A stretch of DNA of 64,000 nt from a virus. The DNA is taken from IMG/VR virus record IMGVR_UViG_3300012936_000005, positions 21,043 to 85,042 of that record; one strand, given 5' to 3'. Position 1 is the stretch's first letter; the number at the start of each line of letters is the position of its first letter. Of the stretch, positions 1 to 64,000 are shown in pieces. The notes under the pieces were generated by a model. It did no database searches. It was not told the DNA's origin and was given only the letters and a program-made list of their open reading frames with translations. A program made the position numbers and the translations under genes.

Positions 1-312
1 ACCTTCTAATCCTACTAATAATATTCCCTCTCTATCATTACTTACACCTTCTCTACGCAAGTAAGGAACAAATTCAGCAGTTTTTACTTCATCTTTAAAC
101 TTTTTAACATCAGGACGCAAAGATAATGCTTCAAAATCTCCCAATAAATTTAACTGCAATTCGCATTTTAAGTCATCTGCTGTTGGCTCATATTGTGTAG
201 GATCGTTTTTATACCACTCATAATAATTACTACCAGTGGCTTTATCATTCCTATCATATGCTTTAGTTAAATTTAAAAGATTACCATCTTTATCATATTT
301 TTTTAAGTCCAT
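1..312 (-). CDS. Unrecognised protein, 3' end outside the window
   Basis: An open frame reads from an ATG at 312 off the left edge, giving the first 104 residues. It begins MDLKKYDKDGNLLNL and contains YYEWYKNDPTQYEP and FVPYLRREGVSNDREG. It follows the stop codon of the nitroreductase-like gene directly (TAA then ATG), with a strong GAGGAGGA ribosome-binding site inside the upstream coding end, so the two are translationally coupled. I do not recognise the family. The RREG-x-x-DREG-ILLVGLEG stretch resembles hydroxylase-like proteins of marine phages, but I cannot support that from 104 residues. It is the third gene downstream of the sigma70 promoter at 2068-2096. Confidence 0.75.
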   Translation of the reverse strand, partial: MDLKKYDKDGNLLNLTKAYDRNDKATGSNYYEWYKNDPTQYEPTADDLKCELQLNLLGDFEALSLRPDVKKFKDEVKTAEFVPYLRREGVSNDREGILLVGLEG

Positions 313-957
313 TTATTCCTCCTCAACTTTATATACTTCTTCAAAACTAGGTCGATTATAAATTTGATCTATGTTTTTTCTATCATAGGGCACACTTTTC
401 ATAGCATTAGTTCTAGGATCTAAATATTCTAGTTCGTTACTAGCATATCCTACTCCTAATATTAAACGTATAGGATTATCGACTCCGAACAGTTCTGCAC
501 ATCTTTCAGGATCATGACTGCAATTTTGTGTTATACCTGTGCTAAGTCCTCTATCTTGTAATGCTAACATTATAAATGCGGCTTGAATACCAAATTCTAA
601 ATGGTCATATCTATCAACAGCCGTTGATGTTCTGTTATAAAATTGGTATTGTACTTCTGCTTTAGTAACATCTCTTTGTGAAAATCCAATTAGATAAGGT
701 GCTAGAACTTGCGGATTACCATAATCAGTTTCGATAGGCATTTCATCATTGCGATGACAAATTGTCATTATTTCTTTTCTACGATTAGGCTCATCATTCT
801 TAATACATTTAATAACAAAAGGATATTTTAGATTTTTTGTAGGAGCTTGCATATAAGCATCATACATTGCATCTTTTATTAATTGTACATCTACTTCCTT
901 TGTATAATCCCAAGTATAAGTATTAGTCCTTGCTTTTATTACATCGTTAAATTGCAT
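313..957 (-). CDS. Nitroreductase-like flavoprotein
   Basis: A 214-residue protein with the nitroreductase (NADH:FMN oxidoreductase) pattern. The N-terminal KARTNTYTW and later QAPTKNLKYPFVI correspond to the family's Arg-rich FMN-contact segment and its APS-x-x-N-x-Q-P-W motif. The segment around HLEFGIQAAFIMLALQDRGL corresponds to the dimer/FMN helix, and DNPIRLILGVGY is the usual C-terminal strand. The frame is open 32 codons further upstream, but I chose the ATG at 957. It has an AAGGAAA site six bases ahead, and the family similarity begins there. The start overlaps the stop of the radical SAM gene by 11 bases. Family members use FMN and NAD(P)H to reduce or dehydrogenate small molecules or, in some peptide-modification pathways, to oxidise azolines. 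Which applies here is unknown. The assignment is moderately sure. Confidence 0.7.
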   Translation of the reverse strand: MQFNDVIKARTNTYTWDYTKEVDVQLIKDAMYDAYMQAPTKNLKYPFVIKCIKNDEPNRRKEIMTICHRNDEMPIETDYGNPQVLAPYLIGFSQRDVTKAEVQYQFYNRTSTAVDRYDHLEFGIQAAFIMLALQDRGLSTGITQNCSHDPERCAELFGVDNPIRLILGVGYASNELEYLDPRTNAMKSVPYDRKNIDQIYNRPSFEEVYKVEEE

Positions 958-2062
958 TAAGTTTCCTTTTTGGTATTTTTGAATCTGCACTTGAAACACA
1001 ACTTTCAGTGATACAAGGCATTGCTTTTTCAAACAGTTTAAATCCTGTTTCAATATTTCCTAAAGGAACATCACCGCAACTGTAACTGCGTTTTATACTA
1101 CCGTCTGGTTCACGTATAATTATACCTTGATATCCAGCATTACAATTCCAACCTTTAAACTTGTTAAAATTGAAAGCATTGAATCTTTCTGCTTGATCCA
1201 TATAATATTTATTGCCCTTACTATCTTCCATTTCTACTTGAAAGTGAGGAGGTATAGTTTCTTTTGTATTAAACTCACTCCACTTTTTAAATTTAGCTTT
1301 TGGTCGGTCTGCCCATTTACGTTTGTTTTCTGTATATGCACGTTGAGGCATACCATTATGTAATTTCGCTAATTGTTCTTCCGTATAACCATCAACAACA
1401 AAACTAGCAGTAGGATCACTTTGTGGCTTTAGTGTTACATTAATTCCTTGTTCATGGAAAAACAGTGCATTATCCCAATCCCTTTCAAACCAAGCAGGAA
1501 CCATTACCATGTTTATTGTAACCTGTACATCATGCTCTTGGCAAAATATAAGTTTGTCTGCAAACTCCTGCATTTTTACAGGTGTGTTTACGTGTTCAGT
1601 ATGTAGACTTGCAGTAATACTAGCTCTATGAAATGCTTTAGCATATTCAACATAAGTTTCAAACCAATTAATTTTACGTGAACAATTTGATGTCATATGT
1701 ATACTTGTATAATTTGTATTTTCTACGTCATCGGCGAGATATTTGAGAATGTCCAAGTATCCTGGATGAAAGGTAGGCTCACCCCCTGACAAAGAAAAGT
1801 GAAATGAATTGAAACCGTTTCCTCTGGCTTGTCGCTTGATTTCGTCAATAGTTCGAAGACACAACTCGGTTGGTCTGTGATCTTTTCTGTCACTTCTTGC
1901 GTATGGCCAACAGTAGCTACACCTATAATTACAAAAGCGACCAAGCAACCAACTAACCGTAAATACGTCACGATAGAGCAAAGTGCGTTGGCCCACACTG
2001 ACAATATCCTCAAGTGGTATTTTTGTAAAGTCATAATTACTCCATTTTAAATCTTGAGTCAT
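947..2062 (-). CDS. Radical SAM protein, class A (RS1)
   Basis: A 371-residue radical SAM enzyme. The [4Fe-4S]/SAM-binding CNYRCSYC lies at residues 44-51, preceded by SWLLGRFC, and the SAM-contact motif SGGEP at 92-96. The C-terminal third has further cysteines (WNCNAGY, YSCGDV, MPCITESC) that could bind an auxiliary cluster as in SPASM or twitch proteins. It is a paralogue of the gene at 4103-5275: both share FxVSWxLGRxCNYxCxYC, the GGEPTxxP motif, and a WxC segment after FKGW. It stands apart from the rest of the cluster by 39 bases that contain a sigma70 promoter. That promoter's -10 box ends five bases before the ATG, so the message is probably leaderless. No good Shine-Dalgarno site is present. 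The substrate is unknown. Confidence 0.92.
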   Translation of the reverse strand: MTQDLKWSNYDFTKIPLEDIVSVGQRTLLYRDVFTVSWLLGRFCNYRCSYCWPYARSDRKDHRPTELCLRTIDEIKRQARGNGFNSFHFSLSGGEPTFHPGYLDILKYLADDVENTNYTSIHMTSNCSRKINWFETYVEYAKAFHRASITASLHTEHVNTPVKMQEFADKLIFCQEHDVQVTINMVMVPAWFERDWDNALFFHEQGINVTLKPQSDPTASFVVDGYTEEQLAKLHNGMPQRAYTENKRKWADRPKAKFKKWSEFNTKETIPPHFQVEMEDSKGNKYYMDQAERFNAFNFNKFKGWNCNAGYQGIIIREPDGSIKRSYSCGDVPLGNIETGFKLFEKAMPCITESCVSSADSKIPKRKLNAI

Positions 2063-2067
2063 AGTTT

Positions 2068-2096
2068 ATTATAGCACCTTATGTTAATTTTGTCAA
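2068..2096 (-). promoter_or_regulatory. Sigma70-type early promoter for RS1
   Basis: On the minus strand TTGACA (2096-2091), a 17-base spacer and TATAAT (2073-2068) match the bacterial sigma70 consensus exactly. The -10 box ends five bases before the ATG at 2062, which puts the predicted transcription start on or next to the start codon. Its first 15 bases, TTGACAAAATTAACA, are identical to those of the gp55 promoter at 50341. Confidence 0.85.
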
Positions 2097-2101
2097 TCAT
2101 T

Positions 2102-3043
2102 TTATAACTTCTCTTTGATAAATTGATCTCTTTTATTTTCTTTACATACTTGTTCGCAACGTGGTATTTTGTTTTCTGCTGTCCAACTATTTTTTATATC
2201 AGTCCAAACTTTTCCGTTCATAGCCTCAGCAATACTTACATTAGATAAGTTTATATCTGTCATATAATCTTGTTGTTCGAGTATATCTTCAAATTTATCA
2301 TGCTTATGTCCACTGACAGGATACTCTAGCATTTTAGAATTTAAATGACAGCAAGGAATTACGTTGCCCATATGATTCACAAAGATACGTTTTTGATTAG
2401 CATATTTACAGCTAATACAATTAGATTCTTCTACTTCAGTTTTTTTATGTTTTACGCCGCCTGTGTCTTTCCTATGACTTATTATAGTTTGAAATTTTAC
2501 AAACCCTTCCTGCTTGGCTAGTTCTCTTGCTTCTTCTAATTGGTGTTCATTATGTTCGAAACTAATAAATTGCCAATTTGATTTTCCTCCTGCCGCGATA
2601 AATGCCCTATAGTTTTGTTGTACTTTTTTAAAGTTTGATCCTTCTCTATATCTTTCTGATAATTCATCACTACCATCTATACCCCAAGTTACTCTGTGCG
2701 AAGACGGTAAAATGTTTGCTAATTTTTCCCACCATTTTGTTGTGCGTAAACTACCGTTAGTAGCAATATTAATATGTGCGTTCCAGTCTGCAAAATGTTC
2801 TATAATTTCGTGGAACTGAGGATGACTACAAGGCTCATCTACACTACCACAGAAATTAATTATCTTGATATTAGGAAACATTTCTTTTTGAAACTTTTCT
2901 TTAATAGTATTAAGATCTAAATACGTCTTGTTTAAGATTTTGTCAGCATGATCAGAAATAACACGGAAACAGCCTTTGCAACGAATATTACAAAAACTTG
3001 TAAGTTCTATGTCAATCCATTCTAGTGTATCAGTTGTTAACAT
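2102..3043 (-). CDS. Radical SAM/SPASM-like protein, class B (RS2)
   Basis: A 313-residue radical SAM enzyme with CNIRCKGC at residues 18-25. The usual GGEP is replaced by CGSVDEP at 65-71. The C-terminal region carries CISC, then PCC after a GNVIP turn, and a final PRCEQVC, a SPASM-like cysteine set for auxiliary Fe-S clusters. With RS6, RS7 and RS8 it forms a paralogous class with a shared central block: an FxAAGG-x-x-x-WxFIxFxHNEHQ segment and a CGxxxDP-type SAM motif. The start ATG shares a base with the upstream stop (TAATG), indicating translational coupling. It is the last gene before the internal promoter at 2068-2096. Which molecule it modifies cannot be told. Confidence 0.92.
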   Translation of the reverse strand: MLTTDTLEWIDIELTSFCNIRCKGCFRVISDHADKILNKTYLDLNTIKEKFQKEMFPNIKIINFCGSVDEPCSHPQFHEIIEHFADWNAHINIATNGSLRTTKWWEKLANILPSSHRVTWGIDGSDELSERYREGSNFKKVQQNYRAFIAAGGKSNWQFISFEHNEHQLEEARELAKQEGFVKFQTIISHRKDTGGVKHKKTEVEESNCISCKYANQKRIFVNHMGNVIPCCHLNSKMLEYPVSGHKHDKFEDILEQQDYMTDINLSNVSIAEAMNGKVWTDIKNSWTAENKIPRCEQVCKENKRDQFIKEKL

Positions 3044-4110
3044 TATTCAAAGCACCACGGTATAGTTTTTTTACTATTTGTTCCTCTTTTTGCATCTAGA
3101 TCTAATAGATACCTTTGCATAGTTGCATTACCCTCTTTATCAAATTTATAATCTTTATAGAATGTTTTAAGCTCTTGTACTTTTGTTAATTGTAATACTT
3201 TCTGCACAACATGAGGCTTCAAACAATTTACAGATAGAAAATTAGGACTATAAAGTTTATGTATATCATAAGTACCATTCCATTTTCTCCGTATCTTTGT
3301 TACTACTTTATCTACGTTTGGCAAATTCATTGCTTGTACAGTAATATTAAAACTAATATTCATAGGATTTAGATCTACTAATTGCTGAGTATCTCGACAA
3401 AATATATCATGATGTGTAGGAAATCTAATTAATTCGTTAACAGAACCCCAGCCGTCTATACTTACTGAAAAAGTAAGTCTTTCAAATTTTTCTAATGTTT
3501 TTAAAAAACTATCTGTGTTACTTACACCATTAGTTTGTATTTGAATTTCTGTATGCTTACGATTCCATTCATGTTCTGATAATAACTTACAAAATCGTTG
3601 AACACCTTTCATATAAAAAGGCTCTCCACCTGCAATATATATTTTTACAGCTTTATCCTTGCATCTTTCATATACCCAATCCCAATCTAAAGACTCCCTA
3701 ACCTGTCTAAATTGATCAATATTGCCTGTACGGTATTTAGAATATACATCTAAATCTTCATACCATTTACTACTATTACCAGGATTACACATGGCACATT
3801 TTAAGTTACAAGTGTTTCCAGGACGTAAATCCCAAACAATAATTCCCTTATCACCTCTAAGTAAACTCTGCTGTCGCTTACTTTCTCTACCCATAGATTC
3901 GTTCATTACACAGTCATTACATTCAGGTCTTTTCCAATCTCCTTTAAATCTTTCTCTGACTTCATTTATATAATCATTATCTAACAATTCATTTATATCT
4001 TTTACAGTATGTTTTCCTTTTTGCTTGAAAAGACAACAAGGCGTAGTAACATAGCCGCTGTCTTTTTTTTGTATATATAAACTGTTAATTGATTCTAAAC
4101 AATTATGCAT
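3043..4110 (-). CDS. Twitch-domain radical SAM protein, class C (RS3)
   Basis: A 355-residue protein of the twitch-domain radical SAM type. The N-terminal region has a cysteine set (C4, C25-C26, C64 and C67) ahead of the core, as is typical of twitch proteins, where an auxiliary cluster lies before the barrel. The core has CNLKCAMC at 101-108 followed by NPGNSSKW, and AGGEP at 160-164. Paralogues in this window are RS5 (5265-6665) and RS9 (11691-13058), which share the N-terminal cysteines, the SSKW/SSGW sequence after the radical SAM motif, and an FNI/FNV-x-x-x-x-Q-A-x-N segment. This one is the shortest of the three. It ends at PWCFE, so a last cysteine sits three residues from the C terminus. 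It overlaps the upstream gene by eight bases. Confidence 0.92.
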   Translation of the reverse strand: MHNCLESINSLYIQKKDSGYVTTPCCLFKQKGKHTVKDINELLDNDYINEVRERFKGDWKRPECNDCVMNESMGRESKRQQSLLRGDKGIIVWDLRPGNTCNLKCAMCNPGNSSKWYEDLDVYSKYRTGNIDQFRQVRESLDWDWVYERCKDKAVKIYIAGGEPFYMKGVQRFCKLLSEHEWNRKHTEIQIQTNGVSNTDSFLKTLEKFERLTFSVSIDGWGSVNELIRFPTHHDIFCRDTQQLVDLNPMNISFNITVQAMNLPNVDKVVTKIRRKWNGTYDIHKLYSPNFLSVNCLKPHVVQKVLQLTKVQELKTFYKDYKFDKEGNATMQRYLLDLDAKRGTNSKKTIPWCFE

Positions 4111-5275
4111 TTAACACACCAGTGTCAAAATGTGTTTTGACTGTTTGTAAATATTTTTCTTTAAATTTGCTTTTAGGAGCACACAACCCACAACCACAAG
4201 TATGCTTAGGGCAAATCATTGTTGGCATGGTTTTCGATTCTAATTTATGTTTAAGCTCTGCAATAATTTTTTGTCCTTCACTAATTTTTCCAATTGGTCC
4301 TCTAGTACCGTCAAAACGAGCTTGACAAGTTTGATGATGAAACACTTGATCAGTTTGTTGTTCAAGATGTAAAAAGAACCAGTTTACACTACAATGCCAA
4401 CCTTTAAATTCACGCATGTTAACAAAATTACTTTTTTTACTTGTATCTCCAGAACTTAAACACATTTCTCTTCCGCCGCAACACGGTCTTCCTAGACTCA
4501 TTCCTAATTTTTTCTTTTCGGTTGTTTTTTCGCCTACTGCACTTAACTTATCGTTGTTCAATCCTTCTTCTTTGTACTTCCAATAATTTTTAATAAAATC
4601 TAGTTGATCGTCAGTGTATTTGTGTGCAAAACTAGGTTTGCTATCAGGCTCTTCACCTATTATTCTTGGCACATACCACACACCTAATTGATCTAACCAC
4701 TTGCATAATTCTTTGCACTCGTCAAAATACTGTGCATGAAACATTACATTTACTTTGAATCCAAAATACTTTTTACCGTTAGAATTTTTTGCGGCTTCTG
4801 ATGCTGTATGGAATTGCATAATTCTATCTTTTATTTGATTTTTAAGTTTTTGATCTGCTTCAGTATGATAACTTAGTGTAACAAAACTCATCTTGTCTAT
4901 AATTTGTTGAGCAATTTTAGGACCCATTGCTCCGTTGCTTGTAAGAGAGAATCCAGTGTGCCATCTATCTCTATATCTTTTGTTATATTCTTCTTTTAAG
5001 TATTCAATAAAAGGAATAAAGTTGGGGTTGACTGTAGGCTCTCCTCCTGTAAAACTTATACTTGCTTCTTTAAAATCTCTGTACTGCATATACGTGTCCA
5101 TATATTCAAATAAAAAATCAACACTAGACTTCAATTGATCTAGTGTAGCATGTGGACTAAAATTATCGTGTCTTGTTACTGGGCAGTACGTACAGTCATA
5201 ATTACATCTGCGACCAAGATCCCATGAAACTTGGAATAAATTTCCTGTCAATAAATCTACAGTATCAAAGCTCAC
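4103..5275 (-). CDS. Radical SAM protein, class A (RS4)
   Basis: A 390-residue radical SAM enzyme with CNYDCTYC at residues 24-31 and TGGEP at 76-80, a paralogue of RS1. The C-terminal half is unusually rich in cysteine: PCCGGREMC, WHCSVNW, HHQTCQ and finally CPKHTCGCGLC. This resembles SPASM-type binding of one or two auxiliary clusters, with CxxxxCxCxxC at the end. RS1 has a reduced version of this tail, so the two may differ in auxiliary clusters. Start and stop overlap the neighbours by 11 and 8 bases. The reaction and substrate are unknown. Confidence 0.92.
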   Translation of the reverse strand: MSFDTVDLLTGNLFQVSWDLGRRCNYDCTYCPVTRHDNFSPHATLDQLKSSVDFLFEYMDTYMQYRDFKEASISFTGGEPTVNPNFIPFIEYLKEEYNKRYRDRWHTGFSLTSNGAMGPKIAQQIIDKMSFVTLSYHTEADQKLKNQIKDRIMQFHTASEAAKNSNGKKYFGFKVNVMFHAQYFDECKELCKWLDQLGVWYVPRIIGEEPDSKPSFAHKYTDDQLDFIKNYWKYKEEGLNNDKLSAVGEKTTEKKKLGMSLGRPCCGGREMCLSSGDTSKKSNFVNMREFKGWHCSVNWFFLHLEQQTDQVFHHQTCQARFDGTRGPIGKISEGQKIIAELKHKLESKTMPTMICPKHTCGCGLCAPKSKFKEKYLQTVKTHFDTGVLNA

Positions 5276-6665
5276 TGAAAATATCCTTCATTTCAGGAAA
5301 AGTTTCTGCAAAAGTATTCCCGCGTTGAGTGTCGCACCTTTTTAGAAACTCTTGCATTTCTGGCAGACGTCTACTCCAATCTTCACTTTCCATAAAATTA
5401 AGCATACCTTTTAGCCTTTTAATCCCATAGCTTGCTTGCATGAAGTCGTCTTTTTGTACTTTACCTTTGTGCCAACTAGGAATTCCTAGTTCCCAATTTT
5501 CTTCCCACCAAGGATAAAATTCTTCATATTTCTTACGGCACTCAGCCTTAAACCAATTAGGCAAAACTTTTACATTTAAGTGCGGTGGATGATATACAAA
5601 GTGATAATTCACTCCTCCTGCACCAAATGGCCACATGTTAATTTTTTTAAATCCTTGTGTCAGTTTCCATTTTATAAAATCGGGTATATAGTAAATGTTG
5701 AGTGCTTGTACTGCACAAGCCACAGTAACTTCAGTGTTGTTAGGTGTATCATTATCTAGTATATGAAAAACTTCTTCCTGTCTTTTCCATTTACTAGGAT
5801 AACGAATATATTCATTCATTTCTTTTATGCTATCAATGCTGTAATGAAAACGAACTAATTTAAAATGTTTCCATAGGTCAAACAAATCTTCGCGCCATTC
5901 AACTCCATTACTATTATACCTAAGCTCTAAATTTTTAGCATATCCCATTTTAATAGCATGTTCAAGTATTTCATAATGTTCTTCAATAATTAAACTTTCG
6001 CCACCAGCAAAATATATCTGTTGCATACTTGGCATCTGCTCGTAAAATTGTTTCCAGAATGTAGGATTTTGTTTGTGCCAATTATAACTACTTCCATTTG
6101 TACTACCTTTGTCTTGCCACTGCATTGTTTCTTTTAGTGATTCATTTTTTACTGCCGGAAACATTGCTTTCCAATCTTTAATCCAACCTGAACTATCGTG
6201 AGGTGAACACATTACACAAGCAAGTTGACACTTGGTTCCAAATCGTAAATCAATATATGCTAACTGAGGAGGTACGCTACCATCTTCTTTTGTGTTCTCT
6301 AAAAGATTATCTACATCAACACGCTCACTCCAATATGCTGTTTCCCACATACGTTTACTGTTATGACCAGCCGCTTCTTCTTTGAAACATTTTATACAAC
6401 TAGGTGGTACTTCTCCGTTCAGCATTTGTTTACGTACATTACGCATATATGTACTGTTCCATGCTGTTTCAAAATCACTTACATTAAGATTATTAGGACG
6501 TCCTTCTTCATCTTTAAGAATTCCAACTTGGCCGCCATGCTCTTTGTCATTAGTTGGTCCTACAGAACTTGCGTTCGCTGTACAACAAACTCTCATACTT
6601 CCGTCTGGTCTTGTGCTTAGGTGTACCCACGGTAGGATACAAAATGTATCTGAAACTTTACTCAT
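5265..6665 (-). CDS. Twitch-domain radical SAM protein, class C (RS5)
   Basis: A 466-residue twitch-type radical SAM protein. The N-terminal CILPWVHL (C9) and DGSMRVCC (C27, C28) followed by SCIKC (C90, C93) form the auxiliary-cluster set of this family. The core has CQLACVMC at 146-153, SPHDSSGW right after it, and AGGES at 220-224 in place of AGGEP. An HYSID segment and the FxVACAVQALN segment align with RS3. It is the longest of the three class C proteins. The extra length is mainly the C-terminal tail, which is rich in Trp and charged residues. Eight bases separate it from the gene upstream and it overlaps the gene downstream by 11 bases. Confidence 0.92.
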   Translation of the reverse strand: MSKVSDTFCILPWVHLSTRPDGSMRVCCTANASSVGPTNDKEHGGQVGILKDEEGRPNNLNVSDFETAWNSTYMRNVRKQMLNGEVPPSCIKCFKEEAAGHNSKRMWETAYWSERVDVDNLLENTKEDGSVPPQLAYIDLRFGTKCQLACVMCSPHDSSGWIKDWKAMFPAVKNESLKETMQWQDKGSTNGSSYNWHKQNPTFWKQFYEQMPSMQQIYFAGGESLIIEEHYEILEHAIKMGYAKNLELRYNSNGVEWREDLFDLWKHFKLVRFHYSIDSIKEMNEYIRYPSKWKRQEEVFHILDNDTPNNTEVTVACAVQALNIYYIPDFIKWKLTQGFKKINMWPFGAGGVNYHFVYHPPHLNVKVLPNWFKAECRKKYEEFYPWWEENWELGIPSWHKGKVQKDDFMQASYGIKRLKGMLNFMESEDWSRRLPEMQEFLKRCDTQRGNTFAETFPEMKDIFSEL

Positions 6666-6673
6666 ATATGTAC

Positions 6674-7699
6674 TTATCGTGTTATAGTGGTGGTTAATTG
6701 ATGTACTGGCTCAAATCGTTGTGTAGAAATCTTATTTTCTTTGCAATTTTCTATACACTTAGGAAAAATTCCGCTTTTAATATTATAGAATATATTAGTA
6801 TACCATTCACTATCAAATATATCCTGTATGCTGTTTGAACCGTTTAATCTATGATGTTCAGAGCCATTTTCTTTGCTGTAAAGATCCCATAAATCTTTGA
6901 ATCCGCTTTTTGTTCCCCACCAACAACACGGTACAACATATCCTTGATGCGTAATATATAAACCTTGATCATCTATTTTACTACTGATGCATTTTGGTAA
7001 AACTTTAGGCAACACGTCAAAAGTTTCTCCTTTTGGATCTTTTTTATGTTGACTGTTCTCTCCAAAGTTTTTACGTGGGCTACCAATAAATTTAACTCTA
7101 TGAAATCCTTCTTTTTTTGCTATGTCTTCTATTAAGTTAGCTTGGTGTTCATTGTGAGCAAAGAAAATAAATTGCCATATTGCACAGCCGCCGGCCGCAA
7201 TATATGATCTAAAATTATTTTGTGTTTTTTTCCAGTCAACATTTACTCTGTAAATATGGTTAGTATCTTCAAGACCATCTAAACCAAAATTAACATGTAA
7301 TCGCCAATTATACTTCTTTGAAAGTTGTCCTAATTCTTTCCAGAATTCTGTATTACGTGTTCCGCCATTAGTAGAAACAGTAATTTTTGGTTTGCTAGGA
7401 AATAATTTATCATTTTCGAAAATCCATTTTATAATATCTAATAAGTCTGGATTAGTAGTAGCTTCGTCATAATTACCACACATATGAATAAGTCTTAGAT
7501 CAGTCCATACATCTTTGGATACCCAACTTTTAAATTTTTCTAAACTGACGTATGTGTCATTTATAGTAATCCTATAGTCCATATCTGCCGACCAGTCACT
7601 TACAACTGCTCTTGCACAGGCAGGACATGCGGCATTGCAATAATTTGACATTTCTATTTGTAATTTTGTTTGATTTTTAACAGGTATTTGCCAACTCAT
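6674..7699 (-). CDS. Radical SAM/SPASM-like protein, class B (RS6)
   Basis: A 341-residue radical SAM enzyme with CNAACPAC at residues 21-28 and CGNYDEA at 74-80 in place of GGEP. The class B block is present (DTNHIYRVNVDW, then SYIAAGG and WQFIFFAHNEHQ). The C-terminal half carries KCISSK, PCCWWG and KCIENC, a SPASM-like auxiliary-cluster set in which PCC follows a GYVVP turn. The last proline of the usual xGDP motif is an alanine here, a small departure from RS7 and RS8. It overlaps RS7 by four bases. Confidence 0.92.
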   Translation of the reverse strand: MSWQIPVKNQTKLQIEMSNYCNAACPACARAVVSDWSADMDYRITINDTYVSLEKFKSWVSKDVWTDLRLIHMCGNYDEATTNPDLLDIIKWIFENDKLFPSKPKITVSTNGGTRNTEFWKELGQLSKKYNWRLHVNFGLDGLEDTNHIYRVNVDWKKTQNNFRSYIAAGGCAIWQFIFFAHNEHQANLIEDIAKKEGFHRVKFIGSPRKNFGENSQHKKDPKGETFDVLPKVLPKCISSKIDDQGLYITHQGYVVPCCWWGTKSGFKDLWDLYSKENGSEHHRLNGSNSIQDIFDSEWYTNIFYNIKSGIFPKCIENCKENKISTQRFEPVHQLTTTITR

Positions 7700-8742
7700 T
7701 TTTGTTCTACCTGTACATTCTGATATGCTTTATGTGATGCACACGTTCTAATACATCTTCTCAAATGTTTATTGTGTGATGGATTCCAGCTTTCTTCTAA
7801 AACTTTTTCATAGTAAGGATGTTGCATAATCTGTTCTATACTATTTAATCTAAGACTATTCCAGCCTGTTTGAAATTCACTTAGTTTTTCTAGAATATTT
7901 TCTTTATTTTTAAATGCACTATCCCACAAAAAACAGCATGGCCACATTTCCTGTTTAGCACTTATAAATATTTCTCCTTCATGCACATACTTGCAAACTA
8001 TGGTGTCAATAACTTTTTTATCTATTTGATTGTTTTGCATAAGACTATCTAATTTGTAAACTTCTTCTCTGCGATCATGTTGTTTATTACCTGTTGTGGT
8101 TATTACCTTTTTTTCTTTGTTACTTTTCTTTCCTATTTCTGCCACCCAATTATAGTAACTATTACGCATGCCTGTTCTAATAAAAAATTTTAATCCTAAT
8201 TTTTCTGCGTGTGCTTTTGCCGCTTCTATTTCTTGTTCATTATGATCAAATACAATAAAAGTCCATTTATTTTTATTAAATTCTCCTTTGTAACTATTTT
8301 CTGCATATGCTTCAAGATTTCTTTCAATAACATTAAATTTAGTATTAACTCTGTAAATATGATTTGTTTCTCTGTGTCCATCGATACATGCTTGCAAAAT
8401 AAAATTCTTGTGATATTTCTTGCTTAGTAATCCTAAATCATACCATATGCTCTTTGTACCTACACCAGTATTGGTGCTAATAGTTACTATCGCACCGTTT
8501 GATAACAAATATTCAGTGATATCAATGACTTGAGGATGTATCATAGGATCTCCTAATACTCCGCAAAGTCTAATATCTTTACCATCAATATGTTTTTTAG
8601 TAGGTAATATACGTTTTAGATCATCAAGAGAAAAATCTACCACTTCTAGTATATCTCTATTAAGTGTCCTTGCACAACCAGGACAAGCGGCATTACAGTC
8701 ACTTGTAATTTCTAATTCAATTTTTTTAATTCTGTCTATCAT
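7696..8742 (-). CDS. Radical SAM/SPASM-like protein, class B (RS7)
   Basis: A 348-residue radical SAM enzyme. CNAACPGC lies at residues 16-23 and CGVLGDP at 60-66. The class B block reads TNHIYRVNTKFN and WTFIVFDHNEQE. C-terminal cysteines occur in IVCKYVH, WPCCFLW and RRCIRTC, in the same order as in RS6 and RS8. It overlaps both neighbours by four bases (ATGA-type junctions), so the four class B genes RS6-RS8 and RS2 look like products of local duplication that then diverged. Substrate unknown. Confidence 0.92.
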   Translation of the reverse strand: MIDRIKKIELEITSDCNAACPGCARTLNRDILEVVDFSLDDLKRILPTKKHIDGKDIRLCGVLGDPMIHPQVIDITEYLLSNGAIVTISTNTGVGTKSIWYDLGLLSKKYHKNFILQACIDGHRETNHIYRVNTKFNVIERNLEAYAENSYKGEFNKNKWTFIVFDHNEQEIEAAKAHAEKLGLKFFIRTGMRNSYYNWVAEIGKKSNKEKKVITTTGNKQHDRREEVYKLDSLMQNNQIDKKVIDTIVCKYVHEGEIFISAKQEMWPCCFLWDSAFKNKENILEKLSEFQTGWNSLRLNSIEQIMQHPYYEKVLEESWNPSHNKHLRRCIRTCASHKAYQNVQVEQK

Positions 8743-9806
8743 TTGAACTGCTCTGCAAACGGGTCAAACTCTGCACCACACTTCATAGCACAAACTTTTA
8801 ATTTTCCTTCTCCGCAAGTTGGCTTCGACCAACTATCTTGTATTGTGTTAAATATACCTGTCTCAAAAACTTTATCTAATCCAGAACGTGCATCTAATGC
8901 ATTTTTGTTAGGAATAAAGTCCCATATTTGTTCTACTTTAGGATCTTTATGCCACCACTTGTACATGCGTCCTGCTGTCCAACAACAAGGCAAAGCTAAA
9001 CCTTCTGCTGTTATATATAAACTATTTTCTTTTTTAACTTTACATATAATAGGAGCCGCATCATAATATGCATCCATACTACCATATTTTTTAATAATAA
9101 TGTCTTGTTTTTGTAATGCTTTATTTTGATATTTTTTATCAGGTTTTCTTAATTGTGTTGTTTCTTTACCTTTCTTATCAACTGCTTGATGTGATTCTTT
9201 TTTCTTACTATCTTGTGTAATAAAACGTCCTGTCTTTTTTGCAGTAAATTTTTCAAAACCTTTTTGCTTACTTAATTTTTCTGCTTCTTCTACTTGATGT
9301 TGATTGTGTTCAAAAATTAAAAAGTCCCAACGAGCTCGACCGCCTGCTTCTATAAAAGCGTCCATACTACGCTCTACATTGTTCCAGTTAACGCCTTGGC
9401 GATATAAATGATTAGTATCACGAAGACCATCAACGCTAAAAATAACAGACCCCATCCGACCAAAAATTGTTGCCAGGTTGCTCCACCATACTTCATCTCT
9501 TGCTCCTGCATTTGTATTCATACTTAGCCACATGTTTTTATTGTGTTCTCTAAAGTATGCAAATATTTCTAATGTATCTCGTGCAACAATAGGGTCACCT
9601 AGATTGCCACACATATACATAGTGTCAAGTTGCTTGATAAATTTAGGAGAAAATATCTTCTTACAATCTTCTAATGACAATTCATCTAAATTAATATGTG
9701 GATTTACACCTTGACCGTTACAATTTCTATCACACATAGGACAAGCCGCCTGGCAATTTTGTGTTACCTCTAGATGTATAGTTTTTATGTCTTTGTAAAA
9801 ATACAC
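8739..9806 (-). CDS. Radical SAM/SPASM-like protein, class B (RS8)
   Basis: A 355-residue radical SAM enzyme with CQAACPMC at residues 18-25 and CGNLGDP at 66-72. The shared block reads TNHLYRQGVNW, then FIEAGG and WDFLIFEHNQHQ. The C terminus has IICKVK, LPCCWT and GKLKVCAMKC. A lysine-rich insert (around DSKKKESHQAVDKKGKETTQ) lies between the core and the SPASM-like part and is not seen in RS2. Translation starts at a GTG at 9806, which shares its first base with the TAG of the upstream gene (TAGTG), so it is probably translated by coupling. Confidence 0.92.
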   Translation of the reverse strand: MYFYKDIKTIHLEVTQNCQAACPMCDRNCNGQGVNPHINLDELSLEDCKKIFSPKFIKQLDTMYMCGNLGDPIVARDTLEIFAYFREHNKNMWLSMNTNAGARDEVWWSNLATIFGRMGSVIFSVDGLRDTNHLYRQGVNWNNVERSMDAFIEAGGRARWDFLIFEHNQHQVEEAEKLSKQKGFEKFTAKKTGRFITQDSKKKESHQAVDKKGKETTQLRKPDKKYQNKALQKQDIIIKKYGSMDAYYDAAPIICKVKKENSLYITAEGLALPCCWTAGRMYKWWHKDPKVEQIWDFIPNKNALDARSGLDKVFETGIFNTIQDSWSKPTCGEGKLKVCAMKCGAEFDPFAEQFK

Positions 9807-10327
9807 TATGTTAGTACCCTTTGCATTGATAAAACTATTTTTAATTGTGATGTATAAAATGCATCTACTCCATGATATCCGTTAGCTATATACCATGCGT
9901 CAGCATCTAAATATTTGAAGTGTAATCCGTTTTTGTTTTTAATTACTGCTATATTTTTTAAATGTGCATCTTGATTAACAAAAAATCTGTTATCGTTCCA
10001 TTCACTACTTAATCCCATTGATGCTGTCCATGTATGATTAATACATTTGAACAGTCTTATATAATCTGCTTTAGTTAAGACTTTACTCTTATGCGGTTCT
10101 AATAGTTTGTACAAATCTGTTTCGATGCCCTCTAAATATTCCATTGAGTATGTATGCTCATCTATTAAATCTATTATCTTTACAATATGAGGAGTTCTAT
10201 TTTGCAGATTTTTATAACAACGAAACCATTCTTTAGTAAGTGGCTTTCTTTTTAGAGTCTTAATTAAAATATTATTTTTAGTATCATGTACTATCCTAGA
10301 TACATCTGTGTTCCATATTTCTTTCAT
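9806..10327 (-). CDS. Small protein-kinase-like (phosphotransferase-fold) protein
   Basis: A 173-residue protein with a reduced kinase-fold pattern. SMEYLEG at residues 61-67 looks like the hinge, NQDAHLKNI at 118-126 like the catalytic loop (D120, N125), and LDADAW from 140 like the metal-binding DFG-equivalent. The glycine-rich N-lobe loop is not obvious and the protein is much shorter than a full kinase, so it could be a degenerate or minimal aminoglycoside/lipopolysaccharide-kinase-like enzyme. It sits between RS8 and the methyltransferase-like gene with one-base overlaps (TAATG/TAGTG). A role in phosphorylating a sugar or peptide intermediate of the same pathway is possible but is inference. 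Confidence 0.55.
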   Translation of the reverse strand: MKEIWNTDVSRIVHDTKNNILIKTLKRKPLTKEWFRCYKNLQNRTPHIVKIIDLIDEHTYSMEYLEGIETDLYKLLEPHKSKVLTKADYIRLFKCINHTWTASMGLSSEWNDNRFFVNQDAHLKNIAVIKNKNGLHFKYLDADAWYIANGYHGVDAFYTSQLKIVLSMQRVLT

Positions 10328-11028
10328 TATTTTACGCCAATTCTCATAAATCTATTATACTTTGGCAACTCTAAGGATCCTGAATAAAAGCAGTCCATCA
10401 TTGGAGATTGTTCTTTAAATTCCAAAGGATTTTTTACACAATTTACGTGATCCTTCACATCGAAAAAATTGTTAGATTGTAAAACAACTAAGGTACCATT
10501 TGGTATTTTTTCATACCACTTATTAAATTCTTTGATATGTTCACAACTTGTATTGATCACAGTATCAGGACAATCTGTTATATCTCTACTCATTCTGTTA
10601 TTAGCTTTGCTCCAAGTTTGCCAAGTATGTTTATTATAATCAATATCCATTATATCTTGCGTTATTGCTTTGAATTGCCAATCTTTTTTTACTTGATTGC
10701 GATTTATTGTATCTGCTATTTCTAAACAACTATCGTCTATGTCAAAACTTCTAATTTTATCTATTGAGCAACGACTTCTAAACAACATGGCCGCAAGTGT
10801 AGCATACCAACCAGCACACAAAAATACAGTTCCTAATGGCACATCAATATCTTCTAAAGTGTTAACTAACCATCTTTTGCTTTTAAGTTGTCCCCAACTT
10901 AAAGCATCTGTCAAATCAGCTTTATGATTATCCACAGCATTACGCAAATTATTGAATATAGGATTGTCAGTTAGAACTAACATCCTTCCAAAAATATCGT
11001 TATCGTCTTTCCAATTAATGCTCATCAA
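10327..11028 (-). CDS. Probable class I SAM-dependent methyltransferase-like protein
   Basis: A 233-residue protein. VFLCAGWYATLAAML at residues 68-82 resembles the glycine-containing motif I, RSFDIDD at 93-99 the acidic motif II end, and NTSCEHI plus NGTLVVLQSNNF the later motifs of a Rossmann-fold methyltransferase. The G-x-G-x-G of motif I is weak (AGWYA), so the activity is uncertain. It overlaps the glycosyltransferase-like gene upstream by 14 bases and the kinase-like gene downstream by one. In this cluster it would most simply methylate a sugar or peptide product. Confidence 0.6.
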   Translation of the reverse strand: MMSINWKDDNDIFGRMLVLTDNPIFNNLRNAVDNHKADLTDALSWGQLKSKRWLVNTLEDIDVPLGTVFLCAGWYATLAAMLFRSRCSIDKIRSFDIDDSCLEIADTINRNQVKKDWQFKAITQDIMDIDYNKHTWQTWSKANNRMSRDITDCPDTVINTSCEHIKEFNKWYEKIPNGTLVVLQSNNFFDVKDHVNCVKNPLEFKEQSPMMDCFYSGSLELPKYNRFMRIGVK

Positions 11029-11698
11029 ACTTTTTCCTTAGCCATTCAAAATCATTTATTAACCCAAGATCAGCCCCGCTAGAAAGGCCAAACTGCATAC
11101 CATCCCTAGCACCTCTAATCGCAAATTCACCAAACTCTCTATCGTGTCCCACGGTTGTCCAAGTTTTAAGTCTTCCATTTGTTTCTTGCTCCTTTTGTCT
11201 ATCTATTGTTTTACTTGATAGTTTAGCACATTCTCTAAAAGCACTTTTCCAAGTATTAAAAGGATCTGTGTTGAATGCTGTTATATTACTTACTTCGTTC
11301 ATAACTTTAAATTTATCACTTATGCTTGTAGTCATATCGTTAGTATTTGTATCCATATTTTTTGTTAATGTAGTTGGAAATAATTTTACACCTCCATAAC
11401 CATAAACAAGATCATTAATTGGATTCATACATCTGTATACATGAACTAGATCCTTTTCTTCTGTAGTGTATCCAAAATTAAATTCATCTACAATTACAGC
11501 ATCTCCATCAACTACATAAAAGTAACTTGAGTTTGCAAGTTTGGCCGCTTCTACATGTGCGTTATGAATGCCTTTAACATCTTTTACACGTTTTACTCTA
11601 TCACCAAATACTCCGACAGTATTGAATCTTGAATAAAGATTGTTATAATTTTCTTCTGCATTTGGTTCGTGATAGCTTATAAAAATAATATCATACAT
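11015..11698 (-). CDS. GT-A-like protein (putative glycosyltransferase), copy 1
   Basis: A 227-residue protein starting MYDIIFISYHEPNAEENY, with VVDGD at residues 62-66 as a candidate metal-binding DxD motif of a GT-A-type nucleotide-sugar transferase. It is a clear paralogue of the gene at 13058-13978: both share the IxxxSYxEPNAExNY start, a VDGD motif, a YGxGGxKxxP stretch and a C-terminal VGxDxxxGxxAIxGARxG block. It overlaps RS9 by eight bases. The family occurs next to radical SAM genes in marine T4-like phages, but I know of no demonstrated activity. Confidence 0.65.
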   Translation of the reverse strand: MYDIIFISYHEPNAEENYNNLYSRFNTVGVFGDRVKRVKDVKGIHNAHVEAAKLANSSYFYVVDGDAVIVDEFNFGYTTEEKDLVHVYRCMNPINDLVYGYGGVKLFPTTLTKNMDTNTNDMTTSISDKFKVMNEVSNITAFNTDPFNTWKSAFRECAKLSSKTIDRQKEQETNGRLKTWTTVGHDREFGEFAIRGARDGMQFGLSSGADLGLINDFEWLRKKFDEH

Positions 11699-13058
11699 TT
11701 TTACAAATCTCCAAAAATTGTTCGTACTCAGGAAAAACCTTTACAAAATTTACATCTCTTCTTTTGTCATATTGTTTTGTAAACCTAAAAAACATTTTTT
11801 GAGCTTCTTGCTGTTCTTTCCAAAAGTCGTCTTTGTTTTTAAGTCTGTGCTCTACATCTGATACAATGCGTTCTAGCTTTACAGTCTCAATCTGTTTGAA
11901 GCCATGATGGTCTGTGTTTTCTTGCATAAATTTTAATGCAGGTTTTAAATAATCATCTACCACTTGTTCATTTGCTATTTTAACATCTAAGAATGCAGGA
12001 TTTCGCACATACGGAATGTCAATTAGTATCCTTTGGTTTCCTGGATGCCTACCCCAATATGTTGACTTTAAATATAGCACCCAGATCAAAAACGACTTGA
12101 ATGTTGGTAAACTATAAATGTTAAAAGCACTCATGAAACTTATTTTACTTGCAGTATGTCTTGCAAAGTATTCGATGTTATCAGTAAACAATCGCCAGTC
12201 CATACCAAATCTACTATATTCTGCTTGAGTACCTGTACTTTCTGCACTTGTGTATAAACAAAATTCTCTAATAGCATTTGAATCTTCTAACTTCTTTATA
12301 GACTTTGTAAATCTTTTCCATAAATCTTTAGGTGGGCATCCATTACTGTTAATTGCAAATTTTAAATTGGGTTGCGGATGTTCAATTAAGTAATCAATCA
12401 CTCTTTGAGTATGTTTACTTAACAGAGGTTCTCCTCCTGTAATACGGAAAGTATGCATATGTTTTACTGCTTCTGGAAACCATTTCCAAAATGCTTCAAT
12501 ATATGGATTATCTTCACGCTCAGGTATAGGCGTTTCGTTAGGATCAATCATATTGTATGCCCAAGTGTTTAAATCATATGGTCCTTTTTGCTTAACTTCT
12601 TCCATCCATTTACTACTAAATGGCGGACCACAATATGCACATTTGAAATTACATACATTACTAAAACTAATTTCTACATATCTAGGATAAAAATCTTCGT
12701 CTCCTGTAAAGTTGCTAATTGTATCGTAATCGCTCCAACTAAACGCATCAGCACTTTTGTAAACTCTATCACTAAACTTATCTGTGTTGTCTTCGATACG
12801 CCAGCAGTAATCGCACTCGCCTGGGCGTTCATTTTTTAGCATTTGCTTTCTTACATTTTTTTTGAAGCCTGTATTATGAAGTGCATTAGGATTTTTTGCA
12901 AGTTCATCTAAATCAATCCTATGTGCTTTTACATGATGACAACTATGATTTATACCTGTGCCTAAGTGAATTGTAACTTGTGTCCATTTGGCAAGACAAA
13001 ATCCGCACCCAACTTTATCTAGTTTTTCTTTAACTTCTATTGGTTCACCTTTAAGCAT
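11691..13058 (-). CDS. Twitch-domain radical SAM protein, class C (RS9)
   Basis: A 455-residue twitch-type radical SAM protein. The N terminus has CGFC (C18, C21), then C40 followed by two histidines where RS3 and RS5 have a CC pair, and CDYC (C82, C85). The core has CNFKCAYC at 136-143, GPPFSSKW directly after, and TGGEP at 207-211. The CHH in place of CC could change the ligand of the auxiliary cluster. It is flanked on both sides by the two paralogous GT-A-like genes, which suggests that the three act in one step or on one substrate. It shares one base with the upstream gene. Confidence 0.92.
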   Translation of the reverse strand: MLKGEPIEVKEKLDKVGCGFCLAKWTQVTIHLGTGINHSCHHVKAHRIDLDELAKNPNALHNTGFKKNVRKQMLKNERPGECDYCWRIEDNTDKFSDRVYKSADAFSWSDYDTISNFTGDEDFYPRYVEISFSNVCNFKCAYCGPPFSSKWMEEVKQKGPYDLNTWAYNMIDPNETPIPEREDNPYIEAFWKWFPEAVKHMHTFRITGGEPLLSKHTQRVIDYLIEHPQPNLKFAINSNGCPPKDLWKRFTKSIKKLEDSNAIREFCLYTSAESTGTQAEYSRFGMDWRLFTDNIEYFARHTASKISFMSAFNIYSLPTFKSFLIWVLYLKSTYWGRHPGNQRILIDIPYVRNPAFLDVKIANEQVVDDYLKPALKFMQENTDHHGFKQIETVKLERIVSDVEHRLKNKDDFWKEQQEAQKMFFRFTKQYDKRRDVNFVKVFPEYEQFLEICKNV

Positions 13059-13978
13059 TAATTTTCCTTATCAATGAACTGCTGGTTGCCGCCTCTGCTT
13101 GGATTTTGATAAACAGTTTTAAAAAAAGAGCTTTGTTCTTCGTTGAGAGGTTGTATTGAAATAGGTATTTCTAAATTGTTTACTAAATCACTTCCGTAAT
13201 TAAAAATTTCTGTATGTAAAACATCTTCGGGCATTTGATCACGTCCTGCCCAGAGATTGTTAAGATATTCAAAGTCTCGTACATTTACATAATCCCAATC
13301 ACTTAACATAGTCATACTAAGTCCTTCTCTGGCTCCTAATATGGCCCAGTTTCCGTTTTGTACATCTGCTCCTACCATTAACCAAATCCATAGTCTATGT
13401 AAATTTTTCCAGTGTCCTTTTAAGAACTCTTCTTTGGTCGGCTTGACTCCTCTGTCAAGTGCCATTTTTACACCTTCACGAAATCCTGCTCGCCAAGCCT
13501 GATGTGGAGTTTCGTTATTATGTACATCTGAATAACAACTGTTTTGTTGAATATACTGTAGGTCCCAACAAAAATCAACCTGTGCAGACTGATTATTAGG
13601 ATCAGCGTTTTCGTGTGTACGCATATTTAACACAAATTCTTTAGGCCAACATTTTAATCCGCCGTTACCATACATCAAACCGTTTATACTATTTTTTCCG
13701 CACCAACTAATCACACTGTTGGCTAAGTCTGTATGTTCGTCAAAATCTAAAACTTGGTTTATAAAATCTTGACGAATTGTGTTATCGCCGTCGACTGTTA
13801 CAAATCTATCTGTTTCTGATAATTCAGCACAGGCTTTATGTGCCGCATCTGACCCTTCTACACCGTGTACTCGTTTTGCCCAAGGAACTTTTGTAAGTAG
13901 ATCAGCATAATTTTTTTCAGCATTTGGTTCGTCATAGCTTAGGTATATTATATCTAATTCTGCAATTTTAACTTTCAT
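13058..13978 (-). CDS. GT-A-like protein (putative glycosyltransferase), copy 2
   Basis: A 306-residue paralogue of the 11015-11698 protein: LSYDEPNAEKNY near residue 13, TVDGDNT at 61-67 as the DxD-like site, YGNGGLKCWP in the middle, and the VGADVQNGNWAILGAREG block. It is about 80 residues longer, with an added C-terminal tail rich in Asn and Gln. It lies between RS9 and an unknown small protein. Likely cytoplasmic: no signal peptide or membrane segment is visible. Confidence 0.65.
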   Translation of the reverse strand: MKVKIAELDIIYLSYDEPNAEKNYADLLTKVPWAKRVHGVEGSDAAHKACAELSETDRFVTVDGDNTIRQDFINQVLDFDEHTDLANSVISWCGKNSINGLMYGNGGLKCWPKEFVLNMRTHENADPNNQSAQVDFCWDLQYIQQNSCYSDVHNNETPHQAWRAGFREGVKMALDRGVKPTKEEFLKGHWKNLHRLWIWLMVGADVQNGNWAILGAREGLSMTMLSDWDYVNVRDFEYLNNLWAGRDQMPEDVLHTEIFNYGSDLVNNLEIPISIQPLNEEQSSFFKTVYQNPSRGGNQQFIDKEN

Positions 13979-14520
13979 TATAACTCCTTATACATACAAG
14001 TTGCCATATCGCAATTAGCGTAAACACTGTATGGTCCTTTTATATTTAAAGGTTTAGATTCGTTCGATGCAATGTTAAATGTAAGTTGTTCATACAAAAT
14101 ATGGGGGTCACCTTTTTTTGTAAAACTAAAACTTATTTCTTTTTGTAGATCAACATTTGTAGTTTTCATTGTATCTAATAGTTCAATACCCGTATTAATA
14201 TAACATCTTTTGGTAACTTTGTCAACAGTCAATAACAGATCGTACATGATTGATTCGTCAACTGGTTTAATTTCAATGAATTTTGCTTCATGTTGTACAT
14301 AGATATTTTTCTTAAGTACAAATTTCTTATCACTACGATTATAAGCAACAACATAGTCTGTCATTTTTTCTTTCAAACTTTTAATAGGTTCTACTTCTTC
14401 TTCAGTAACTTTTATGTGTTGGTATCCTTCTTCTATACTAGGACCTATACTAAAAATTCTTCCAGTCTTTTGATTGAAGCATACATATTGTTGTGTATGT
14501 GTGCTAACGTGATGCATCAT
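13978..14520 (-). CDS. Unrecognised 180-residue protein
   Basis: I do not recognise this family. The protein starts MMHHVSTHTQQYVCFNQKTGRIFSIGP and alternates short hydrophobic stretches with charged ones, as in beta-rich structural or adaptor proteins. It has three cysteines near the end (YANCDMATCMYKEL) and no visible membrane segment. It overlaps the GT8-like gene upstream by 17 bases. Because it is the only non-enzyme-like protein of its size inside the operon, it is a candidate carrier, substrate or small tail component, but nothing in the sequence proves this. Confidence 0.7.
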   Translation of the reverse strand: MMHHVSTHTQQYVCFNQKTGRIFSIGPSIEEGYQHIKVTEEEVEPIKSLKEKMTDYVVAYNRSDKKFVLKKNIYVQHEAKFIEIKPVDESIMYDLLLTVDKVTKRCYINTGIELLDTMKTTNVDLQKEISFSFTKKGDPHILYEQLTFNIASNESKPLNIKGPYSVYANCDMATCMYKEL

Positions 14521-15313
14521 ACTCTCCTATAATATCTTCAGCAAATTTTTGTTCAGTGTAATGAACTATACCATGTTGCATAAAATTTCCTATTTTTAAA
14601 TTAAAGTCTTCATCTAAATAATAAGGTATCCTATCTAACCAGTTTTCTGGAGGGTTTGACCATCCTTGTATTTTACTTTTCATATGTACGAAGCTAGGAG
14701 ACTTTACAGTATAATCTTCTATGTTGTTTTCTAGTATAGCAATAGAATGATTTACATCCATGCTACTTAATTTAGGTATTTGTTTAGGTGCATAAATTTC
14801 ATAATATTTTTCGTAATTTTCACATATGCGATTCAAAGTTTTATAATACTCTAATGCTGTATCATCTTTTTTAAAATAATGAAATGCACAGTAAATGTTT
14901 GGCAGACTATTTGCTGTAAAAGCCTTTCGATAATAATCATTATCAATAAGATGATTTCTGTAATCTCTTACATTAGAAATAAATCCAATACTTTTTTGTG
15001 CAAAATATTTCCACCAGTAACTAATGTCAGATAAAAATATCATATCAGTATCTAACACAACTGTTTCTTCATACGGAGTTAAATGAAATACTTTCCATCT
15101 ATGCTCTGTCTTATAGAAACTTTTTGCGTGTTTGTCGTGCCACGGAACTTCTATAATTTTATCAAATAGTCTTTTGTATCTTCTTGGCACTCTATCACTT
15201 GTAACAAGAGAAATGTTTTTTATAGATTGTGTCTTTTTGATGCTCATCGCACATAAACATGCTTGTAGGACATAATTATCGCCCATAGCAACCATAATAT
15301 ATCCTTTATCCAT
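14504..15313 (-). CDS. GT8-like glycosyltransferase, copy 1
   Basis: A 269-residue protein with the pattern of GT-A glycosyltransferases of the GT8 type. An N-terminal strand is followed by LVTSDRVP, then TPYEETVVLDTDMIFLSD, where DTD (88-90) is the metal-binding DxD. In the rest, NIYCAFHYFKK and SFVHMKSKIQGW match the acceptor-side and C-terminal HxK-type positions of the family. The paralogue is the next gene upstream, sharing the (S/T)PYEx(T/S)xVLDTD block. Family members transfer a sugar from a nucleotide donor. The acceptor may be a phage virion protein or a host glycan. Confidence 0.72.
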   Translation of the reverse strand: MDKGYIMVAMGDNYVLQACLCAMSIKKTQSIKNISLVTSDRVPRRYKRLFDKIIEVPWHDKHAKSFYKTEHRWKVFHLTPYEETVVLDTDMIFLSDISYWWKYFAQKSIGFISNVRDYRNHLIDNDYYRKAFTANSLPNIYCAFHYFKKDDTALEYYKTLNRICENYEKYYEIYAPKQIPKLSSMDVNHSIAILENNIEDYTVKSPSFVHMKSKIQGWSNPPENWLDRIPYYLDEDFNLKIGNFMQHGIVHYTEQKFAEDIIGEYDASR

Positions 15314-16130
15314 TTATAAGTTCTCCTAGACTAAATTTATTCATTACATGAACATTACAGTCTTTTGTAGATGCTAGTATATATTCACCGTTGTATTTTT
15401 CTTTTTGCAATAAAAATGTAAGTGAGTTATCTTTAATTGTTTTTATGAAGTCTCTGTCTAGTGTATAGAACATAGTTCCTGGTAATGTTTTAGCCCAGTC
15501 ACTATCAGTAAATCCGTTCATCATATGGATAGCAATACTAAAGACATGGTCATTCCTAAAATTTCTACTTCCTATGTCATAAACTTGTTCATAGTGGTTC
15601 CAATTTTTAACCAAGTGTTGCAATAGATCAAAAAATATTTTTGTCTCATTTGTTTTTTTAAAACAAAAGCAAGTAGCCCAATAAAACGGAATTCCAGTAT
15701 TGTTTATAAAAGAGAATTCATCATGCTTGCGCCATTCACACAAATCTACTCCGTGCTTATAAATTTGAAAATCATTTTTGCTATCAAAGGCATGTTTTAA
15801 TGAATTATTACAAATTACATAATCTGTATCAAGAACTAATGTGCTTTCGTAAGGCGAAAGATCATAACTTTTTACTCTATCATTATTTTTAAATTGTAAT
15901 TGTTGATGATGCAAAGTACCGTTGTAATAACGTTTGTAATTAGAATTATTATCTTCTATCTCTATTACTTTGTCAAATAGACCAACATTTTGTAATTCAC
16001 TTGCTGTTGAAGTGACCAATGTAGTAGGCAAATCCAAATGTTTTTTCACACGTTCTGCAAGTATTTCTGCTTGCCTTAAATAATCTACTTTTCCGTTATT
16101 GTGTGCAAAACATAATACACCATTAGACAT
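15306..16130 (-). CDS. GT8-like glycosyltransferase, copy 2
   Basis: A 274-residue protein: LPTTLVTS near residue 34, then LSPYESTLVLDTDYVI with the DxD at residues 101-103, and a C-terminal STKDCNVHVMNK segment. It aligns in layout with the 14504-15313 protein but differs outside the DxD block, so the two probably use different donors or acceptors. It overlaps both neighbours by eight bases. It is the second gene of the accessory operon, directly behind the small 16123-16470 gene and close to the tail-fibre genes. Confidence 0.72.
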   Translation of the reverse strand: MSNGVLCFAHNNGKVDYLRQAEILAERVKKHLDLPTTLVTSTASELQNVGLFDKVIEIEDNNSNYKRYYNGTLHHQQLQFKNNDRVKSYDLSPYESTLVLDTDYVICNNSLKHAFDSKNDFQIYKHGVDLCEWRKHDEFSFINNTGIPFYWATCFCFKKTNETKIFFDLLQHLVKNWNHYEQVYDIGSRNFRNDHVFSIAIHMMNGFTDSDWAKTLPGTMFYTLDRDFIKTIKDNSLTFLLQKEKYNGEYILASTKDCNVHVMNKFSLGELING

Positions 16131-16470
16131 CTACTAAACCTTCTACACTACGTTTGGTGCTGAGAATCTTATATTCTTCTAAGTACTTATTTGTTGCATC
16201 TGTATATTGTTGCATTGCTTTTGATACAAAGTCAACAACACTTTCTATTTGTATTGGTGTATTGTTATCATCAACTATGACTGTTTTCTCAATGCCGCCT
16301 TTACTAAGCATAAAAACAAAATTTAGAAGTTCTTTTGTGATTGTAAACTTGCCGTTATCGGAGTACATTACAAGTTCGCCTAAGTATTTCTCGTGTAATA
16401 TACGCTTTTGTGCATTTAGAGTCGCAGTAAAATTTGAAAATTCTAGTGCTTTTTCTAGTGCTTCGTCCAT
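16123..16470 (-). CDS. Small conserved-looking helical protein
   Basis: A 115-residue, largely charged protein (starts MDEALEKALEFSNFTATLNAQK) with a helical N terminus, a short beta-like middle (KTVIVDDNNTPIQIES) and a helical end. No known motif is seen. It is the first gene of the accessory operon after the tail-fibre genes, 36 bases downstream of the 304-residue structural gene, with an AGGAG ribosome-binding site. Proteins of this size beside tail fibres in T4-like phages are often assembly chaperones. That is only a positional guess. Confidence 0.65.
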   Translation of the reverse strand: MDEALEKALEFSNFTATLNAQKRILHEKYLGELVMYSDNGKFTITKELLNFVFMLSKGGIEKTVIVDDNNTPIQIESVVDFVSKAMQQYTDATNKYLEEYKILSTKRSVEGLVDV

Positions 16471-16506
16471 AGTTATACTCCTAGTTTATAGTATAACTAT
16501 TTACTC

Positions 16507-17421
16507 TTATAAACCGTCTGATGTGTTGAAAGTTGGCGCTGATATGTTAACACTACTAGAGTTGTTAGGTCTATTAAGCTGTGCTGTGCTTGTTGTAGTA
16601 GCTGTTACTGCTTCGTCAAAGTTTGGATTGCCTGTTTTATCTTCATTAAATGTAACTCTGAATGTTAGGACTGCTCCGTTCTTCCTTGCTTCAATAAGAT
16701 AATCGTTTTGTGAATAAGCTGATGCTGTTTTATTAAAAATTGTTGTAAAGCCAGTAGGTAAGTTTGAATAACCAAAGTTTGTACCTACAGATCCATTCGA
16801 TGTAGTACTTCTACCAAATACAACTGTACCTACACTAGTCATTAAGTTACGCCAGTCATTGTTAATAGTACTGTTACCTGAACCAATTGTTCCACTTATA
16901 TTTACACTACCACCTGCATTAAAAAATACACGCATATGATCTGCACCACTTACTGTAGTTGTTGACCCGTCACCGTTAGTTACACTATATCCGCCAAATG
17001 TTACTGTAAATGTATGGTTAATATCAGTTGACCAATCTGCGTTTCTTATACTTTCTGTGCCATCTTGCAGTCCTAATTGGCTTGCCGCCGCACTTAATCT
17101 TGATGCTTGGCAGGTTGTACTTAAACTTTCATATTGTACATAACCTTCTTTACTAGTAGCGTTTGAATCTTCTATTGTATCGCCTACACTAGGCTGTGCA
17201 ATTTCACTTGGTACAGTACCAGTTTGGTGTAATCTAATCTTAGTCATATCAGTAAACAGATTTGTCATATCTTGAGCTGTAACTGTTGCTCCAACCGCAA
17301 CTGTTTGACTTGCTCTAGCTTGACCGTAACCTTCGTCACCTGAACCTAAACCAATAACTGCCGCTACTCTTGCTTGGATAATGTTGTACCGCGCCGCGGT
17401 AATTGTGTCGCCTACTGCCAT
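16507..17421 (-). CDS. Predicted virion structural protein near the tail fibres
   Basis: A 304-residue protein, poor in Cys and rich in Thr, Ser, Gly and Asn (typical of fibrous virion proteins). It starts MAVGDTITAARYN and has many short NxS/GxS beta-type repeats such as GSVNISGTIGSGNST. It lies 19 bases downstream of the first tail-fibre-like gene and in the same orientation. Proteins of this kind are found among the structural genes of marine T4-like phages. Whether it forms a fibre tip, a short tail fibre or a decoration cannot be said. Confidence 0.68.
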   Translation of the reverse strand: MAVGDTITAARYNIIQARVAAVIGLGSGDEGYGQARASQTVAVGATVTAQDMTNLFTDMTKIRLHQTGTVPSEIAQPSVGDTIEDSNATSKEGYVQYESLSTTCQASRLSAAASQLGLQDGTESIRNADWSTDINHTFTVTFGGYSVTNGDGSTTTVSGADHMRVFFNAGGSVNISGTIGSGNSTINNDWRNLMTSVGTVVFGRSTTSNGSVGTNFGYSNLPTGFTTIFNKTASAYSQNDYLIEARKNGAVLTFRVTFNEDKTGNPNFDEAVTATTTSTAQLNRPNNSSSVNISAPTFNTSDGL

Positions 17422-17440
17422 ATTACTTCCTTTTTAATAC

Positions 17441-18937
17441 TTATACTTTAAGTACACACTCGATAAGTTTTTCTGACTCGTCAGTACTTGATTCTAAAGC
17501 TATTCCTACTAATGCTGTAGTTTGTACTGTTGAGCATACTCCATCTTCCCAAGCGTAAACTGCTTCGCCCTTCTTAACAACGCCTTTGCAACGCACCGGT
17601 ACACGACCTTTAAGTCCGATTGCTTGTCCTTCTGCTTCACTATTCATTAAGTAAGCAGGTTCAGCTGAAACAACACCAATTGGCATTGAACTTGATTTTG
17701 CACTGATACATTCGTGATCATTTTCGTCACCAAAGTCAACTGCTACTGCTGTACCTACTGGATACTCTTCTGCTGTTGTATATTTCTCTGCTAAGTCAGC
17801 ATATCTTGCACTTGTTGATATACCGTTAAAAACGTTTGCGGCAATATTACCGCTTGAGTCACGTACTGCAACTGTGTTATTTGTTGCGTTAACGTCACCT
17901 GTTCTATAATTACTACCAACTTGAAGTGCAATAGCTTGTGTTGCTAATCCGTTAAATGAAGTTGCATATATATTTCTCCATTTATAATTTGCATCACCAA
18001 TATCATACGTTGATGTTGTAGTTGGGATCATTCCTGAAGACTGAATTTGGAATACTTCAGTTGTTACGCCTCCTGGCGACTTAACTCTAAATCTAATTTT
18101 TTGTCCTACAGTGTTTTCTATAATAGCTTCGTTACCTGCACCAGCTGAATCTACAAATATTTTTAAATCATTTGCCGCGCCAACTGTATATCCATCATCT
18201 GAAAATCTAACAGTTTCGCCAAATGAACTTTCTTGCCCTGGTGTGTTCTGTACGAAGTTTGCCGCACTAACACCGCCTAGTGATTCAGCGTTTGTTGCTG
18301 TTCCGTGAAATCTATGTGCTGAACTTGTAATACCGTTTGTAGAACTTGTTGTATTTCTTAGGGTTACACCTTGACGAACTACATCAAAACCAGTAATGGC
18401 ATTGGCTGGATCTGTTGTATCAATAGTAAATTCTGCGTTGCTTACAATAAACACAACGCCATCGTCAACTGTACCTTTAATAATTGTTCTATTAACTTGA
18501 TTGTTGTCACGTACTTGTGCAGTAACCATAGCACTTACAGTTTCGCCTATTGACTGTGGACCAATTAGGACAAATCCACCGTCAGCGTTTTGTGCATATA
18601 GCTGATTGTTGCCGCTATCCCACCAAAAATCACCTGTTGTTAAACCAACTGGTTGTGTAGTGCCTACTTCTGCACCACCTGTTGTTCTAAATTGTGTGCC
18701 ATCATAGAACTTTAATTTCTTTAATGAACTATCAAACCAAACCTGTCCTGATAATGGACCTGCTGGCGCATTTCCACTAGCAAAACTTTCTAGTAAATGG
18801 ATAAAGTTTTCGTTCTGTATCTCACCGTAACCAGCATAGTTCTTACCTACTAATTTAAGCGAAGTACTCTGATCAATGGTGCCGTCCTCAACAGTAACTA
18901 ACGACCCTCCATTTGTTAAATTTATTACGTATGCCAT
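17441..18937 (-). CDS. Tail-fibre-like protein 1
   Basis: A 498-residue protein. Residues 1-130 form a module shared with the next two genes: MAYxIN at the start, GKNYAGYGE, then ENFIHLLESFA, then PLSGQVWFDSS and GDFWWDSGNNQLY. The C-terminal region from RYADLAEKYTTAEEYPVGT to the end is the conserved end domain of marine T4-like phage fibres. It contains a C-terminal WEDGVCSTVQTTALVGIA stretch reminiscent of a self-associating tip. A middle DIGDANYKWRNIYATSF repeat is typical of trimeric fibres. It has its own late promoter (18964-18971). Confidence 0.82.
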   Translation of the reverse strand: MAYVINLTNGGSLVTVEDGTIDQSTSLKLVGKNYAGYGEIQNENFIHLLESFASGNAPAGPLSGQVWFDSSLKKLKFYDGTQFRTTGGAEVGTTQPVGLTTGDFWWDSGNNQLYAQNADGGFVLIGPQSIGETVSAMVTAQVRDNNQVNRTIIKGTVDDGVVFIVSNAEFTIDTTDPANAITGFDVVRQGVTLRNTTSSTNGITSSAHRFHGTATNAESLGGVSAANFVQNTPGQESSFGETVRFSDDGYTVGAANDLKIFVDSAGAGNEAIIENTVGQKIRFRVKSPGGVTTEVFQIQSSGMIPTTTSTYDIGDANYKWRNIYATSFNGLATQAIALQVGSNYRTGDVNATNNTVAVRDSSGNIAANVFNGISTSARYADLAEKYTTAEEYPVGTAVAVDFGDENDHECISAKSSSMPIGVVSAEPAYLMNSEAEGQAIGLKGRVPVRCKGVVKKGEAVYAWEDGVCSTVQTTALVGIALESSTDESEKLIECVLKV

Positions 18938-18963
18938 TTATTAACCCCTAATTGTGTTATATG

Positions 18964-18971
18964 TATTTATA
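18964..18971 (-). promoter_or_regulatory. Late promoter (TATAAATA)
   Basis: A perfect TATAAATA on the minus strand, 27 bases before the start of tail-fibre-like gene 1. It overlaps the stop codon of tail-fibre-like gene 2. TATAAATA is the T4 late -10 box recognised by gp55, and this phage encodes gp55. Confidence 0.7.
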
Positions 18972-20808
18972 TCAAAGTCCCCGGAGTCAAGTCTTGCACA
19001 TAAGTCCAGGCTCCTGCTGTAACTCTGAATAATTTAAGTGTTCTTGTTACTGTACTTGTAATATTACCAGTAGCATCGTTAAATGTAGCACTTTGAATAA
19101 CACTTACAGAGCCATCGTCGTTGCCACTATTGTCTTTTTGCTGTACTAGTACTGTACTTTCATTAAATGCAGTGTTCAAAGCAGAACCTGTAAGCGTTGC
19201 TGTAGCACCTGTAGTAGTTGTACAGTGTATTCTAGCTTCGGTACCGTTCTGTTTTGAGATTGCTGGAGAAATATCATTCAAAATTGTAGCTATATTTGTA
19301 TGTTGTTGTGCAGTTCCTGATCCTCCTAGCCCTGTTACATCTAAAGCAAGTGATAAAACTTCTAAATTTATGCTAGAATCCACATATGCTTTTGTTGCTA
19401 CGTCTTGATCTGCTGTTGGATCACTAACATTTCTAATTTGTCTTGGTGTAACTAAGTTGATATTACCAGCCGCTGTAATATTCATACCGTTTCCGCTACC
19501 ATCAACTGTTGTAGTAGATAAGTTATTACCACCTGTAAAACTAAAACTACCAATATTTGCTGATGTTAATGCACCAATACTTGTAATACCAACACCAGCA
19601 GAGCCAGTAATGATATCAACACCGTTAAATTTAAGGGAACTTGCACCTGTTAAGTTAATACTAACATTAGACGTCCAAGCGTTTGTAGAATTACGCCATA
19701 AAAGTTCTTTATTACCATTAGATGATGCTACTATAATACCTGCTTCGTCAACTCCTGAATCATCTAGCAGTGTACTATCGTCACCTTTTGCAAGTTCAAT
19801 GCTTTTATCTCTTACCAATAATTTTTGTACATCAAGTTCTGTAGTATCTCCGTCCACTATTAAGTTTCCTGCAACACGCATGTTACCACCAACATCTAAA
19901 GTTTGTGTTGGATTAGTGTTAAAAATACCTATTCTACTATTTCCAGAATCAATAGTCATTGCATCTGTTTTACCAGTGCTAGTTGTCATTCTAAATGTAT
20001 AATTTTGTCCTGAAACTTGGTTCTCGTTTACAACTCCTTCTGCTGTAACTTTTACCACATTGTTATCAGTAAGTCCAATAGTCAGTCCATTGTTATTTCT
20101 AACTGTTAATGCTCCTGATGTTGCATCATCAGAGTCACTAGCAAGGAACTGTGCCGCTGTTCTTGATATATTGTTACTATCAACTAGTGCTGATGTTCTA
20201 GTTGCTGTACCTGCAAAAACAAAATCTGAGTCAACAACGTTAAATCCTTTTACAACGTCTCCTGTATACCCTGGAATAGTATCTACGTTTTGTGGAGTAA
20301 ATCCAATTTTGCTCCATAGCCCAACAAATGTTCCACCTACCCAATATTTTACAATAGTTCTACTTGTTCCTGTGTTATCAAGTACTGTTATTACCTCAGG
20401 TCCTGACTTACCTTGGAACGCATTATAAATTGGTCCTGCTAATTCTAAATCCGTACCATCAAAAAAGTAAAGTTGGTTAGCATCGTTATCAATCCACATG
20501 TCACCTGCAACCATTGTTGGCTGTGTAGGTTGTACAATCGGTCCACCGCCGGTAGTCCAATCTGTACCTGTGTAAACTTTTAATCTACTGTTTGAAGTAT
20601 CCCACCAAATTTGACCTGCTAAAGGATTGGATGGTGAACCTGTTCCAGCAAAATTTTCTAGCATCTTAACAAAGTTTTCGTTTATGCTTTCGCCAAACCC
20701 TGTATAGTTTTTACCTATTAGTGTGATATCTGTTGATATTGTATCTATTTGCCCGTCTGCTAGGTTTACAAGTAACGCTCCGCTTGTCTTATTAATTTGA
20801 TATGCCAT
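18967..20808 (-). CDS. Tail-fibre-like protein 2
   Basis: A 613-residue protein with the shared N-terminal module (MAYQIN, GKNYTGFGE, ENFVKMLENFA, PLAGQIWWDTS, GDMWIDNDANQLYFF). The middle has NPTQTLDVGGNMRVAGNL and IELAKGDDSTLLDDSG, then IRNVSDPTADQDVATKAYVDSS, a KAYVD-type motif common in phage fibre proteins. The C-terminal domain differs from proteins 1 and 3, so the three genes keep one attachment module and vary the distal part. It starts one base before the end of the neighbour's frame. Confidence 0.82.
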   Translation of the reverse strand: MAYQINKTSGALLVNLADGQIDTISTDITLIGKNYTGFGESINENFVKMLENFAGTGSPSNPLAGQIWWDTSNSRLKVYTGTDWTTGGGPIVQPTQPTMVAGDMWIDNDANQLYFFDGTDLELAGPIYNAFQGKSGPEVITVLDNTGTSRTIVKYWVGGTFVGLWSKIGFTPQNVDTIPGYTGDVVKGFNVVDSDFVFAGTATRTSALVDSNNISRTAAQFLASDSDDATSGALTVRNNNGLTIGLTDNNVVKVTAEGVVNENQVSGQNYTFRMTTSTGKTDAMTIDSGNSRIGIFNTNPTQTLDVGGNMRVAGNLIVDGDTTELDVQKLLVRDKSIELAKGDDSTLLDDSGVDEAGIIVASSNGNKELLWRNSTNAWTSNVSINLTGASSLKFNGVDIITGSAGVGITSIGALTSANIGSFSFTGGNNLSTTTVDGSGNGMNITAAGNINLVTPRQIRNVSDPTADQDVATKAYVDSSINLEVLSLALDVTGLGGSGTAQQHTNIATILNDISPAISKQNGTEARIHCTTTTGATATLTGSALNTAFNESTVLVQQKDNSGNDDGSVSVIQSATFNDATGNITSTVTRTLKLFRVTAGAWTYVQDLTPGTLI

Positions 20809-20809
20809 A

Positions 20810-22891
20810 TTAGCCCCCGACTCCTGTGTAGATAATGTATTTGACTGTTAAGAACGGATTCATAACATTATATGGAGTGCCTAGTTCTGTAATATCAAAT
20901 GTTTCAAATTCTTCTAAACCTGTATTTTGATTGTATTGAATATTTCTTCTGTTTAACACACCACCTGATGATGTACGTGCTTGTCCAGCACCAGAACCTG
21001 TTGGAGCATCATACGGTATAGTATCAGCATCTTGCTGTGTACCACTATCGTCTAATATGACATAGAACTGAGCACCTTTGGGTGATCTTAAATCATGTTC
21101 GTGTTCAGGTAAGTTTTTAACATCAATAGATCTGCTTTCAACTCCTGAACCTAGTCCTACTGTATCAGCATTAGCATCTGTAACTCTGTTTGCACTCGAT
21201 CCGCCCATATTATCTGCACCTAAGGCAAATCTACCTCTAAAGTCTGGTAGTCCAAAAAATCCTGACTGTACTTGGCTTTGGTCTTTGAATTGATACTGAA
21301 TACTATTGTACAAACTTAAATAATCTGCGATTCTAACTTCTGTACCATCACATAGTAACCATCCTGCTGGAGTATTAACTCCACCAAATGGAACAATAGT
21401 ACCAATTGGAATTACCGGCACACTACTTACTAGTGCCGCTTGTGATATTTTAAATACACCTGTGTCATCACCTGAAATTCTGTTAATAATTATTTCATCA
21501 TCATTATTAGGTTGTGTTGCAAGAGTTTTGTTTGCAATAAAAGTATTACTAATTGCAGTATTAAATGTTTTTGTTGTTCCGCCAACCTGTCCATCAAATG
21601 TAATTTGGTTTGAACTTACATCTCCAGTAAGTTGAAATGTTGATGCACTTGTTAATTTATTTGCGTTTGTTGCACCACCTGTAACTGTACCTGTAATATT
21701 ACCAATTAAGTTTCCTCTAAACTCAACAGCATGTACAGCTGACCAACGCTTGTCACTTGTTCCTAAAGAATATGTTTGAGTTGCTATAGGTGTTATTGCT
21801 CCAACTGTACTTGATCCTGCAACATTTAAATCTGTGCCTACAAATAGTTTCTTAGCAATACCAACACCACCGCTTATTTTTACAGCACCAGTACCAATAC
21901 TTGCACTATCTGTGGTACCTTGTACAATTAAATTTGCACTTGTTTGTATTGAACCTGCTACGTCTAATGCTTCTGCAGGTGATAATGTATTGATACCTAC
22001 TTTTTCTGTAGAGTCAATTCTAATTACATTTGCTTGCACACCTAAGTTATTAACCTTAAAGTCAATTGGTGCACCTGAAGTTAAGTTAGTTACAACTCCT
22101 GATGTACCTTGGACATCAAAAGTAACAATAGCATCTTGTCCTACTTGTATACCAGAGTTATTACTAATTGTTAATTTTTGTGATGATGTACTTGCTACAT
22201 CTGATCTTAAAAAATTAGACGAAGCTACACTTGCTCCTGCTACCACTAAATTTTCTGCTTTTTCACTTGTGCCAAAATATTTTCCAATACCGTCACCACC
22301 GATATTTGCATTAGATAAATTTAATCCTGGCTGTATAATTGTAAATCCTGGAATAGTACTCTTAGGTTGGAATGTTCTTGTAGAATAAATTGCAATAGGA
22401 TTACCGCCTACTTCAAGTTGTAAAATAGTATAAAGTACTTCATCTTTACCTGTAACAACAACTGGCTTCGCACCTGTTAAAAGTCCATCACTGTACTCAG
22501 GTCCGACTAGTGTCCATCCACTACCTGTAAAGATATACAACTGATTGTTGTCAGTATCAGACCAAAGGTCTCCTTGTAGTGCATTTGCAACGTCTGGCGC
22601 ATTGTTTCCTTTTTTAAGTCCACTTGCATTTACCCAGCTAGTACCGTCATATAATTTTAAAGTATCAACTCCTGTTGAACTATCATACCATAACTGTCCT
22701 TGTACAGGGTTACGTGGTGCTGATGTATTTGCAAAATTTTCTAGTAGCTTAAGAAAGCTCTCTGCTATAACTGACCCATAACTAGTTGTGTTACGTCCAG
22801 GAATATCTAAACTTGTTTGCTGGTTAATTGTGCTATCTTCAATTGAGATAGTTCCCTTGTTAGTATCTGAGTAGTTAATTGTATAAGCCAT
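20810..22891 (-). CDS. Tail-fibre-like protein 3 with a tail-collar domain
   Basis: A 693-residue protein with the same N-terminal module (MAYTIN, GRNTTSYGS, ESFLKLLENFA, PVQGQLWYDSS, GDLWSDTDNNQLYIF). Near residues 490-560 it has a phage tail-collar-type domain: IPFG/VPFGG, PAGWLLCDG, then LPDFRGRFALG. A histidine-containing KNLPEHEHD turn follows, and the protein ends VKYIIYTGVGG. The collar domain occurs in T4 gp12-type short fibres and related receptor-binding tips, so this is the best receptor-binding candidate of the three. Its start is coupled to the upstream gene (TAATG). Confidence 0.86.
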   Translation of the reverse strand: MAYTINYSDTNKGTISIEDSTINQQTSLDIPGRNTTSYGSVIAESFLKLLENFANTSAPRNPVQGQLWYDSSTGVDTLKLYDGTSWVNASGLKKGNNAPDVANALQGDLWSDTDNNQLYIFTGSGWTLVGPEYSDGLLTGAKPVVVTGKDEVLYTILQLEVGGNPIAIYSTRTFQPKSTIPGFTIIQPGLNLSNANIGGDGIGKYFGTSEKAENLVVAGASVASSNFLRSDVASTSSQKLTISNNSGIQVGQDAIVTFDVQGTSGVVTNLTSGAPIDFKVNNLGVQANVIRIDSTEKVGINTLSPAEALDVAGSIQTSANLIVQGTTDSASIGTGAVKISGGVGIAKKLFVGTDLNVAGSSTVGAITPIATQTYSLGTSDKRWSAVHAVEFRGNLIGNITGTVTGGATNANKLTSASTFQLTGDVSSNQITFDGQVGGTTKTFNTAISNTFIANKTLATQPNNDDEIIINRISGDDTGVFKISQAALVSSVPVIPIGTIVPFGGVNTPAGWLLCDGTEVRIADYLSLYNSIQYQFKDQSQVQSGFFGLPDFRGRFALGADNMGGSSANRVTDANADTVGLGSGVESRSIDVKNLPEHEHDLRSPKGAQFYVILDDSGTQQDADTIPYDAPTGSGAGQARTSSGGVLNRRNIQYNQNTGLEEFETFDITELGTPYNVMNPFLTVKYIIYTGVGG

Positions 22892-23502
22892 TATTCACTA
22901 AATCCTGACAAACTTTGTACACGCACAGTATAGTCAATTTGAATTAATCTATTCAAACTTTTTTGTACTGGGTGGAAAATTACATGTGTTAACAGTCTGC
23001 CTTGTCCTGATGGGCTATAACTTACAAGTCCTAGTTCATCAAATACATACAAACTGTCAGCGTTCGTTGCGTTATCAACAGCATCTTGTCCTGAAGGTTC
23101 ACCATAATCAAGTAAACAACTTACAACAATATCTGTATAGTTAGTACCACTTACGTGCCTTGATTCAATTTTATTTCTTGCAGGATCAGTGTTATTAACA
23201 CTTCTATCATCAACAACTTTAATAAATGTTTGGTTATAAAGACTAGCGTTAGTGCCTGTACTGTTAGGTGTAAGGTATGTAATAATTCCAGTAGGGTCAA
23301 TGCTAGTTCCACCATTACCAAATGCCATTTGATAGATAGTTCCTTGTCCTGCATTTGCTAAACTTTCTGCGAGCGAAATACTCATATTCTCGTAGTGAAT
23401 AGCATTACGTTTATCAACAATAACTTCGCCCGTTTTAGCGTCGGTTATCTTAATATGTCCTTGGAGCATTACTCCGTTTTCTTCTTTAATGTTGTCAATC
23501 AT
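22891..23502 (-). CDS. Predicted baseplate or tail structural protein
   Basis: A 203-residue protein beginning MIDNIKEENGVMLQGHIKITDAKT, with DKRNAIHYENMS and a GQGTIYQMAFGNGGT segment. It lies between the giant gp7-position gene and the tail fibres, where T4 carries gp8-gp11, but the sequence does not let me name a T4 equivalent. Proteins starting with a similar G-x-I-x-I-x-D-x-x-T-GE-V-I-x-x-x-NAI-x-x-E-N-M-S pattern are common in marine T4-like phages and are counted among virion proteins. It carries its own late promoter overlapping the stop of the giant gene. Confidence 0.7.
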   Translation of the reverse strand: MIDNIKEENGVMLQGHIKITDAKTGEVIVDKRNAIHYENMSISLAESLANAGQGTIYQMAFGNGGTSIDPTGIITYLTPNSTGTNASLYNQTFIKVVDDRSVNNTDPARNKIESRHVSGTNYTDIVVSCLLDYGEPSGQDAVDNATNADSLYVFDELGLVSYSPSGQGRLLTHVIFHPVQKSLNRLIQIDYTVRVQSLSGFSE

Positions 23503-23519
23503 ACCTTTGTCCTATACTG

Positions 23520-23527
23520 TATTTATT
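23520..23527 (-). promoter_or_regulatory. Late promoter (AATAAATA)
   Basis: AATAAATA on the minus strand, 18 bases before the 203-residue structural gene, one mismatch from the T4 late consensus. It overlaps the stop codon of the 15-kb gene. Confidence 0.5.
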
Positions 23528-26500
23528 TGGGTAGCTCCACCTTTTCTGCCTTAAAGAAACGTGCTACCAAACTTTCCGCATCATTAAGTGAAATTCCTGG
23601 GTCTGTCCAGCGTTTTCCTTGTCTTCTTACAATTTTTATCTTTGCATTCACTGCTGGTGTATTTAACAGAGTAAGTGCTGGCGTTGTGCCGTCTACTGAA
23701 AACTCTGCTGGAGCAGTTTCGTCTGCTTCGGGTGAATCTTGATCTAGTGCAGGATTAAACATTTGTATAGCGTTTTTACGCAATCTTTTACCTGCTACAA
23801 ACACTTCAAACTCATTAGTGTTTTTAGGAGTAAATCCTAAAGGAAATACTGTAGTAGAACCGTCACCTATTTGCTCGTCTACAATAGTTTGATCTGCATA
23901 TGGTGCTGTCTGTGTAGATCCTTGATTATATACATCACTTCCTGCTTCGTGAACGCTTGCTACACCTGTTCCAAGTGTTCCTCTCTGTATTTGACGTAAT
24001 ACATTGCCTTGTTTTATTAAAAATTCAATACGCTCACCGTTTATGAAAATAATACCCGGGATACTACTATTTTTATCCGGAGTACTAATTGCACTTGCAT
24101 CATCTAAGAAAATTTCTTTATCAAAAGTTTTTAAATCTTTTGCTAATTTAAGTGGAGCAACATCTCCAAGTCTTTTGTAAATATTTCTGTTTAGAATATC
24201 TTTAAATTGACTGAATCCAAAGTTTGAGCTTATTTCACCTTGGGCACTAAATTGTATAACTTCAACTACATCATTATCTGCAAATGAACCTTTGTATTTT
24301 ACAAAATTCTTATCTTCAGTAAGTTTATAATCGACACTTGGCGTTTGTAATACGCCGTTGACTGTTAACCAAACATATTGGGCATCAATAGCAGGATATC
24401 TTAATTTTACTAATCCTGCTTTTATATGATTAAATTGTATATGATCGTCTGTGCCAACAGTAACTGGTGTTCTTGCAATAACATCAAAGTTCTGTCTTTC
24501 AAAATCCATACTGTCATGTTTGTTAAATGTGTAAACTGTTAATTTTTGTCCTTCAGCAGGTGCTGTTTTTAATTGTAAATCTGCACCACTGTCTACCCAA
24601 GTTAGATTAGAATTAATAGTTTGTACACTACCAAAGGCATAGTCGCCGTCTGTTCTTAAATAAACTTCTAAAATATCACCTTCTCGACCTATTCCTGGCT
24701 CAAGTATAACACTACTATTTGCAGGACGTAGATTATATTCAACTGCAATAGTAAGTTCTTTACCATTGAGTAATATTAGTATATCTTTAGCTTGGAAACT
24801 TCCAATCGGTGATTGCCACAACTCTAAGAAGTATTCTCTCTGTGCTAATTTACAATTAAACTGTTGATTGTAACCAGGATTTAATATTTTATTATCTAGT
24901 TTAACAATAACATTATGACTGTTTGGTTTTGAACTGTAAGGTGTTTTATCTAATGAAAATACTTTTGTGCTTCCGTCTCCAACAAACTCAGTAGTTTCAA
25001 TTTTACTAAAACTATCAACTGAAGTGTATACAGCATAATTTATAATACTATTATCTGGTGGAGGACTACCAAAAACTATCATTGCCTTAGGATCTTCGCC
25101 TGAACTATCACCTGTAGATGTTAAGACTGATTCTACTAATACACCGTTTACTGTAGCATAATAATCTAATTTGCTATCATAATGTATTTTAGTTACATAT
25201 GCATTAGTACTACCGTCGCCAATAAACTGACTTTGTTCTATAGCGTTTGTACCGTTACCACTAATTGAAACAATGTTAACTTCTTGATTTGCATTAGGCA
25301 CTGTGTCAAATGTAATTGTTTTTAATCTATAATCTACTTTATATAATGTTTGAGCTTGAATTACATCATCTAGCTTAACTATTAATGCATCTTTGTTTTG
25401 AGGTTGTATTCCAAAATTAAATTTATTTGTAACGCCGTCTGTTCTATAAGAATTGCTAGATAATACACTACCTCCATCTTTTGGACGATGAAATACTCTA
25501 ATATCCAAAGTATCTAATACTTGTCCTGGAACTTGTTCCTCAGGGCCTTTTGATGTTGTTGGGCTTACAAAATCATCACCATCTACAATTATCTCTTCAG
25601 GGTTAATCCCTTTTGCTGTACTAAATGCAAAGTCGCCACCTCTTAGAATTGTATCATATGATCTTGGATCAGGTAAGAAAGAACCATCCGATGTAGTTTT
25701 TCTAAACACTATAATATCATTTGGACTTGTGCTTATTAGTTCTTCGTCAAATACTATTATATCATTTCCTAGTGTGCCTGCATCATCATATAAAGCAACA
25801 CCAGTTTGTCCTGCTCCTGTAACACTTTGCATTACTGCTCTAGTATTAGTTACAGGATTACTTGTTCCGTAGTTTGGATCATCTAATCTAACTCCGTTTT
25901 TATAAACATTATATACTGCACCAGCTTCTAACGGTTTTACAAAATTTAACACTCTTGTACTGTCATCACCAATTTGGAATATTTCATCCTCAAAGGTAGT
26001 ATCAAATGTGTCATATGTTGTAGTAAACCATTCGTCTGCGTCCCAACCTGTACCTGTTCCAAAGTCAAAACTACTTACTTCTACACCGCCATAATCAATA
26101 CCATCTAATAACTGAGCTAAATCATTACCATACATTCCTGATGTTGGATTATAATAAAGATTAATTCTGTCTTGTGCTTGTAATAATTCAGGCGCCTTAT
26201 TATAGGTAATAACTACTGATTGATTAATAGCAAGTGCATTAGTAAATGTAATCCTACCATAACTTCTAGTATATCCTTTTGAAGTGTCGGTAATATTTGT
26301 AAATGAATATTCACTGCGTAATGCTTCTAGCCCACCAACTGTAACTTTAATTTGTGTAGACTTTAACTGCATAGGCCATTTTAAATTAAATATCTGTTGA
26401 TCTAATGTACTTGTAAATGTTTGTGTTTCTCCTAGTGTCTGGAATAGATACGTACCAGTAACTCTATCAAACTTACATCTAATATGAGCTGATTTAGTTT

Positions 26501-29500
26501 TACCTTCTCCAAGTATTGGACTTAGTCTTGCAACTGATCCACCATCATCTATTGAGCCGACTATATCAATCTTAGGACTTGTTAAATATCCGCTACCACC
26601 GTTTGTAACTCTAACACTTGTTACTCTTCCGTTACCTATAAATGCTTCTGCTGTTGCTCCTGAACCGCCACCGCCACTAATAACAATTTTAGGTGCAACT
26701 TGATATCCGGATCCTGCATCTGCAATACTAAAGGACTTAATTTGGAAACCAACATTGTCTAACCAATGTTTACTAGGATAATTTTGTAAATCTGATGCAC
26801 CAGCTAATACTTTGCCGTCAATAATTTGGACACTCTGCGGAACAATTTTTCCTTCATCTTCATTGTAGTAAGGAGCAAGATCGAAATCAGTTATTACATT
26901 ACTAGCAGGATCTATTTTTTCATATGAGCTTAAATATTCTCTAATCTTAGTTTTGTAAGGTTTCATTTCTTCTACATAGTTTTGATAGCTAGGTAGACTA
27001 TCATTTTGGAATGTAACTTTTTGTTTTAATTCACCAATGTTATGTTTTGCTTTTACAAAACTAGTCTTAAATAACCAATCAACATTAGGTTGCTCACTTA
27101 GTACATATCGCACACTTGCAAAGAATAACTCGTTCCAATGTATTGCTAGATTATCAATAAAGATATCTGATTTAAGTATTTCTAATATTTTTCTAAATTC
27201 TGTATTTGGTTCTGTATCATAGAATATTTTATCAAAACTTGCACCGTCAAATGCAGTATTACTAGCATTGCTATCATATAAACTATTTTTAAACAGTATA
27301 GTTCCGTTCTCTCTACCAATAGTTTCGTAACTTAAAGTATAATCTTGTGTATCAAGGTTAGCTATTTTTCTAAGTAGCAACCAGCCACCTGTACCTACAC
27401 TGTTAATTTTTACAATATCACCTATCTCATCATCTAATGCATAAATTTCATAGCTTGAATCAATAGTATGATTTATAAATGTAAATTGATTGTATCCTGA
27501 TGCATACCAATCTGTGTATTGCCAGTAAAGATTGATATCATAACTTTGTGTCAGTGTTCTAAGATATTCTGTGCCATCCCATTGGTATACACTCCACTTG
27601 CCATTAATTGTTTCATCACTTTTGACTAGAACAGCAAAACTTCTTACGCTTATAGATAAGTTTGTGGTATAATCTCTTCCACCATTTATAATATTAACAT
27701 TTGATATTGAGCCGTTAGCATCTAACACAAATTCTAATTCTGCTCCTGAACCTTCTATATCACTAATTGTATATGTTGGCACATTAATATAACCTTGTCC
27801 TGCATCATTTATTAGCACGTTAATAATAACACCATTCTCAACTTCTAGTTGTAGACTAGCAGGTTTTACTCTAGCTATACTAACAAAACCTATTTCAGCA
27901 AAACTATCAGCAGTTGTGTCAAATATTCCTGTAGCAACTGTAGGCTGTGGATCAAAACCTGTAAGTTTTGTAAGATCAAAATCATCTACTATTAAATTTT
28001 TACCTAATGTGTTGTTTACTCTTTCTACAAACTGTTTCCGTGCTTCAGTTCTGTTTACAAACCAACTCTGTCTTGGATCATTTAATGCACCATAACGTAA
28101 TTTTACAGGTAAATTAATATCAGGCACTGGCCTGTCGTTAGTATCAAATCCAACTAAACTATCGAACCATTTTTGTTCTATATCTCTGTTAGGTACGCTT
28201 GTTTCTAATCCATCACTTATTAATTGGTATTGAATGTGTGTTGGCTGTTCTTGATTTTCAATGGTCCACCAATTAAAGCTAATTGCAGTTTCTTTGTCTT
28301 GTATAAAAGAGTCGCAGTTATATAAACTAAATCTATTTGATCCAAGCATTGCTACAAATCTATAACCTGTAATTTCTGGATTTGTAATATATCTTATGAC
28401 GTCACTACAAGTTGTTACTCTACCATCTACAGGCGGTAGTGTTGCTTTTCCTAACACCCAGTAATAATAATAATTTGTAAATGTTTCAGAACCTTGATCA
28501 TATTTTCTTCTTACTGTGTAGGCATTATCGCCGTATTTTGTTGTTCCACTTATACCACTTGTAAGTCCAGCATCTGTTCCAGACTGTTCGTCCCATTCGC
28601 TTGGTAGTAACTCTGACTCAACCCATTCATAAACTTCTACAGTTGATCCAGGAAATAGCTTGTTAAAGTTAGAAGTTGCTTCAGTTATGTCACCTTGATG
28701 ATGATTAATAAATTTAGCACTGTCAATATCCCACCATAGTTTGCCTACCCATTCATCACTCGTATAATCTAAAGGATGTGCAACAACATTTGAAGTAGCT
28801 GATGTAAATGAATATCTTGCAGGGTCATAACTTGTTTTAAATGATATTTCTTGTTCTGCTGGTCCTGCAATTTTTCCTTGAATTGGATCAATATAATCAA
28901 GATATGTAAGCAAGCCATTTGTTTTCTTATCGTACAAATATACACCTTTGAACTTAGACGTATCTGCTGGTAGGACAGGCTGTCTAGTTATTGACCATGA
29001 TGTTGTGCCTGCTGGTTTACGATACTCTGCAACTAATCCTTTATCAAGCACACTACTGTTAGGAACTTGTTGTTTTGGTAAACCAATGTAAACATGGTTT
29101 TTACTTACAAGCATTCTATTACCAAAATCTTGTGTGTCTAAATCATATGTAAAGTTTTGACTGTATAATAATGAATCATTAACAGTTTCATATAAACTAA
29201 CAACTCCACTACCTTGATCTATTGTTTGGAATTTTGTAGAATTGTTATCAAAAGAAGTTGCAATAGGATTAACACCAGACTTTGGATCTAATACATATTG
29301 TTCATTTTCTTTAAGATTTCTAAACGTATCAAATGATGTTACGCTAGTCATACTGCCGCCTCTTGATGCTACAGCTAGGGTGTTTCCATCAAAGTCAATC
29401 TTTGTACCAAATTGTATGTTTACTGATTTATCAATAGGTCTAAGTGTCTGTGAGTATACAAATGTATTATCTTTTTGTATATAAAGATATACTGCTCCAG

Positions 29501-32500
29501 CATTATCAGCTACATCACTATTGAAAGGTGCTCCCACAGCAATTTTTTTGCCGTCTTCTGATACTGCTATAGTTGCTCCAAAATCTTCTGTTTGGTTAAA
29601 TGGTTCTAATATTTGTGAATATTCGTAACTGGAATCATTTAGTCTGTATACAACAACTTTTCTATTTGCTATACTACTATCTAAACCTAATGATACTCCT
29701 CCTGACTCTATTTCATATACACTTGTGTATACAGAGTTTGCAATTAATACTTCGCCCTTTGAACTTACATCAAAGTCAGAACCAAATGCTTCTAAATTAT
29801 TTTGTTCAAGTACACTCTCTACTAAAGAAAAATTAGTATCATTAGGCACATATCCTAATAAGTCTAATCCGCTTGTTTGAGCAGTCCATTGATTTACATT
29901 AAAAGGTCCCGGAATGGAATTTGTATTTGCTTTGTAAATAGTTTCGCCGAATCTAACAAATTCACCTTCGAAATAAGTTGCAGATAATCTAAAATCTCCT
30001 CTATAATTTTTCTGTACAGATAGTGCCCAGTCATCGGTGCTATTTTTGTTTACAAAATATATACGTCCTTGGTTTGCTTCACTGCCGTCACCTTGAGCAT
30101 GAATATAAAGTTTATAACTATTAGCGTCTGGTTGTACGAATCTTAACTTAGTTCCTAATTGTCTATTGTTGGCACTGTTAGGAACTGTGTAATAACTAAT
30201 TAATTGATATGTTACACCTTTCATTTCATAAATTGCAAAAGTACCTTGCTCACTAAGCCCCGTACCATATCCTTCTGCAATTACAGGAATGTTATATACT
30301 CTAGTCCAATCTAAATTAATACTTGATGGAGGATTAGCTGAATCTGTAATTCCTTCTATTACAGTAGATGAATAAATCCAGTATTCTAAATCACGCAGAT
30401 AATTTGTTCCGCTTGCAACTACCGGAATATTTGTGCCACTGTCAATAATTATTAATGGACCCGAAATACTATTTTCCATATGAGCTGAATTAATTGGTCC
30501 TATTGTTCTAACAGTAGAATCATTTTCAATGTATGTGGCATTTGAATTTACACCAAAATCAGATCCTAATGCCCATGTACCATTTCTATTCTTTAAATAA
30601 ATTTTTGCTGTAGAAAAAGCACGTTCAATAAATGCAATTTCACCTGTAGATCCTGTATTTGTACAAGTAAGTATATCTCCTATATTAGGAATAAAAGGAT
30701 CACCATTCAAATCAAAATTTGTAAGTCTAACTTCAACATAACCATTCCATACATCTGCTACTGTATGTTCTGTGCTGTTAATATAACTTGAAGTTAGTCC
30801 TATCGCATTAGGATCTTGTACTAAACCGTTAACACGGATAGTATTGACCCAAAATCTTGTTTTATCTCCTGGAGTAATGCTGTTTCCGTGAGCTAATGGA
30901 GTACGCACCCACCATTTGCTATCTAAAACTTGTATATTACTCTGTCCTTGTGTATGAGATAATATTCCAAACTCTGATGCTTTAGTAGGATGAGCAGTAG
31001 ACGATAGCACTTTCGTATCTAAAATATTACTGAAAAACGGATTGTTTACTATTTCAGTTTCTAATGTAATATCTTGGATTACAAGATTAGCTTTTGTTTC
31101 AACAAGATTAGTTGATGTAAAAGTGCTTCCTACAGATACATACCACCAACCTGTATGATAGTTGTCTGTAATAGTTAATTCTTCTACGTAATCACCAACC
31201 AAGATTCCGTTAGCGTAGATTTTGCCTGATCCTTGGAATGAACCGTTAACATCCTTGATGTACATAGTCATTTCATTTTCATTGTTTGTTCTACGGTACA
31301 TTATAGTTGCTCTACATGTATCTGTAGTAATTTCTGTACCAGCATCTGGCACACTTAACGCACTTTGAATATGAATGATATGTTGTACCTTATCTACAAT
31401 AGTATGATTACCGTTGATTAAAGATTCTGTAAGCGTTGTATCTCCGTTAAATGGTTCTGTACCAGCTTGTGCTGTTGTTGTATACTTGTTCCATTTTAGA
31501 GTTAATATATCTCCAGGCTTTGTTCCTTCAAATTGTTCTTTCTCTGCTCTAATTAAAATATGATCAGTATCTGAGTTAGCACCTAGCGTATAATCTCCGC
31601 GGACTATATATTCAATAGTTGGATATTCTTGGGTATCTGTGTTGTAATCGTCTTCTTTTGCTTGTGCATTTGACGAATGATTACTAAAACTTTGTAATGC
31701 ATCTGCATCAATATTTCTATCTGCTTTCCATAATTGATCAGAAAATAAAACAATATCACCTTGAACGTATGCAACCTTATTGTTATAATCACCTCTCAGT
31801 TTGCTTTTTACATTTGATGCATGTGGCGATCCTACTGCTAAATATTTTCCATCTGGACTGACTGCTACACTTTGGCCAAATCCTCCATTTGAATCAAACA
31901 AGAATGCTTGTTCGTCTATTTGTTGTAAAAATCCAAATTCATTATTGTCACTAGGTCTTTGGAAAATATATACGCTTCCGTTAAGATCTTTAGGAGCAGT
32001 AATTGCTATGCGATTATTATTGCTTGTGACACTAAATGCTGTACCAAAATCTTTTTCTGTTGAATCTAATATTCCTGCAGAAGTGTTTATAATGTTTGGT
32101 TTTAATTCAAATACTTCTCTGTTACTTAAAGTTAACCATTGCCCTGTGTCATCATCGTCTACCCATAAAGTATTGTTAAGGTTACTAACACCTAGACTAT
32201 CATTAGCATCTTTCAAATTAGGTAATCTTGCAGTTTCAAATTTTGTTACATAGCCATTTATTTCAACGCCATCTTCCGGATCTTCAATATCTTCATCTTC
32301 TACAGATTCTAACACGATAGAATTTAGAGAAGTGCTATCTACTTTATAGTACCCATCAGTCGCATCATCAATATCATTTAAACCTATTATATCACCTTTA
32401 GCAAAATCTGCTACTTTGTCACAAGTTACTGTAAACAAGCCAGCATTAGTTGCAGTATAGTTTGTAATTCTTAAATCAGTAGCAACAAGTTTATAAACTC

Positions 32501-35500
32501 CCCAAGTTTGTGTACTTTTATCTGTTGCTGTCCAAATATAACTATTTGTTGCAAGATTAGTCTGAGTAAGCAAATCATTGTAACTTAGAAGTGATAATGC
32601 TACATCGGAAGGATTTACATACCCTGCTGTTTTTGTAAAACTGTTATCATCATTGAAATATTTTGTCGGGAACGGTTTGTGATCATAATTTTTTGATTTA
32701 ACATAGATGCCGTTCCTATCTAATTTATAAATTAAACTTGTGTCCTTGGGATTAATTACATCAACTAATTGTACTTGCTGTGGTTCTTGTCTATACTTTT
32801 GTTCATCAAATACAATATCGAACTGATCGTCACCTTCTGTTGATCCGTAACGTCCTACTCTTACTGCCCACTCTTCAAAAAATTCTAAACTATCTTTTGT
32901 TGCACTTCCTAATTTATCAAATAATTTTGTTAAGACATTTTTAGTACCTTTGTCTTGTATAGCACCTTGATAAAACTTATACTGTGAAACATCGTCATTG
33001 ATAATATTTTCAAGATATTTACGCTTTTGATATCCTGTCAAATGTTGTGCAAGTTTCTGTTGCTCTATATCAAAATTATCAGAATCTAAATCGTAATAAT
33101 CTGCAAACTGTTTTGCTTTGTAATCTAAATTTGGAAGAAGCTGTTGTACTGGCTTATCATTTAATCTTACAAATGCTCTATCGTTAAATGTTTCAGTGCC
33201 TACTACTTTAGTTTGTGCTACATAAAAATATTGTTTATATTTTACTAATGCACCTATAGGATAATCTTGCCAACTTACCCATTCTGTTGCTACTGCATCA
33301 TCGAAAATAAAACCAGGTATGTTATATGATCCATTCCATTCATCTGATCTATATCCTTTTACTTTTATTCTTTCTTGCCTGTAACCTTGGGCTCTGTTAT
33401 AAATTACATCTCCAAAAACTGTTTTATTATCTATTAGCAGAACATGTTCATGCTGTATAACCGGAATCTTAAGATGGAAGATTCCGTCTTCAGTATTTTT
33501 TACATATATTCCAAATTCATTTGTGTTGTCTCTTTGTGTTGTTGCAAAATCAGCAAGTAGTCGTTTACCATCTGCTTTAAGCAAACTGTAGTCATAAAAA
33601 TTATCGTAAATATCATCAACAACAACATTTTGCCTATAAAATTCTATTTGTCTAGCACTAGGGCTTACTGTAAGAATAGTTCCTGATTCCCAATTCTGTG
33701 TTGTCCAAAATAGGAATTCTTTGGCACTTAATCTCCAGTTTTCAATTTCTTCTATGTCTTGATTAAAATTATCAAATTTAAAACCAACTTTTTGTAAGTA
33801 TTCTTGATAACCCATCATTAGATCTACTACATCTTGCTTGTCCCTTAATAGCGTCCCGTAAGGCATTTCATTTAGAGTTTTATCAAAGTTTGTAGAAATT
33901 TGTGCTGTTGCTCCGCCTTCTTGTGGTAGTTCAGCTAACTTCTGAAAATTATCCTGGTTAAAGCCTTCTCCTGAAGTGTGACTTATTTTTACTCTATAAT
34001 AAGAGTCTGATAATTCAACTATTTGTCCAGCTTCGTATGTTTTACCTGAAGTCCATGTTAGGAAGTTTTCGCTTATGCCTCCAACGTTTATAACTTGATC
34101 ACTGTTTTTACGTCTTACAGGATAATACTTAAACACAGGATTATCTTTATCATAACCTTTTACTACATAACCAGAAGGCGTAATTTCAATAATTATTCCG
34201 CTATATGCAAAAACATCTACAGGAATACTTTTAGTTAAATGTATAGAATAGTTTTCGTCTGGTACAAAAACATTACCTTCATTTGTAGGTGTCCTTGAAT
34301 CTAATATTAATCTAAACTTTTCTTTCTGTGTAAATCCTGCTAGTTTACAACCTAATTTGTTTTGTACGGCTACAATATTATTTTTAAAGTCTCTAAAACG
34401 TAAAGTATCATTACCTGCAAGGTATCCTTGAATATAATTGACTATTCCTGCTGTATAAACTCTTTGTGAATCTGTTGCACTATTAGGAAATATAAGTTGA
34501 TTTAATTCAATTCTTTTGCTAGTATCTTTGTATACTAATTGACCAGCTGTATTACGGACTATTCTACTTCTATCAAATGCTAAACCAAAAAACTGTGCAG
34601 GTTGGTTTAGTGCCCAAGATATCATTAAACTGAATGGGAAGTGTGAGCTTCTTCTCCAAGCAGTTTCTACAGGTCCTTCGTCTCCAAAAGCAAAGTCGTT
34701 AGTATATGTCGTAGGAATATTACCTCTAGTATATCCTGTTTCATTTGGTGGTAACAAGTTACCATTTTCGTCTACAGGAATATATTTTAAAATATCTTCA
34801 TTTTTAAATTTATTTCTATACGTTACTTTAGAGCCTTCATCTCCTCTAACAATACCTTTACTCAAATCTTCCCAAAGTAACAAGTTATTACTTGTATATG
34901 GAGCAGGTCCATATTCAGTGTCAAACCATGTAGGCTTTTCTTTGAACCCTAGTATTTCCCAAGGATGACTATGAGGTCTATCTGTGTTATAAAAATCTTT
35001 ATAAATTGATCTCCAAAAACCTGTCAAAGGTTGATTATATGGATCACTTGCTGATCCATAGTTATATGTAAATCCGTCTCCGGGTCTATAATAATTATTT
35101 GCTACATAATCAGGAACACCTACAGTTTCTAACCAGCTGTTAAATTCTGCGATCATTGTTTTAGAAATTTGTCTTCTTGTAAAACTAGTATTCCTACTTT
35201 TACTGTTGACGTAATCTGCAATGTCTAAAACGTTTTCGTCATATTGTAATTTAATATTATTGTAAATTCTTTTTTCAATATCTAATAATAAATTATCTCT
35301 AAAATCTCCAAAACATCTCCATAAACTTCCGTCGTGACCTTGTAACATCGGTCTTGAGTTTGGATATTCTTCTATTAGCTGTGTATCATTTGTAGCATGA
35401 TTCATTCCACCACTGCCGCTAGGCATATAAAACTTTTCATTAGAGCCTGCAAAAACATGGGTGTGTGCAGTTCCGTTCCCGCCGCTTCTTAAATCTTCTT

Positions 35501-38500
35501 GTTGTGCAGAAACTTCATCTGTGAACAACGGATAAAACCAACCTAGTTTCCCTTTGTAACTTTTATTAGTTGTAACATCTCTACCGTAAATTTTCCAAGG
35601 GCCAGTTGTATCTGTTGGAGTGTCTAAATATGTGTCGTCTAAAAATATCTCTGGAGTGAACTTTGGATATAAACCAAGTTTAGTTGGTGTAGGAGGTATC
35701 CAACAACCATCTGTAGTTATGTATTCGTAAACATCTAAAATATCACCTGCTGTTGGTGGATTTAACAAAGTTAAAAATCCGTCTGTGCTTACAGTATAAT
35801 CTTTATCTAAAATTAATTGTTTTTCATTTAAGTATACTAAAACAGCTTTATCTGATAACGCTGTAAAATCAATTCCTCTAATAAGACTAAAAATTGTCTG
35901 TGATGAATCTTCAATATTATGTGTAACTTTAGTATCTCCACCATGTGGTAACATATCACTAAAGTAAAACGGATCAGTATTATTTTTATTTTTGTTTAAT
36001 TCAAATAAAACTTTATCAACATGTATTTTATCAACGCCTTCGAATCCTAGTTCATTTGCTAATCTTAGAAACTCTTTTTTAAATTTAATATATTCAAAAC
36101 CGGAATATTTTAAAGCCTCAATAGCGTCATAATCTTTATCTGTCAAATTAAACAATGCAAGATTGATAGGTCCACTGTGTTGTACAAATTTTAAACCATA
36201 CTGTGATGCATTTCCGATGTCTCTTAGATTACTTACACCTGGGAATGTTCCTACAAATCCGTTTACATTATCAACTATACTATCAACATGATCCAAAACT
36301 TCACCTAATGTAAATGTTGTTACATTTTCATTTTGTGGATTTTTTTCAAAATTTATTGGAAATTCATAAAATCCTATGCCGTTCCTTTTAGGAGCACTTG
36401 ACGTTGTTTTTAAAACTAATTTATCATCTGCATTTAATTCAGTGTCAAATGTTACATAAGCATAACCGTTTACTCTATTAATTGTATAGTCAACGCCGTC
36501 ACGCTTACGATTACTGTTTACATAAACTTTAACAACTAAGTCATTTAAATCTCCGCTGTTTGTATATACATCAACAATAAAATTGTTTGTTCTTTGACCA
36601 ACAGTAATTTGTTTAACTACAGGTTGTATAGATTTATTTGGTGCTTTCGTCCAGCCCGAAACATTTGTAAAGTTTGTTCTGTCAGTATATTTTCTTAATA
36701 ATGCTGTATCTGTACTAACATTTAATACATCAGTAAGTTCATCGTACTGGTATGTATCTAACAACAAGTTAAAATCAAATACAATGTCACCACTATTTTC
36801 AATAGTTCTGTAACTTAAAGGAAAGCCTAATTCTGTGTCGTTATTTCCTGTACCAACTTTATAACTAAAAATTTTATTTCCTGCAAAAGTGCTTGATTCT
36901 AATGTAGATAATTGTGCACCTGAATCATTATACAAATCAAATAATGGTTGTTGATTTACTTTGGTTTTATCCTGTGTTTGTCTCCAAGTAGTACCATTAT
37001 AATAGAAAAGTTTACCTTTGAACTTTGTACCTGATTTAATTAAAACTGTTTCATCTGTTTGTGGTACAGAATCAGTAGTTTCTTTTAGGGCTAATTGTTG
37101 ACTTCCGTTTTGACTTATAAAGTTTACTTCATAAATTTTTCCTGCTACAAAACTATCTGGATCTGCTGTGAATAAAACACGCATACCAGACACTAACTCT
37201 ACTCCGTCTACAAAGTAACCAACTTGTCCTTCTATATCAGAAAATACATCTTTGGTTACAGTATCAACTAGGTCAACTGCTGTTTTTGATTGTGTTCCAA
37301 AATTGTAAAGTTTTAAACCAGCATCAAATTCTATAATAGGTCTAGTAGCTCTATAGTTTTGATCTAAAACAACCGGAACATTATTAATCTTTGCAATATT
37401 TTCTATAACACTTTTATGTGTCCATTTATTATAACGTGACCATTGGTTACCGTCTTTGGATGCTCTGTTAATAACAATATAGTCTTTTAAAATTGCATAA
37501 GAAGTTGCATCGTCAAAAGGTAATGAACTAAATCCTTGTCCGTCAAACTCTGTAGAAACATCTGTCAAATAATCAGCAGTAATAACAAGATCAGATTCTG
37601 ATATTAATTTTATTGATTCTCCAACCCCTTCTACATACCAATTGCCTTCGCCATATTTTTCTGGTGTAATTTTTCCGTAAAATTTTACTTTCATACCGTT
37701 AGTTAATTCATAACCATTTTGCATAGTATATGTTTTTTTACCAACAATATCAGTTCCTACATTGAGCTCTGAAGCATCTCTAATATCTTTTATAATAATA
37801 AGTCCGCTTGCTTCTAGGTCATTACCGTTTGTGTAATATAAAATATCAGGAGATTCTAAATCTATTTGCCAAGTAATTGTGCCTTGTTCTACTTTTTGTT
37901 GACTAACTCCTGTATTGTATAAGTTTGCATCAGAGTCAATATCAGTGCTTGTTCTAATACTGAAAGGCATATCTACTGCATCAATATCAAAGTTGTATGT
38001 TTGTCCTCTGTATAAAGTTAAGGTAGGATTGCTTACTTTGTTTTCTTCACTAAAAATATAACTGTTATTATCAACATTATCTTGACGCTTGACTGCAAAA
38101 GTACTAACGATGTTTGTAGCTGTTCCGTAGACTGGTATTTCATTAGGACCAGAAGGTAACCAATAGTATTCTCTAAAATTTACAAACTTATCCCAATTAA
38201 TATGTGGATCCCATGCATAATATTCTTGTGAACTATATTTGCTATGGTCTATGTTATCTGCATTTCTTATTTTAGATGCATTTATATAATCTCTATAATC
38301 TCTGTAGAAAGTTACATTACCTAAGTTATTTGTTATAGTTGCAACAGGTTCTAATTGATAATTTTCTCTATCAGGTGAAACATCTGCGATATAATTATCT
38401 GATGCTTTGAATGCTTTTGCATCTCTACGCCCTATAAATCCATCTACTTTTTCAATGACGCCTGGTTGCATCAATTGATCAAGAGTACTTGTTAGAAACT

Positions 38501-38597
38501 TTTTGTTGGCTGTAGTTCTAAAGTACCTGGGTAATAAATCAGCTGATTTTCTTTTTTCGTTTCCGCCTACTGGAATTGGACTTTCATCTTGTGCCAT
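23523..38597 (-). CDS. Giant baseplate/tail structural protein at the gp7 position (5,024 residues)
   Basis: One uninterrupted frame of about 15 kb, nearly a quarter of the window. It begins MAQDESPIPVGGNEKRKSADLLPRYFRT and continues with KKFLTSTLDQLMQPG, a start typical of the very large structural protein next to gp6 in marine T4-like phages. The gene order (gp25, gp6, this gene, then fibres) places it where T4 has gp7, a 1,032-residue wedge protein. Around residues 2240-3080 there are FG-GAP-like beta-propeller repeats (for example FGQSVAVSPDGKYLAVGSP and FGATIAVSEDGKKIAVGAP). Near the C terminus several GDGST modules occur (about residues 4465, 4540 and 4910). Start is coupled to gp6 (one-base overlap). 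Probable role: a baseplate or peripheral adhesin-like component. The function is inferred from position. Confidence 0.85.
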   Translation of the reverse strand: MAQDESPIPVGGNEKRKSADLLPRYFRTTANKKFLTSTLDQLMQPGVIEKVDGFIGRRDAKAFKASDNYIADVSPDRENYQLEPVATITNNLGNVTFYRDYRDYINASKIRNADNIDHSKYSSQEYYAWDPHINWDKFVNFREYYWLPSGPNEIPVYGTATNIVSTFAVKRQDNVDNNSYIFSEENKVSNPTLTLYRGQTYNFDIDAVDMPFSIRTSTDIDSDANLYNTGVSQQKVEQGTITWQIDLESPDILYYTNGNDLEASGLIIIKDIRDASELNVGTDIVGKKTYTMQNGYELTNGMKVKFYGKITPEKYGEGNWYVEGVGESIKLISESDLVITADYLTDVSTEFDGQGFSSLPFDDATSYAILKDYIVINRASKDGNQWSRYNKWTHKSVIENIAKINNVPVVLDQNYRATRPIIEFDAGLKLYNFGTQSKTAVDLVDTVTKDVFSDIEGQVGYFVDGVELVSGMRVLFTADPDSFVAGKIYEVNFISQNGSQQLALKETTDSVPQTDETVLIKSGTKFKGKLFYYNGTTWRQTQDKTKVNQQPLFDLYNDSGAQLSTLESSTFAGNKIFSYKVGTGNNDTELGFPLSYRTIENSGDIVFDFNLLLDTYQYDELTDVLNVSTDTALLRKYTDRTNFTNVSGWTKAPNKSIQPVVKQITVGQRTNNFIVDVYTNSGDLNDLVVKVYVNSNRKRDGVDYTINRVNGYAYVTFDTELNADDKLVLKTTSSAPKRNGIGFYEFPINFEKNPQNENVTTFTLGEVLDHVDSIVDNVNGFVGTFPGVSNLRDIGNASQYGLKFVQHSGPINLALFNLTDKDYDAIEALKYSGFEYIKFKKEFLRLANELGFEGVDKIHVDKVLFELNKNKNNTDPFYFSDMLPHGGDTKVTHNIEDSSQTIFSLIRGIDFTALSDKAVLVYLNEKQLILDKDYTVSTDGFLTLLNPPTAGDILDVYEYITTDGCWIPPTPTKLGLYPKFTPEIFLDDTYLDTPTDTTGPWKIYGRDVTTNKSYKGKLGWFYPLFTDEVSAQQEDLRSGGNGTAHTHVFAGSNEKFYMPSGSGGMNHATNDTQLIEEYPNSRPMLQGHDGSLWRCFGDFRDNLLLDIEKRIYNNIKLQYDENVLDIADYVNSKSRNTSFTRRQISKTMIAEFNSWLETVGVPDYVANNYYRPGDGFTYNYGSASDPYNQPLTGFWRSIYKDFYNTDRPHSHPWEILGFKEKPTWFDTEYGPAPYTSNNLLLWEDLSKGIVRGDEGSKVTYRNKFKNEDILKYIPVDENGNLLPPNETGYTRGNIPTTYTNDFAFGDEGPVETAWRRSSHFPFSLMISWALNQPAQFFGLAFDRSRIVRNTAGQLVYKDTSKRIELNQLIFPNSATDSQRVYTAGIVNYIQGYLAGNDTLRFRDFKNNIVAVQNKLGCKLAGFTQKEKFRLILDSRTPTNEGNVFVPDENYSIHLTKSIPVDVFAYSGIIIEITPSGYVVKGYDKDNPVFKYYPVRRKNSDQVINVGGISENFLTWTSGKTYEAGQIVELSDSYYRVKISHTSGEGFNQDNFQKLAELPQEGGATAQISTNFDKTLNEMPYGTLLRDKQDVVDLMMGYQEYLQKVGFKFDNFNQDIEEIENWRLSAKEFLFWTTQNWESGTILTVSPSARQIEFYRQNVVVDDIYDNFYDYSLLKADGKRLLADFATTQRDNTNEFGIYVKNTEDGIFHLKIPVIQHEHVLLIDNKTVFGDVIYNRAQGYRQERIKVKGYRSDEWNGSYNIPGFIFDDAVATEWVSWQDYPIGALVKYKQYFYVAQTKVVGTETFNDRAFVRLNDKPVQQLLPNLDYKAKQFADYYDLDSDNFDIEQQKLAQHLTGYQKRKYLENIINDDVSQYKFYQGAIQDKGTKNVLTKLFDKLGSATKDSLEFFEEWAVRVGRYGSTEGDDQFDIVFDEQKYRQEPQQVQLVDVINPKDTSLIYKLDRNGIYVKSKNYDHKPFPTKYFNDDNSFTKTAGYVNPSDVALSLLSYNDLLTQTNLATNSYIWTATDKSTQTWGVYKLVATDLRITNYTATNAGLFTVTCDKVADFAKGDIIGLNDIDDATDGYYKVDSTSLNSIVLESVEDEDIEDPEDGVEINGYVTKFETARLPNLKDANDSLGVSNLNNTLWVDDDDTGQWLTLSNREVFELKPNIINTSAGILDSTEKDFGTAFSVTSNNNRIAITAPKDLNGSVYIFQRPSDNNEFGFLQQIDEQAFLFDSNGGFGQSVAVSPDGKYLAVGSPHASNVKSKLRGDYNNKVAYVQGDIVLFSDQLWKADRNIDADALQSFSNHSSNAQAKEDDYNTDTQEYPTIEYIVRGDYTLGANSDTDHILIRAEKEQFEGTKPGDILTLKWNKYTTTAQAGTEPFNGDTTLTESLINGNHTIVDKVQHIIHIQSALSVPDAGTEITTDTCRATIMYRRTNNENEMTMYIKDVNGSFQGSGKIYANGILVGDYVEELTITDNYHTGWWYVSVGSTFTSTNLVETKANLVIQDITLETEIVNNPFFSNILDTKVLSSTAHPTKASEFGILSHTQGQSNIQVLDSKWWVRTPLAHGNSITPGDKTRFWVNTIRVNGLVQDPNAIGLTSSYINSTEHTVADVWNGYVEVRLTNFDLNGDPFIPNIGDILTCTNTGSTGEIAFIERAFSTAKIYLKNRNGTWALGSDFGVNSNATYIENDSTVRTIGPINSAHMENSISGPLIIIDSGTNIPVVASGTNYLRDLEYWIYSSTVIEGITDSANPPSSINLDWTRVYNIPVIAEGYGTGLSEQGTFAIYEMKGVTYQLISYYTVPNSANNRQLGTKLRFVQPDANSYKLYIHAQGDGSEANQGRIYFVNKNSTDDWALSVQKNYRGDFRLSATYFEGEFVRFGETIYKANTNSIPGPFNVNQWTAQTSGLDLLGYVPNDTNFSLVESVLEQNNLEAFGSDFDVSSKGEVLIANSVYTSVYEIESGGVSLGLDSSIANRKVVVYRLNDSSYEYSQILEPFNQTEDFGATIAVSEDGKKIAVGAPFNSDVADNAGAVYLYIQKDNTFVYSQTLRPIDKSVNIQFGTKIDFDGNTLAVASRGGSMTSVTSFDTFRNLKENEQYVLDPKSGVNPIATSFDNNSTKFQTIDQGSGVVSLYETVNDSLLYSQNFTYDLDTQDFGNRMLVSKNHVYIGLPKQQVPNSSVLDKGLVAEYRKPAGTTSWSITRQPVLPADTSKFKGVYLYDKKTNGLLTYLDYIDPIQGKIAGPAEQEISFKTSYDPARYSFTSATSNVVAHPLDYTSDEWVGKLWWDIDSAKFINHHQGDITEATSNFNKLFPGSTVEVYEWVESELLPSEWDEQSGTDAGLTSGISGTTKYGDNAYTVRRKYDQGSETFTNYYYYWVLGKATLPPVDGRVTTCSDVIRYITNPEITGYRFVAMLGSNRFSLYNCDSFIQDKETAISFNWWTIENQEQPTHIQYQLISDGLETSVPNRDIEQKWFDSLVGFDTNDRPVPDINLPVKLRYGALNDPRQSWFVNRTEARKQFVERVNNTLGKNLIVDDFDLTKLTGFDPQPTVATGIFDTTADSFAEIGFVSIARVKPASLQLEVENGVIINVLINDAGQGYINVPTYTISDIEGSGAELEFVLDANGSISNVNIINGGRDYTTNLSISVRSFAVLVKSDETINGKWSVYQWDGTEYLRTLTQSYDINLYWQYTDWYASGYNQFTFINHTIDSSYEIYALDDEIGDIVKINSVGTGGWLLLRKIANLDTQDYTLSYETIGRENGTILFKNSLYDSNASNTAFDGASFDKIFYDTEPNTEFRKILEILKSDIFIDNLAIHWNELFFASVRYVLSEQPNVDWLFKTSFVKAKHNIGELKQKVTFQNDSLPSYQNYVEEMKPYKTKIREYLSSYEKIDPASNVITDFDLAPYYNEDEGKIVPQSVQIIDGKVLAGASDLQNYPSKHWLDNVGFQIKSFSIADAGSGYQVAPKIVISGGGGSGATAEAFIGNGRVTSVRVTNGGSGYLTSPKIDIVGSIDDGGSVARLSPILGEGKTKSAHIRCKFDRVTGTYLFQTLGETQTFTSTLDQQIFNLKWPMQLKSTQIKVTVGGLEALRSEYSFTNITDTSKGYTRSYGRITFTNALAINQSVVITYNKAPELLQAQDRINLYYNPTSGMYGNDLAQLLDGIDYGGVEVSSFDFGTGTGWDADEWFTTTYDTFDTTFEDEIFQIGDDSTRVLNFVKPLEAGAVYNVYKNGVRLDDPNYGTSNPVTNTRAVMQSVTGAGQTGVALYDDAGTLGNDIIVFDEELISTSPNDIIVFRKTTSDGSFLPDPRSYDTILRGGDFAFSTAKGINPEEIIVDGDDFVSPTTSKGPEEQVPGQVLDTLDIRVFHRPKDGGSVLSSNSYRTDGVTNKFNFGIQPQNKDALIVKLDDVIQAQTLYKVDYRLKTITFDTVPNANQEVNIVSISGNGTNAIEQSQFIGDGSTNAYVTKIHYDSKLDYYATVNGVLVESVLTSTGDSSGEDPKAMIVFGSPPPDNSIINYAVYTSVDSFSKIETTEFVGDGSTKVFSLDKTPYSSKPNSHNVIVKLDNKILNPGYNQQFNCKLAQREYFLELWQSPIGSFQAKDILILLNGKELTIAVEYNLRPANSSVILEPGIGREGDILEVYLRTDGDYAFGSVQTINSNLTWVDSGADLQLKTAPAEGQKLTVYTFNKHDSMDFERQNFDVIARTPVTVGTDDHIQFNHIKAGLVKLRYPAIDAQYVWLTVNGVLQTPSVDYKLTEDKNFVKYKGSFADNDVVEVIQFSAQGEISSNFGFSQFKDILNRNIYKRLGDVAPLKLAKDLKTFDKEIFLDDASAISTPDKNSSIPGIIFINGERIEFLIKQGNVLRQIQRGTLGTGVASVHEAGSDVYNQGSTQTAPYADQTIVDEQIGDGSTTVFPLGFTPKNTNEFEVFVAGKRLRKNAIQMFNPALDQDSPEADETAPAEFSVDGTTPALTLLNTPAVNAKIKIVRRQGKRWTDPGISLNDAESLVARFFKAEKVELPK

Positions 38598-41500
38598 TAG
38601 TATCCATAGCCTCCGCCGCCGCCGGAACTACCTCCTCCACCGCTAGATCCTCCTCCACCGGAAGACCCACCGCCACCGCTTGACGATCCACCGCCACCGC
38701 TTGACGATCCACCGCCACCTGAATATTGGCCGCCTCCTGAGCTACTGCCTGAACTGCTTGTAGTTGTTGCAGTAGTAGTGGTAGTTGTTGTGGTTCCTGT
38801 GCTTGTTGTAGTAGTTGTGCCTGCTGTGCTTAAGGCTTGACTCTTAATACCTGTATTTGTTGTACCAGTTGCTGTTACAACCTTGCCCGAAGCTTGTATT
38901 CTTGAAGCTGTAACACTATCAATAATTTCCACATCATCAACTGTTGCGTCATTAATGAAGATTTCGTTGTTTTCTGATTTTACTTCGTACAAACTACCAA
39001 AGCCTTGAGTGGCTTGTTTAGGTACTAGTAAGATATTAACAACATCTGGTGCTACTTCGTTCATTACATAAGTTGCTAGTTCTGTAAAATGAAATGTTTC
39101 GCCAAAGTCCCAGTTTTGTAATGAAAAGAATCTATTTACAGCATTAATAACATTTGTTTTAAGTTCGTTATTATTAACTACTTCTCCGCCATTTTTAACA
39201 ATTTTAATAGTTGCTTGTAAATTATCTTGTGCATGTATTCCAAACAAAGGTTTATATAAAACAGGATGATATATAACTTCATCACTTATTGATTTATATA
39301 AAGCAATCTTTGTTCCATAATTTTGAAATAATTCATCAGTGCTTGGTGGTAATGGCATAGTGTTAGTTTCGCCTCTAATGTATTTTCTAAAATTTGTATC
39401 ATAAGACTTTGTAAGAAGATAGATATCTATTATGTTACTTGCACTAGGATCTATTCTGTTACCTTCGTCTGCACTGTGTACATACTGAAATTTAAGATCT
39501 GATCTACCAACATATGCTTTATAATCAGCAGTAACACTTAGCACACTATTGTTTAAAATTTTGAAGTTATCATTATCGATGATATAAAAAACTTTACCGT
39601 CAGTGTATTGGCTGTAAGCACCAATTTCTGTTTCCGTAGAAACAATTTTTATTGTGCTACCCTGGCTATAATAATTAAATTTACTAAATCCTTGATCTGA
39701 AGATTCTTTCTTTAAAAATATATATTTTGCTGTACTATTTGTTAATGGATCAACAACATTATCAAAAATATCTGGATCATCAACGCTTCCGTCTTCGTTA
39801 TTATCAAAGAAACTTACTTCAACTTTTTTACTGTTTACATATCCATCTGCATTTCTAAATTCTTTTACAATTTCCCAATTTACATCATTATTAAATGCTT
39901 CTAACGAATCTGGTTTGGTGTTAAAATTCATTATTGCAACTTTGTCTTTTACAAGTTGCCCAGTCTGTGAATCATAAATTTTATTTTGTCCATCAAAATA
40001 AAAACTTAATTCTTTATCGCTTTCAAAGATATAACGAAGTCCTCTATTTGTTACTGTATATTTTTCTCCATTTGTTTGGAATAAAATAAGCCAACTAGAG
40101 TCTAACTGGTTGTTAGTAACATCACCAGTTTTACCATTACTAAACACATCAACAGTATTAAGGTTCTCGTTTATAATTACTCTCCAAGCTCTTGTTACTT
40201 GATCATATCTTAAAGCAAATGTTTTATATGCAAAAACTTGATCAATAATTTGTGATCTTACATCTGCAGAAATATCTTTTACAATTTTAGGTTTCACTTC
40301 TTCTAGAACACTATTTGAAGGAAGTATTTCGTTAAACACAATAGGACCTTGTCCAGTTACACTGTCTACACTTGTTCCTGCACCGTCTACACTAATTACT
40401 TTTACCCATTTATAATCACTTGCACCTTTAGCTTTGCTGTCACTAGTCAGTTCGCCTTCACCTATAAAGTAAAATCCTGCTGGAGATTTAAATTTAAGCA
40501 ATGCACCTGCTTCTAAATATTTTAATGAACCGCCTGTAAATGTACCTACTTGATAAGGGATGTCACTTATATTGTTCAACAGTCCCGAAGAGCTATTTGT
40601 AGTTTTGCTAGATTGTTTCCATCTAGCATTAAGATCACTTACAATAATTTTAGCATAATTACCAAAGTAAAAATTACTTATTGCTCTACTTTGTATTATT
40701 GGTAATACTGTATTTTCTATTGCACCTTCAATATCAGTTTGAGTTGAAAAACTAAATGATGTTTTGCTTTCATAAGGTTCTCTGTATAACACACCGTCTG
40801 AACCATATAAATTTGTGCTTGAATATTTTCCAGTAGCATCTTTCAAATCAAAATATCTACTAATACCACTTGTTGTTCTATTTGTTGATTTTACTTTTAT
40901 AATTTCTTGGTTACTAGTCAACGGAACAATATTATAATCCTCACCAGTAATCATTCTGTTTTGTGTGTAATATGTTTGAGGAGCGTTTGTTCTTATATTA
41001 GCTGTTGACTCACTTGTAGTTGCATTTGTAACAGGAGTCTTTAATTCAACACCTATGGTCAAAGTTTCTGTCGTGCCTGCTTTACTTGTATATGGTAATG
41101 TAAATGTTATGCCAGTAAGTTCATTTGGATTTATTGACATAATTCTGTTAGCACTTGTTCTGTAATAAACTCTAAATGTTCCTGCTGGTAGATTACCAAA
41201 AGTTCCGTCTGCAAATACTAAACTTATTTCGTCGTTTGCTCTTGTTTGTACAACGTAAAAATCTCTTATTCTTTTGTTAAGGCTGTTATAAATTGCATTG
41301 TTGCCTTCTAATGAACTTACTTTGGTCCAAATTCTATCTGCAACCCCATTCTGGTCTAAAGAATATAACCATACGTCTGAATCGTTTATGTTTTGTGCTT
41401 CTACAGCAATTTTTTGATTTGAGCTAGGACTGTTTACGTTGAATACATTAGATTTTAATTGACCTTGTCTAAAATGTAAAAAGTATCCTGTGTTAGAACT

Positions 41501-42247
41501 TCCTGAACCTCTACCATCTTCTCTATATAAAAATGCTAAACTTGTTCCTGGTACTGGATTTTCTTCTTGTATAACATTAAACTCTTCATCAATTCCTGTA
41601 GATACCATTTCAAATTGTGTAGGTAATCCGTTCACTGACTTTGTAAAGCCAAAGACAGGAACATCTGTACCACCACTGTTAAATCTATACTGCTGTGTAA
41701 GTACACCGTTTATAATTTTTGATTTAGCAGGTTTGCCTACAGTTCCGTTTTGAGGTAATGATGCATTAAGCACACGTCTAAATTGTTCTGCCCAATTAGC
41801 ATTACTAGGATCGTTCCAAATAATAGTTTGTCCTGTAAGGTTGTTTCCATTACTGTCTACTATAGACTCAGTAGTGCTTACACTTTCAAATTTAATAAGT
41901 CCGTTTGCCGCTTGGTTACGTCTAGGATTATATGATAGCATACGTGCTAGACGTAGCACTGACTCTCTTCGTTCAGCTAGTTCTAAGAAATTTTCTCTTG
42001 CATTTAGGTCAACTCTGTAACTGATATTTTGCCCTAAAAAGGCAATCATATCAATTAGTGCAAGATATTCTGATGTATCAACATAATCATTGAAGTCTTC
42101 TGGGTAGTTGTTTCTTAGATAGGTAATCATAGCCCGTCTAAGTGTGTCAAAGTCATAACTACGGAACTCAGCGTTACGATAACTTTGGTATACTTTTTGC
42201 CAATCTTCTGCTAAAAGCAGTCTATTTTGTCTGTCTGTTGATGACAT
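38597..42247 (-). CDS. 6: Baseplate wedge protein gp6
   Basis: A 1,216-residue protein with the gp6/baseplate J-like pattern: RNAEFRSYDFDTLRRAMITYLRNN, then SEYLALIDMIAFLGQNISYRVDLNARENFLELAERRESVLRLARMLSYNPR. This is the classic N-terminal signature. A C-terminal wedge region (FSLQNWDFGETFHFTELATYVMNEVAPDVVNILLVP) also fits. T4 gp6 is 660 residues. The extra length here is insertions plus a striking tail: a threonine-rich run, then repeated GGGGSS blocks ending GGYGY. It lies between gp25 and the gp7-position gene, as in T4-like baseplate clusters. Its product bridges the wedges around the hub. A late promoter lies 27 bases upstream. Confidence 0.95.
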   Translation of the reverse strand: MSSTDRQNRLLLAEDWQKVYQSYRNAEFRSYDFDTLRRAMITYLRNNYPEDFNDYVDTSEYLALIDMIAFLGQNISYRVDLNARENFLELAERRESVLRLARMLSYNPRRNQAANGLIKFESVSTTESIVDSNGNNLTGQTIIWNDPSNANWAEQFRRVLNASLPQNGTVGKPAKSKIINGVLTQQYRFNSGGTDVPVFGFTKSVNGLPTQFEMVSTGIDEEFNVIQEENPVPGTSLAFLYREDGRGSGSSNTGYFLHFRQGQLKSNVFNVNSPSSNQKIAVEAQNINDSDVWLYSLDQNGVADRIWTKVSSLEGNNAIYNSLNKRIRDFYVVQTRANDEISLVFADGTFGNLPAGTFRVYYRTSANRIMSINPNELTGITFTLPYTSKAGTTETLTIGVELKTPVTNATTSESTANIRTNAPQTYYTQNRMITGEDYNIVPLTSNQEIIKVKSTNRTTSGISRYFDLKDATGKYSSTNLYGSDGVLYREPYESKTSFSFSTQTDIEGAIENTVLPIIQSRAISNFYFGNYAKIIVSDLNARWKQSSKTTNSSSGLLNNISDIPYQVGTFTGGSLKYLEAGALLKFKSPAGFYFIGEGELTSDSKAKGASDYKWVKVISVDGAGTSVDSVTGQGPIVFNEILPSNSVLEEVKPKIVKDISADVRSQIIDQVFAYKTFALRYDQVTRAWRVIINENLNTVDVFSNGKTGDVTNNQLDSSWLILFQTNGEKYTVTNRGLRYIFESDKELSFYFDGQNKIYDSQTGQLVKDKVAIMNFNTKPDSLEAFNNDVNWEIVKEFRNADGYVNSKKVEVSFFDNNEDGSVDDPDIFDNVVDPLTNSTAKYIFLKKESSDQGFSKFNYYSQGSTIKIVSTETEIGAYSQYTDGKVFYIIDNDNFKILNNSVLSVTADYKAYVGRSDLKFQYVHSADEGNRIDPSASNIIDIYLLTKSYDTNFRKYIRGETNTMPLPPSTDELFQNYGTKIALYKSISDEVIYHPVLYKPLFGIHAQDNLQATIKIVKNGGEVVNNNELKTNVINAVNRFFSLQNWDFGETFHFTELATYVMNEVAPDVVNILLVPKQATQGFGSLYEVKSENNEIFINDATVDDVEIIDSVTASRIQASGKVVTATGTTNTGIKSQALSTAGTTTTTSTGTTTTTTTTATTTSSSGSSSGGGQYSGGGGSSSGGGGSSSGGGGSSGGGGSSGGGGSSGGGGGYGY
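38619..38720. repeat. Gly/Ser-coding tandem repeat at the gp6 C terminus
   Basis: Short tandem repeats encode the Gly4Ser2-type tail of gp6. The clearest is a 21-base unit at 38679-38699 repeated at 38700-38720 with one change. The repeat is in frame, and expansion or loss of whole units would not break the gene. Confidence 0.8.
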
Positions 42248-42273
42248 CGATTATCCTTCTTTAAATGCTACAG

Positions 42274-42281
42274 TATTTATT
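42274..42281 (-). promoter_or_regulatory. Late promoter (AATAAATA) for gp6
   Basis: AATAAATA on the minus strand within the 63-base gap between gp25 and gp6, 27 bases before the gp6 start. One mismatch to the T4 late -10 box. Confidence 0.55.
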
Positions 42282-42310
42282 ACAAATGATAATACTAGTA
42301 GTTAATTCTA

Positions 42311-42742
42311 TCACGACAACCCAATGTTTTTATCAAACTGCATTTTCAAATTTTCGCTTATATTATAGTCCAAATAAGTAAGTGTACATTCAATCTGTAA
42401 TCCGCTTTCATATTCAGAAACTTGAACGCTAGATGCACGAGTTCTAGGATCAAAATTTACAATATTAGTAACATTAGTTGTAATAGCTTCTTTGAGTCTT
42501 GTTGTAAGTGGTTCGTATAAGGCATCCCAAATTATACAACCAAATGTAGGGTCAGATAACTTTTCTCCCTGACGTATATTAAGATGATTTAATAAATTTT
42601 GCTTAATCAAAGCAATATCAAACTGTTGAAAAGAATTGTTTTCAGGATTTACTGTGCTGAATCCCCTATATGCTTTTTGCTTGATAGGAGGCTTTTTCTC
42701 TTTTCTAGGAGTTACTTTAATTGTTTTGTATAAGTCTGCCAT
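42311..42742 (-). CDS. 25: Baseplate wedge protein gp25
   Basis: A 143-residue protein of the gp25/GPW family. The family pattern is visible in FDIALIKQNLLNHLNIRQGEKLSDPTFG, followed by IIWDALYEPLTTRLKEAITTNVTNIVNFDPR and LECTLTYLDYNISENL-like C-terminal strands. T4 gp25 is 132 residues, so the length fits. It forms the inner wedge ring with gp6 and contacts the sheath, acting as the start point of sheath assembly. It is followed by gp6, the same order as in many contractile systems. Confidence 0.95.
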   Translation of the reverse strand: MADLYKTIKVTPRKEKKPPIKQKAYRGFSTVNPENNSFQQFDIALIKQNLLNHLNIRQGEKLSDPTFGCIIWDALYEPLTTRLKEAITTNVTNIVNFDPRTRASSVQVSEYESGLQIECTLTYLDYNISENLKMQFDKNIGLS

Positions 42743-42760
42743 ATTAATATTTACCTTTCA

Positions 42761-43063
42761 TTAAGGACCGGCGAAAACTGTTTCGCTTCCTGTTGAAACG
42801 CTTGTACAATCTGTAATAGCATCTCCGACACGGCCGCAACCCTTACCATTTATAAAAACTTCTGTACTTCCTGTTGTAATAGGCTGTGCATGTGTACCAC
42901 ACGGTGCTGGTGGAACATCGTGAGTCGTGTTTTTATCGTCTTGTCGAGATACTCCTGTTCCATTCACAAATACATCACTACTACACTCATCTCTAAAAGG
43001 AGTGGAGCAATGTGATACATCTTCGTCAACGCTATCACCTCTACATACTGCTGGCACGTTCAA
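42761..43063 (-). CDS. PAAR-repeat spike-tip protein (gp5.4-like)
   Basis: A 100-residue protein with the PAAR fold pattern: a paired VFVNGTGVSRQDD and VFINGKGCGRVGD, with conserved cysteines and histidines (HCSTPF, PCGTHAQP, DCTSVS) positioned to bind the metal at the spike tip. Such proteins cap the gp5 needle and pierce the outer membrane (T4 gp5.4). The start is a TTG at 43063 with a GGAG site five to six bases ahead. It overlaps the upstream 67-residue gene by 23 bases. Position next to gp5 agrees fully. Confidence 0.88.
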   Translation of the reverse strand: MNVPAVCRGDSVDEDVSHCSTPFRDECSSDVFVNGTGVSRQDDKNTTHDVPPAPCGTHAQPITTGSTEVFINGKGCGRVGDAITDCTSVSTGSETVFAGP

Positions 43064-43244
43064 TCTCCATTAATCTTTGTAATTTTGTATTCCATTGTTC
43101 AATTTCTTCGTGTTGTTCTTCTGTGTGAGGACCTTCAGGAACATGAGGTCTAAATTTAATAACATGATCAAACTTATTAGGTATATCTTCATAGTTATTA
43201 AATGTTTGAAGTTTTCCATCTATCATTATAACAAATTCATGCAT
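43041..43244 (-). CDS. Small protein between the PAAR and gp5 genes
   Basis: A 67-residue protein, MHEFVIMIDGKLQTFNNYEDIPNKFDHVIKF at the start (given here only in part), then an acidic helical end. The short hydrophobic beta start and the FDHVIKFxPxxPxxxHTExxHEEIxxW pattern recur in small genes beside gp5 in marine T4-like phages. The gene shares a base with the gp5 stop (TAATG), so it is translationally coupled. Its function is unknown. Because it sits between the spike and its tip, an assembly role is a reasonable guess. Confidence 0.7.
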   Translation of the reverse strand: MHEFVIMIDGKLQTFNNYEDIPNKFDHVIKFRPHVPEGPHTEEQHEEIEQWNTKLQRLMEIERASSM

Positions 43245-45991
43245 TACTGTACCTTTGTCACTCCATTGCCGTTATCAATAGCTTGTGGTGGTGTTACATC
43301 AGCTAATGGTGTTAGATCACCATTTTTAATTTGTTGCCAAAAACCTCTACCGGACTTAGTTCTTTCTATTGTTTTACTACCGCTTGGATCTGCGTATCCT
43401 ATAGCATTTCTAAATTGTTTTCCTAAAGATGTAAAGTTAGTATCAGTCCAAGTTATAAAACCTGCCTTAGGCCCTTTGGTCAAATAAGCTACTGCGAGTT
43501 TACAAGCAATTTTTGGATCATTTGCTAGTTCTGGATTTTTGTAAATATCTACTCCAGCAAATCCGCCGTACAATTTGTAATTGTCTGTGCCGGTTAATTG
43601 GATTAGTCCACGTCCTCTATATCTCCAGCCGTCACCTGTTTCAGGTCCGCCATTACCCATTCTGCTACCATACACAACACTTCCTATTTCTACAGGCTTT
43701 CTATGCAACTGTTCTGATAATGCACGGCCGCCAGGCTTTCTAAACATTTTAAATGTAGCTCTTAAACCTTTTGCACTGTAATTTAAATTCTCGCTTCGAG
43801 GTTCAAAACGACTTTCAGCTTGTATTTGTGCTACAGCCATACCTAAGGCTTCACCTGCTCCACCTTCTGCTCCGCTTTTTAATGCTTCAACAGGATCAAG
43901 TCCTAGTCCTTTTATAAGTTCGCTTAAGAAAAATCTTTTAGACTCTGTTCTTGATATTGGCTCTGCTGGCTGTGTTCCAACTTTTCCATCATCGTTGCTT
44001 TTGAATACTTTGTCTATATCAACAACTTTTGGATCTGAGTCTCCTGCTCTAAACACACCAGAGGTGCTGTTACGTTCAGGCATATCTGATTCTTTTTCCA
44101 ATGTTGGTGATGATTGTCTTAAGGAAGGAGATGATTGAATAATACTTTCTGTAACTCCCGGAGTATGTCCTGATGGATTATAATTTTCGTGTCCAGCCCA
44201 AGGTTCGTGTAACGGAACACGTCTTGGAGTGGCCGCTTCTGCGGCTTCGCCTGCTCTTGTTGCGTCTGCTGTAACTCTTAATGGGTTTCCGTCAGCGTCA
44301 TTAATAATTTGATTGTCTTTATCACGTACTTCATCTGCATCGTCAAGAGAATTACCTGTTGCTGGTTTAGTAAACGTATCGCCTATTACGTCTGCTGTAT
44401 CTGCAGATGTTGCTGGTATTGTACTATTCATATGAATATGGTTACCTGCTGTTTCAAGATGATTGATTCCTGATTTTATTTCTGTGTTTCCAGTGCTTGC
44501 ATCAAATTTGTTGTTAAGAAAACTTTTAATTTGTGTGCTTTGATAACTGGTCAATTTGTTTTCGCCAAGTGTATTCAAGTTATATGCACCATTTATTGTT
44601 TGTCTATAATCACCTACTACTTTACTGTGGAAGTTTGCGTTTATAGCAATGTGTCCATCTTTACTAACTTGTAAATTATAATCTCCGGATATTGTTGATC
44701 TTTGTGTTCCAGCAATTTGCACATCTTCGTCCTCGCCGATTGCTTTTTGTCTAGCGCCACTTACTCTTAGATCTTGGTTAACTCCAACATTTTTAGTATC
44801 ATTGTTTGATATAATAACGTCATTGTTGTTACCCACTTGTACTTTTTTATCTCTACCTGTCGTTAAGTTAAAGTCTCTTCCTGATCTTATGTTTATATCT
44901 CTGTCTGCTGTAATATTGAGATCTGTTTCAGTTCTTATATTAATACTATCACTAGCATATACATCTATTTTGCCGTTACCTGTAAGTTCAATCCAAGCAC
45001 TACCTTGTGCGTTACCTATATAAATTAAATCTTCAGTATTGTGTAATAATATCTGATGACCTGTTCTAGTTTTAAGTTTGATATGTTCATTAAATGGTAG
45101 TGTTACATCTGCCTTAGAAACATTTCTCGGAGTAGTTTCAATGTCATAATATACTGCACCTACTTGAGTAGCTGGTGCTTCTCTTAACAATGTAGGATCT
45201 CCGTCATCCATAGTAAATGCTGAGCCACCTAGTCTGCTTCTGTATATGTCTTTTTCTTGACCAAATTCTCCATATTTTCCTTTTGGTTTTCCTGCACGTT
45301 TATCTAAAGGTCCTGGTGTATTCCAACCATACACTGTGTTAGGTATATCTCGTCTAGATGATGTAGATGTTAGTCCTCTCACAATATCTTCTTGTAATCC
45401 TTGTGTTGCTAATACTCTAGACATCATAGGATTATGTGGACGTGGAAATCTATCTGGATTATTACTTTTTTTCGAATCTCTTAATTTTTTATTGAACTCA
45501 CCTACAGGCAAAGGCAGATTTTTTAAATCATCTGGCAAAGTATTTTGTATTATATTGTCTCCTTTGTCAGAGGGGTATCCGCCAGGAACCATAAAGTTCA
45601 TGTATTCGTCTTGTATACAACCTATCCAATAGCCTTGGTTTGGTAATCCTTCTGCAAATATAACAAGTACCTTTGTACCCGGATCAGGTGGCACTGCCCA
45701 AAAACCATAACTCTGTTGACTTGAATAGTAATCATTATTTTTTTGATTACTTTCTACATTTGTTACTCCATAAAAAGGCATACAATATCTTACAGTAAAT
45801 AATTGTCCGTCAGCTTTGTTATCATTTCCTGATATTGCATCAGTAAGTAATTGAACTTTTAATGCTCCTTGCCTTTTGGTATCTAAATGACTTATTACTT
45901 TTGCAATATACGGACCTGGCGACATACGTCCACCGCCAGCACCTGCTGACCGTTTTGTTTGTCCACCTGCTTTTAATTGTTTATCGTCCAT
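43244..45991 (-). CDS. 5: Baseplate hub spike protein gp5 with a C-terminal GH19-like domain
   Basis: A 915-residue protein (T4 gp5 is 575). The start has an OB-fold-like region (SPGPYIAKVISHLDTKRQGALKVQLL). Residues about 320-520 form a VgrG/gp5-type beta-helix needle, seen as regular INIRS/DFNLTTGRDKKVQVGNN-like octads. The last 200 residues resemble GH19 endolysin/chitinase domains: AQIQAESRFEPRSENLNYSA near residue 725, where the ES is the likely catalytic glutamate position, then YRGRGLIQLTGTDNY. In T4 the lysozyme is a GH24-type domain in the middle of the protein. Here a different hydrolase sits at the end. Role: puncture the envelope and cut peptidoglycan. Substrate specificity is inferred. 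Confidence 0.9.
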   Translation of the reverse strand: MDDKQLKAGGQTKRSAGAGGGRMSPGPYIAKVISHLDTKRQGALKVQLLTDAISGNDNKADGQLFTVRYCMPFYGVTNVESNQKNNDYYSSQQSYGFWAVPPDPGTKVLVIFAEGLPNQGYWIGCIQDEYMNFMVPGGYPSDKGDNIIQNTLPDDLKNLPLPVGEFNKKLRDSKKSNNPDRFPRPHNPMMSRVLATQGLQEDIVRGLTSTSSRRDIPNTVYGWNTPGPLDKRAGKPKGKYGEFGQEKDIYRSRLGGSAFTMDDGDPTLLREAPATQVGAVYYDIETTPRNVSKADVTLPFNEHIKLKTRTGHQILLHNTEDLIYIGNAQGSAWIELTGNGKIDVYASDSINIRTETDLNITADRDINIRSGRDFNLTTGRDKKVQVGNNNDVIISNNDTKNVGVNQDLRVSGARQKAIGEDEDVQIAGTQRSTISGDYNLQVSKDGHIAINANFHSKVVGDYRQTINGAYNLNTLGENKLTSYQSTQIKSFLNNKFDASTGNTEIKSGINHLETAGNHIHMNSTIPATSADTADVIGDTFTKPATGNSLDDADEVRDKDNQIINDADGNPLRVTADATRAGEAAEAATPRRVPLHEPWAGHENYNPSGHTPGVTESIIQSSPSLRQSSPTLEKESDMPERNSTSGVFRAGDSDPKVVDIDKVFKSNDDGKVGTQPAEPISRTESKRFFLSELIKGLGLDPVEALKSGAEGGAGEALGMAVAQIQAESRFEPRSENLNYSAKGLRATFKMFRKPGGRALSEQLHRKPVEIGSVVYGSRMGNGGPETGDGWRYRGRGLIQLTGTDNYKLYGGFAGVDIYKNPELANDPKIACKLAVAYLTKGPKAGFITWTDTNFTSLGKQFRNAIGYADPSGSKTIERTKSGRGFWQQIKNGDLTPLADVTPPQAIDNGNGVTKVQ

Positions 45992-48900
45992 TTACTTTCC
46001 TATTCCGTATGGTACCCAAAGTCCTCTTTCATCTACGTAACCTGTACTTGTAGCAGTTGAGCTACTAGATTTTGAGCTCGACGAGCTTGATGAACTTCCT
46101 GTTGTTGCAGTACCGCCTGGATTTCCTCCGTCCCTAACTGATTCAGATGGTGGCGGAGCTCCTTGGTTTGCTATTCGTAAAATTCTATCTTCGTACACTA
46201 CTGGTTTAGATCCTTTATCTTCTGCGGCTTTAATATTTGCTTGAAGTTTTGCAAGGTATTCTGTATCTGATGCTTTTCCTCCTGTCAATCCGCTTAATTC
46301 ATTTGTGTAAACTACGCCATCTTTTTTGGCAATCATATATCTATATTCATCGGAATCTTTACTGTACAATGCTTCAACTGCGGCCGCTTGTTTGACCCAT
46401 TCTTTTGATGGCTCAAATTTCTTAGCAGTATTATCTTCACCCTCATCTTTTTTATCATAATTTGTGCGTTTTACTAATTGTAAATCTTGTGTAAACATAT
46501 TGCCTTCAAACCTATTTGCAACACTAATAACTCTGTAGAGTCCGCTAAAATTACTCACTCCTATAATTCTTCCGTCCATGAGATAATTGCCTGCGGCTGG
46601 ATTTACATCTATAGGTGTTGTAAATTGTAACATAATGTCTACATCACTCGTCTGATGATCAATTGAACCGTCTGCATTTATATTAATGTATGATGTTCGT
46701 TCAGCATTATAATTACCTGTGCCACTATCCGCAATATAATAAGGATCGCCTAATATTTTTAAATTTAAACTTATCATATCAGCTTCACTGTTAACTATTG
46801 CATCATTAAAAGATCTTGCTACTTGTATTCTTGCGTTCTCAGCTATTGCTCCTGCAGACAAAGGTGTAACATCACTACTAAGCTGTGTTGCTAATGTTTT
46901 TGCATCAGCCAACATAGTTGTATCTGTTCCTTTATTGCCTCCTACTCCTACTTCAAAATTAGGATCACTATCTCCTCTTTCTGAAGCACTATTACTTGCT
47001 TTATTGTTACCTCTATCAGGAGTAATAGATGCATAAAAAGTATTGTCTAATCTTATTTCAAAGTCAAGTATATCTTTGTTTAAACCTGTGTACATATAAT
47101 TGTATGCTTTAGGTGCTTGTTTGATTAATTCGTTATAACCTTTAGGTGCTTCATTAGGAAGCTGAAACTCTGAAATATGGGCTTTACGCGGATGAACGTT
47201 GTAAACATATATTCTTGGCATCCTGCCAATTTTCTTTTCTGCTTCTTCATCTTGTACAATAAATAGTTCTGCATTTATAGCAAACCAATTTAAATTTCCA
47301 AACTCATCTGGTTCTTGTGATAATAATGATTGACCGTATGAACTTATTAATACTAGTTCTTCAATTATTCTTTGTATCTTTGTTCCTGCTCTAAATTGTA
47401 TAGTCCGTTTATTTGGATCAATTCCTGTAGATCCTCTTTGAAAATTATTCGATGTTTCATTGTAGACGAAACTTGTTTGAGCAAAAGGACTATCCCCGCC
47501 ACCTAATGGTTCTTCAGGATCTACTTTAGACATACCAATAGGATTAACTCCTGAAAGGCCGCCTGGATTTCCTCCGTCCCTGATTGATTCTTTATTTGAA
47601 ATAACTTTCTTTATTGCTTCACTTAAATTACTACGCTTTACACTGTAACCTAGTCTGCCATCAATAAATTCTTTCTTTGAATGTTCATCTCCCATGTATA
47701 CATTTCGATTTGGGGGACCACCTGCATATACTCTAGTAAAAGTTGCATCCTTTTGTCCTACTGTAGATATTGCATCGTCGTAGTTAATATCTTTTAGTGT
47801 CCAATCTCCTGTGGTTGCGGCTTGTTCACCTTTGCTGTCTGACTTGTATAATTCAGCTTTTTTAGCACTCGATAACTCGGTTGGAAAGGCAATAATATAT
47901 TCATCTATTTCATGCTTAACTTTATCATTAGCTTGTGCTTTCAAATAATGTGTGTTAAGATGAGTAGCAACACTATCAAAACCGCTTTGACATATTTCCT
48001 CTAAAGTGTTTCCTGATACCGACAAATCAGTTGGTATTGATTGAGTAGTGTCATTAAACGCTTCATCATTAAATGCACTACATAAAAAGTTATATCTAGA
48101 ACCTTCTGTGTCTACTTCAAAGTCTACTGTAACAATTTTTAATGGCAATAATTTTTGTGCAAAAGGTGCTGTCGGCTTCTGACTTTCCATGTCCTTCCAA
48201 CCAACAAACATTATATGCAATAACCAAGGTGCTTCAGAATAATTTTTATATCCTGCATTCATAGCACATAATTGCATTGTTTGAAATAATTGACCCATAC
48301 TATAAGGTTCTCTAATTTCAAACTTTATTTGAAAGAAATTTGTCTGTCTACTTTTTTTGTTTGGAGCAATATAAGTATCGATTTCTACATTATCAATAAA
48401 GTATTGTGTATCTACATTATAATCTTGCTCTGCTCCTGTTCTTGGTTTCTTATTTGATTTTAATCCTGCACCTGATCTAAAAACCATTTGTCCGCCTCTA
48501 ATTCCGGTTTTCCTATAAGTTTCGTCAGGATAATTTAATTCTTGTGGACTAATACAACCAAATGAAAATATATTGTTGTAAGTTGCAAACTGTTCTAAAA
48601 CATTTGCTAAAGGTAAAGGAGTATTTCCTCTTTCTCTTTTTGGTTCAATTGTTTGTACATAGTCTTCATTGTTTGCATCGCCTACTGTAGCTGTATCTTG
48701 TGTGTTGCTAGATCTAAAATAATTGTTTGTACCTTGTGTGCTACTTCCGGTAGGTATTCCTGTTATGTTTCCGCTACTATCTAAGTAAGAAGAAAAGAAT
48801 GGAGGCACTTCACCTTTTTCTGCGGCCGCTCCTTGTTCTTCGTAAAAATCAGCTAATCCGTTCATCCCAAAGGCACGCATAAACTTTTTGGCTTCTTCAG

Positions 48901-49081
48901 GATCTCCTTCATTTTTTGGTTTAGTTTGATTAAATTTACTTGCTACGTTTGACTTGCCGTTAGGATTTCTTGTTCCGTATTCTCCTGCACGTTCATTGTT
49001 AGTAAACCCATCTTTGCCAACCTGATTATTTTTATTAATAAGAGTTTGACCTGTAATTGGGTCTGTACGGAATGTTGCCAT
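45992..49081 (-). CDS. Predicted baseplate hub protein at the gp27 position
   Basis: A 1,029-residue protein between gp53 and gp5. It carries the block FFQIKFEIREPYSMGQLFQTMQLCAMNAGYKNYSEAPWLLHIMFVGWKD (a pattern seen in the large hub-region protein of marine T4-like phages) and YNFLCSAFNDEAFND. The position between gp53 and gp5 suggests a gp27-like hub role. The sequence similarity to T4 gp27 (391 residues) is not visible by eye. A short repeat ES(V/I)RDGGNPGG occurs near residue 500 and again near 990. The last 40 residues are Ser/Thr-rich. It starts four bases after gp53 ends. Confidence 0.7.
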   Translation of the reverse strand: MATFRTDPITGQTLINKNNQVGKDGFTNNERAGEYGTRNPNGKSNVASKFNQTKPKNEGDPEEAKKFMRAFGMNGLADFYEEQGAAAEKGEVPPFFSSYLDSSGNITGIPTGSSTQGTNNYFRSSNTQDTATVGDANNEDYVQTIEPKRERGNTPLPLANVLEQFATYNNIFSFGCISPQELNYPDETYRKTGIRGGQMVFRSGAGLKSNKKPRTGAEQDYNVDTQYFIDNVEIDTYIAPNKKSRQTNFFQIKFEIREPYSMGQLFQTMQLCAMNAGYKNYSEAPWLLHIMFVGWKDMESQKPTAPFAQKLLPLKIVTVDFEVDTEGSRYNFLCSAFNDEAFNDTTQSIPTDLSVSGNTLEEICQSGFDSVATHLNTHYLKAQANDKVKHEIDEYIIAFPTELSSAKKAELYKSDSKGEQAATTGDWTLKDINYDDAISTVGQKDATFTRVYAGGPPNRNVYMGDEHSKKEFIDGRLGYSVKRSNLSEAIKKVISNKESIRDGGNPGGLSGVNPIGMSKVDPEEPLGGGDSPFAQTSFVYNETSNNFQRGSTGIDPNKRTIQFRAGTKIQRIIEELVLISSYGQSLLSQEPDEFGNLNWFAINAELFIVQDEEAEKKIGRMPRIYVYNVHPRKAHISEFQLPNEAPKGYNELIKQAPKAYNYMYTGLNKDILDFEIRLDNTFYASITPDRGNNKASNSASERGDSDPNFEVGVGGNKGTDTTMLADAKTLATQLSSDVTPLSAGAIAENARIQVARSFNDAIVNSEADMISLNLKILGDPYYIADSGTGNYNAERTSYININADGSIDHQTSDVDIMLQFTTPIDVNPAAGNYLMDGRIIGVSNFSGLYRVISVANRFEGNMFTQDLQLVKRTNYDKKDEGEDNTAKKFEPSKEWVKQAAAVEALYSKDSDEYRYMIAKKDGVVYTNELSGLTGGKASDTEYLAKLQANIKAAEDKGSKPVVYEDRILRIANQGAPPPSESVRDGGNPGGTATTGSSSSSSSSKSSSSTATSTGYVDERGLWVPYGIGK
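46113..46135 (-). repeat. Copy 1 of a 23-base repeat inside the hub gene
   Basis: A 23-base sequence identical to 47559-47581 and coding in frame for RDGGNPGG, preceded by ES(V/I). The two copies lie about 1.4 kb apart in the same gene. Confidence 0.85.
47559..47581 (-). repeat. Copy 2 of a 23-base repeat inside the hub gene
   Basis: Identical to 46113-46135. Both are flanked by a similar GATT/GAT sequence, so the repeated protein segment is about 11 residues long. Confidence 0.85.
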
Positions 49082-49085
49082 TAGG

Positions 49086-49379
49086 TTACTCTCCTAAGTG
49101 TTCTTTAACACGACTCGGATCCGGTAAGTAAATCTGTAATCCTGGAACTAAGTCGTAGACAGGATCTTCTATTACATCTAGATTTCTTTGAGCAAATATC
49201 CACCAAAGGTTTTTATCTCCGTACATATCGTATGCTAATAAATCTGGTCTGTGAGTGTACTGCGGTTCTACTGTATATAACGGATCTTCACTATACGCTG
49301 GCACAGGTCTGATAGCTAAAATACCTAATGTACCTTCTGTAGTAATTTTTGTTTTTGAATATGGACTGTAACTAGCCAT
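49086..49379 (-). CDS. 53: Baseplate wedge protein gp53
   Basis: A 97-residue protein. The gp53 signature YDMYGDKNLWWIFAQRNLDVIEDP lies at residues 50-72, followed by LVPGLQIYLPDPSR, which matches the LysM-like end of the family. T4 gp53 is about 196 residues, so this is a short version that keeps the core, as in other marine relatives. gp53 clamps neighbouring wedges together. Its start is coupled to the gp48 stop (TAATG). Confidence 0.9.
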   Translation of the reverse strand: MASYSPYSKTKITTEGTLGILAIRPVPAYSEDPLYTVEPQYTHRPDLLAYDMYGDKNLWWIFAQRNLDVIEDPVYDLVPGLQIYLPDPSRVKEHLGE

Positions 49380-50311
49380 TAAATATATCCTCTTCCAAGA
49401 TCAGAACCATTAATGAAATTTCTGTAACTAAAGTTAGTTTGACTATCTCTACTGTAAATAGGTTGAACTGTAATTGAAAACTGTGACTCTGAAGGAGCCC
49501 AGCCAAATCTTTGTCCTGCTGTTGGACTACTTCCATAATCATCATATGCGGCAATCTGTCCAGGTGTAAATCCGCAAGCAATATAATCTACTTCGTTTGG
49601 TAAGTCAACTGTAAAGTTTTGAATAATAACAGGAACATTATTGAATACATAATCACCGTAGCCGTTAAGTTTTGCTATAGGCGGAGGTGCTCCTGAACTA
49701 ACAGCACCATAATCCATCTTAGTCATAACTCTCAAATAATGTAAACATGCTGTCCAATATTGAGCTTCTAAACTATTTTGACAATAAAATTGTCCAACTA
49801 TTGTCATTGCATCCACTTGTGAGTTCTGATAAGCAAAGAACGGATAATTATTATGTATAGGGGACACTGTGTTATAGTTTGCACTGTGACTTACAATAAT
49901 AGTTGGTGTGTACGGAAAGACCATATGTCCGTCATTTTGTACAAACAATGGACTTAACATTCCTCCAGTATTGCCAACTGATTTAGGAACTGACAATTTG
50001 ACACGCCAATCTTTTTCTTCCAGCTCGGCAGTAAACGTCGCAGGTGATTTAGCTTCAAATGGATTAGCTCCAGCTTTTCCGGGCAAATTTTTACCACGTA
50101 ATCCAGAAACAAGATCCTCAGCACCACCACTTATTCCATCAAATATGTCTTGTCCTATATCTTTTGCTCCAGCTATTGCATCTGAAACAAATCCAGGAAC
50201 ATTTCCTGATGCTACATTTTGCCCTGGCGCATTTGTTCCTACTGGCGGAACTTTGACACCCATGTTTTTACCGTCTTTAGATATGATTCCATCTTTGAAG
50301 AAAGTTGTCAT
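49379..50311 (-). CDS. 48: Baseplate tail-tube cap protein gp48
   Basis: A 310-residue protein with the tail-tube cap pattern of marine T4-like phages: FPYTPTIIVSHSANYNTVSPIHNNYPFFAYQNSQVDAMTIVGQFYCQNSLEAQYW (seen in parts), LRVMTKMDYG and APPPIAKLNGYGDYVFNNVPVIIQNFTVDLPNEVDYIACGF. T4 gp48 is 364 residues. It forms the platform on which the tail tube starts. The gene is the first of the minus-strand baseplate block. A late-promoter-like CTAAATA lies 23 bases upstream, back to back with the promoter of gp55. Confidence 0.85.
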   Translation of the reverse strand: MTTFFKDGIISKDGKNMGVKVPPVGTNAPGQNVASGNVPGFVSDAIAGAKDIGQDIFDGISGGAEDLVSGLRGKNLPGKAGANPFEAKSPATFTAELEEKDWRVKLSVPKSVGNTGGMLSPLFVQNDGHMVFPYTPTIIVSHSANYNTVSPIHNNYPFFAYQNSQVDAMTIVGQFYCQNSLEAQYWTACLHYLRVMTKMDYGAVSSGAPPPIAKLNGYGDYVFNNVPVIIQNFTVDLPNEVDYIACGFTPGQIAAYDDYGSSPTAGQRFGWAPSESQFSITVQPIYSRDSQTNFSYRNFINGSDLGRGYI

Positions 50312-50333
50312 AATAATTGTCTCCTATATACAT

Positions 50334-50341
50334 TATTTAGT
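50334..50341 (-). promoter_or_regulatory. Late promoter (ACTAAATA) for gp48
   Basis: ACTAAATA on the minus strand, two mismatches from TATAAATA (CTAAATA is a common variant among marine T4-like phages), 23 bases before the gp48 start. It touches the -35 box of the gp55 promoter on the other strand. Confidence 0.5.
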
Positions 50342-50369
50342 TGACAAAATTAACAGAGTAGTTTATAAT
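50341..50369 (+). promoter_or_regulatory. Sigma70-type early promoter for gp55
   Basis: Perfect consensus TTGACA (50341-50346), 17-base spacer, TATAAT (50364-50369), 22 bases before the gp55 start, with a GGAG site in the leader. Confidence 0.88.
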
Positions 50370-50391
50370 ATAACAAATAATCGGAGAAAAT

Positions 50392-51228
50392 ATGAATAAA
50401 CGTGTAAATTATCTAAACAACAAGGATATATTAAAAGAAATACACAAGTCAAAAGCCACATTCTGTAGCTATACTGACACTGAGTATGGACAATATGATA
50501 TAATCCTGCCTAGTATTGATAAAATTAATATTAGGACTATTGCAGAAGCAAAACGCAATAAAGCCAAAAGGCTACAACAACAAAACTTTGAACAAGCCAA
50601 ATCAGAAGGCAAAAGAGTAAAACTAGCTGAATTTGAAATTGACTATAGAAAGATACAAAAAGACGAACTTATCTTTAGAATAATGACTTTTGACCATATA
50701 CCTGAAGAACCCGGACGCAAAAAGAATCCTAAGACACCAGCAGATTATAGAGTAAAACTAAACTTTCCTCCATTTCAGCATTTTAAGTTTGATGACAATG
50801 ATCAACTTGTATGTGTAGGCAAAAGCCATTGGGAAGGTGGTATGGAAAACGGATTTTTTAATAAAGACCACGGCAAAGCTACAAATAAACTTGCCCTTAT
50901 GTGGATGAAATTATGTGATAGATATGCAACAAGAGGAAACGTTCGTGGATATACATATAATGATGAAATGAGAGGACAAGCAATACTACAACTTGCTCAG
51001 ATTGGTTTGCAATTTGATGAGTCAAAATCTAATAATCCATTTGCTTATTATACGGCGGCTGTAACAAATTCATTTGTTAGAGTTATTAATATTGAAAAGC
51101 GAAATCAAAATATCAGAGATGATATATTAGAGATGAATAATATGAATCCTAGTTACACTAGACAAGCATCTACTGAGTGGGATCGTGTAAAAACACAAGA
51201 AGCCAAGGAATCTATCCAAAAGAAGTAA
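50392..51228 (+). CDS. 55: Late-transcription sigma factor gp55
   Basis: A 278-residue protein with the gp55 pattern: NKLALMWMKLCDRYATRGNVRGYTYNDEMRGQAILQLAQIGLQFDESKSNNPFAYYTAAVTNSFVRVINIEKRNQNIRDD, seen here in overlapping parts, and the C-terminal MNPSYTRQ. gp55 directs host RNA polymerase to TATAAATA late promoters. T4 gp55 is 185 residues. The longer N terminus here is charged and includes a GRKKNPKTPADYRVKLNFPP segment. Several late promoters in this window fit its target. It is transcribed from the promoter at 50341-50369. Confidence 0.92.
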   Translation: MNKRVNYLNNKDILKEIHKSKATFCSYTDTEYGQYDIILPSIDKINIRTIAEAKRNKAKRLQQQNFEQAKSEGKRVKLAEFEIDYRKIQKDELIFRIMTFDHIPEEPGRKKNPKTPADYRVKLNFPPFQHFKFDDNDQLVCVGKSHWEGGMENGFFNKDHGKATNKLALMWMKLCDRYATRGNVRGYTYNDEMRGQAILQLAQIGLQFDESKSNNPFAYYTAAVTNSFVRVINIEKRNQNIRDDILEMNNMNPSYTRQASTEWDRVKTQEAKESIQKK

Positions 51229-51236
51229 AAAAATAC

Positions 51237-51265
51237 TTGACTTAGACAAATTTTTCAAGTATAAT
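51237..51265 (+). promoter_or_regulatory. Sigma70-type promoter for gp47/gp46
   Basis: TTGACT (51237-51242), a 17-base spacer and TATAAT (51260-51265), one mismatch from consensus. It lies nine bases after the gp55 stop and 20 before the gp47 start. An AGGAG site follows. Confidence 0.82.
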
Positions 51266-51284
51266 ATACAAAACAGGAGTACGA

Positions 51285-52295
51285 ATGTTTAAGAAAGCGG
51301 CGGTATTTACAGATATTCACCTTGGGTTGAAGTCTAACAGTAGGCTACATCTTCAAGATTGTGAAGACTTTGTAGATTGGTTTATAGAACAAGCTAAAGA
51401 AAACGGTTGTGAGACCGGTATCTTTTGTGGTGATTGGCATCACAACAGAAATACTATTAATGTACAAACACTTGATAGCACAACTAGGTGTCTTGAAAAA
51501 CTAGGTGCGGCATTTGAAAAGTTTTATTTCTTTGCAGGTAACCACGATTTATATTACAAAGACAAACGTGATTTATACAGCCTTGAGTTTGGTAAACACA
51601 TTCCCGGTATTACATACGTAGATGAAATATTAGAAATAGATGATGTTGCATTAGTCCCATGGCTAGTAGGTGATGAATGGAAAAAGATTAGTAATATCAA
51701 AGCAAGATATATATTTGGTCATTTTGAATTGCCAAGTTTTTATATGAATGCTATGGTACAGATGCCTGATCATGGAGAACTAAAAGCAGAACACTTTAAA
51801 CATCAAGAATATGTATTCTCCGGACATTTTCACAAACGTCAAATACAAGGATCAATCCATTATATGGGTAACGCATTTCCGCACAACTATGCAGATGCAT
51901 GGGATGACAAACGTGGTATGATGATTCTTGACAAAGAAAATAACAAAGAACCACAATACATTGATTGGCTAGACTGTCCTAAGTATAGAACAGTAAAACT
52001 AAGTCAGCTATTAGATGACAAAGACAAACTACTTAAATCTAAAATGTATCTTAGAGTAACACTTGACTTACCTATAAGTTATGAAGAAGCGAGTTTTATC
52101 AAAGAAACATTTATCAATGATTATGATTGTAGAGAAATTACACTTATTCCAAGTCAAAAAGATGAGGAAATACACACCGACATTGACATTACACAATTTG
52201 AAAGTGTAGATGAAATTGTTACAAAGGAAATCACTGCATTGGATACAGAAAACTACAATAAGAAAATGCTATTAGGAATCTATGACGAACTATGA
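51285..52295 (+). CDS. 47: Recombination nuclease subunit gp47 (Mre11-like)
   Basis: A 336-residue calcineurin-like phosphoesterase. The metal-binding motifs are visible: TDIHLG with D10 and H12, GDWHH at 49-53, GNHD at 85-88, and GHFH further on. T4 gp47 is 339 residues, so the length fits. With gp46 it forms the Mre11/Rad50-like nuclease that resects DNA ends for recombination-dependent replication and degrades host DNA. It overlaps gp46 by four bases. Confidence 0.96.
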   Translation: MFKKAAVFTDIHLGLKSNSRLHLQDCEDFVDWFIEQAKENGCETGIFCGDWHHNRNTINVQTLDSTTRCLEKLGAAFEKFYFFAGNHDLYYKDKRDLYSLEFGKHIPGITYVDEILEIDDVALVPWLVGDEWKKISNIKARYIFGHFELPSFYMNAMVQMPDHGELKAEHFKHQEYVFSGHFHKRQIQGSIHYMGNAFPHNYADAWDDKRGMMILDKENNKEPQYIDWLDCPKYRTVKLSQLLDDKDKLLKSKMYLRVTLDLPISYEEASFIKETFINDYDCREITLIPSQKDEEIHTDIDITQFESVDEIVTKEITALDTENYNKKMLLGIYDEL

Positions 52296-54067
52296 TTAAA
52301 ATTAAAAGTTTAACTGTTAAGAATTTTATGAGTGTGGGTAATCAAACCCAGGCTGTTGATTTTGACAAACAACAACTAACGCTTGTACTAGGAGAAAACC
52401 TTGATCAAGGCGGTGACGACAGCGGATCACGTAATGGTACAGGTAAAACTACTATTGTAAACGCATTAAGTTATGCATTATATGGACTTGCGTTAACAAA
52501 TATTAAACGCAACAATCTTATTAACAAAACTAACAACAAAGGTATGTTAGTTACTCTGACATTTGAAAAAGATGGTAGAGAATACAAGATTGAAAGAGGT
52601 AGAGGACCTAATCTTCTTAAATTTTATGTAGATGGACAAGAGCAAGAAATGCTAGATGAGTCGCAAGGCGATTCACGTAAGACTCAAGAAGACATTATTG
52701 ATCTGTTAGGTATGTCCCATAATATGTTCAAGCATGTTGTGGCACTAAACACATACACAGAACCTTTCTTAAGTATGCGAGTAAATGATCAAAAGGATAT
52801 TATTGAACAGTTGCTTGGTATTACAATCCTTAGTGAAAAGGCCGAAGTACTTAAAGACAAACTTAGACAAACAAGAGAAGCAATTACAGACGAAACAGCT
52901 CGTATTAATGCTATTGAAACTAGTAATGAACGTATTGGAGAAACAATACGCAGTTTGCAAACAAAACAAAGTGCTTGGACTACAAAACAGCAACAAGATA
53001 TTACAAAGTTAGAGCGTTCAATCGACGAACTAGAGCATTTAAATGTAGAAGAAGAACTAGACAAGCACGAAAAACTGTCAACTTGGGAAGAACAAAATAA
53101 TGCTATTTTGGCTCTTAAAAAGGAATTAAGCACACTTGAGCCTGCATTAGTACGTGCAGACAATTCTGTAGAAAAAGCACAAAAAGACTCAGAAAATTTA
53201 GATCAAGGTACTTGTCATACATGCGGACAAACACTACACGACGACAAAAAAGAAGAACTAGCAGTCAAAAAAAATAAAGAACTTGAAGATGCAATAGCAT
53301 ATCAAAAAGAAGTAGGTGATAAAGTAGTTGATGTTACACAAGCACTAGAAGAAATTGGAGATATCAATGGTAAGCCTACTACATTCTATGAAACTATCAA
53401 AGAAGTTTACGATCATAAACAAAATGTTGCACAATTACAAGAAGCTCTTAGCCGTGCAAAAGCAGAAGTAGATCCTTATCAAGAACAAATTGACGAACTA
53501 AAGAATAGTGCAATACAAGAAATTGACTGGAATACTGTAAACGATCTTACAAGTTACAAAGAACACCAAGACTTTATGTTAAAACTGCTTACCAACAAAG
53601 ACAGTTTTATACGTAAGAAAATTATTGATCAAAACTTGGCATATCTAAACAACAGACTTACACATTATCTTGATAAACTAGGATTACCACATCAAGTTGT
53701 GTTCCAAAATGACCTTGCTGTAGAAATCACACAATTAGGACAAGATTTAGACTTTGATAATCTATCAAGAGGTGAGCGTAATAGACTAATACTTGGTATG
53801 AGCTTTGCATTCCGTGATGTTTGGGAGAGCTTGTATCAAAATATCAACTTGTTATTCATCGATGAGCTTATTGATAGCGGTATGGATACTAGCGGAGTTG
53901 AGAATTCACTAGGTATTCTCAAGAAGATGGGTCGTGAAAGAGATAAAAATGTATATCTTATCTCACACAAAGACGAACTAGTAGGAAGAGTAACACATGT
54001 TCTCAAAGTAATAAAGGAAAACGGATTCACATCATATGAGAATGATGTTGAAATACATAATGAATGA
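52292..54067 (+). CDS. 46: Recombination ATPase subunit gp46 (Rad50-like)
   Basis: A 591-residue Rad50-type SMC ATPase (T4 gp46 is 560). Walker A is the GxNGTGKTT element at residues 48-54, with an insert before it (GENLDQGGDDSGSRNGTGKT). Long charged helical arms flank the zinc hook CHTC at 308-311. The ABC signature LSRGERNR starts at 491 and Walker B (LLFIDE) lies at 520-525. It acts with gp47 in DNA-end processing. The stop overlaps the start of the SufE-like gene (ATGA). Confidence 0.97.
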   Translation: MIKIKSLTVKNFMSVGNQTQAVDFDKQQLTLVLGENLDQGGDDSGSRNGTGKTTIVNALSYALYGLALTNIKRNNLINKTNNKGMLVTLTFEKDGREYKIERGRGPNLLKFYVDGQEQEMLDESQGDSRKTQEDIIDLLGMSHNMFKHVVALNTYTEPFLSMRVNDQKDIIEQLLGITILSEKAEVLKDKLRQTREAITDETARINAIETSNERIGETIRSLQTKQSAWTTKQQQDITKLERSIDELEHLNVEEELDKHEKLSTWEEQNNAILALKKELSTLEPALVRADNSVEKAQKDSENLDQGTCHTCGQTLHDDKKEELAVKKNKELEDAIAYQKEVGDKVVDVTQALEEIGDINGKPTTFYETIKEVYDHKQNVAQLQEALSRAKAEVDPYQEQIDELKNSAIQEIDWNTVNDLTSYKEHQDFMLKLLTNKDSFIRKKIIDQNLAYLNNRLTHYLDKLGLPHQVVFQNDLAVEITQLGQDLDFDNLSRGERNRLILGMSFAFRDVWESLYQNINLLFIDELIDSGMDTSGVENSLGILKKMGRERDKNVYLISHKDELVGRVTHVLKVIKENGFTSYENDVEIHNE

Positions 54068-54468
54068 TAATAGATAAGATTAAATCACGTGGCGAAGAAA
54101 TGAGTCCTTTGGAAGGGCATGATAGATTACAGTATATCATTGATCTTGCCAAGGAAGTACCTCCATTATCAGAAGAACACAAAACAGAAGATAATAAAAT
54201 CAGAGGTTGTGTAAGTAGTCTATGGGTAGTAGGTAAAGCAAATAATGATGGAACCATGTCATATCAACATGATGCTGAATCATACATGACCAAAGGCACA
54301 GCAAAAGTAATTGTAGATATTGTAAATGGTGAACAAAAAAGCGAAATAGCAAATTTAACACTAGAAAGTTTCCGCGGATTGGGTATTAAAGAATTACTAA
54401 CCATGCAGAGACAGGTTGGATTTGCCAGCTTGATACAACGTATCATAGGAATAGCACAAAATGGATGA
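54064..54468 (+). CDS. SufE-like Fe-S assembly sulfur acceptor
   Basis: A 134-residue protein of the SufE/CsdE type. The active-site motif is IRGCVSSLW with C49 as the sulfur-accepting cysteine, matching the GC-x-S-x-V/L-W pattern of the family. The later AxGTAK-VIVDIVNG and GLGIKELLTMQRQVG segments fit as well, and the length matches E. coli SufE (138). SufE takes sulfur from the cysteine desulfurase SufS and passes it on for Fe-S cluster building. It is coupled to gp46 (four-base overlap). In a phage with nine Fe-S-dependent radical SAM proteins it would supply sulfur for their clusters. That link is inference. Confidence 0.9.
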   Translation: MIIDKIKSRGEEMSPLEGHDRLQYIIDLAKEVPPLSEEHKTEDNKIRGCVSSLWVVGKANNDGTMSYQHDAESYMTKGTAKVIVDIVNGEQKSEIANLTLESFRGLGIKELLTMQRQVGFASLIQRIIGIAQNG

Positions 54469-54658
54469 TACGCACGATAAATTAACTAAGGCATATATGG
54501 CATATTTTAAGGCAAACGAGAAATTCGAAGCTCGTAATTCTGTACGAACACATAGAGAAAGCAGAAAATGGTTACGTGAGATAAGATTACTAGCCAAAGA
54601 ACGTATGGATGAAATTCACTACAAACACAATTCCAAAAAAGAGGCCCCAGAATCATAG
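54461..54658 (+). CDS. Small charged helical protein
   Basis: A 65-residue protein, MDDTHDKLTKAYMAYFKANEKFEA at the start, mostly basic and helical (ERMDEIHYKHNSKK at the end). No motif is recognised. It overlaps the SufE-like gene by eight bases and is followed 18 bases later by the GIY-YIG-like gene. Small genes of this type are common behind gp46 in marine T4-like phages. Confidence 0.7.
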   Translation: MDDTHDKLTKAYMAYFKANEKFEARNSVRTHRESRKWLREIRLLAKERMDEIHYKHNSKKEAPES

Positions 54659-54676
54659 GCGACGGTAAGTACCAAT

Positions 54677-55099
54677 ATGCAATGGACTTATCAAGGTGAA
54701 AATGTTGAAGAAATACCAGAGGATGTAGAAGCATTTGTCTACTTGATAACAAATACAGTCAATGGCATGAAGTACGTAGGCAAGAAACTAGCAAAATTCA
54801 AAACAACGAAGCCACCGCTAAAAGGCAAAAAAAACAAAAGACGTGGAACAAAGGAGTCAGACTGGAGAGACTATTGGGGATCTTCAGACAGATTGATTGC
54901 GGATGTTGCACAACTAGGCGAAGACAAATTCACTAGAGAAATATTATACTACTGTCCAAGCAGAGGCATTGCAAGTTACTTAGAGGCCAGAGAACAATTT
55001 GAACGCAGAGTACTAGAAAATGATGATTACTACAATGGAATTATCAATGTACGTGTAGGCGGTTCAAAAATTCTTAAAGAACACTTAAAAACATTATAG
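54677..55099 (+). CDS. GIY-YIG-like endonuclease
   Basis: A 140-residue protein with the GIY-YIG domain pattern. The first motif appears as FVYLITNTVNGMKYVGKK (residues 20-37), where VYL stands for GIY and YVG for YIG. An arginine-rich stretch (KKNKRRGTKESDWRDYWGSS) and an EAREQFERRVL segment give the expected Arg and a candidate catalytic Glu. Members cut DNA, as repair nucleases or as homing nucleases. This one stands alone, without a second DNA-binding domain, so it is not obviously a homing enzyme. The structured non-coding region starts right after it. Confidence 0.72.
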   Translation: MQWTYQGENVEEIPEDVEAFVYLITNTVNGMKYVGKKLAKFKTTKPPLKGKKNKRRGTKESDWRDYWGSSDRLIADVAQLGEDKFTREILYYCPSRGIASYLEAREQFERRVLENDDYYNGIINVRVGGSKILKEHLKTL

Positions 55100-55108
55100 G
55101 CAAAATAC

Positions 55109-55558
55109 GGATACTGTTTGATCGGGGTTGCTCGATCCGCTTTGAGGACATGACCACATGTTCAGAACTAGCGAATCCACCAGGCTGTATGCTACGAAAA
55201 CTCCACGCAAGGGAACGAAGCGGGAGATAGCGAAGAAATCCGCGAAGCGGTAAAGCGGTTTTGCAAATTTTTTCGTGATGTCGACGTAGGTTGGGAAAGG
55301 TCAGAGCCCATGTAGCAAAGTCAAATACCTACTTCCGAATCTCGGCTGTGACGAACTCACATGAAGACCAAGATTAGATGGAACCGCTGTTAGGTTCCGT
55401 CTGACTGAAACAATCTACATGAAGCAATTACAATATCACTTACGTGATATTGCTTTAATTCAAGTAATTACTTCTATCACAAACGAAGTGTAAAGTTTGA
55501 GCGTAAGCGAAAACTAAATGAGCTTTAGCTCATTTCTAATTATTCTTGTAAACAGTCC
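55109..55558 (+). ncRNA. Candidate large structured RNA (about 450 nt), uncharacterised; strand uncertain
   Basis: The longest gene-free stretch of the window (55100-55618) is richer in G and C than its surroundings and can fold into many helices. A closing helix pairs ACTGTTT (55113-55119) with AAACAGT (55550-55556). Inside are GGACATG/CATGTTC (55146-55152, 55157-55163), CTCC-CGC/GCG-GGAG around 55201-55226, GTAGGT/ACCTAC (55286-55291, 55327-55332), a 10-bp stem at 55376-55402, a 14-bp stem with a bulge at 55426-55460, a hairpin with a GTAA tetraloop and tandem G-A pairs at 55494-55515, and a perfect 8-bp hairpin at 55516-55535. I do not recognise tmRNA, RNase P or group I intron core motifs. 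The plus strand is favoured by the GNRA loop and gene direction. No promoter was identified; it may be read through from the upstream genes. Beyond it, 55559-55618 holds nothing I can name. Confidence 0.6.
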
Positions 55559-55618
55559 ATAACAATACTAGAGTTATTAATATAAAGTATACGTATGGAT
55601 TGCACATCTGATGAATAT

Positions 55619-55804
55619 TTAGTGTAATTCCGGATCTCTTCCAAAGCCTGGTTTGACACTGCTAACTTCGAAAGTTTCATATCTAAGTTCTAAATGAGGC
55701 TGTTGTTCACGCATAGTATCAATATACTGTACTGCTTCTTCAATGCTGTTTAGAACTTCGATTTCGTTATCCGCGTTGTCAACAATGCGATATCGTGTTA
55801 TCAT
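55619..55804 (-). CDS. Small acidic protein
   Basis: A 61-residue protein: MITRYRIVDNADNEIEVLNSIEEA in its first part, then a short C-terminal half ending GFGRDPELH. The pattern (Y-R-I-V-D-N-x-x-N-E, then an acidic helix that includes EEAVQYI) resembles small phage proteins of unknown function with a beta-beta-alpha start. No clear Shine-Dalgarno site is visible before the ATG. It is isolated between the structured region and the late promoter at 55840 and runs opposite to the surrounding plus-strand genes. Confidence 0.6.
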   Translation of the reverse strand: MITRYRIVDNADNEIEVLNSIEEAVQYIDTMREQQPHLELRYETFEVSSVKPGFGRDPELH

Positions 55805-55839
55805 AATTGATATTTAATATGTAATTATCAATTCAAAAG

Positions 55840-55847
55840 TATAAATA
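55840..55847 (+). promoter_or_regulatory. Late promoter (TATAAATA)
   Basis: Perfect TATAAATA, 21 bases before the start of the 258-residue gene, with a GGGAG site in between. Confidence 0.72.
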
Positions 55848-55868
55848 TAATTAATCGGGAGACTAACT

Positions 55869-56645
55869 ATGAAAGTATACGACGTTTTAACAGAATCTAA
55901 GCAAGTTGACGAAGGTCCTATTAGATTTTTAAAAAGAACACTGGGAAAAAACACAGCTATGGGCAAAGCCGCACAGCTAGATGTTGAATTAGACAAAGAA
56001 GTGTCTGATATATACAAAGACTTTGTTGCTGTAAGCAAACAAGATCCTAAAATGGGCGGTATGACTGCTAAAGGACTTGCTAATTTTCTAAAAGCAAAAG
56101 GTTTTGTAAGTAAACCTAGTGACGTAATGTCGTATGTTAATCAAGAACCTAGTCTAGGTAGAAAAGCTTCTAAAGCAGGTAAAAAAGTTGCTAAAGGCGC
56201 TAAAGCGGCCGCTGGCGCGGCTAAGTCCGGAGCAAGCAAAGTAGGACAAGCGGCTAGCAAACTTAAGAAAAAACTTTCTCCTGAACCAACAGGACTTACT
56301 CCAGATCAACCTAATCTCCCAGGTATTGAAAGTATGTACAGTGAAGCAAGACTTATGGAAGTTGATGTAAAACTGTCCGGTGGACAAGCAAAGAAAATTA
56401 TCAAACGTTTTGTACAGCAAGGCTTTCAAAAGCAAATGGGCAACAGACTATCTAAAAGTAGTTACGGCGATGCTCCTGCAGATACAGCTAAAGGATCTAG
56501 TTCAAATACGGCTAGTGCATCTAGTTCTAAATCAGATGCGAAAGCAATGGCAACTCCTACAATGGACGTTGCAAGTGCAATTAAGTTTTTGAGATCACAA
56601 GGTTATACTGTAACTGCTCCTAAGAAACAAAAGCAAAAAGCATAA
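55869..56645 (+). CDS. Basic Lys/Ala-rich protein, possible internal head protein
   Basis: A 258-residue protein. The start MKVYDVLTES contains L-T-E, which resembles the short L/I-x-E cleavage sites of the gp21 prohead protease. A second such site, RLMEVD, precedes a lysine-rich stretch. The middle (about residues 97-135) is a Lys/Ala-rich, histone H1-like run with repeated GKKVAKGAKAAAGAAKSG units. The end has a Ser-rich linker and a SAP-like or helix-turn-helix-like ASAIKFLRSQGYTVTAP. A late promoter drives it. Together these suggest a DNA-binding protein packaged in the head, but no family is recognised. Confidence 0.65.
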   Translation: MKVYDVLTESKQVDEGPIRFLKRTLGKNTAMGKAAQLDVELDKEVSDIYKDFVAVSKQDPKMGGMTAKGLANFLKAKGFVSKPSDVMSYVNQEPSLGRKASKAGKKVAKGAKAAAGAAKSGASKVGQAASKLKKKLSPEPTGLTPDQPNLPGIESMYSEARLMEVDVKLSGGQAKKIIKRFVQQGFQKQMGNRLSKSSYGDAPADTAKGSSSNTASASSSKSDAKAMATPTMDVASAIKFLRSQGYTVTAPKKQKQKA

Positions 56646-56647
56646 TC

Positions 56648-56863
56648 CTACCAAAAAGGCATACCTGACTTTTTAGCAGATTCCATATTTTCTTTGATAA
56701 GGTCTGAAATTATAGCTCTATCGTCCATGTCTAACAAATAACAATCGTCTAACGGTATTCCGCCACGCATCCACCAAGAGATACGTATCATCTCATTTTT
56801 TATTTGCTTGACCTCGCCCTCTAGGACCTTAACCTCGTTTTGGATTTTTTCGAGGCTCCACGT
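56648..56863 (-). CDS. Small baseplate hub assembly-type protein, unusual start
   Basis: An open frame of 71 residues ends at 56648. It contains LEKIQNEVKVLEGEVKQIKNE, then MIRISWWMRGGIPLDDC and IISDLIKENMESAKKSGMPFW. The pattern W-M-R-G ... DDC ... I-x-D-L-I-x-EN-x-x-x-x-K-x-x-MP is that of small proteins beside gp26 in marine T4-like phages (annotated as hub assembly proteins; gp51-like is possible). There is no ATG, GTG or TTG at the expected start. The AAGGAT site at 56873-56868 points to the ACG at 56863. The alternative is the internal ATG of MIRISWW, which would remove the coiled-coil start. It begins nine bases after the gp26 stop. Confidence 0.6.
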   Translation of the reverse strand, partial: TWSLEKIQNEVKVLEGEVKQIKNEMIRISWWMRGGIPLDDCYLLDMDDRAIISDLIKENMESAKKSGMPFW

Positions 56864-56871
56864 TAAGATCC

Positions 56872-57780
56872 TTATCCGAAAAAATTACCTTGGTCGAATG
56901 TAATAGGTATTTCGTAAGTAGAATCAGCCCCTGCTTCCATTTCTTCATCAGTGGCTTTTACTTCTAATGGTTGCTGTGTAAATTTTTTCTTTTCAGCTTC
57001 AATATGATCTTTGATCTGATTGAAAATTTTTGCATCAGTATTCATCAAAAATTCTTTCAAGTGTACTGGATTAACTACAGCCTCAGGTGAATCATCTGGT
57101 TGAATAGCTATTACACTTTTAACAAGTGTTTCAACATTTAAATCTGTAAGTTTAGAAAAACTAGTTTGGAATTTTTTAAGTTTTTCTTCATTGCCTAGAT
57201 CATCATTGTCTATGATTGAAAAAATTCTTTGTTCTTCAAATGCTTTGATCATTCCTTGAGTGATTGTTCTATAATCCAAAGGTTGGATCTGAACTTTGAA
57301 ACCATCAATTGCAAAAGTATGAACAAATTCTTTTGACATATAATTGTCAAAAATTGTTTGAAGACTTAGTTCAAAGTCTTTATTAATATTGGTTTTAGGA
57401 ATAGTTGCTGACATTGACATCTTTTCTCCAAAACTTGCACGTCTAATTGCAATTAGGATAATGTCTAAATCAATTGATGGACACTTCCATGCGTCTTTGA
57501 TATTAGGCATACAACTTTGAATTACATCAACTGTTGCTTGTCCGTTTAATAATGCATCGGGAGTCTTAAACGTAATCTCATCCTTTGCTGTCATTGCGTA
57601 AACTGGGTATTCACCGTTTTCCGTCTTTTCCAAAGACTTACCTGGCCAATACTCACCGTTACTTGGCAATTTGATGTAGATCTTTGGTTGTCTAAGGTGT
57701 TTCGCTAATGGGTTACCTTGCGGTTGTGCCATTGGAATACCTTGCTGTCCCATGTTTGGTGGGAAGTTATTATCTACCAT
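56872..57780 (-). CDS. 26: Baseplate hub protein gp26
   Basis: A 302-residue protein with the gp26/T4-baseplate pattern: PKIYIKLPSNGEYWP, AMTAKDEITFKTPDALLNGQATVDVIQSCMPNIKDAW, then LDIILIAIRRASFGEKMSMSATIP. T4 gp26 is 208 residues; the extra length is at both ends. It takes part in hub assembly. It is on the minus strand, opposite to its plus-strand neighbours, and has its own late-promoter-like box 43 bases upstream. It starts 77 bases from the divergent tape-measure gene. Confidence 0.85.
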   Translation of the reverse strand: MVDNNFPPNMGQQGIPMAQPQGNPLAKHLRQPKIYIKLPSNGEYWPGKSLEKTENGEYPVYAMTAKDEITFKTPDALLNGQATVDVIQSCMPNIKDAWKCPSIDLDIILIAIRRASFGEKMSMSATIPKTNINKDFELSLQTIFDNYMSKEFVHTFAIDGFKVQIQPLDYRTITQGMIKAFEEQRIFSIIDNDDLGNEEKLKKFQTSFSKLTDLNVETLVKSVIAIQPDDSPEAVVNPVHLKEFLMNTDAKIFNQIKDHIEAEKKKFTQQPLEVKATDEEMEAGADSTYEIPITFDQGNFFG

Positions 57781-57822
57781 GTTTATTTCTCCTGCTAAAT
57801 AGTATTAACATATATGTGTATG

Positions 57823-57830
57823 TATTTATG
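57823..57830 (-). promoter_or_regulatory. Late promoter (CATAAATA) for gp26
   Basis: CATAAATA on the minus strand, one mismatch to TATAAATA, 43 bases before the gp26 start, in the intergenic region shared with the divergent tape-measure gene. Confidence 0.5.
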
Positions 57831-57857
57831 GATTCGGATTAAGTGAGCATTTAATTA

Positions 57858-60176
57858 ATGGCAGTAAAAATAGATATACCGGGAATTGGTGAAGTACAAG
57901 CGGATAATGCGGCTTCAGAGCAAACATTACGTGAAATACTCAAAGCCTTAGGCGGTAGACCTGGTCAAATTGACGGTCAGGGAGGCGCTGGAGGTGGTAG
58001 TGGCGTAGGTCCTGAAGCTAAGAAAGCATCAAAAGAAGTCAAAAAACTAGGTACAGCTTCTAAAGATGGTGCAAGTGCTATTAATAAAATGGCATCTGCG
58101 GCTAGTAGTGTAGTTGGTGGTGCATTTAATATGATCGTAGGCACCATTGGTGCCGCGGCTGGTGCTGTTACAGGTCTTGCTACAGGCTTACTTGAAGGCA
58201 AAAACAGCATACACGAATTTACAAAGAACGTTCCCGGACTGAATATAATGACTGGGATCATCGAAAACCAGATGAACCAGTTCAAAGAACTATCATCAAT
58301 TGGTGCAGGCTTTGGCAACAATATGTTTGAAATAACACAAGTTGCAGGACAATCTGCATTATCTATGCAAACACTTGCAAAAACTATTGCTGGTAATTCA
58401 GAAGGACTAAGAATGTTTGGAGTTAGTGTGCAAGATGGTACACGAAGATTTGGTAGGCTTTCAAAAGAATTACGTACAGGAGATTTAGGTAGACAACTAT
58501 TAGGAATGGGTGTTACTACAGAAGAACTTAACGAAAATTTAATCAGTTACAACGAACTATTAGTTTCAACAGGCAGAGATAGATTTATGACTGATGCTCA
58601 GATAGCTGATGGCACAGCAAAATACTCGTTGGAACTAGATAGAATTGCAAGACTTACAGGTAAGAGTAGAAAACAGCTCGAAGAAGAAATGAGAGCTAAA
58701 AATACAGATATACGTAGACAAGCCGCTATGTCAACTATGTCCGTTGATCAAATGAATCAATTTAGAAATAACTTACAATTAGCGGCATCCAAATCACCAG
58801 AGTTTGAAGCGGCACTTGTTGATATGGCAGATGGTATTGCTAATGATCCTGTCACACAACAGTTAATGGCTAACAGTCCTACATTTAGACAGTTTGCTAA
58901 AGATATAGAAGATATGGATCCAGCGGCATTCAACAACTTCCAAAAACAAGTTGGCGACGAAATGAAAGCATTAGCACTTAGATTCAAAGACGGTGGTATT
59001 GATGCATCTATGAATAGTGCATTTGGTAGTGCATTACAAATTGCTGGACAATTACAAATGACTGTTGAAACAACTAAGTCAGCTATTGACAACGAACAGT
59101 CAGCTAGAGACAAATTAACAACTGCCGTAGGTAATAGTGTTACTACACTTGAAGATTTATCAGGTAGAACACAAGCATTACTAACAGGTACAGATGCATT
59201 CAAAGAAGCGGCAGAGGCAATAGCAGATCTAATTCCAGATTACGAAACAGCAACAGACTTATTTGAAGACAACAAACACATTGTTGAAAACGCAATGAAT
59301 GATGCCTGGGAATGGTTAAAGACAGACGGTAAAGATCTTATCGACGATGCTATAACTTTGAGTACAGATGCTTTCAAAAAAGCTGTAGAATATATGAAAG
59401 ATATATTACCAACATTAAAACAATGGGCAGACGATTTCAAAAAAGATCCTGCAGGATTTTTTAATTCTGCAATAGATAGTTTGATGGGCTATGTTTATGA
59501 TGCAATGGTGGTGTTAGGTGTTGGAATATTAGCGTTCTTTAAAGGTGGGGCTATTGTTACAGCAATTGCAACAGGTTTAAAAGGTATTGGTCTTACAATT
59601 GGTACAAAAATAATGGGCTTTATTACAGGAGCATTTGCAGTCAAAGCCGCGGCTATTGCATCAGCATTAGGAACAAGTCTTATGGCGGCTGGCGGAGCAT
59701 TACTATCATTGCCAGTTTTAATTGGAGGTGCGATTGCGGCCGCAATAGCAGGAGCATTCGTAGCTATTGATTTTGCTTTCTTTGATGGAGAAATGACAGC
59801 ATGGATTACAGAAGGAATTGGCAAAATTTGGGAAGGATTAAAAGGTTGGATGTCTGATGCATTTTCAGGAATCAAGTCATTCTTCGGATTTGGAGGCGGC
59901 GATCCTGATTCAGTAAACAGTAGTGGCGGCCCAAATAAAGAAGAAAAAGGCTGGTTTAAAAAATGGTGGGAAGGCGAAGAAGAAGCTGATAATTCATCTG
60001 CTGATACTGATAAAAACGAAGAAACGCCAGAAACAAAAGAAGCAAAAGCTCAAACCAAGACTGGAGCCGATAGTGAGCTTGCGATGTTAAATACTAATAT
60101 GTTACAGCTCATTGATTTAACTAAAAAGAATACAACAGCCGTAAAAGCTCTTAACGGCAACATAATGGCTGGATAA
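57858..60176 (+). CDS. Predicted tail tape-measure protein
   Basis: A 772-residue protein. It starts MAVKIDIPGIGEVQADNAASE, then has a Gly-rich linker and long helical stretches. Around residues 545-640 there is a run of hydrophobic segments (VVLGVGILAFF, AIVTAIATGL, LSLPVLIGGAIAAAIAGAF) as is usual in tape measures, which insert in the membrane during ejection. The C terminus is acidic (KEEKGWFKKWWEGEEEADNSS). Position between the gp26 hub and the portal fits, as does the size. T4 gp29 (590 residues) is the functional counterpart, but there is no clear sequence match by eye. Confidence 0.75.
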   Translation: MAVKIDIPGIGEVQADNAASEQTLREILKALGGRPGQIDGQGGAGGGSGVGPEAKKASKEVKKLGTASKDGASAINKMASAASSVVGGAFNMIVGTIGAAAGAVTGLATGLLEGKNSIHEFTKNVPGLNIMTGIIENQMNQFKELSSIGAGFGNNMFEITQVAGQSALSMQTLAKTIAGNSEGLRMFGVSVQDGTRRFGRLSKELRTGDLGRQLLGMGVTTEELNENLISYNELLVSTGRDRFMTDAQIADGTAKYSLELDRIARLTGKSRKQLEEEMRAKNTDIRRQAAMSTMSVDQMNQFRNNLQLAASKSPEFEAALVDMADGIANDPVTQQLMANSPTFRQFAKDIEDMDPAAFNNFQKQVGDEMKALALRFKDGGIDASMNSAFGSALQIAGQLQMTVETTKSAIDNEQSARDKLTTAVGNSVTTLEDLSGRTQALLTGTDAFKEAAEAIADLIPDYETATDLFEDNKHIVENAMNDAWEWLKTDGKDLIDDAITLSTDAFKKAVEYMKDILPTLKQWADDFKKDPAGFFNSAIDSLMGYVYDAMVVLGVGILAFFKGGAIVTAIATGLKGIGLTIGTKIMGFITGAFAVKAAAIASALGTSLMAAGGALLSLPVLIGGAIAAAIAGAFVAIDFAFFDGEMTAWITEGIGKIWEGLKGWMSDAFSGIKSFFGFGGGDPDSVNSSGGPNKEEKGWFKKWWEGEEEADNSSADTDKNEETPETKEAKAQTKTGADSELAMLNTNMLQLIDLTKKNTTAVKALNGNIMAG

Positions 60177-60186
60177 GGAACAAATA

Positions 60187-61935
60187 ATGAGTTGGAAAAG
60201 ATATTTTACACCGGTAGAAGGCGAAGCAGGAACACGTAGCCCTCTTTCAGTAGGGCAAGGAACACAGCCAGGACCGGCAAGATCAAACTATTCAAGTTTT
60301 TTACCAGACGTATATACAGGCGCTCCTAATAGAGTTGAGCGTTATGGACAATATAATGTAATGGATCAAGACAGTGAAGTAAATGCGGCACTAGATATTC
60401 TAGCTGAATTTTGCTCACAACAAAATCCTATTAACAAAACTAGTTTTAGTATTGATTTTAAAAAGATGGCTACTAATTCTGAAGTAAAAGTTTTAGAACA
60501 ATATTTACAACAATGGACTAAGATGAATGATTTTGGAACACGTATGTTTAAAATTGTTCGTAATGTTTTTAAGTTTGGCGATGCTTTCTTTATCAGAGAT
60601 CCAGAAACTACAAAATGGCATCACGTTGATCCTGCAAAAGTATCAAGTATTATTGTTAACGAATCAGAAGGTAAAAAACCAGAACAATACATTATAAAAG
60701 ATATTAATCTAAACTTTGTTGACAAAGTAGCAACAACTCCATATACTACTAATGGAAATGCTACAGGCGGAGGCGACGGATACCTAACAGGTGGCGTTCG
60801 TGGTATGGTAGGAAATACTCATACGTCTGGTGCAAGTGCAGGACGCTTTGGTCACGACAAAACAAAAGAACATGCTATAAGTGCAGAACATATGGTACAT
60901 TTAAGTTTAAGCGAAGGCTTAGATAACAATGCTCCATTTGGTAACAGTTTATTAGAAGGTATATTTAAAGTATACAAACAAAAAGAATTATTAGAAGATG
61001 CTATTATTATCTACAGAACACAAAGAGCACCTGAACGTAGAGTGTTCTATGTTGATGTAGGAAATATGCCATCGCACCTAGCGATGCAGTTTGTTGAAAG
61101 AGTCAAAACTGAGATACATCAAAGAAGGATACCATCGAAGACAGGAGGCGGTACATCTGTCATAGACAGTGCTTACAATCCTTTATCAACTAATGAAGAT
61201 TACTTTTTCCCACAAACAGCAGAAGGTAGAGGATCAAAAGTTGAAACACTACCAGGCGGTACTAACTTAGGCGAAATCGACGACCTTAAATATTTTACTA
61301 ACAAACTTGTAAGAGGACTACGTATTCCTAGTTCATACTTACCAGCGGCCGCACAAGACGAAGGACAAAGTTCTTTCAATGATGGAAGAGTTGGTACAGC
61401 ATATATTCAAGAATTACGTTTTAACAAATACTGTGAGCGTTTACAAAATTTAATAGCTGAAGTGTTTAATCAAGAATTTAAACGCTATCTACTAGAAAAA
61501 GGTATAAACGTTGATATTGCAATGTTTGATTTATTATTTCAACCACCGCAAAACTTTGCAAGTTATAGACAAAGTGAATTAGATAATCAGCGTATCGGTA
61601 CGTTTGCACAGATCCAAGCTATTCCATTTATTAGTAATAGATATGCAATGAAACGTTTCTTAGGAATGAGTGATTCAGAGCTTGCAGAAAATGAACGTTA
61701 CTGGAGAGAAGAGAATGACGAAACACTGTCTGCACAACCGACAGATGCCGCAGGCGAAATGAGAGGTGCAGGAATTAGTGGAGCAGGTATTGAAAGTGAC
61801 CTAGGTGCAGGAGCAGATGTTGCACCAGAAGGTGAAGAAGGAGTTGCTACAGGAGAAACTGGAGGACCAGAATCAGTAACAACACCAGATGCAGGCGGAG
61901 GGGGAGATGCAGGCGGCGAAACGCCTCCGGCATAA
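60187..61935 (+). CDS. 20: Portal vertex protein gp20
   Basis: A 582-residue protein (T4 gp20 is 524) with the gp20 pattern: VERYGQYNVMDQDSEVNAALDILAEFCSQQNPINKTSF, VFKFGDAFFIRDPETTKWHHVDPAKVSSI, YRTQRAPERRVFYVDVGNMPSHLAMQFV and YFTNKLVRGLRIPSSYLPAAAQDEGQSSFNDGRVGTAYIQELRFNKY in overlapping parts. It forms the dodecameric portal. The extra C-terminal residues are a Gly/Ala/Glu-rich tail (GAGADVAPEGEEG...), unlike T4. It is 10 bases from the tape-measure gene and in the same operon. Confidence 0.96.
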   Translation: MSWKRYFTPVEGEAGTRSPLSVGQGTQPGPARSNYSSFLPDVYTGAPNRVERYGQYNVMDQDSEVNAALDILAEFCSQQNPINKTSFSIDFKKMATNSEVKVLEQYLQQWTKMNDFGTRMFKIVRNVFKFGDAFFIRDPETTKWHHVDPAKVSSIIVNESEGKKPEQYIIKDINLNFVDKVATTPYTTNGNATGGGDGYLTGGVRGMVGNTHTSGASAGRFGHDKTKEHAISAEHMVHLSLSEGLDNNAPFGNSLLEGIFKVYKQKELLEDAIIIYRTQRAPERRVFYVDVGNMPSHLAMQFVERVKTEIHQRRIPSKTGGGTSVIDSAYNPLSTNEDYFFPQTAEGRGSKVETLPGGTNLGEIDDLKYFTNKLVRGLRIPSSYLPAAAQDEGQSSFNDGRVGTAYIQELRFNKYCERLQNLIAEVFNQEFKRYLLEKGINVDIAMFDLLFQPPQNFASYRQSELDNQRIGTFAQIQAIPFISNRYAMKRFLGMSDSELAENERYWREENDETLSAQPTDAAGEMRGAGISGAGIESDLGAGADVAPEGEEGVATGETGGPESVTTPDAGGGGDAGGETPPA

Positions 61936-61943
61936 ATACTAGC

Positions 61944-62183
61944 ATGATACTAAGAGAATTATTTTATTTTGATAAAGAAACTGTTGATCCTATTGAGGAC
62001 AAGAGCTACGATGCCACAGATGACAAGAGCATTGTTAATCGTGATGACACACGTAAAACAAGATTGACACTTAGACAAATTAATAAAGCTCGCCGGGCAT
62101 CAGAACTACACAACGAAGAGAAAGTTAAAGAATTAGAATTTGTACGTCAAATGTACGGTATTCAAGCACAACCTGAAGTATAG
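61944..62183 (+). CDS. Small prohead-region protein
   Basis: A 79-residue charged protein, MILRELFYFDKETVDPIEDKS at the start, with the RKTRLTLRQINKARRASELHNEEK core. The DDTRKTRLTL-x-QIN-x-x-R pattern recurs in small genes behind gp20 in marine T4-like phages. T4 has the small prohead core proteins gp67 and gp68 at this place. A scaffold role by analogy is likely but not proved. A CATAAATA box overlaps the gp20 stop just upstream. Confidence 0.7.
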   Translation: MILRELFYFDKETVDPIEDKSYDATDDKSIVNRDDTRKTRLTLRQINKARRASELHNEEKVKELEFVRQMYGIQAQPEV

Positions 62184-62194
62184 GATGATGTATA

Positions 62195-62794
62195 ATGACT
62201 GTAGCCTTTGTGATAGGTAATGGCACGAGCCGTAAAGACATAGACTTATACCCACTTAAAAACTACGGAAAGATATATGCATGTAACGCAATGTTCAGGC
62301 ACTTTGAGCCTGATTACTTAGTCGCTGTTGATGTAAAAATGATCTTAGAAATAAACCATGCTAAATGGCAAATGGAGCACGAAGTATGGACAAATCCAAA
62401 TAAACAATTTAATGGTATGCAAGGATTCAGATATTTTCAGCCTAGCAAAGGTTGGAGTAGTGGTCCTACAGCATTATGGCTAGCAAGTACACATAAACAC
62501 GATACAATTTATATATTAGGATTTGATTTTCACGGTGAATTAGACAAACATGGCAACAGAAATGTGGTAAATAACTTGTACGCAGGAACACACAATTATA
62601 AGAAAGTTGGAGATCCTGCTACATATTTTGGTAATTGGGAGAGACAAACAGCTTCAACGTGCGATTCTCATCAAGGCAAAAGATACATAAGAGTTGTTGC
62701 CGATGATGATGACTTTGTACCGAAACAATTAAAGAAATGTACGAATTTATCTCACATAAAAGTCAGTGAGTTTAAAAGATATTATGATTTTTAG
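62195..62794 (+). CDS. GT42/DUF115-like protein (sialyltransferase-like fold)
   Basis: A 199-residue protein. It begins MTVAFVIGNGTSRKDIDLYPLK (partly shown), and GNGTSR at residues 8-13 matches the GNGPS motif of GT42 sialyltransferases and DUF115/MptE-like proteins. The later GPTALWLAST and DTIYILGFDFHG also fit the GT42-type S-G-x-x-A-x-x-x-A and I-Y-L-x-G-x-D-F pattern. It may transfer a sugar or a pterin-like group. It lies between the portal and the prohead-core genes, where T4 has only capsid genes, so it is an inserted accessory gene. A perfect 18-base palindrome follows. Confidence 0.55.
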   Translation: MTVAFVIGNGTSRKDIDLYPLKNYGKIYACNAMFRHFEPDYLVAVDVKMILEINHAKWQMEHEVWTNPNKQFNGMQGFRYFQPSKGWSSGPTALWLASTHKHDTIYILGFDFHGELDKHGNRNVVNNLYAGTHNYKKVGDPATYFGNWERQTASTCDSHQGKRYIRVVADDDDFVPKQLKKCTNLSHIKVSEFKRYYDF

Positions 62795-62805
62795 ACGGTT
62801 TGTGC

Positions 62806-62823
62806 CAAAACGAGCTCGTTTTG
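62806..62823. terminator. Perfect palindrome, possible terminator
   Basis: CAAAACGAGCTCGTTTTG is a perfect 18-base inverted repeat starting 11 bases after the stop codon of the GT42-like gene. ACGG (62795-62798) and CCGT (62827-62830) could extend the stem. No U-run follows, so it could also be a protein-binding or processing site. Confidence 0.4.
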
Positions 62824-62854
62824 ACGCCGTTATCCGTGTATTTTTAAATCATAG

Positions 62855-62862
62855 TGTAAATA
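62855..62862 (+). promoter_or_regulatory. Late-promoter-like box (TGTAAATA)
   Basis: TGTAAATA, one mismatch to TATAAATA, 44 bases before the acidic prohead-core-like gene, in the only 112-base gap in this part of the head cluster. Confidence 0.45.
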
Positions 62863-62906
62863 ATACTAGACAGCCTTACAACTTAATAAAACTATAGGAG
62901 AAAACA

Positions 62907-63911
62907 ATGGCAGACAATAAATTAGAGCAAATGCTCGAAAAACTTGTCAATAACGACCGTGCTGGCGCAGATGAGCTATTTCACGAGTTTGTTATTGAAA
63001 AGTCACGTGGTATCTATGAAAAGATGCTAGAAAACGATTTAGAAGATTTAGAAGTCGATGAAGCAAAAGACGAAGAAGTAGATGAAGCGTCTAAAGACGA
63101 AGAAACTAACGAAGCTACTGACGAAGAAGTAGATGAGGCTTCAGACGACGAAGAAACAAACGAAGCTACTGACGAAGAAGTAGATGAAGCATCAAAAGAT
63201 GAAGAAGTTGATGAAGCATCAGACGAAGACGTTGAAGAAGCTACAGACGAAAAAACAGACGAAAATTTCGGAGAAATTACACCAGAAGCTGACCCAATGG
63301 GTGGCGATGCCGCTGACGATATGATGGGTGACATCGAAGCAGATGGCGAAGAAGGTGAAGGCGACGATATGGGTGGCGATGAAGAAGAAATCGAAGACCG
63401 TGTAGTTGACCTAGAAGATGCTCTTGATGACCTAAAAGCTGAATTTGAAAAAATGATGGCTGGCGACAAAGGTGACGATGAAGGCGACGAAGATGCCGCT
63501 GACATGGACATGGATGACGAAGGTGATGAAGACAAGGAAGAAGCTATTGAAGTTCCTTCCGAACTTAGCGTAGAAGACGAAGCAATGCCATTTGAAAGCA
63601 AAGCAAAAACAGCTGGCGAACAAATGCGTGAGTACGTAGAAAAAGTTGCTGAGCCAAAAGGCGAAGACAACAAAGCGAAATCACCAGTTGCTTCAAAAAA
63701 TGACATGGGTGGAACAGCAAGTAACATAGCCGCAGGCGGCGAAGGTTCTACAAGCGGTTCAGCAATGTCCTCTAAAGAAGAAAATGCAGGTAACGTAAAT
63801 GTACCAGGCGGAAAAGCTTCTAAGAGTATGTCAAACGCTAAAGGCCATGGCGCAGAGAAAAAAGGCGCAGGCGAAACTGGAGCCAATACTAAAAGTACAA
63901 TTGGTTCTTAA
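62907..63911 (+). CDS. Very acidic prohead-core-like protein with tandem repeats
   Basis: A 334-residue protein. The N terminus is helical (MADNKLEQMLEKLVNNDRAGADELFHEFVIEKSRGIYEKMLENDLEDLE, in part), and similar starts are found in prohead proteins of marine T4-like phages. Residues about 56-115 are Asp/Glu repeats of EEVDEASKDEETNEATD type. A second acidic block around 130-225 contains MGGDEEEIEDRVVDLEDALDDLKAEFEKMM, likely a coiled coil. The end is Gly/Ser-rich. It probably belongs to the prohead core (as T4 gp67/gp68) rather than being a gp22. It starts behind an AGGAG site. Confidence 0.7.
   Translation: MADNKLEQMLEKLVNNDRAGADELFHEFVIEKSRGIYEKMLENDLEDLEVDEAKDEEVDEASKDEETNEATDEEVDEASDDEETNEATDEEVDEASKDEEVDEASDEDVEEATDEKTDENFGEITPEADPMGGDAADDMMGDIEADGEEGEGDDMGGDEEEIEDRVVDLEDALDDLKAEFEKMMAGDKGDDEGDEDAADMDMDDEGDEDKEEAIEVPSELSVEDEAMPFESKAKTAGEQMREYVEKVAEPKGEDNKAKSPVASKNDMGGTASNIAAGGEGSTSGSAMSSKEENAGNVNVPGGKASKSMSNAKGHGAEKKGAGETGANTKSTIGS
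63072..63173 (+). repeat. 51-base tandem repeat, two full copies and a partial third
   Basis: Copies run 63072-63122 and 63123-63173, with a third degenerate copy starting at 63174. Each codes for 17 residues of the EEVDEAS...EETNEATD type. The copies differ mostly at third codon positions. Confidence 0.85.
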
Positions 63912-63931
63912 TTGAGATTAAGGAATAACAG

Positions 63932-64000
63932 ATGTTAAACTTAACTGAAACACTATCATTCGACCAAGCTAAAATGGTCGTCGAGACTACTGAAAACGAA
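63932..64000 (+). CDS. Start of a head gene, probably prohead protease gp21
   Basis: Twenty-three codons from an ATG at 63932 to the window edge: MLNLTETLSFDQAKMVVETTEN. The short L-T-E near the start and the following VVE-x-T-E-N segment resemble the N terminus of gp21-type proteases in marine T4-like phages. An AAGGAA site precedes it. gp21 normally lies near gp20 and gp23. Only the first residues are visible, so this is tentative. Confidence 0.5.
   Translation, partial: MLNLTETLSFDQAKMVVETTENE

Follow-up and report, generated by a model that had tools for sequence, protein, structure and literature searches.

Phages with several radical SAM genes have been described before. The T4-like ocean virus TARA_ERS488813_N000010, published in 2017, carries 12 radical SAM genes, presented as a gene count, with no cluster anatomy, gene order or bacterial counterpart in the section that reports them (PMC5332604). 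Radical SAM and glycosyltransferase genes are enriched in Tasman Sea phages (PMC7150976), and the host recognition cluster of pelagimyophages was reported to contain radical SAM cassettes and GT8 genes, with the glycosyltransferases read as changing the host surface (PMC7029224). Campylobacter phage CP220 has several adjacent radical SAM genes and two nucleotide-sugar transferases near its baseplate genes, and Pelagibacter phage Mosig EXVC030M has, between its fibre genes and VrlC, an island of MoaA-type (radical SAM), MT2-like, nitroreductase, 2OG, desaturase and aminotransferase genes.

Here we analyse a 64,000-nucleotide window (bases 21043-85042) of an 85,042-b virus contig from an uncultured T4-like marine phage; the contig carries ten radical SAM genes in an island of glycosyltransferase and other enzyme genes beside the tail fibres. 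The phage resembles TARA_ERS488813_N000010 in being a T4-like marine phage that carries Fe-S supply genes and many radical SAM genes; it differs from the pelagimyophage cluster (PMC7029224) in its ten radical SAM proteins, its conserved gene order, a six-gene core also found on bacterial chromosomes, and a portal nearest to those of GAP32 and Munch. As for the other two phages, the CP220 radical SAM protein related to RS2B shares 26% identity with it, and CP220 has fewer radical SAM copies, an amidinotransferase and no match to RS5C, MT2 or GTA2, while radical SAM similarity to Mosig is only 25%, with a carbamoyltransferase present and no GTA2 match. Multi-radical-SAM T4-like phages are thus already known, and what is new here is the occurrence of the core in Bdellovibrionia and the split of promoter types between fibre and enzyme genes. 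A search of the open-access literature found no paper tying radical SAM/glycosyltransferase phage islands to Bdellovibrionia.

Organization and extent of the island

The preliminary description placed nine radical SAM genes in one cluster at window positions 313-16470, with overlaps throughout. All nine open reading frames are found there as described, on the minus strand between positions 947 and 13058, but the island reaches farther: beyond the left edge of the window, genes on the same strand and in the same overlapping style continue for about 7.9 kb and reach contig position 13132. In total it spans roughly 24 kb and about 30 enzyme genes, and includes a tenth radical SAM protein of the B12-binding type (Table 1). 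The genes are co-directional and mostly overlapping, in a block directly downstream of the tail-fibre genes; from U3 to the left edge the intergenic distances range from -46 to +8, with the 39-b gap before RS1A as the sole exception. The 107-b overlap between the first frame (313-1053) and RS1A arises only through a TTG start, and we revise the NTR start from 1053 to a likely ATG near 958. Left of the window, TauD scores 95.5 bits and one 2OG gene exceeds the Asp/Arg hydroxylase cut-off at 25.9 bits, the remaining 2OG labels being assigned by eye.

Table 1. Features of the island and adjoining genes. Positions are window coordinates unless marked as contig coordinates.
Feature	Position	Strand	Assignment and evidence
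Fatty acid desaturase	contig 7780-8361		Farther from the island
Convergent block	contig 11011-13142		2OG-like, nitroreductase, RIO/APH-like kinase, sulfotransferase (31.9 bits)
Genes left of 2OG6	contig		U1, TauD, aminotransferase-like, B12 radical SAM (16839-18359), five more 2OG-type, MT1
MT1	contig, left part of island		Methyltransferase-like
2OG6, N-terminal piece	1..312	-	252-aa 2OG-oxygenase-like; full gene contig 20596-21354
NTR	313..958	-	Nitroreductase-like; PF00881 19.3 bits, under 23.5 cut-off
RS1A	947..2062	-	Radical SAM class A, core gene; PF04055 52.2 bits
Sigma-70 promoter gap, 39 b	2063..2101	-	Perfect TTGACA-17-TATAAT, TG before -10
RS2B	2102..3043	-	Radical SAM/SPASM class B; PF04055 39.0, SPASM 26.3 bits
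RS3C	3043..4110	-	Twitch radical SAM; NF033640 194, PF04055 38.6 bits
RS4A	4103..5275	-	Radical SAM class A; PF04055 44.5 bits
RS5C	5265..6665	-	Twitch radical SAM, core gene; NF033640 421, PF04055 32.5 bits
RS6B	6674..7699	-	Radical SAM class B; PF04055 26.6 bits; intact CNAACPAC
RS7B	7696..8742	-	Radical SAM class B; PF04055 23 bits; CNAACPGC
RS8B	8739..9806	-	Radical SAM class B, core gene; PF04055 within 23-26.6 bits
KIN	9806..10327	-	Kinase-like (APH-type); motifs by eye only: NQDAHLKN, LDADAW
MT2	10327..11028	-	Class I methyltransferase fold, core gene; AlphaFold2 pLDDT 91.5
GTA1	11015..11698	-	GT-A-type glycosyltransferase, core gene; invariant DxD; AlphaFold2 pLDDT 90.2
RS9C	11691..13058	-	Twitch radical SAM; NF033640 302, PF04055 34.1 bits
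GTA2	13058..13978	-	Paralogue of GTA1 (36% identity), core gene
U2	13978..14520	-	Conserved protein without assigned function; alignment
GT8a	14504..15313	-	Glycogenin-like (GT8) transferase; joint profile; DxD invariant
GT8b	15306..16130	-	Glycogenin-like (GT8) transferase; joint profile; DxD invariant
U3	16123..16470	-	Small conserved protein between fibres and glycosyltransferases
TF1-TF4	16507..22891	-	Four fibre-like genes: 16507-17421, 17441-18937, 18967-20808, 20810-22891
T4-type late promoter	18938..18971	-	TATAAATA, upstream of TF2

Homologues of baseplate, late sigma factor, gp46/47 and tape-measure proteins identify a T4-like phage. The most similar portals, at 47-52% identity, belong to large phages including Phosso, GAP32 and Munch, and the contig therefore probably represents only part of a larger genome. 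A pelagimyophage-type host recognition cluster sits between VrlC and gp14 together with tail fibres and glycosyltransferases; of these marks, the contig has fibres, glycosyltransferases and, where VrlC would be expected, a giant protein of 5024 aa, identified as VrlC solely from its size and position. Among the fibre genes, TF2 is similar to tail fibre phrog_19602, and TF1, TF3 and TF4 are called by position and sequence.

With its radical SAM, 2OG, aminotransferase-like, nitroreductase and methyltransferase enzymes, the island is reminiscent of natural-product clusters, which raises the question of whether its product is a small diffusible compound or a modified peptide, released on lysis or active within the cell. 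The B12-type radical SAM protein matches a KedN5-type C-methyltransferase, below cut-off, and in CP220 the amidinotransferase adjoins the radical SAM genes; against such a product, the gaps of at most 39 b leave no room for a small RiPP precursor gene, no exporter was seen, and the four glycosyltransferases point to glycans. We consider such a product improbable, and a RiPP cluster as such was set aside on the same absence of a small precursor gene, with a larger precursor (U2 or U3) as a possible variant.

Conserved radical SAM proteins of three classes

All nine proteins match PF04055, six of them (RS1A, RS4A, RS2B, RS3C, RS9C and RS5C) above its cut-off of 29.5 bits and three (RS6B, RS7B and RS8B) below it, at 23-26.6 bits with E-values of 1e-4 to 8e-6. 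An exact CX3CX2C motif is intact in each of the nine and in the B12-type protein. The three classes recognized earlier hold: class A (RS1 and RS4) combines CNYxCxYC with GGEP, class B (RS2, RS6, RS7 and RS8) replaces GGEP with a CG....[DE][PA]-type motif and has a common WxFIxFxHNxHQ-type stretch, and class C (RS3, RS5 and RS9) carries N-terminal cysteines. All three class C proteins exceed the curated cut-off (170 bits) of NF033640 (N_Twi_rSAM) and are members of this family of 'twitch domain-containing radical SAM proteins', a model name that gives no function.

Loss of the radical SAM cysteines from most copies in relatives had been named as evidence that would speak against the cluster's proposed role; instead, CX3CX2C is kept in 451 of 452 homologue copies of the nine proteins, and most auxiliary cysteines are conserved at near 100%, including the N-terminal cysteines of RS5C (98-100%) and four of the five in RS9C (97-100%). 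The radical SAM genes with unsaturated dS have dN/dS values of 0.04-0.27, and such purifying selection, together with the conserved gene order in dozens of other contigs, argues that the arrangement is not due to chance.

Glycosyltransferases and other partner enzymes

Among the partner genes of the preliminary description, the GT8, GT-A and methyltransferase assignments are supported, while the nitroreductase falls below its cut-off and the kinase is recognized by motifs, with no credible Pfam match. The joint GT8a/GT8b profile matches glycogenin-1 (E 1.1e-5), with an invariant DxD motif; a single-protein Pfam search of a GT8 gene of the window gave no match. The GTA1 model is confident, and its Foldseek matches are weak (TM about 0.4) and nearly all nucleotide-sugar transferases, consistent with a predicted GT-A fold; given the weakness of these matches, we assign no glycosyltransferase family. 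Foldseek matches of the MT2 model to NodS, CmoA, RebM and others support its predicted identity as a methyltransferase. PDB sequence searches with GTA, MT2 and U2 returned nothing useful, U2 had no trustworthy structural match, and neither GTA2 nor U3 had a match among cultured phages. Matches of U3 to syntaxin and NTF2-like proteins look like chance.

The nearest solved relatives diverge as to substrate, namely to a sugar nucleoside for RS8B, whose profile has cytosylglucuronate decarboxylase (BlsE) as its best, partial match (E 1.6e-5), to a peptide for RS5C, whose nearest relative is the peptide maturase SkfB, and to a protein for the glycogenin-like enzymes, so that sugar and peptide substrates cannot be separated at the sequence level. 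Signs of sugar chemistry recur in the GT8/glycogenin profile, the GT-A model, the BlsE match and the sulfotransferase gene (31.9 bits).

Phage glycosyltransferases and 2OG enzymes can modify bases. Protection of DNA has been named as a glycosyltransferase role in lytic phages (PMC7150976), and DNA hypermodification against restriction was accordingly weighed as a function of the island. We find it highly improbable, as no base-modification or DNA-binding enzyme was recognized in the cluster and the core is found in bacterial chromosomes too. The island also differs from a gtr-type O-antigen conversion cassette, which has a membrane flippase and a lipid-carrier glycosyltransferase: simple hydropathy analysis revealed no convincing membrane segment in the core or glycosyltransferase genes (none above KD 1.7).

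A six-gene core on Bdellovibrionia chromosomes

Predatory bacteria are among the members of the class Bdellovibrionia. When bacterial genome contigs were scanned, RS8B relatives turned up in Bdellovibrionales with RS1A, RS5C and MT2 adjoining, and a core of six island genes (GTA2, GTA1, MT2, RS8B, RS5C and RS1A) is also present on Bdellovibrionia chromosomes. RS1A occurs in 15 of 144 Bdellovibrionia genomes at 57-68% identity (56-67% between the RS1A of the window and five chromosomal copies) and RS5C in 13, all among the same 15, at 55-64%; strong RS8B, GTA and MT2 matches are found in 16, 11 and 30 of the 144, respectively. Co-occurrence with RS1A is pronounced for RS5C (p 1e-16), RS8B (p 2e-16), GTA (p 4e-11) and MT2 (p 9e-9), within an overall pairwise range of 1e-5 to 1e-16, p-values that overstate independence because the genomes are related. 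The core is contiguous in several genomes (e.g. at 143-149 kb of contig 7 in G130, flanked by cellular genes), and no phage structural or tail genes were recognized near it by profile search with the phage genes or by eye. In at least two genomes Tad pilus genes lie nearby (RcpC, secretin and prepilin peptidase in G156; Tad in G161), and a Pfam search of several pilin-like neighbours gave no match.

Gene trees had been proposed for all nine radical SAM proteins, and those of RS1A and RS5C were built. They agree in joining a marine-phage clade with Bdellovibrionia, separate from a second phage clade, and the genes therefore probably moved together. Both trees are quick, the RS5C tree relies on a simple model with a long-branch warning, and, as the root is arbitrary, they do not give the direction of transfer.

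Given its presence in some Bdellovibrionia chromosomes, the core has the look of a whole pathway that can be exchanged and that most likely decorates a cell or virus surface, and a phage fibre is unlikely to be the substrate common to both settings. This persistence without phage fibres, together with at least four glycosyltransferase-type enzymes and sugar or lipid A genes alongside in related phages, such as the ArnB-like aminotransferase gene of Pelagibacter phage Mosig and PagP a few genes from the radical SAM genes of Vibrio phage K566, leads us to favour, tentatively, a self-contained glycoconjugate pathway that probably alters the surface of the infected cell. In such a pathway the radical SAM, 2OG, aminotransferase, methyl- and sulfotransferase enzymes would build or tailor unusual residues, and the GT8 and GT-A enzymes would transfer sugars to a cell-envelope acceptor, either an LPS-type glycan or a surface or pilus protein. 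In the phage, the product could mask receptors and exclude superinfection, which would explain why the island is found next to the fibres, within the host-recognition region. Counting against this reading, neither a membrane protein nor a flippase or an enzyme of lipid-carrier type was recognized in the core. The Bdellovibrionia core offers a cellular setting for gene deletion and identification of the product, which is impossible in the uncultured phages.

Tail-fibre linkage and split promoter types

In viral contigs the order TF-U3-GT8b-GT8a-U2-GTA2-RS9C-GTA1-MT2-RS8B-...-RS5C-...-RS1A is kept with gains, losses and some reordering. The location beside tail fibres is confirmed by a co-directional fibre gene upstream of the glycosyltransferase block in 35 of 37 informative viral loci, at a median distance of 403 b. 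A cluster remote from tail genes and tied to an unrelated metabolic pathway had also been named as evidence against the proposed role, and half of this is seen, in that part of the cluster lies on Bdellovibrionia chromosomes with no recognizable tail genes. The tight linkage in phages is an argument for modification of the virion itself, in which fibre or baseplate proteins would be glycosylated, hydroxylated, crosslinked or methylated to alter host range or evade defence. Several further features would suit a protein target: the glycosyltransferases are cytosolic and lack membrane parts, glycogenin glucosylates a protein, SkfB matures a peptide, and the Tad pilus genes near the chromosomal core likewise encode a filament.

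Promoter types bear on this directly. The late-promoter motif NATAAATA is rarer in the contig than expected from a simple Markov model (12 observed versus 52), and 8 of the 12 sites lie 5-42 nt upstream of an open reading frame, including TF5, TF2 and gp6. Among relatives, a late promoter is found within 70 b of TF2 in 28 of 32, and almost never at GT8, GTA or RS9C, so read-through from the TF2 late promoter into the glycosyltransferase genes is likely and the fibres could be the target. Perfect or near-perfect sigma-70 promoters, on the other hand, precede gp55, gp47 and RS1A in this contig and recur in relatives at U3 (20 of 41), GTA1 (17 of 91) and RS1A (7 of 84), compared with 3, 0 and 0 sites in the respective in-gene controls; strong sites at these enzyme genes are absent in several relatives, e.g. 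G009 and G021. In most cases at GTA1 and RS1A, only 5-6 nt separate the end of the -10 box from the ATG (5 nt for RS1A here), which suggests leaderless transcripts.

With late-type promoters at the fibres and sigma-70 promoters at the enzymes, the latter may be regulated independently of the former and made early, with additional late read-through from TF2. Co-transcription with the fibres is thereby weakened as proof of fibre decoration, and because the core also persists in bacteria lacking phage fibres, we judge modification of the virion possible but somewhat unlikely. The earlier proposal that the cluster decorates fibres or a surface glycan thus gains from the fibre adjacency and the retained cysteines and loses from the chromosomal core and the differing promoter types.

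Returning to the favoured alteration of the cell surface, a bolder and rather unlikely version would be an undescribed multi-radical-SAM pathway, transferred between phages and Bdellovibrionia, whose early sigma-70-driven and likely leaderless expression re-coats the cell with a new surface decoration against rival phages. If surface decoration is indeed the outcome, it would represent new chemistry for phage-phage competition and perhaps for Bdellovibrionia biology.

Radical SAM content of related phages

The number of radical SAM enzymes was initially considered unusual for one phage. That holds relative to cultured phages but not within this lineage, where 5-23 PF04055 matches per contig are common (range 1 to 23 among forty related records); 12 genes in a single T4-like ocean virus had already been described in 2017 (PMC5332604). 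SufE was considered as a general Fe-S partner of the island and rejected, since apart from the phage studied here it is present in just 1 of 31 related records. Almost the whole island, including its left part, is retained in G009. G015 has a similar arrangement with 23 matches, a remarkable concentration of demanding enzymes in one phage contig, and additionally carries UDP-sugar-dehydrogenase-like and SDR-like genes, recognized by eye and likewise in line with sugar chemistry.

Genes around the island and its bacterial core

The MT2 methyltransferase family occurs in 30 of the 144 Bdellovibrionia genomes scanned (loci L248-L268), twice as many as carry the class A radical SAM gene RS1A, and thus also exists apart from the conserved core. 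At two bacterial loci, secretin, RcpC, prepilin peptidase and Tad genes lie near the core, and an SDR-like gene of the related record G015, which is similar to genes adjoining the core in loci L185 and L291, is possibly an additional shared gene.

Next after gp46, the window phage carries a SufE-like gene whose product may supply the radical SAM enzymes. Of 31 related records just one has this gene too, which marks it as accessory. Class B radical SAM genes adjoin gp46, beyond the island, in the related phages L039, L060, L069, L073 and L090, in some of which gp20 too adjoins such genes. The vicinity of the RS8B homologue in contig L183 includes uvrB-like and aminotransferase-like genes. In Vibrio phage K566, a PagP-like lipid A acyltransferase gene lies a few genes away from radical SAM genes, a hint of lipid A chemistry.

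Coordinates of features within and outside the window
Feature	Location	Strand	Remarks
SufE-like Fe-S sulfur carrier	window 54064-54468	+	102.8 bits (cut-off 27)
Weak sialyltransferase CST-I match	window 62195-62794	+	17.1 bits, under cut-off 25; adjoins gp20
Giant ORF	window 23523-38597	-	one ORF of 5024 aa; occupies the position of VrlC
Tad/Flp pilus genes near bacterial core	L284 2129-6757; L273 18802-20000
SDR-like gene	L308 8725-9288 (G015 28725-29288)		starts MKILIAGNPDYGLAKS
Lone RS8B homologue	L183 2880-4010		gammaproteobacterial MAG contig
Lone RS8B homologue	L179 474-1613		gammaproteobacterial MAG contig
Vibrio phage K566 locus	L245 8612-19074
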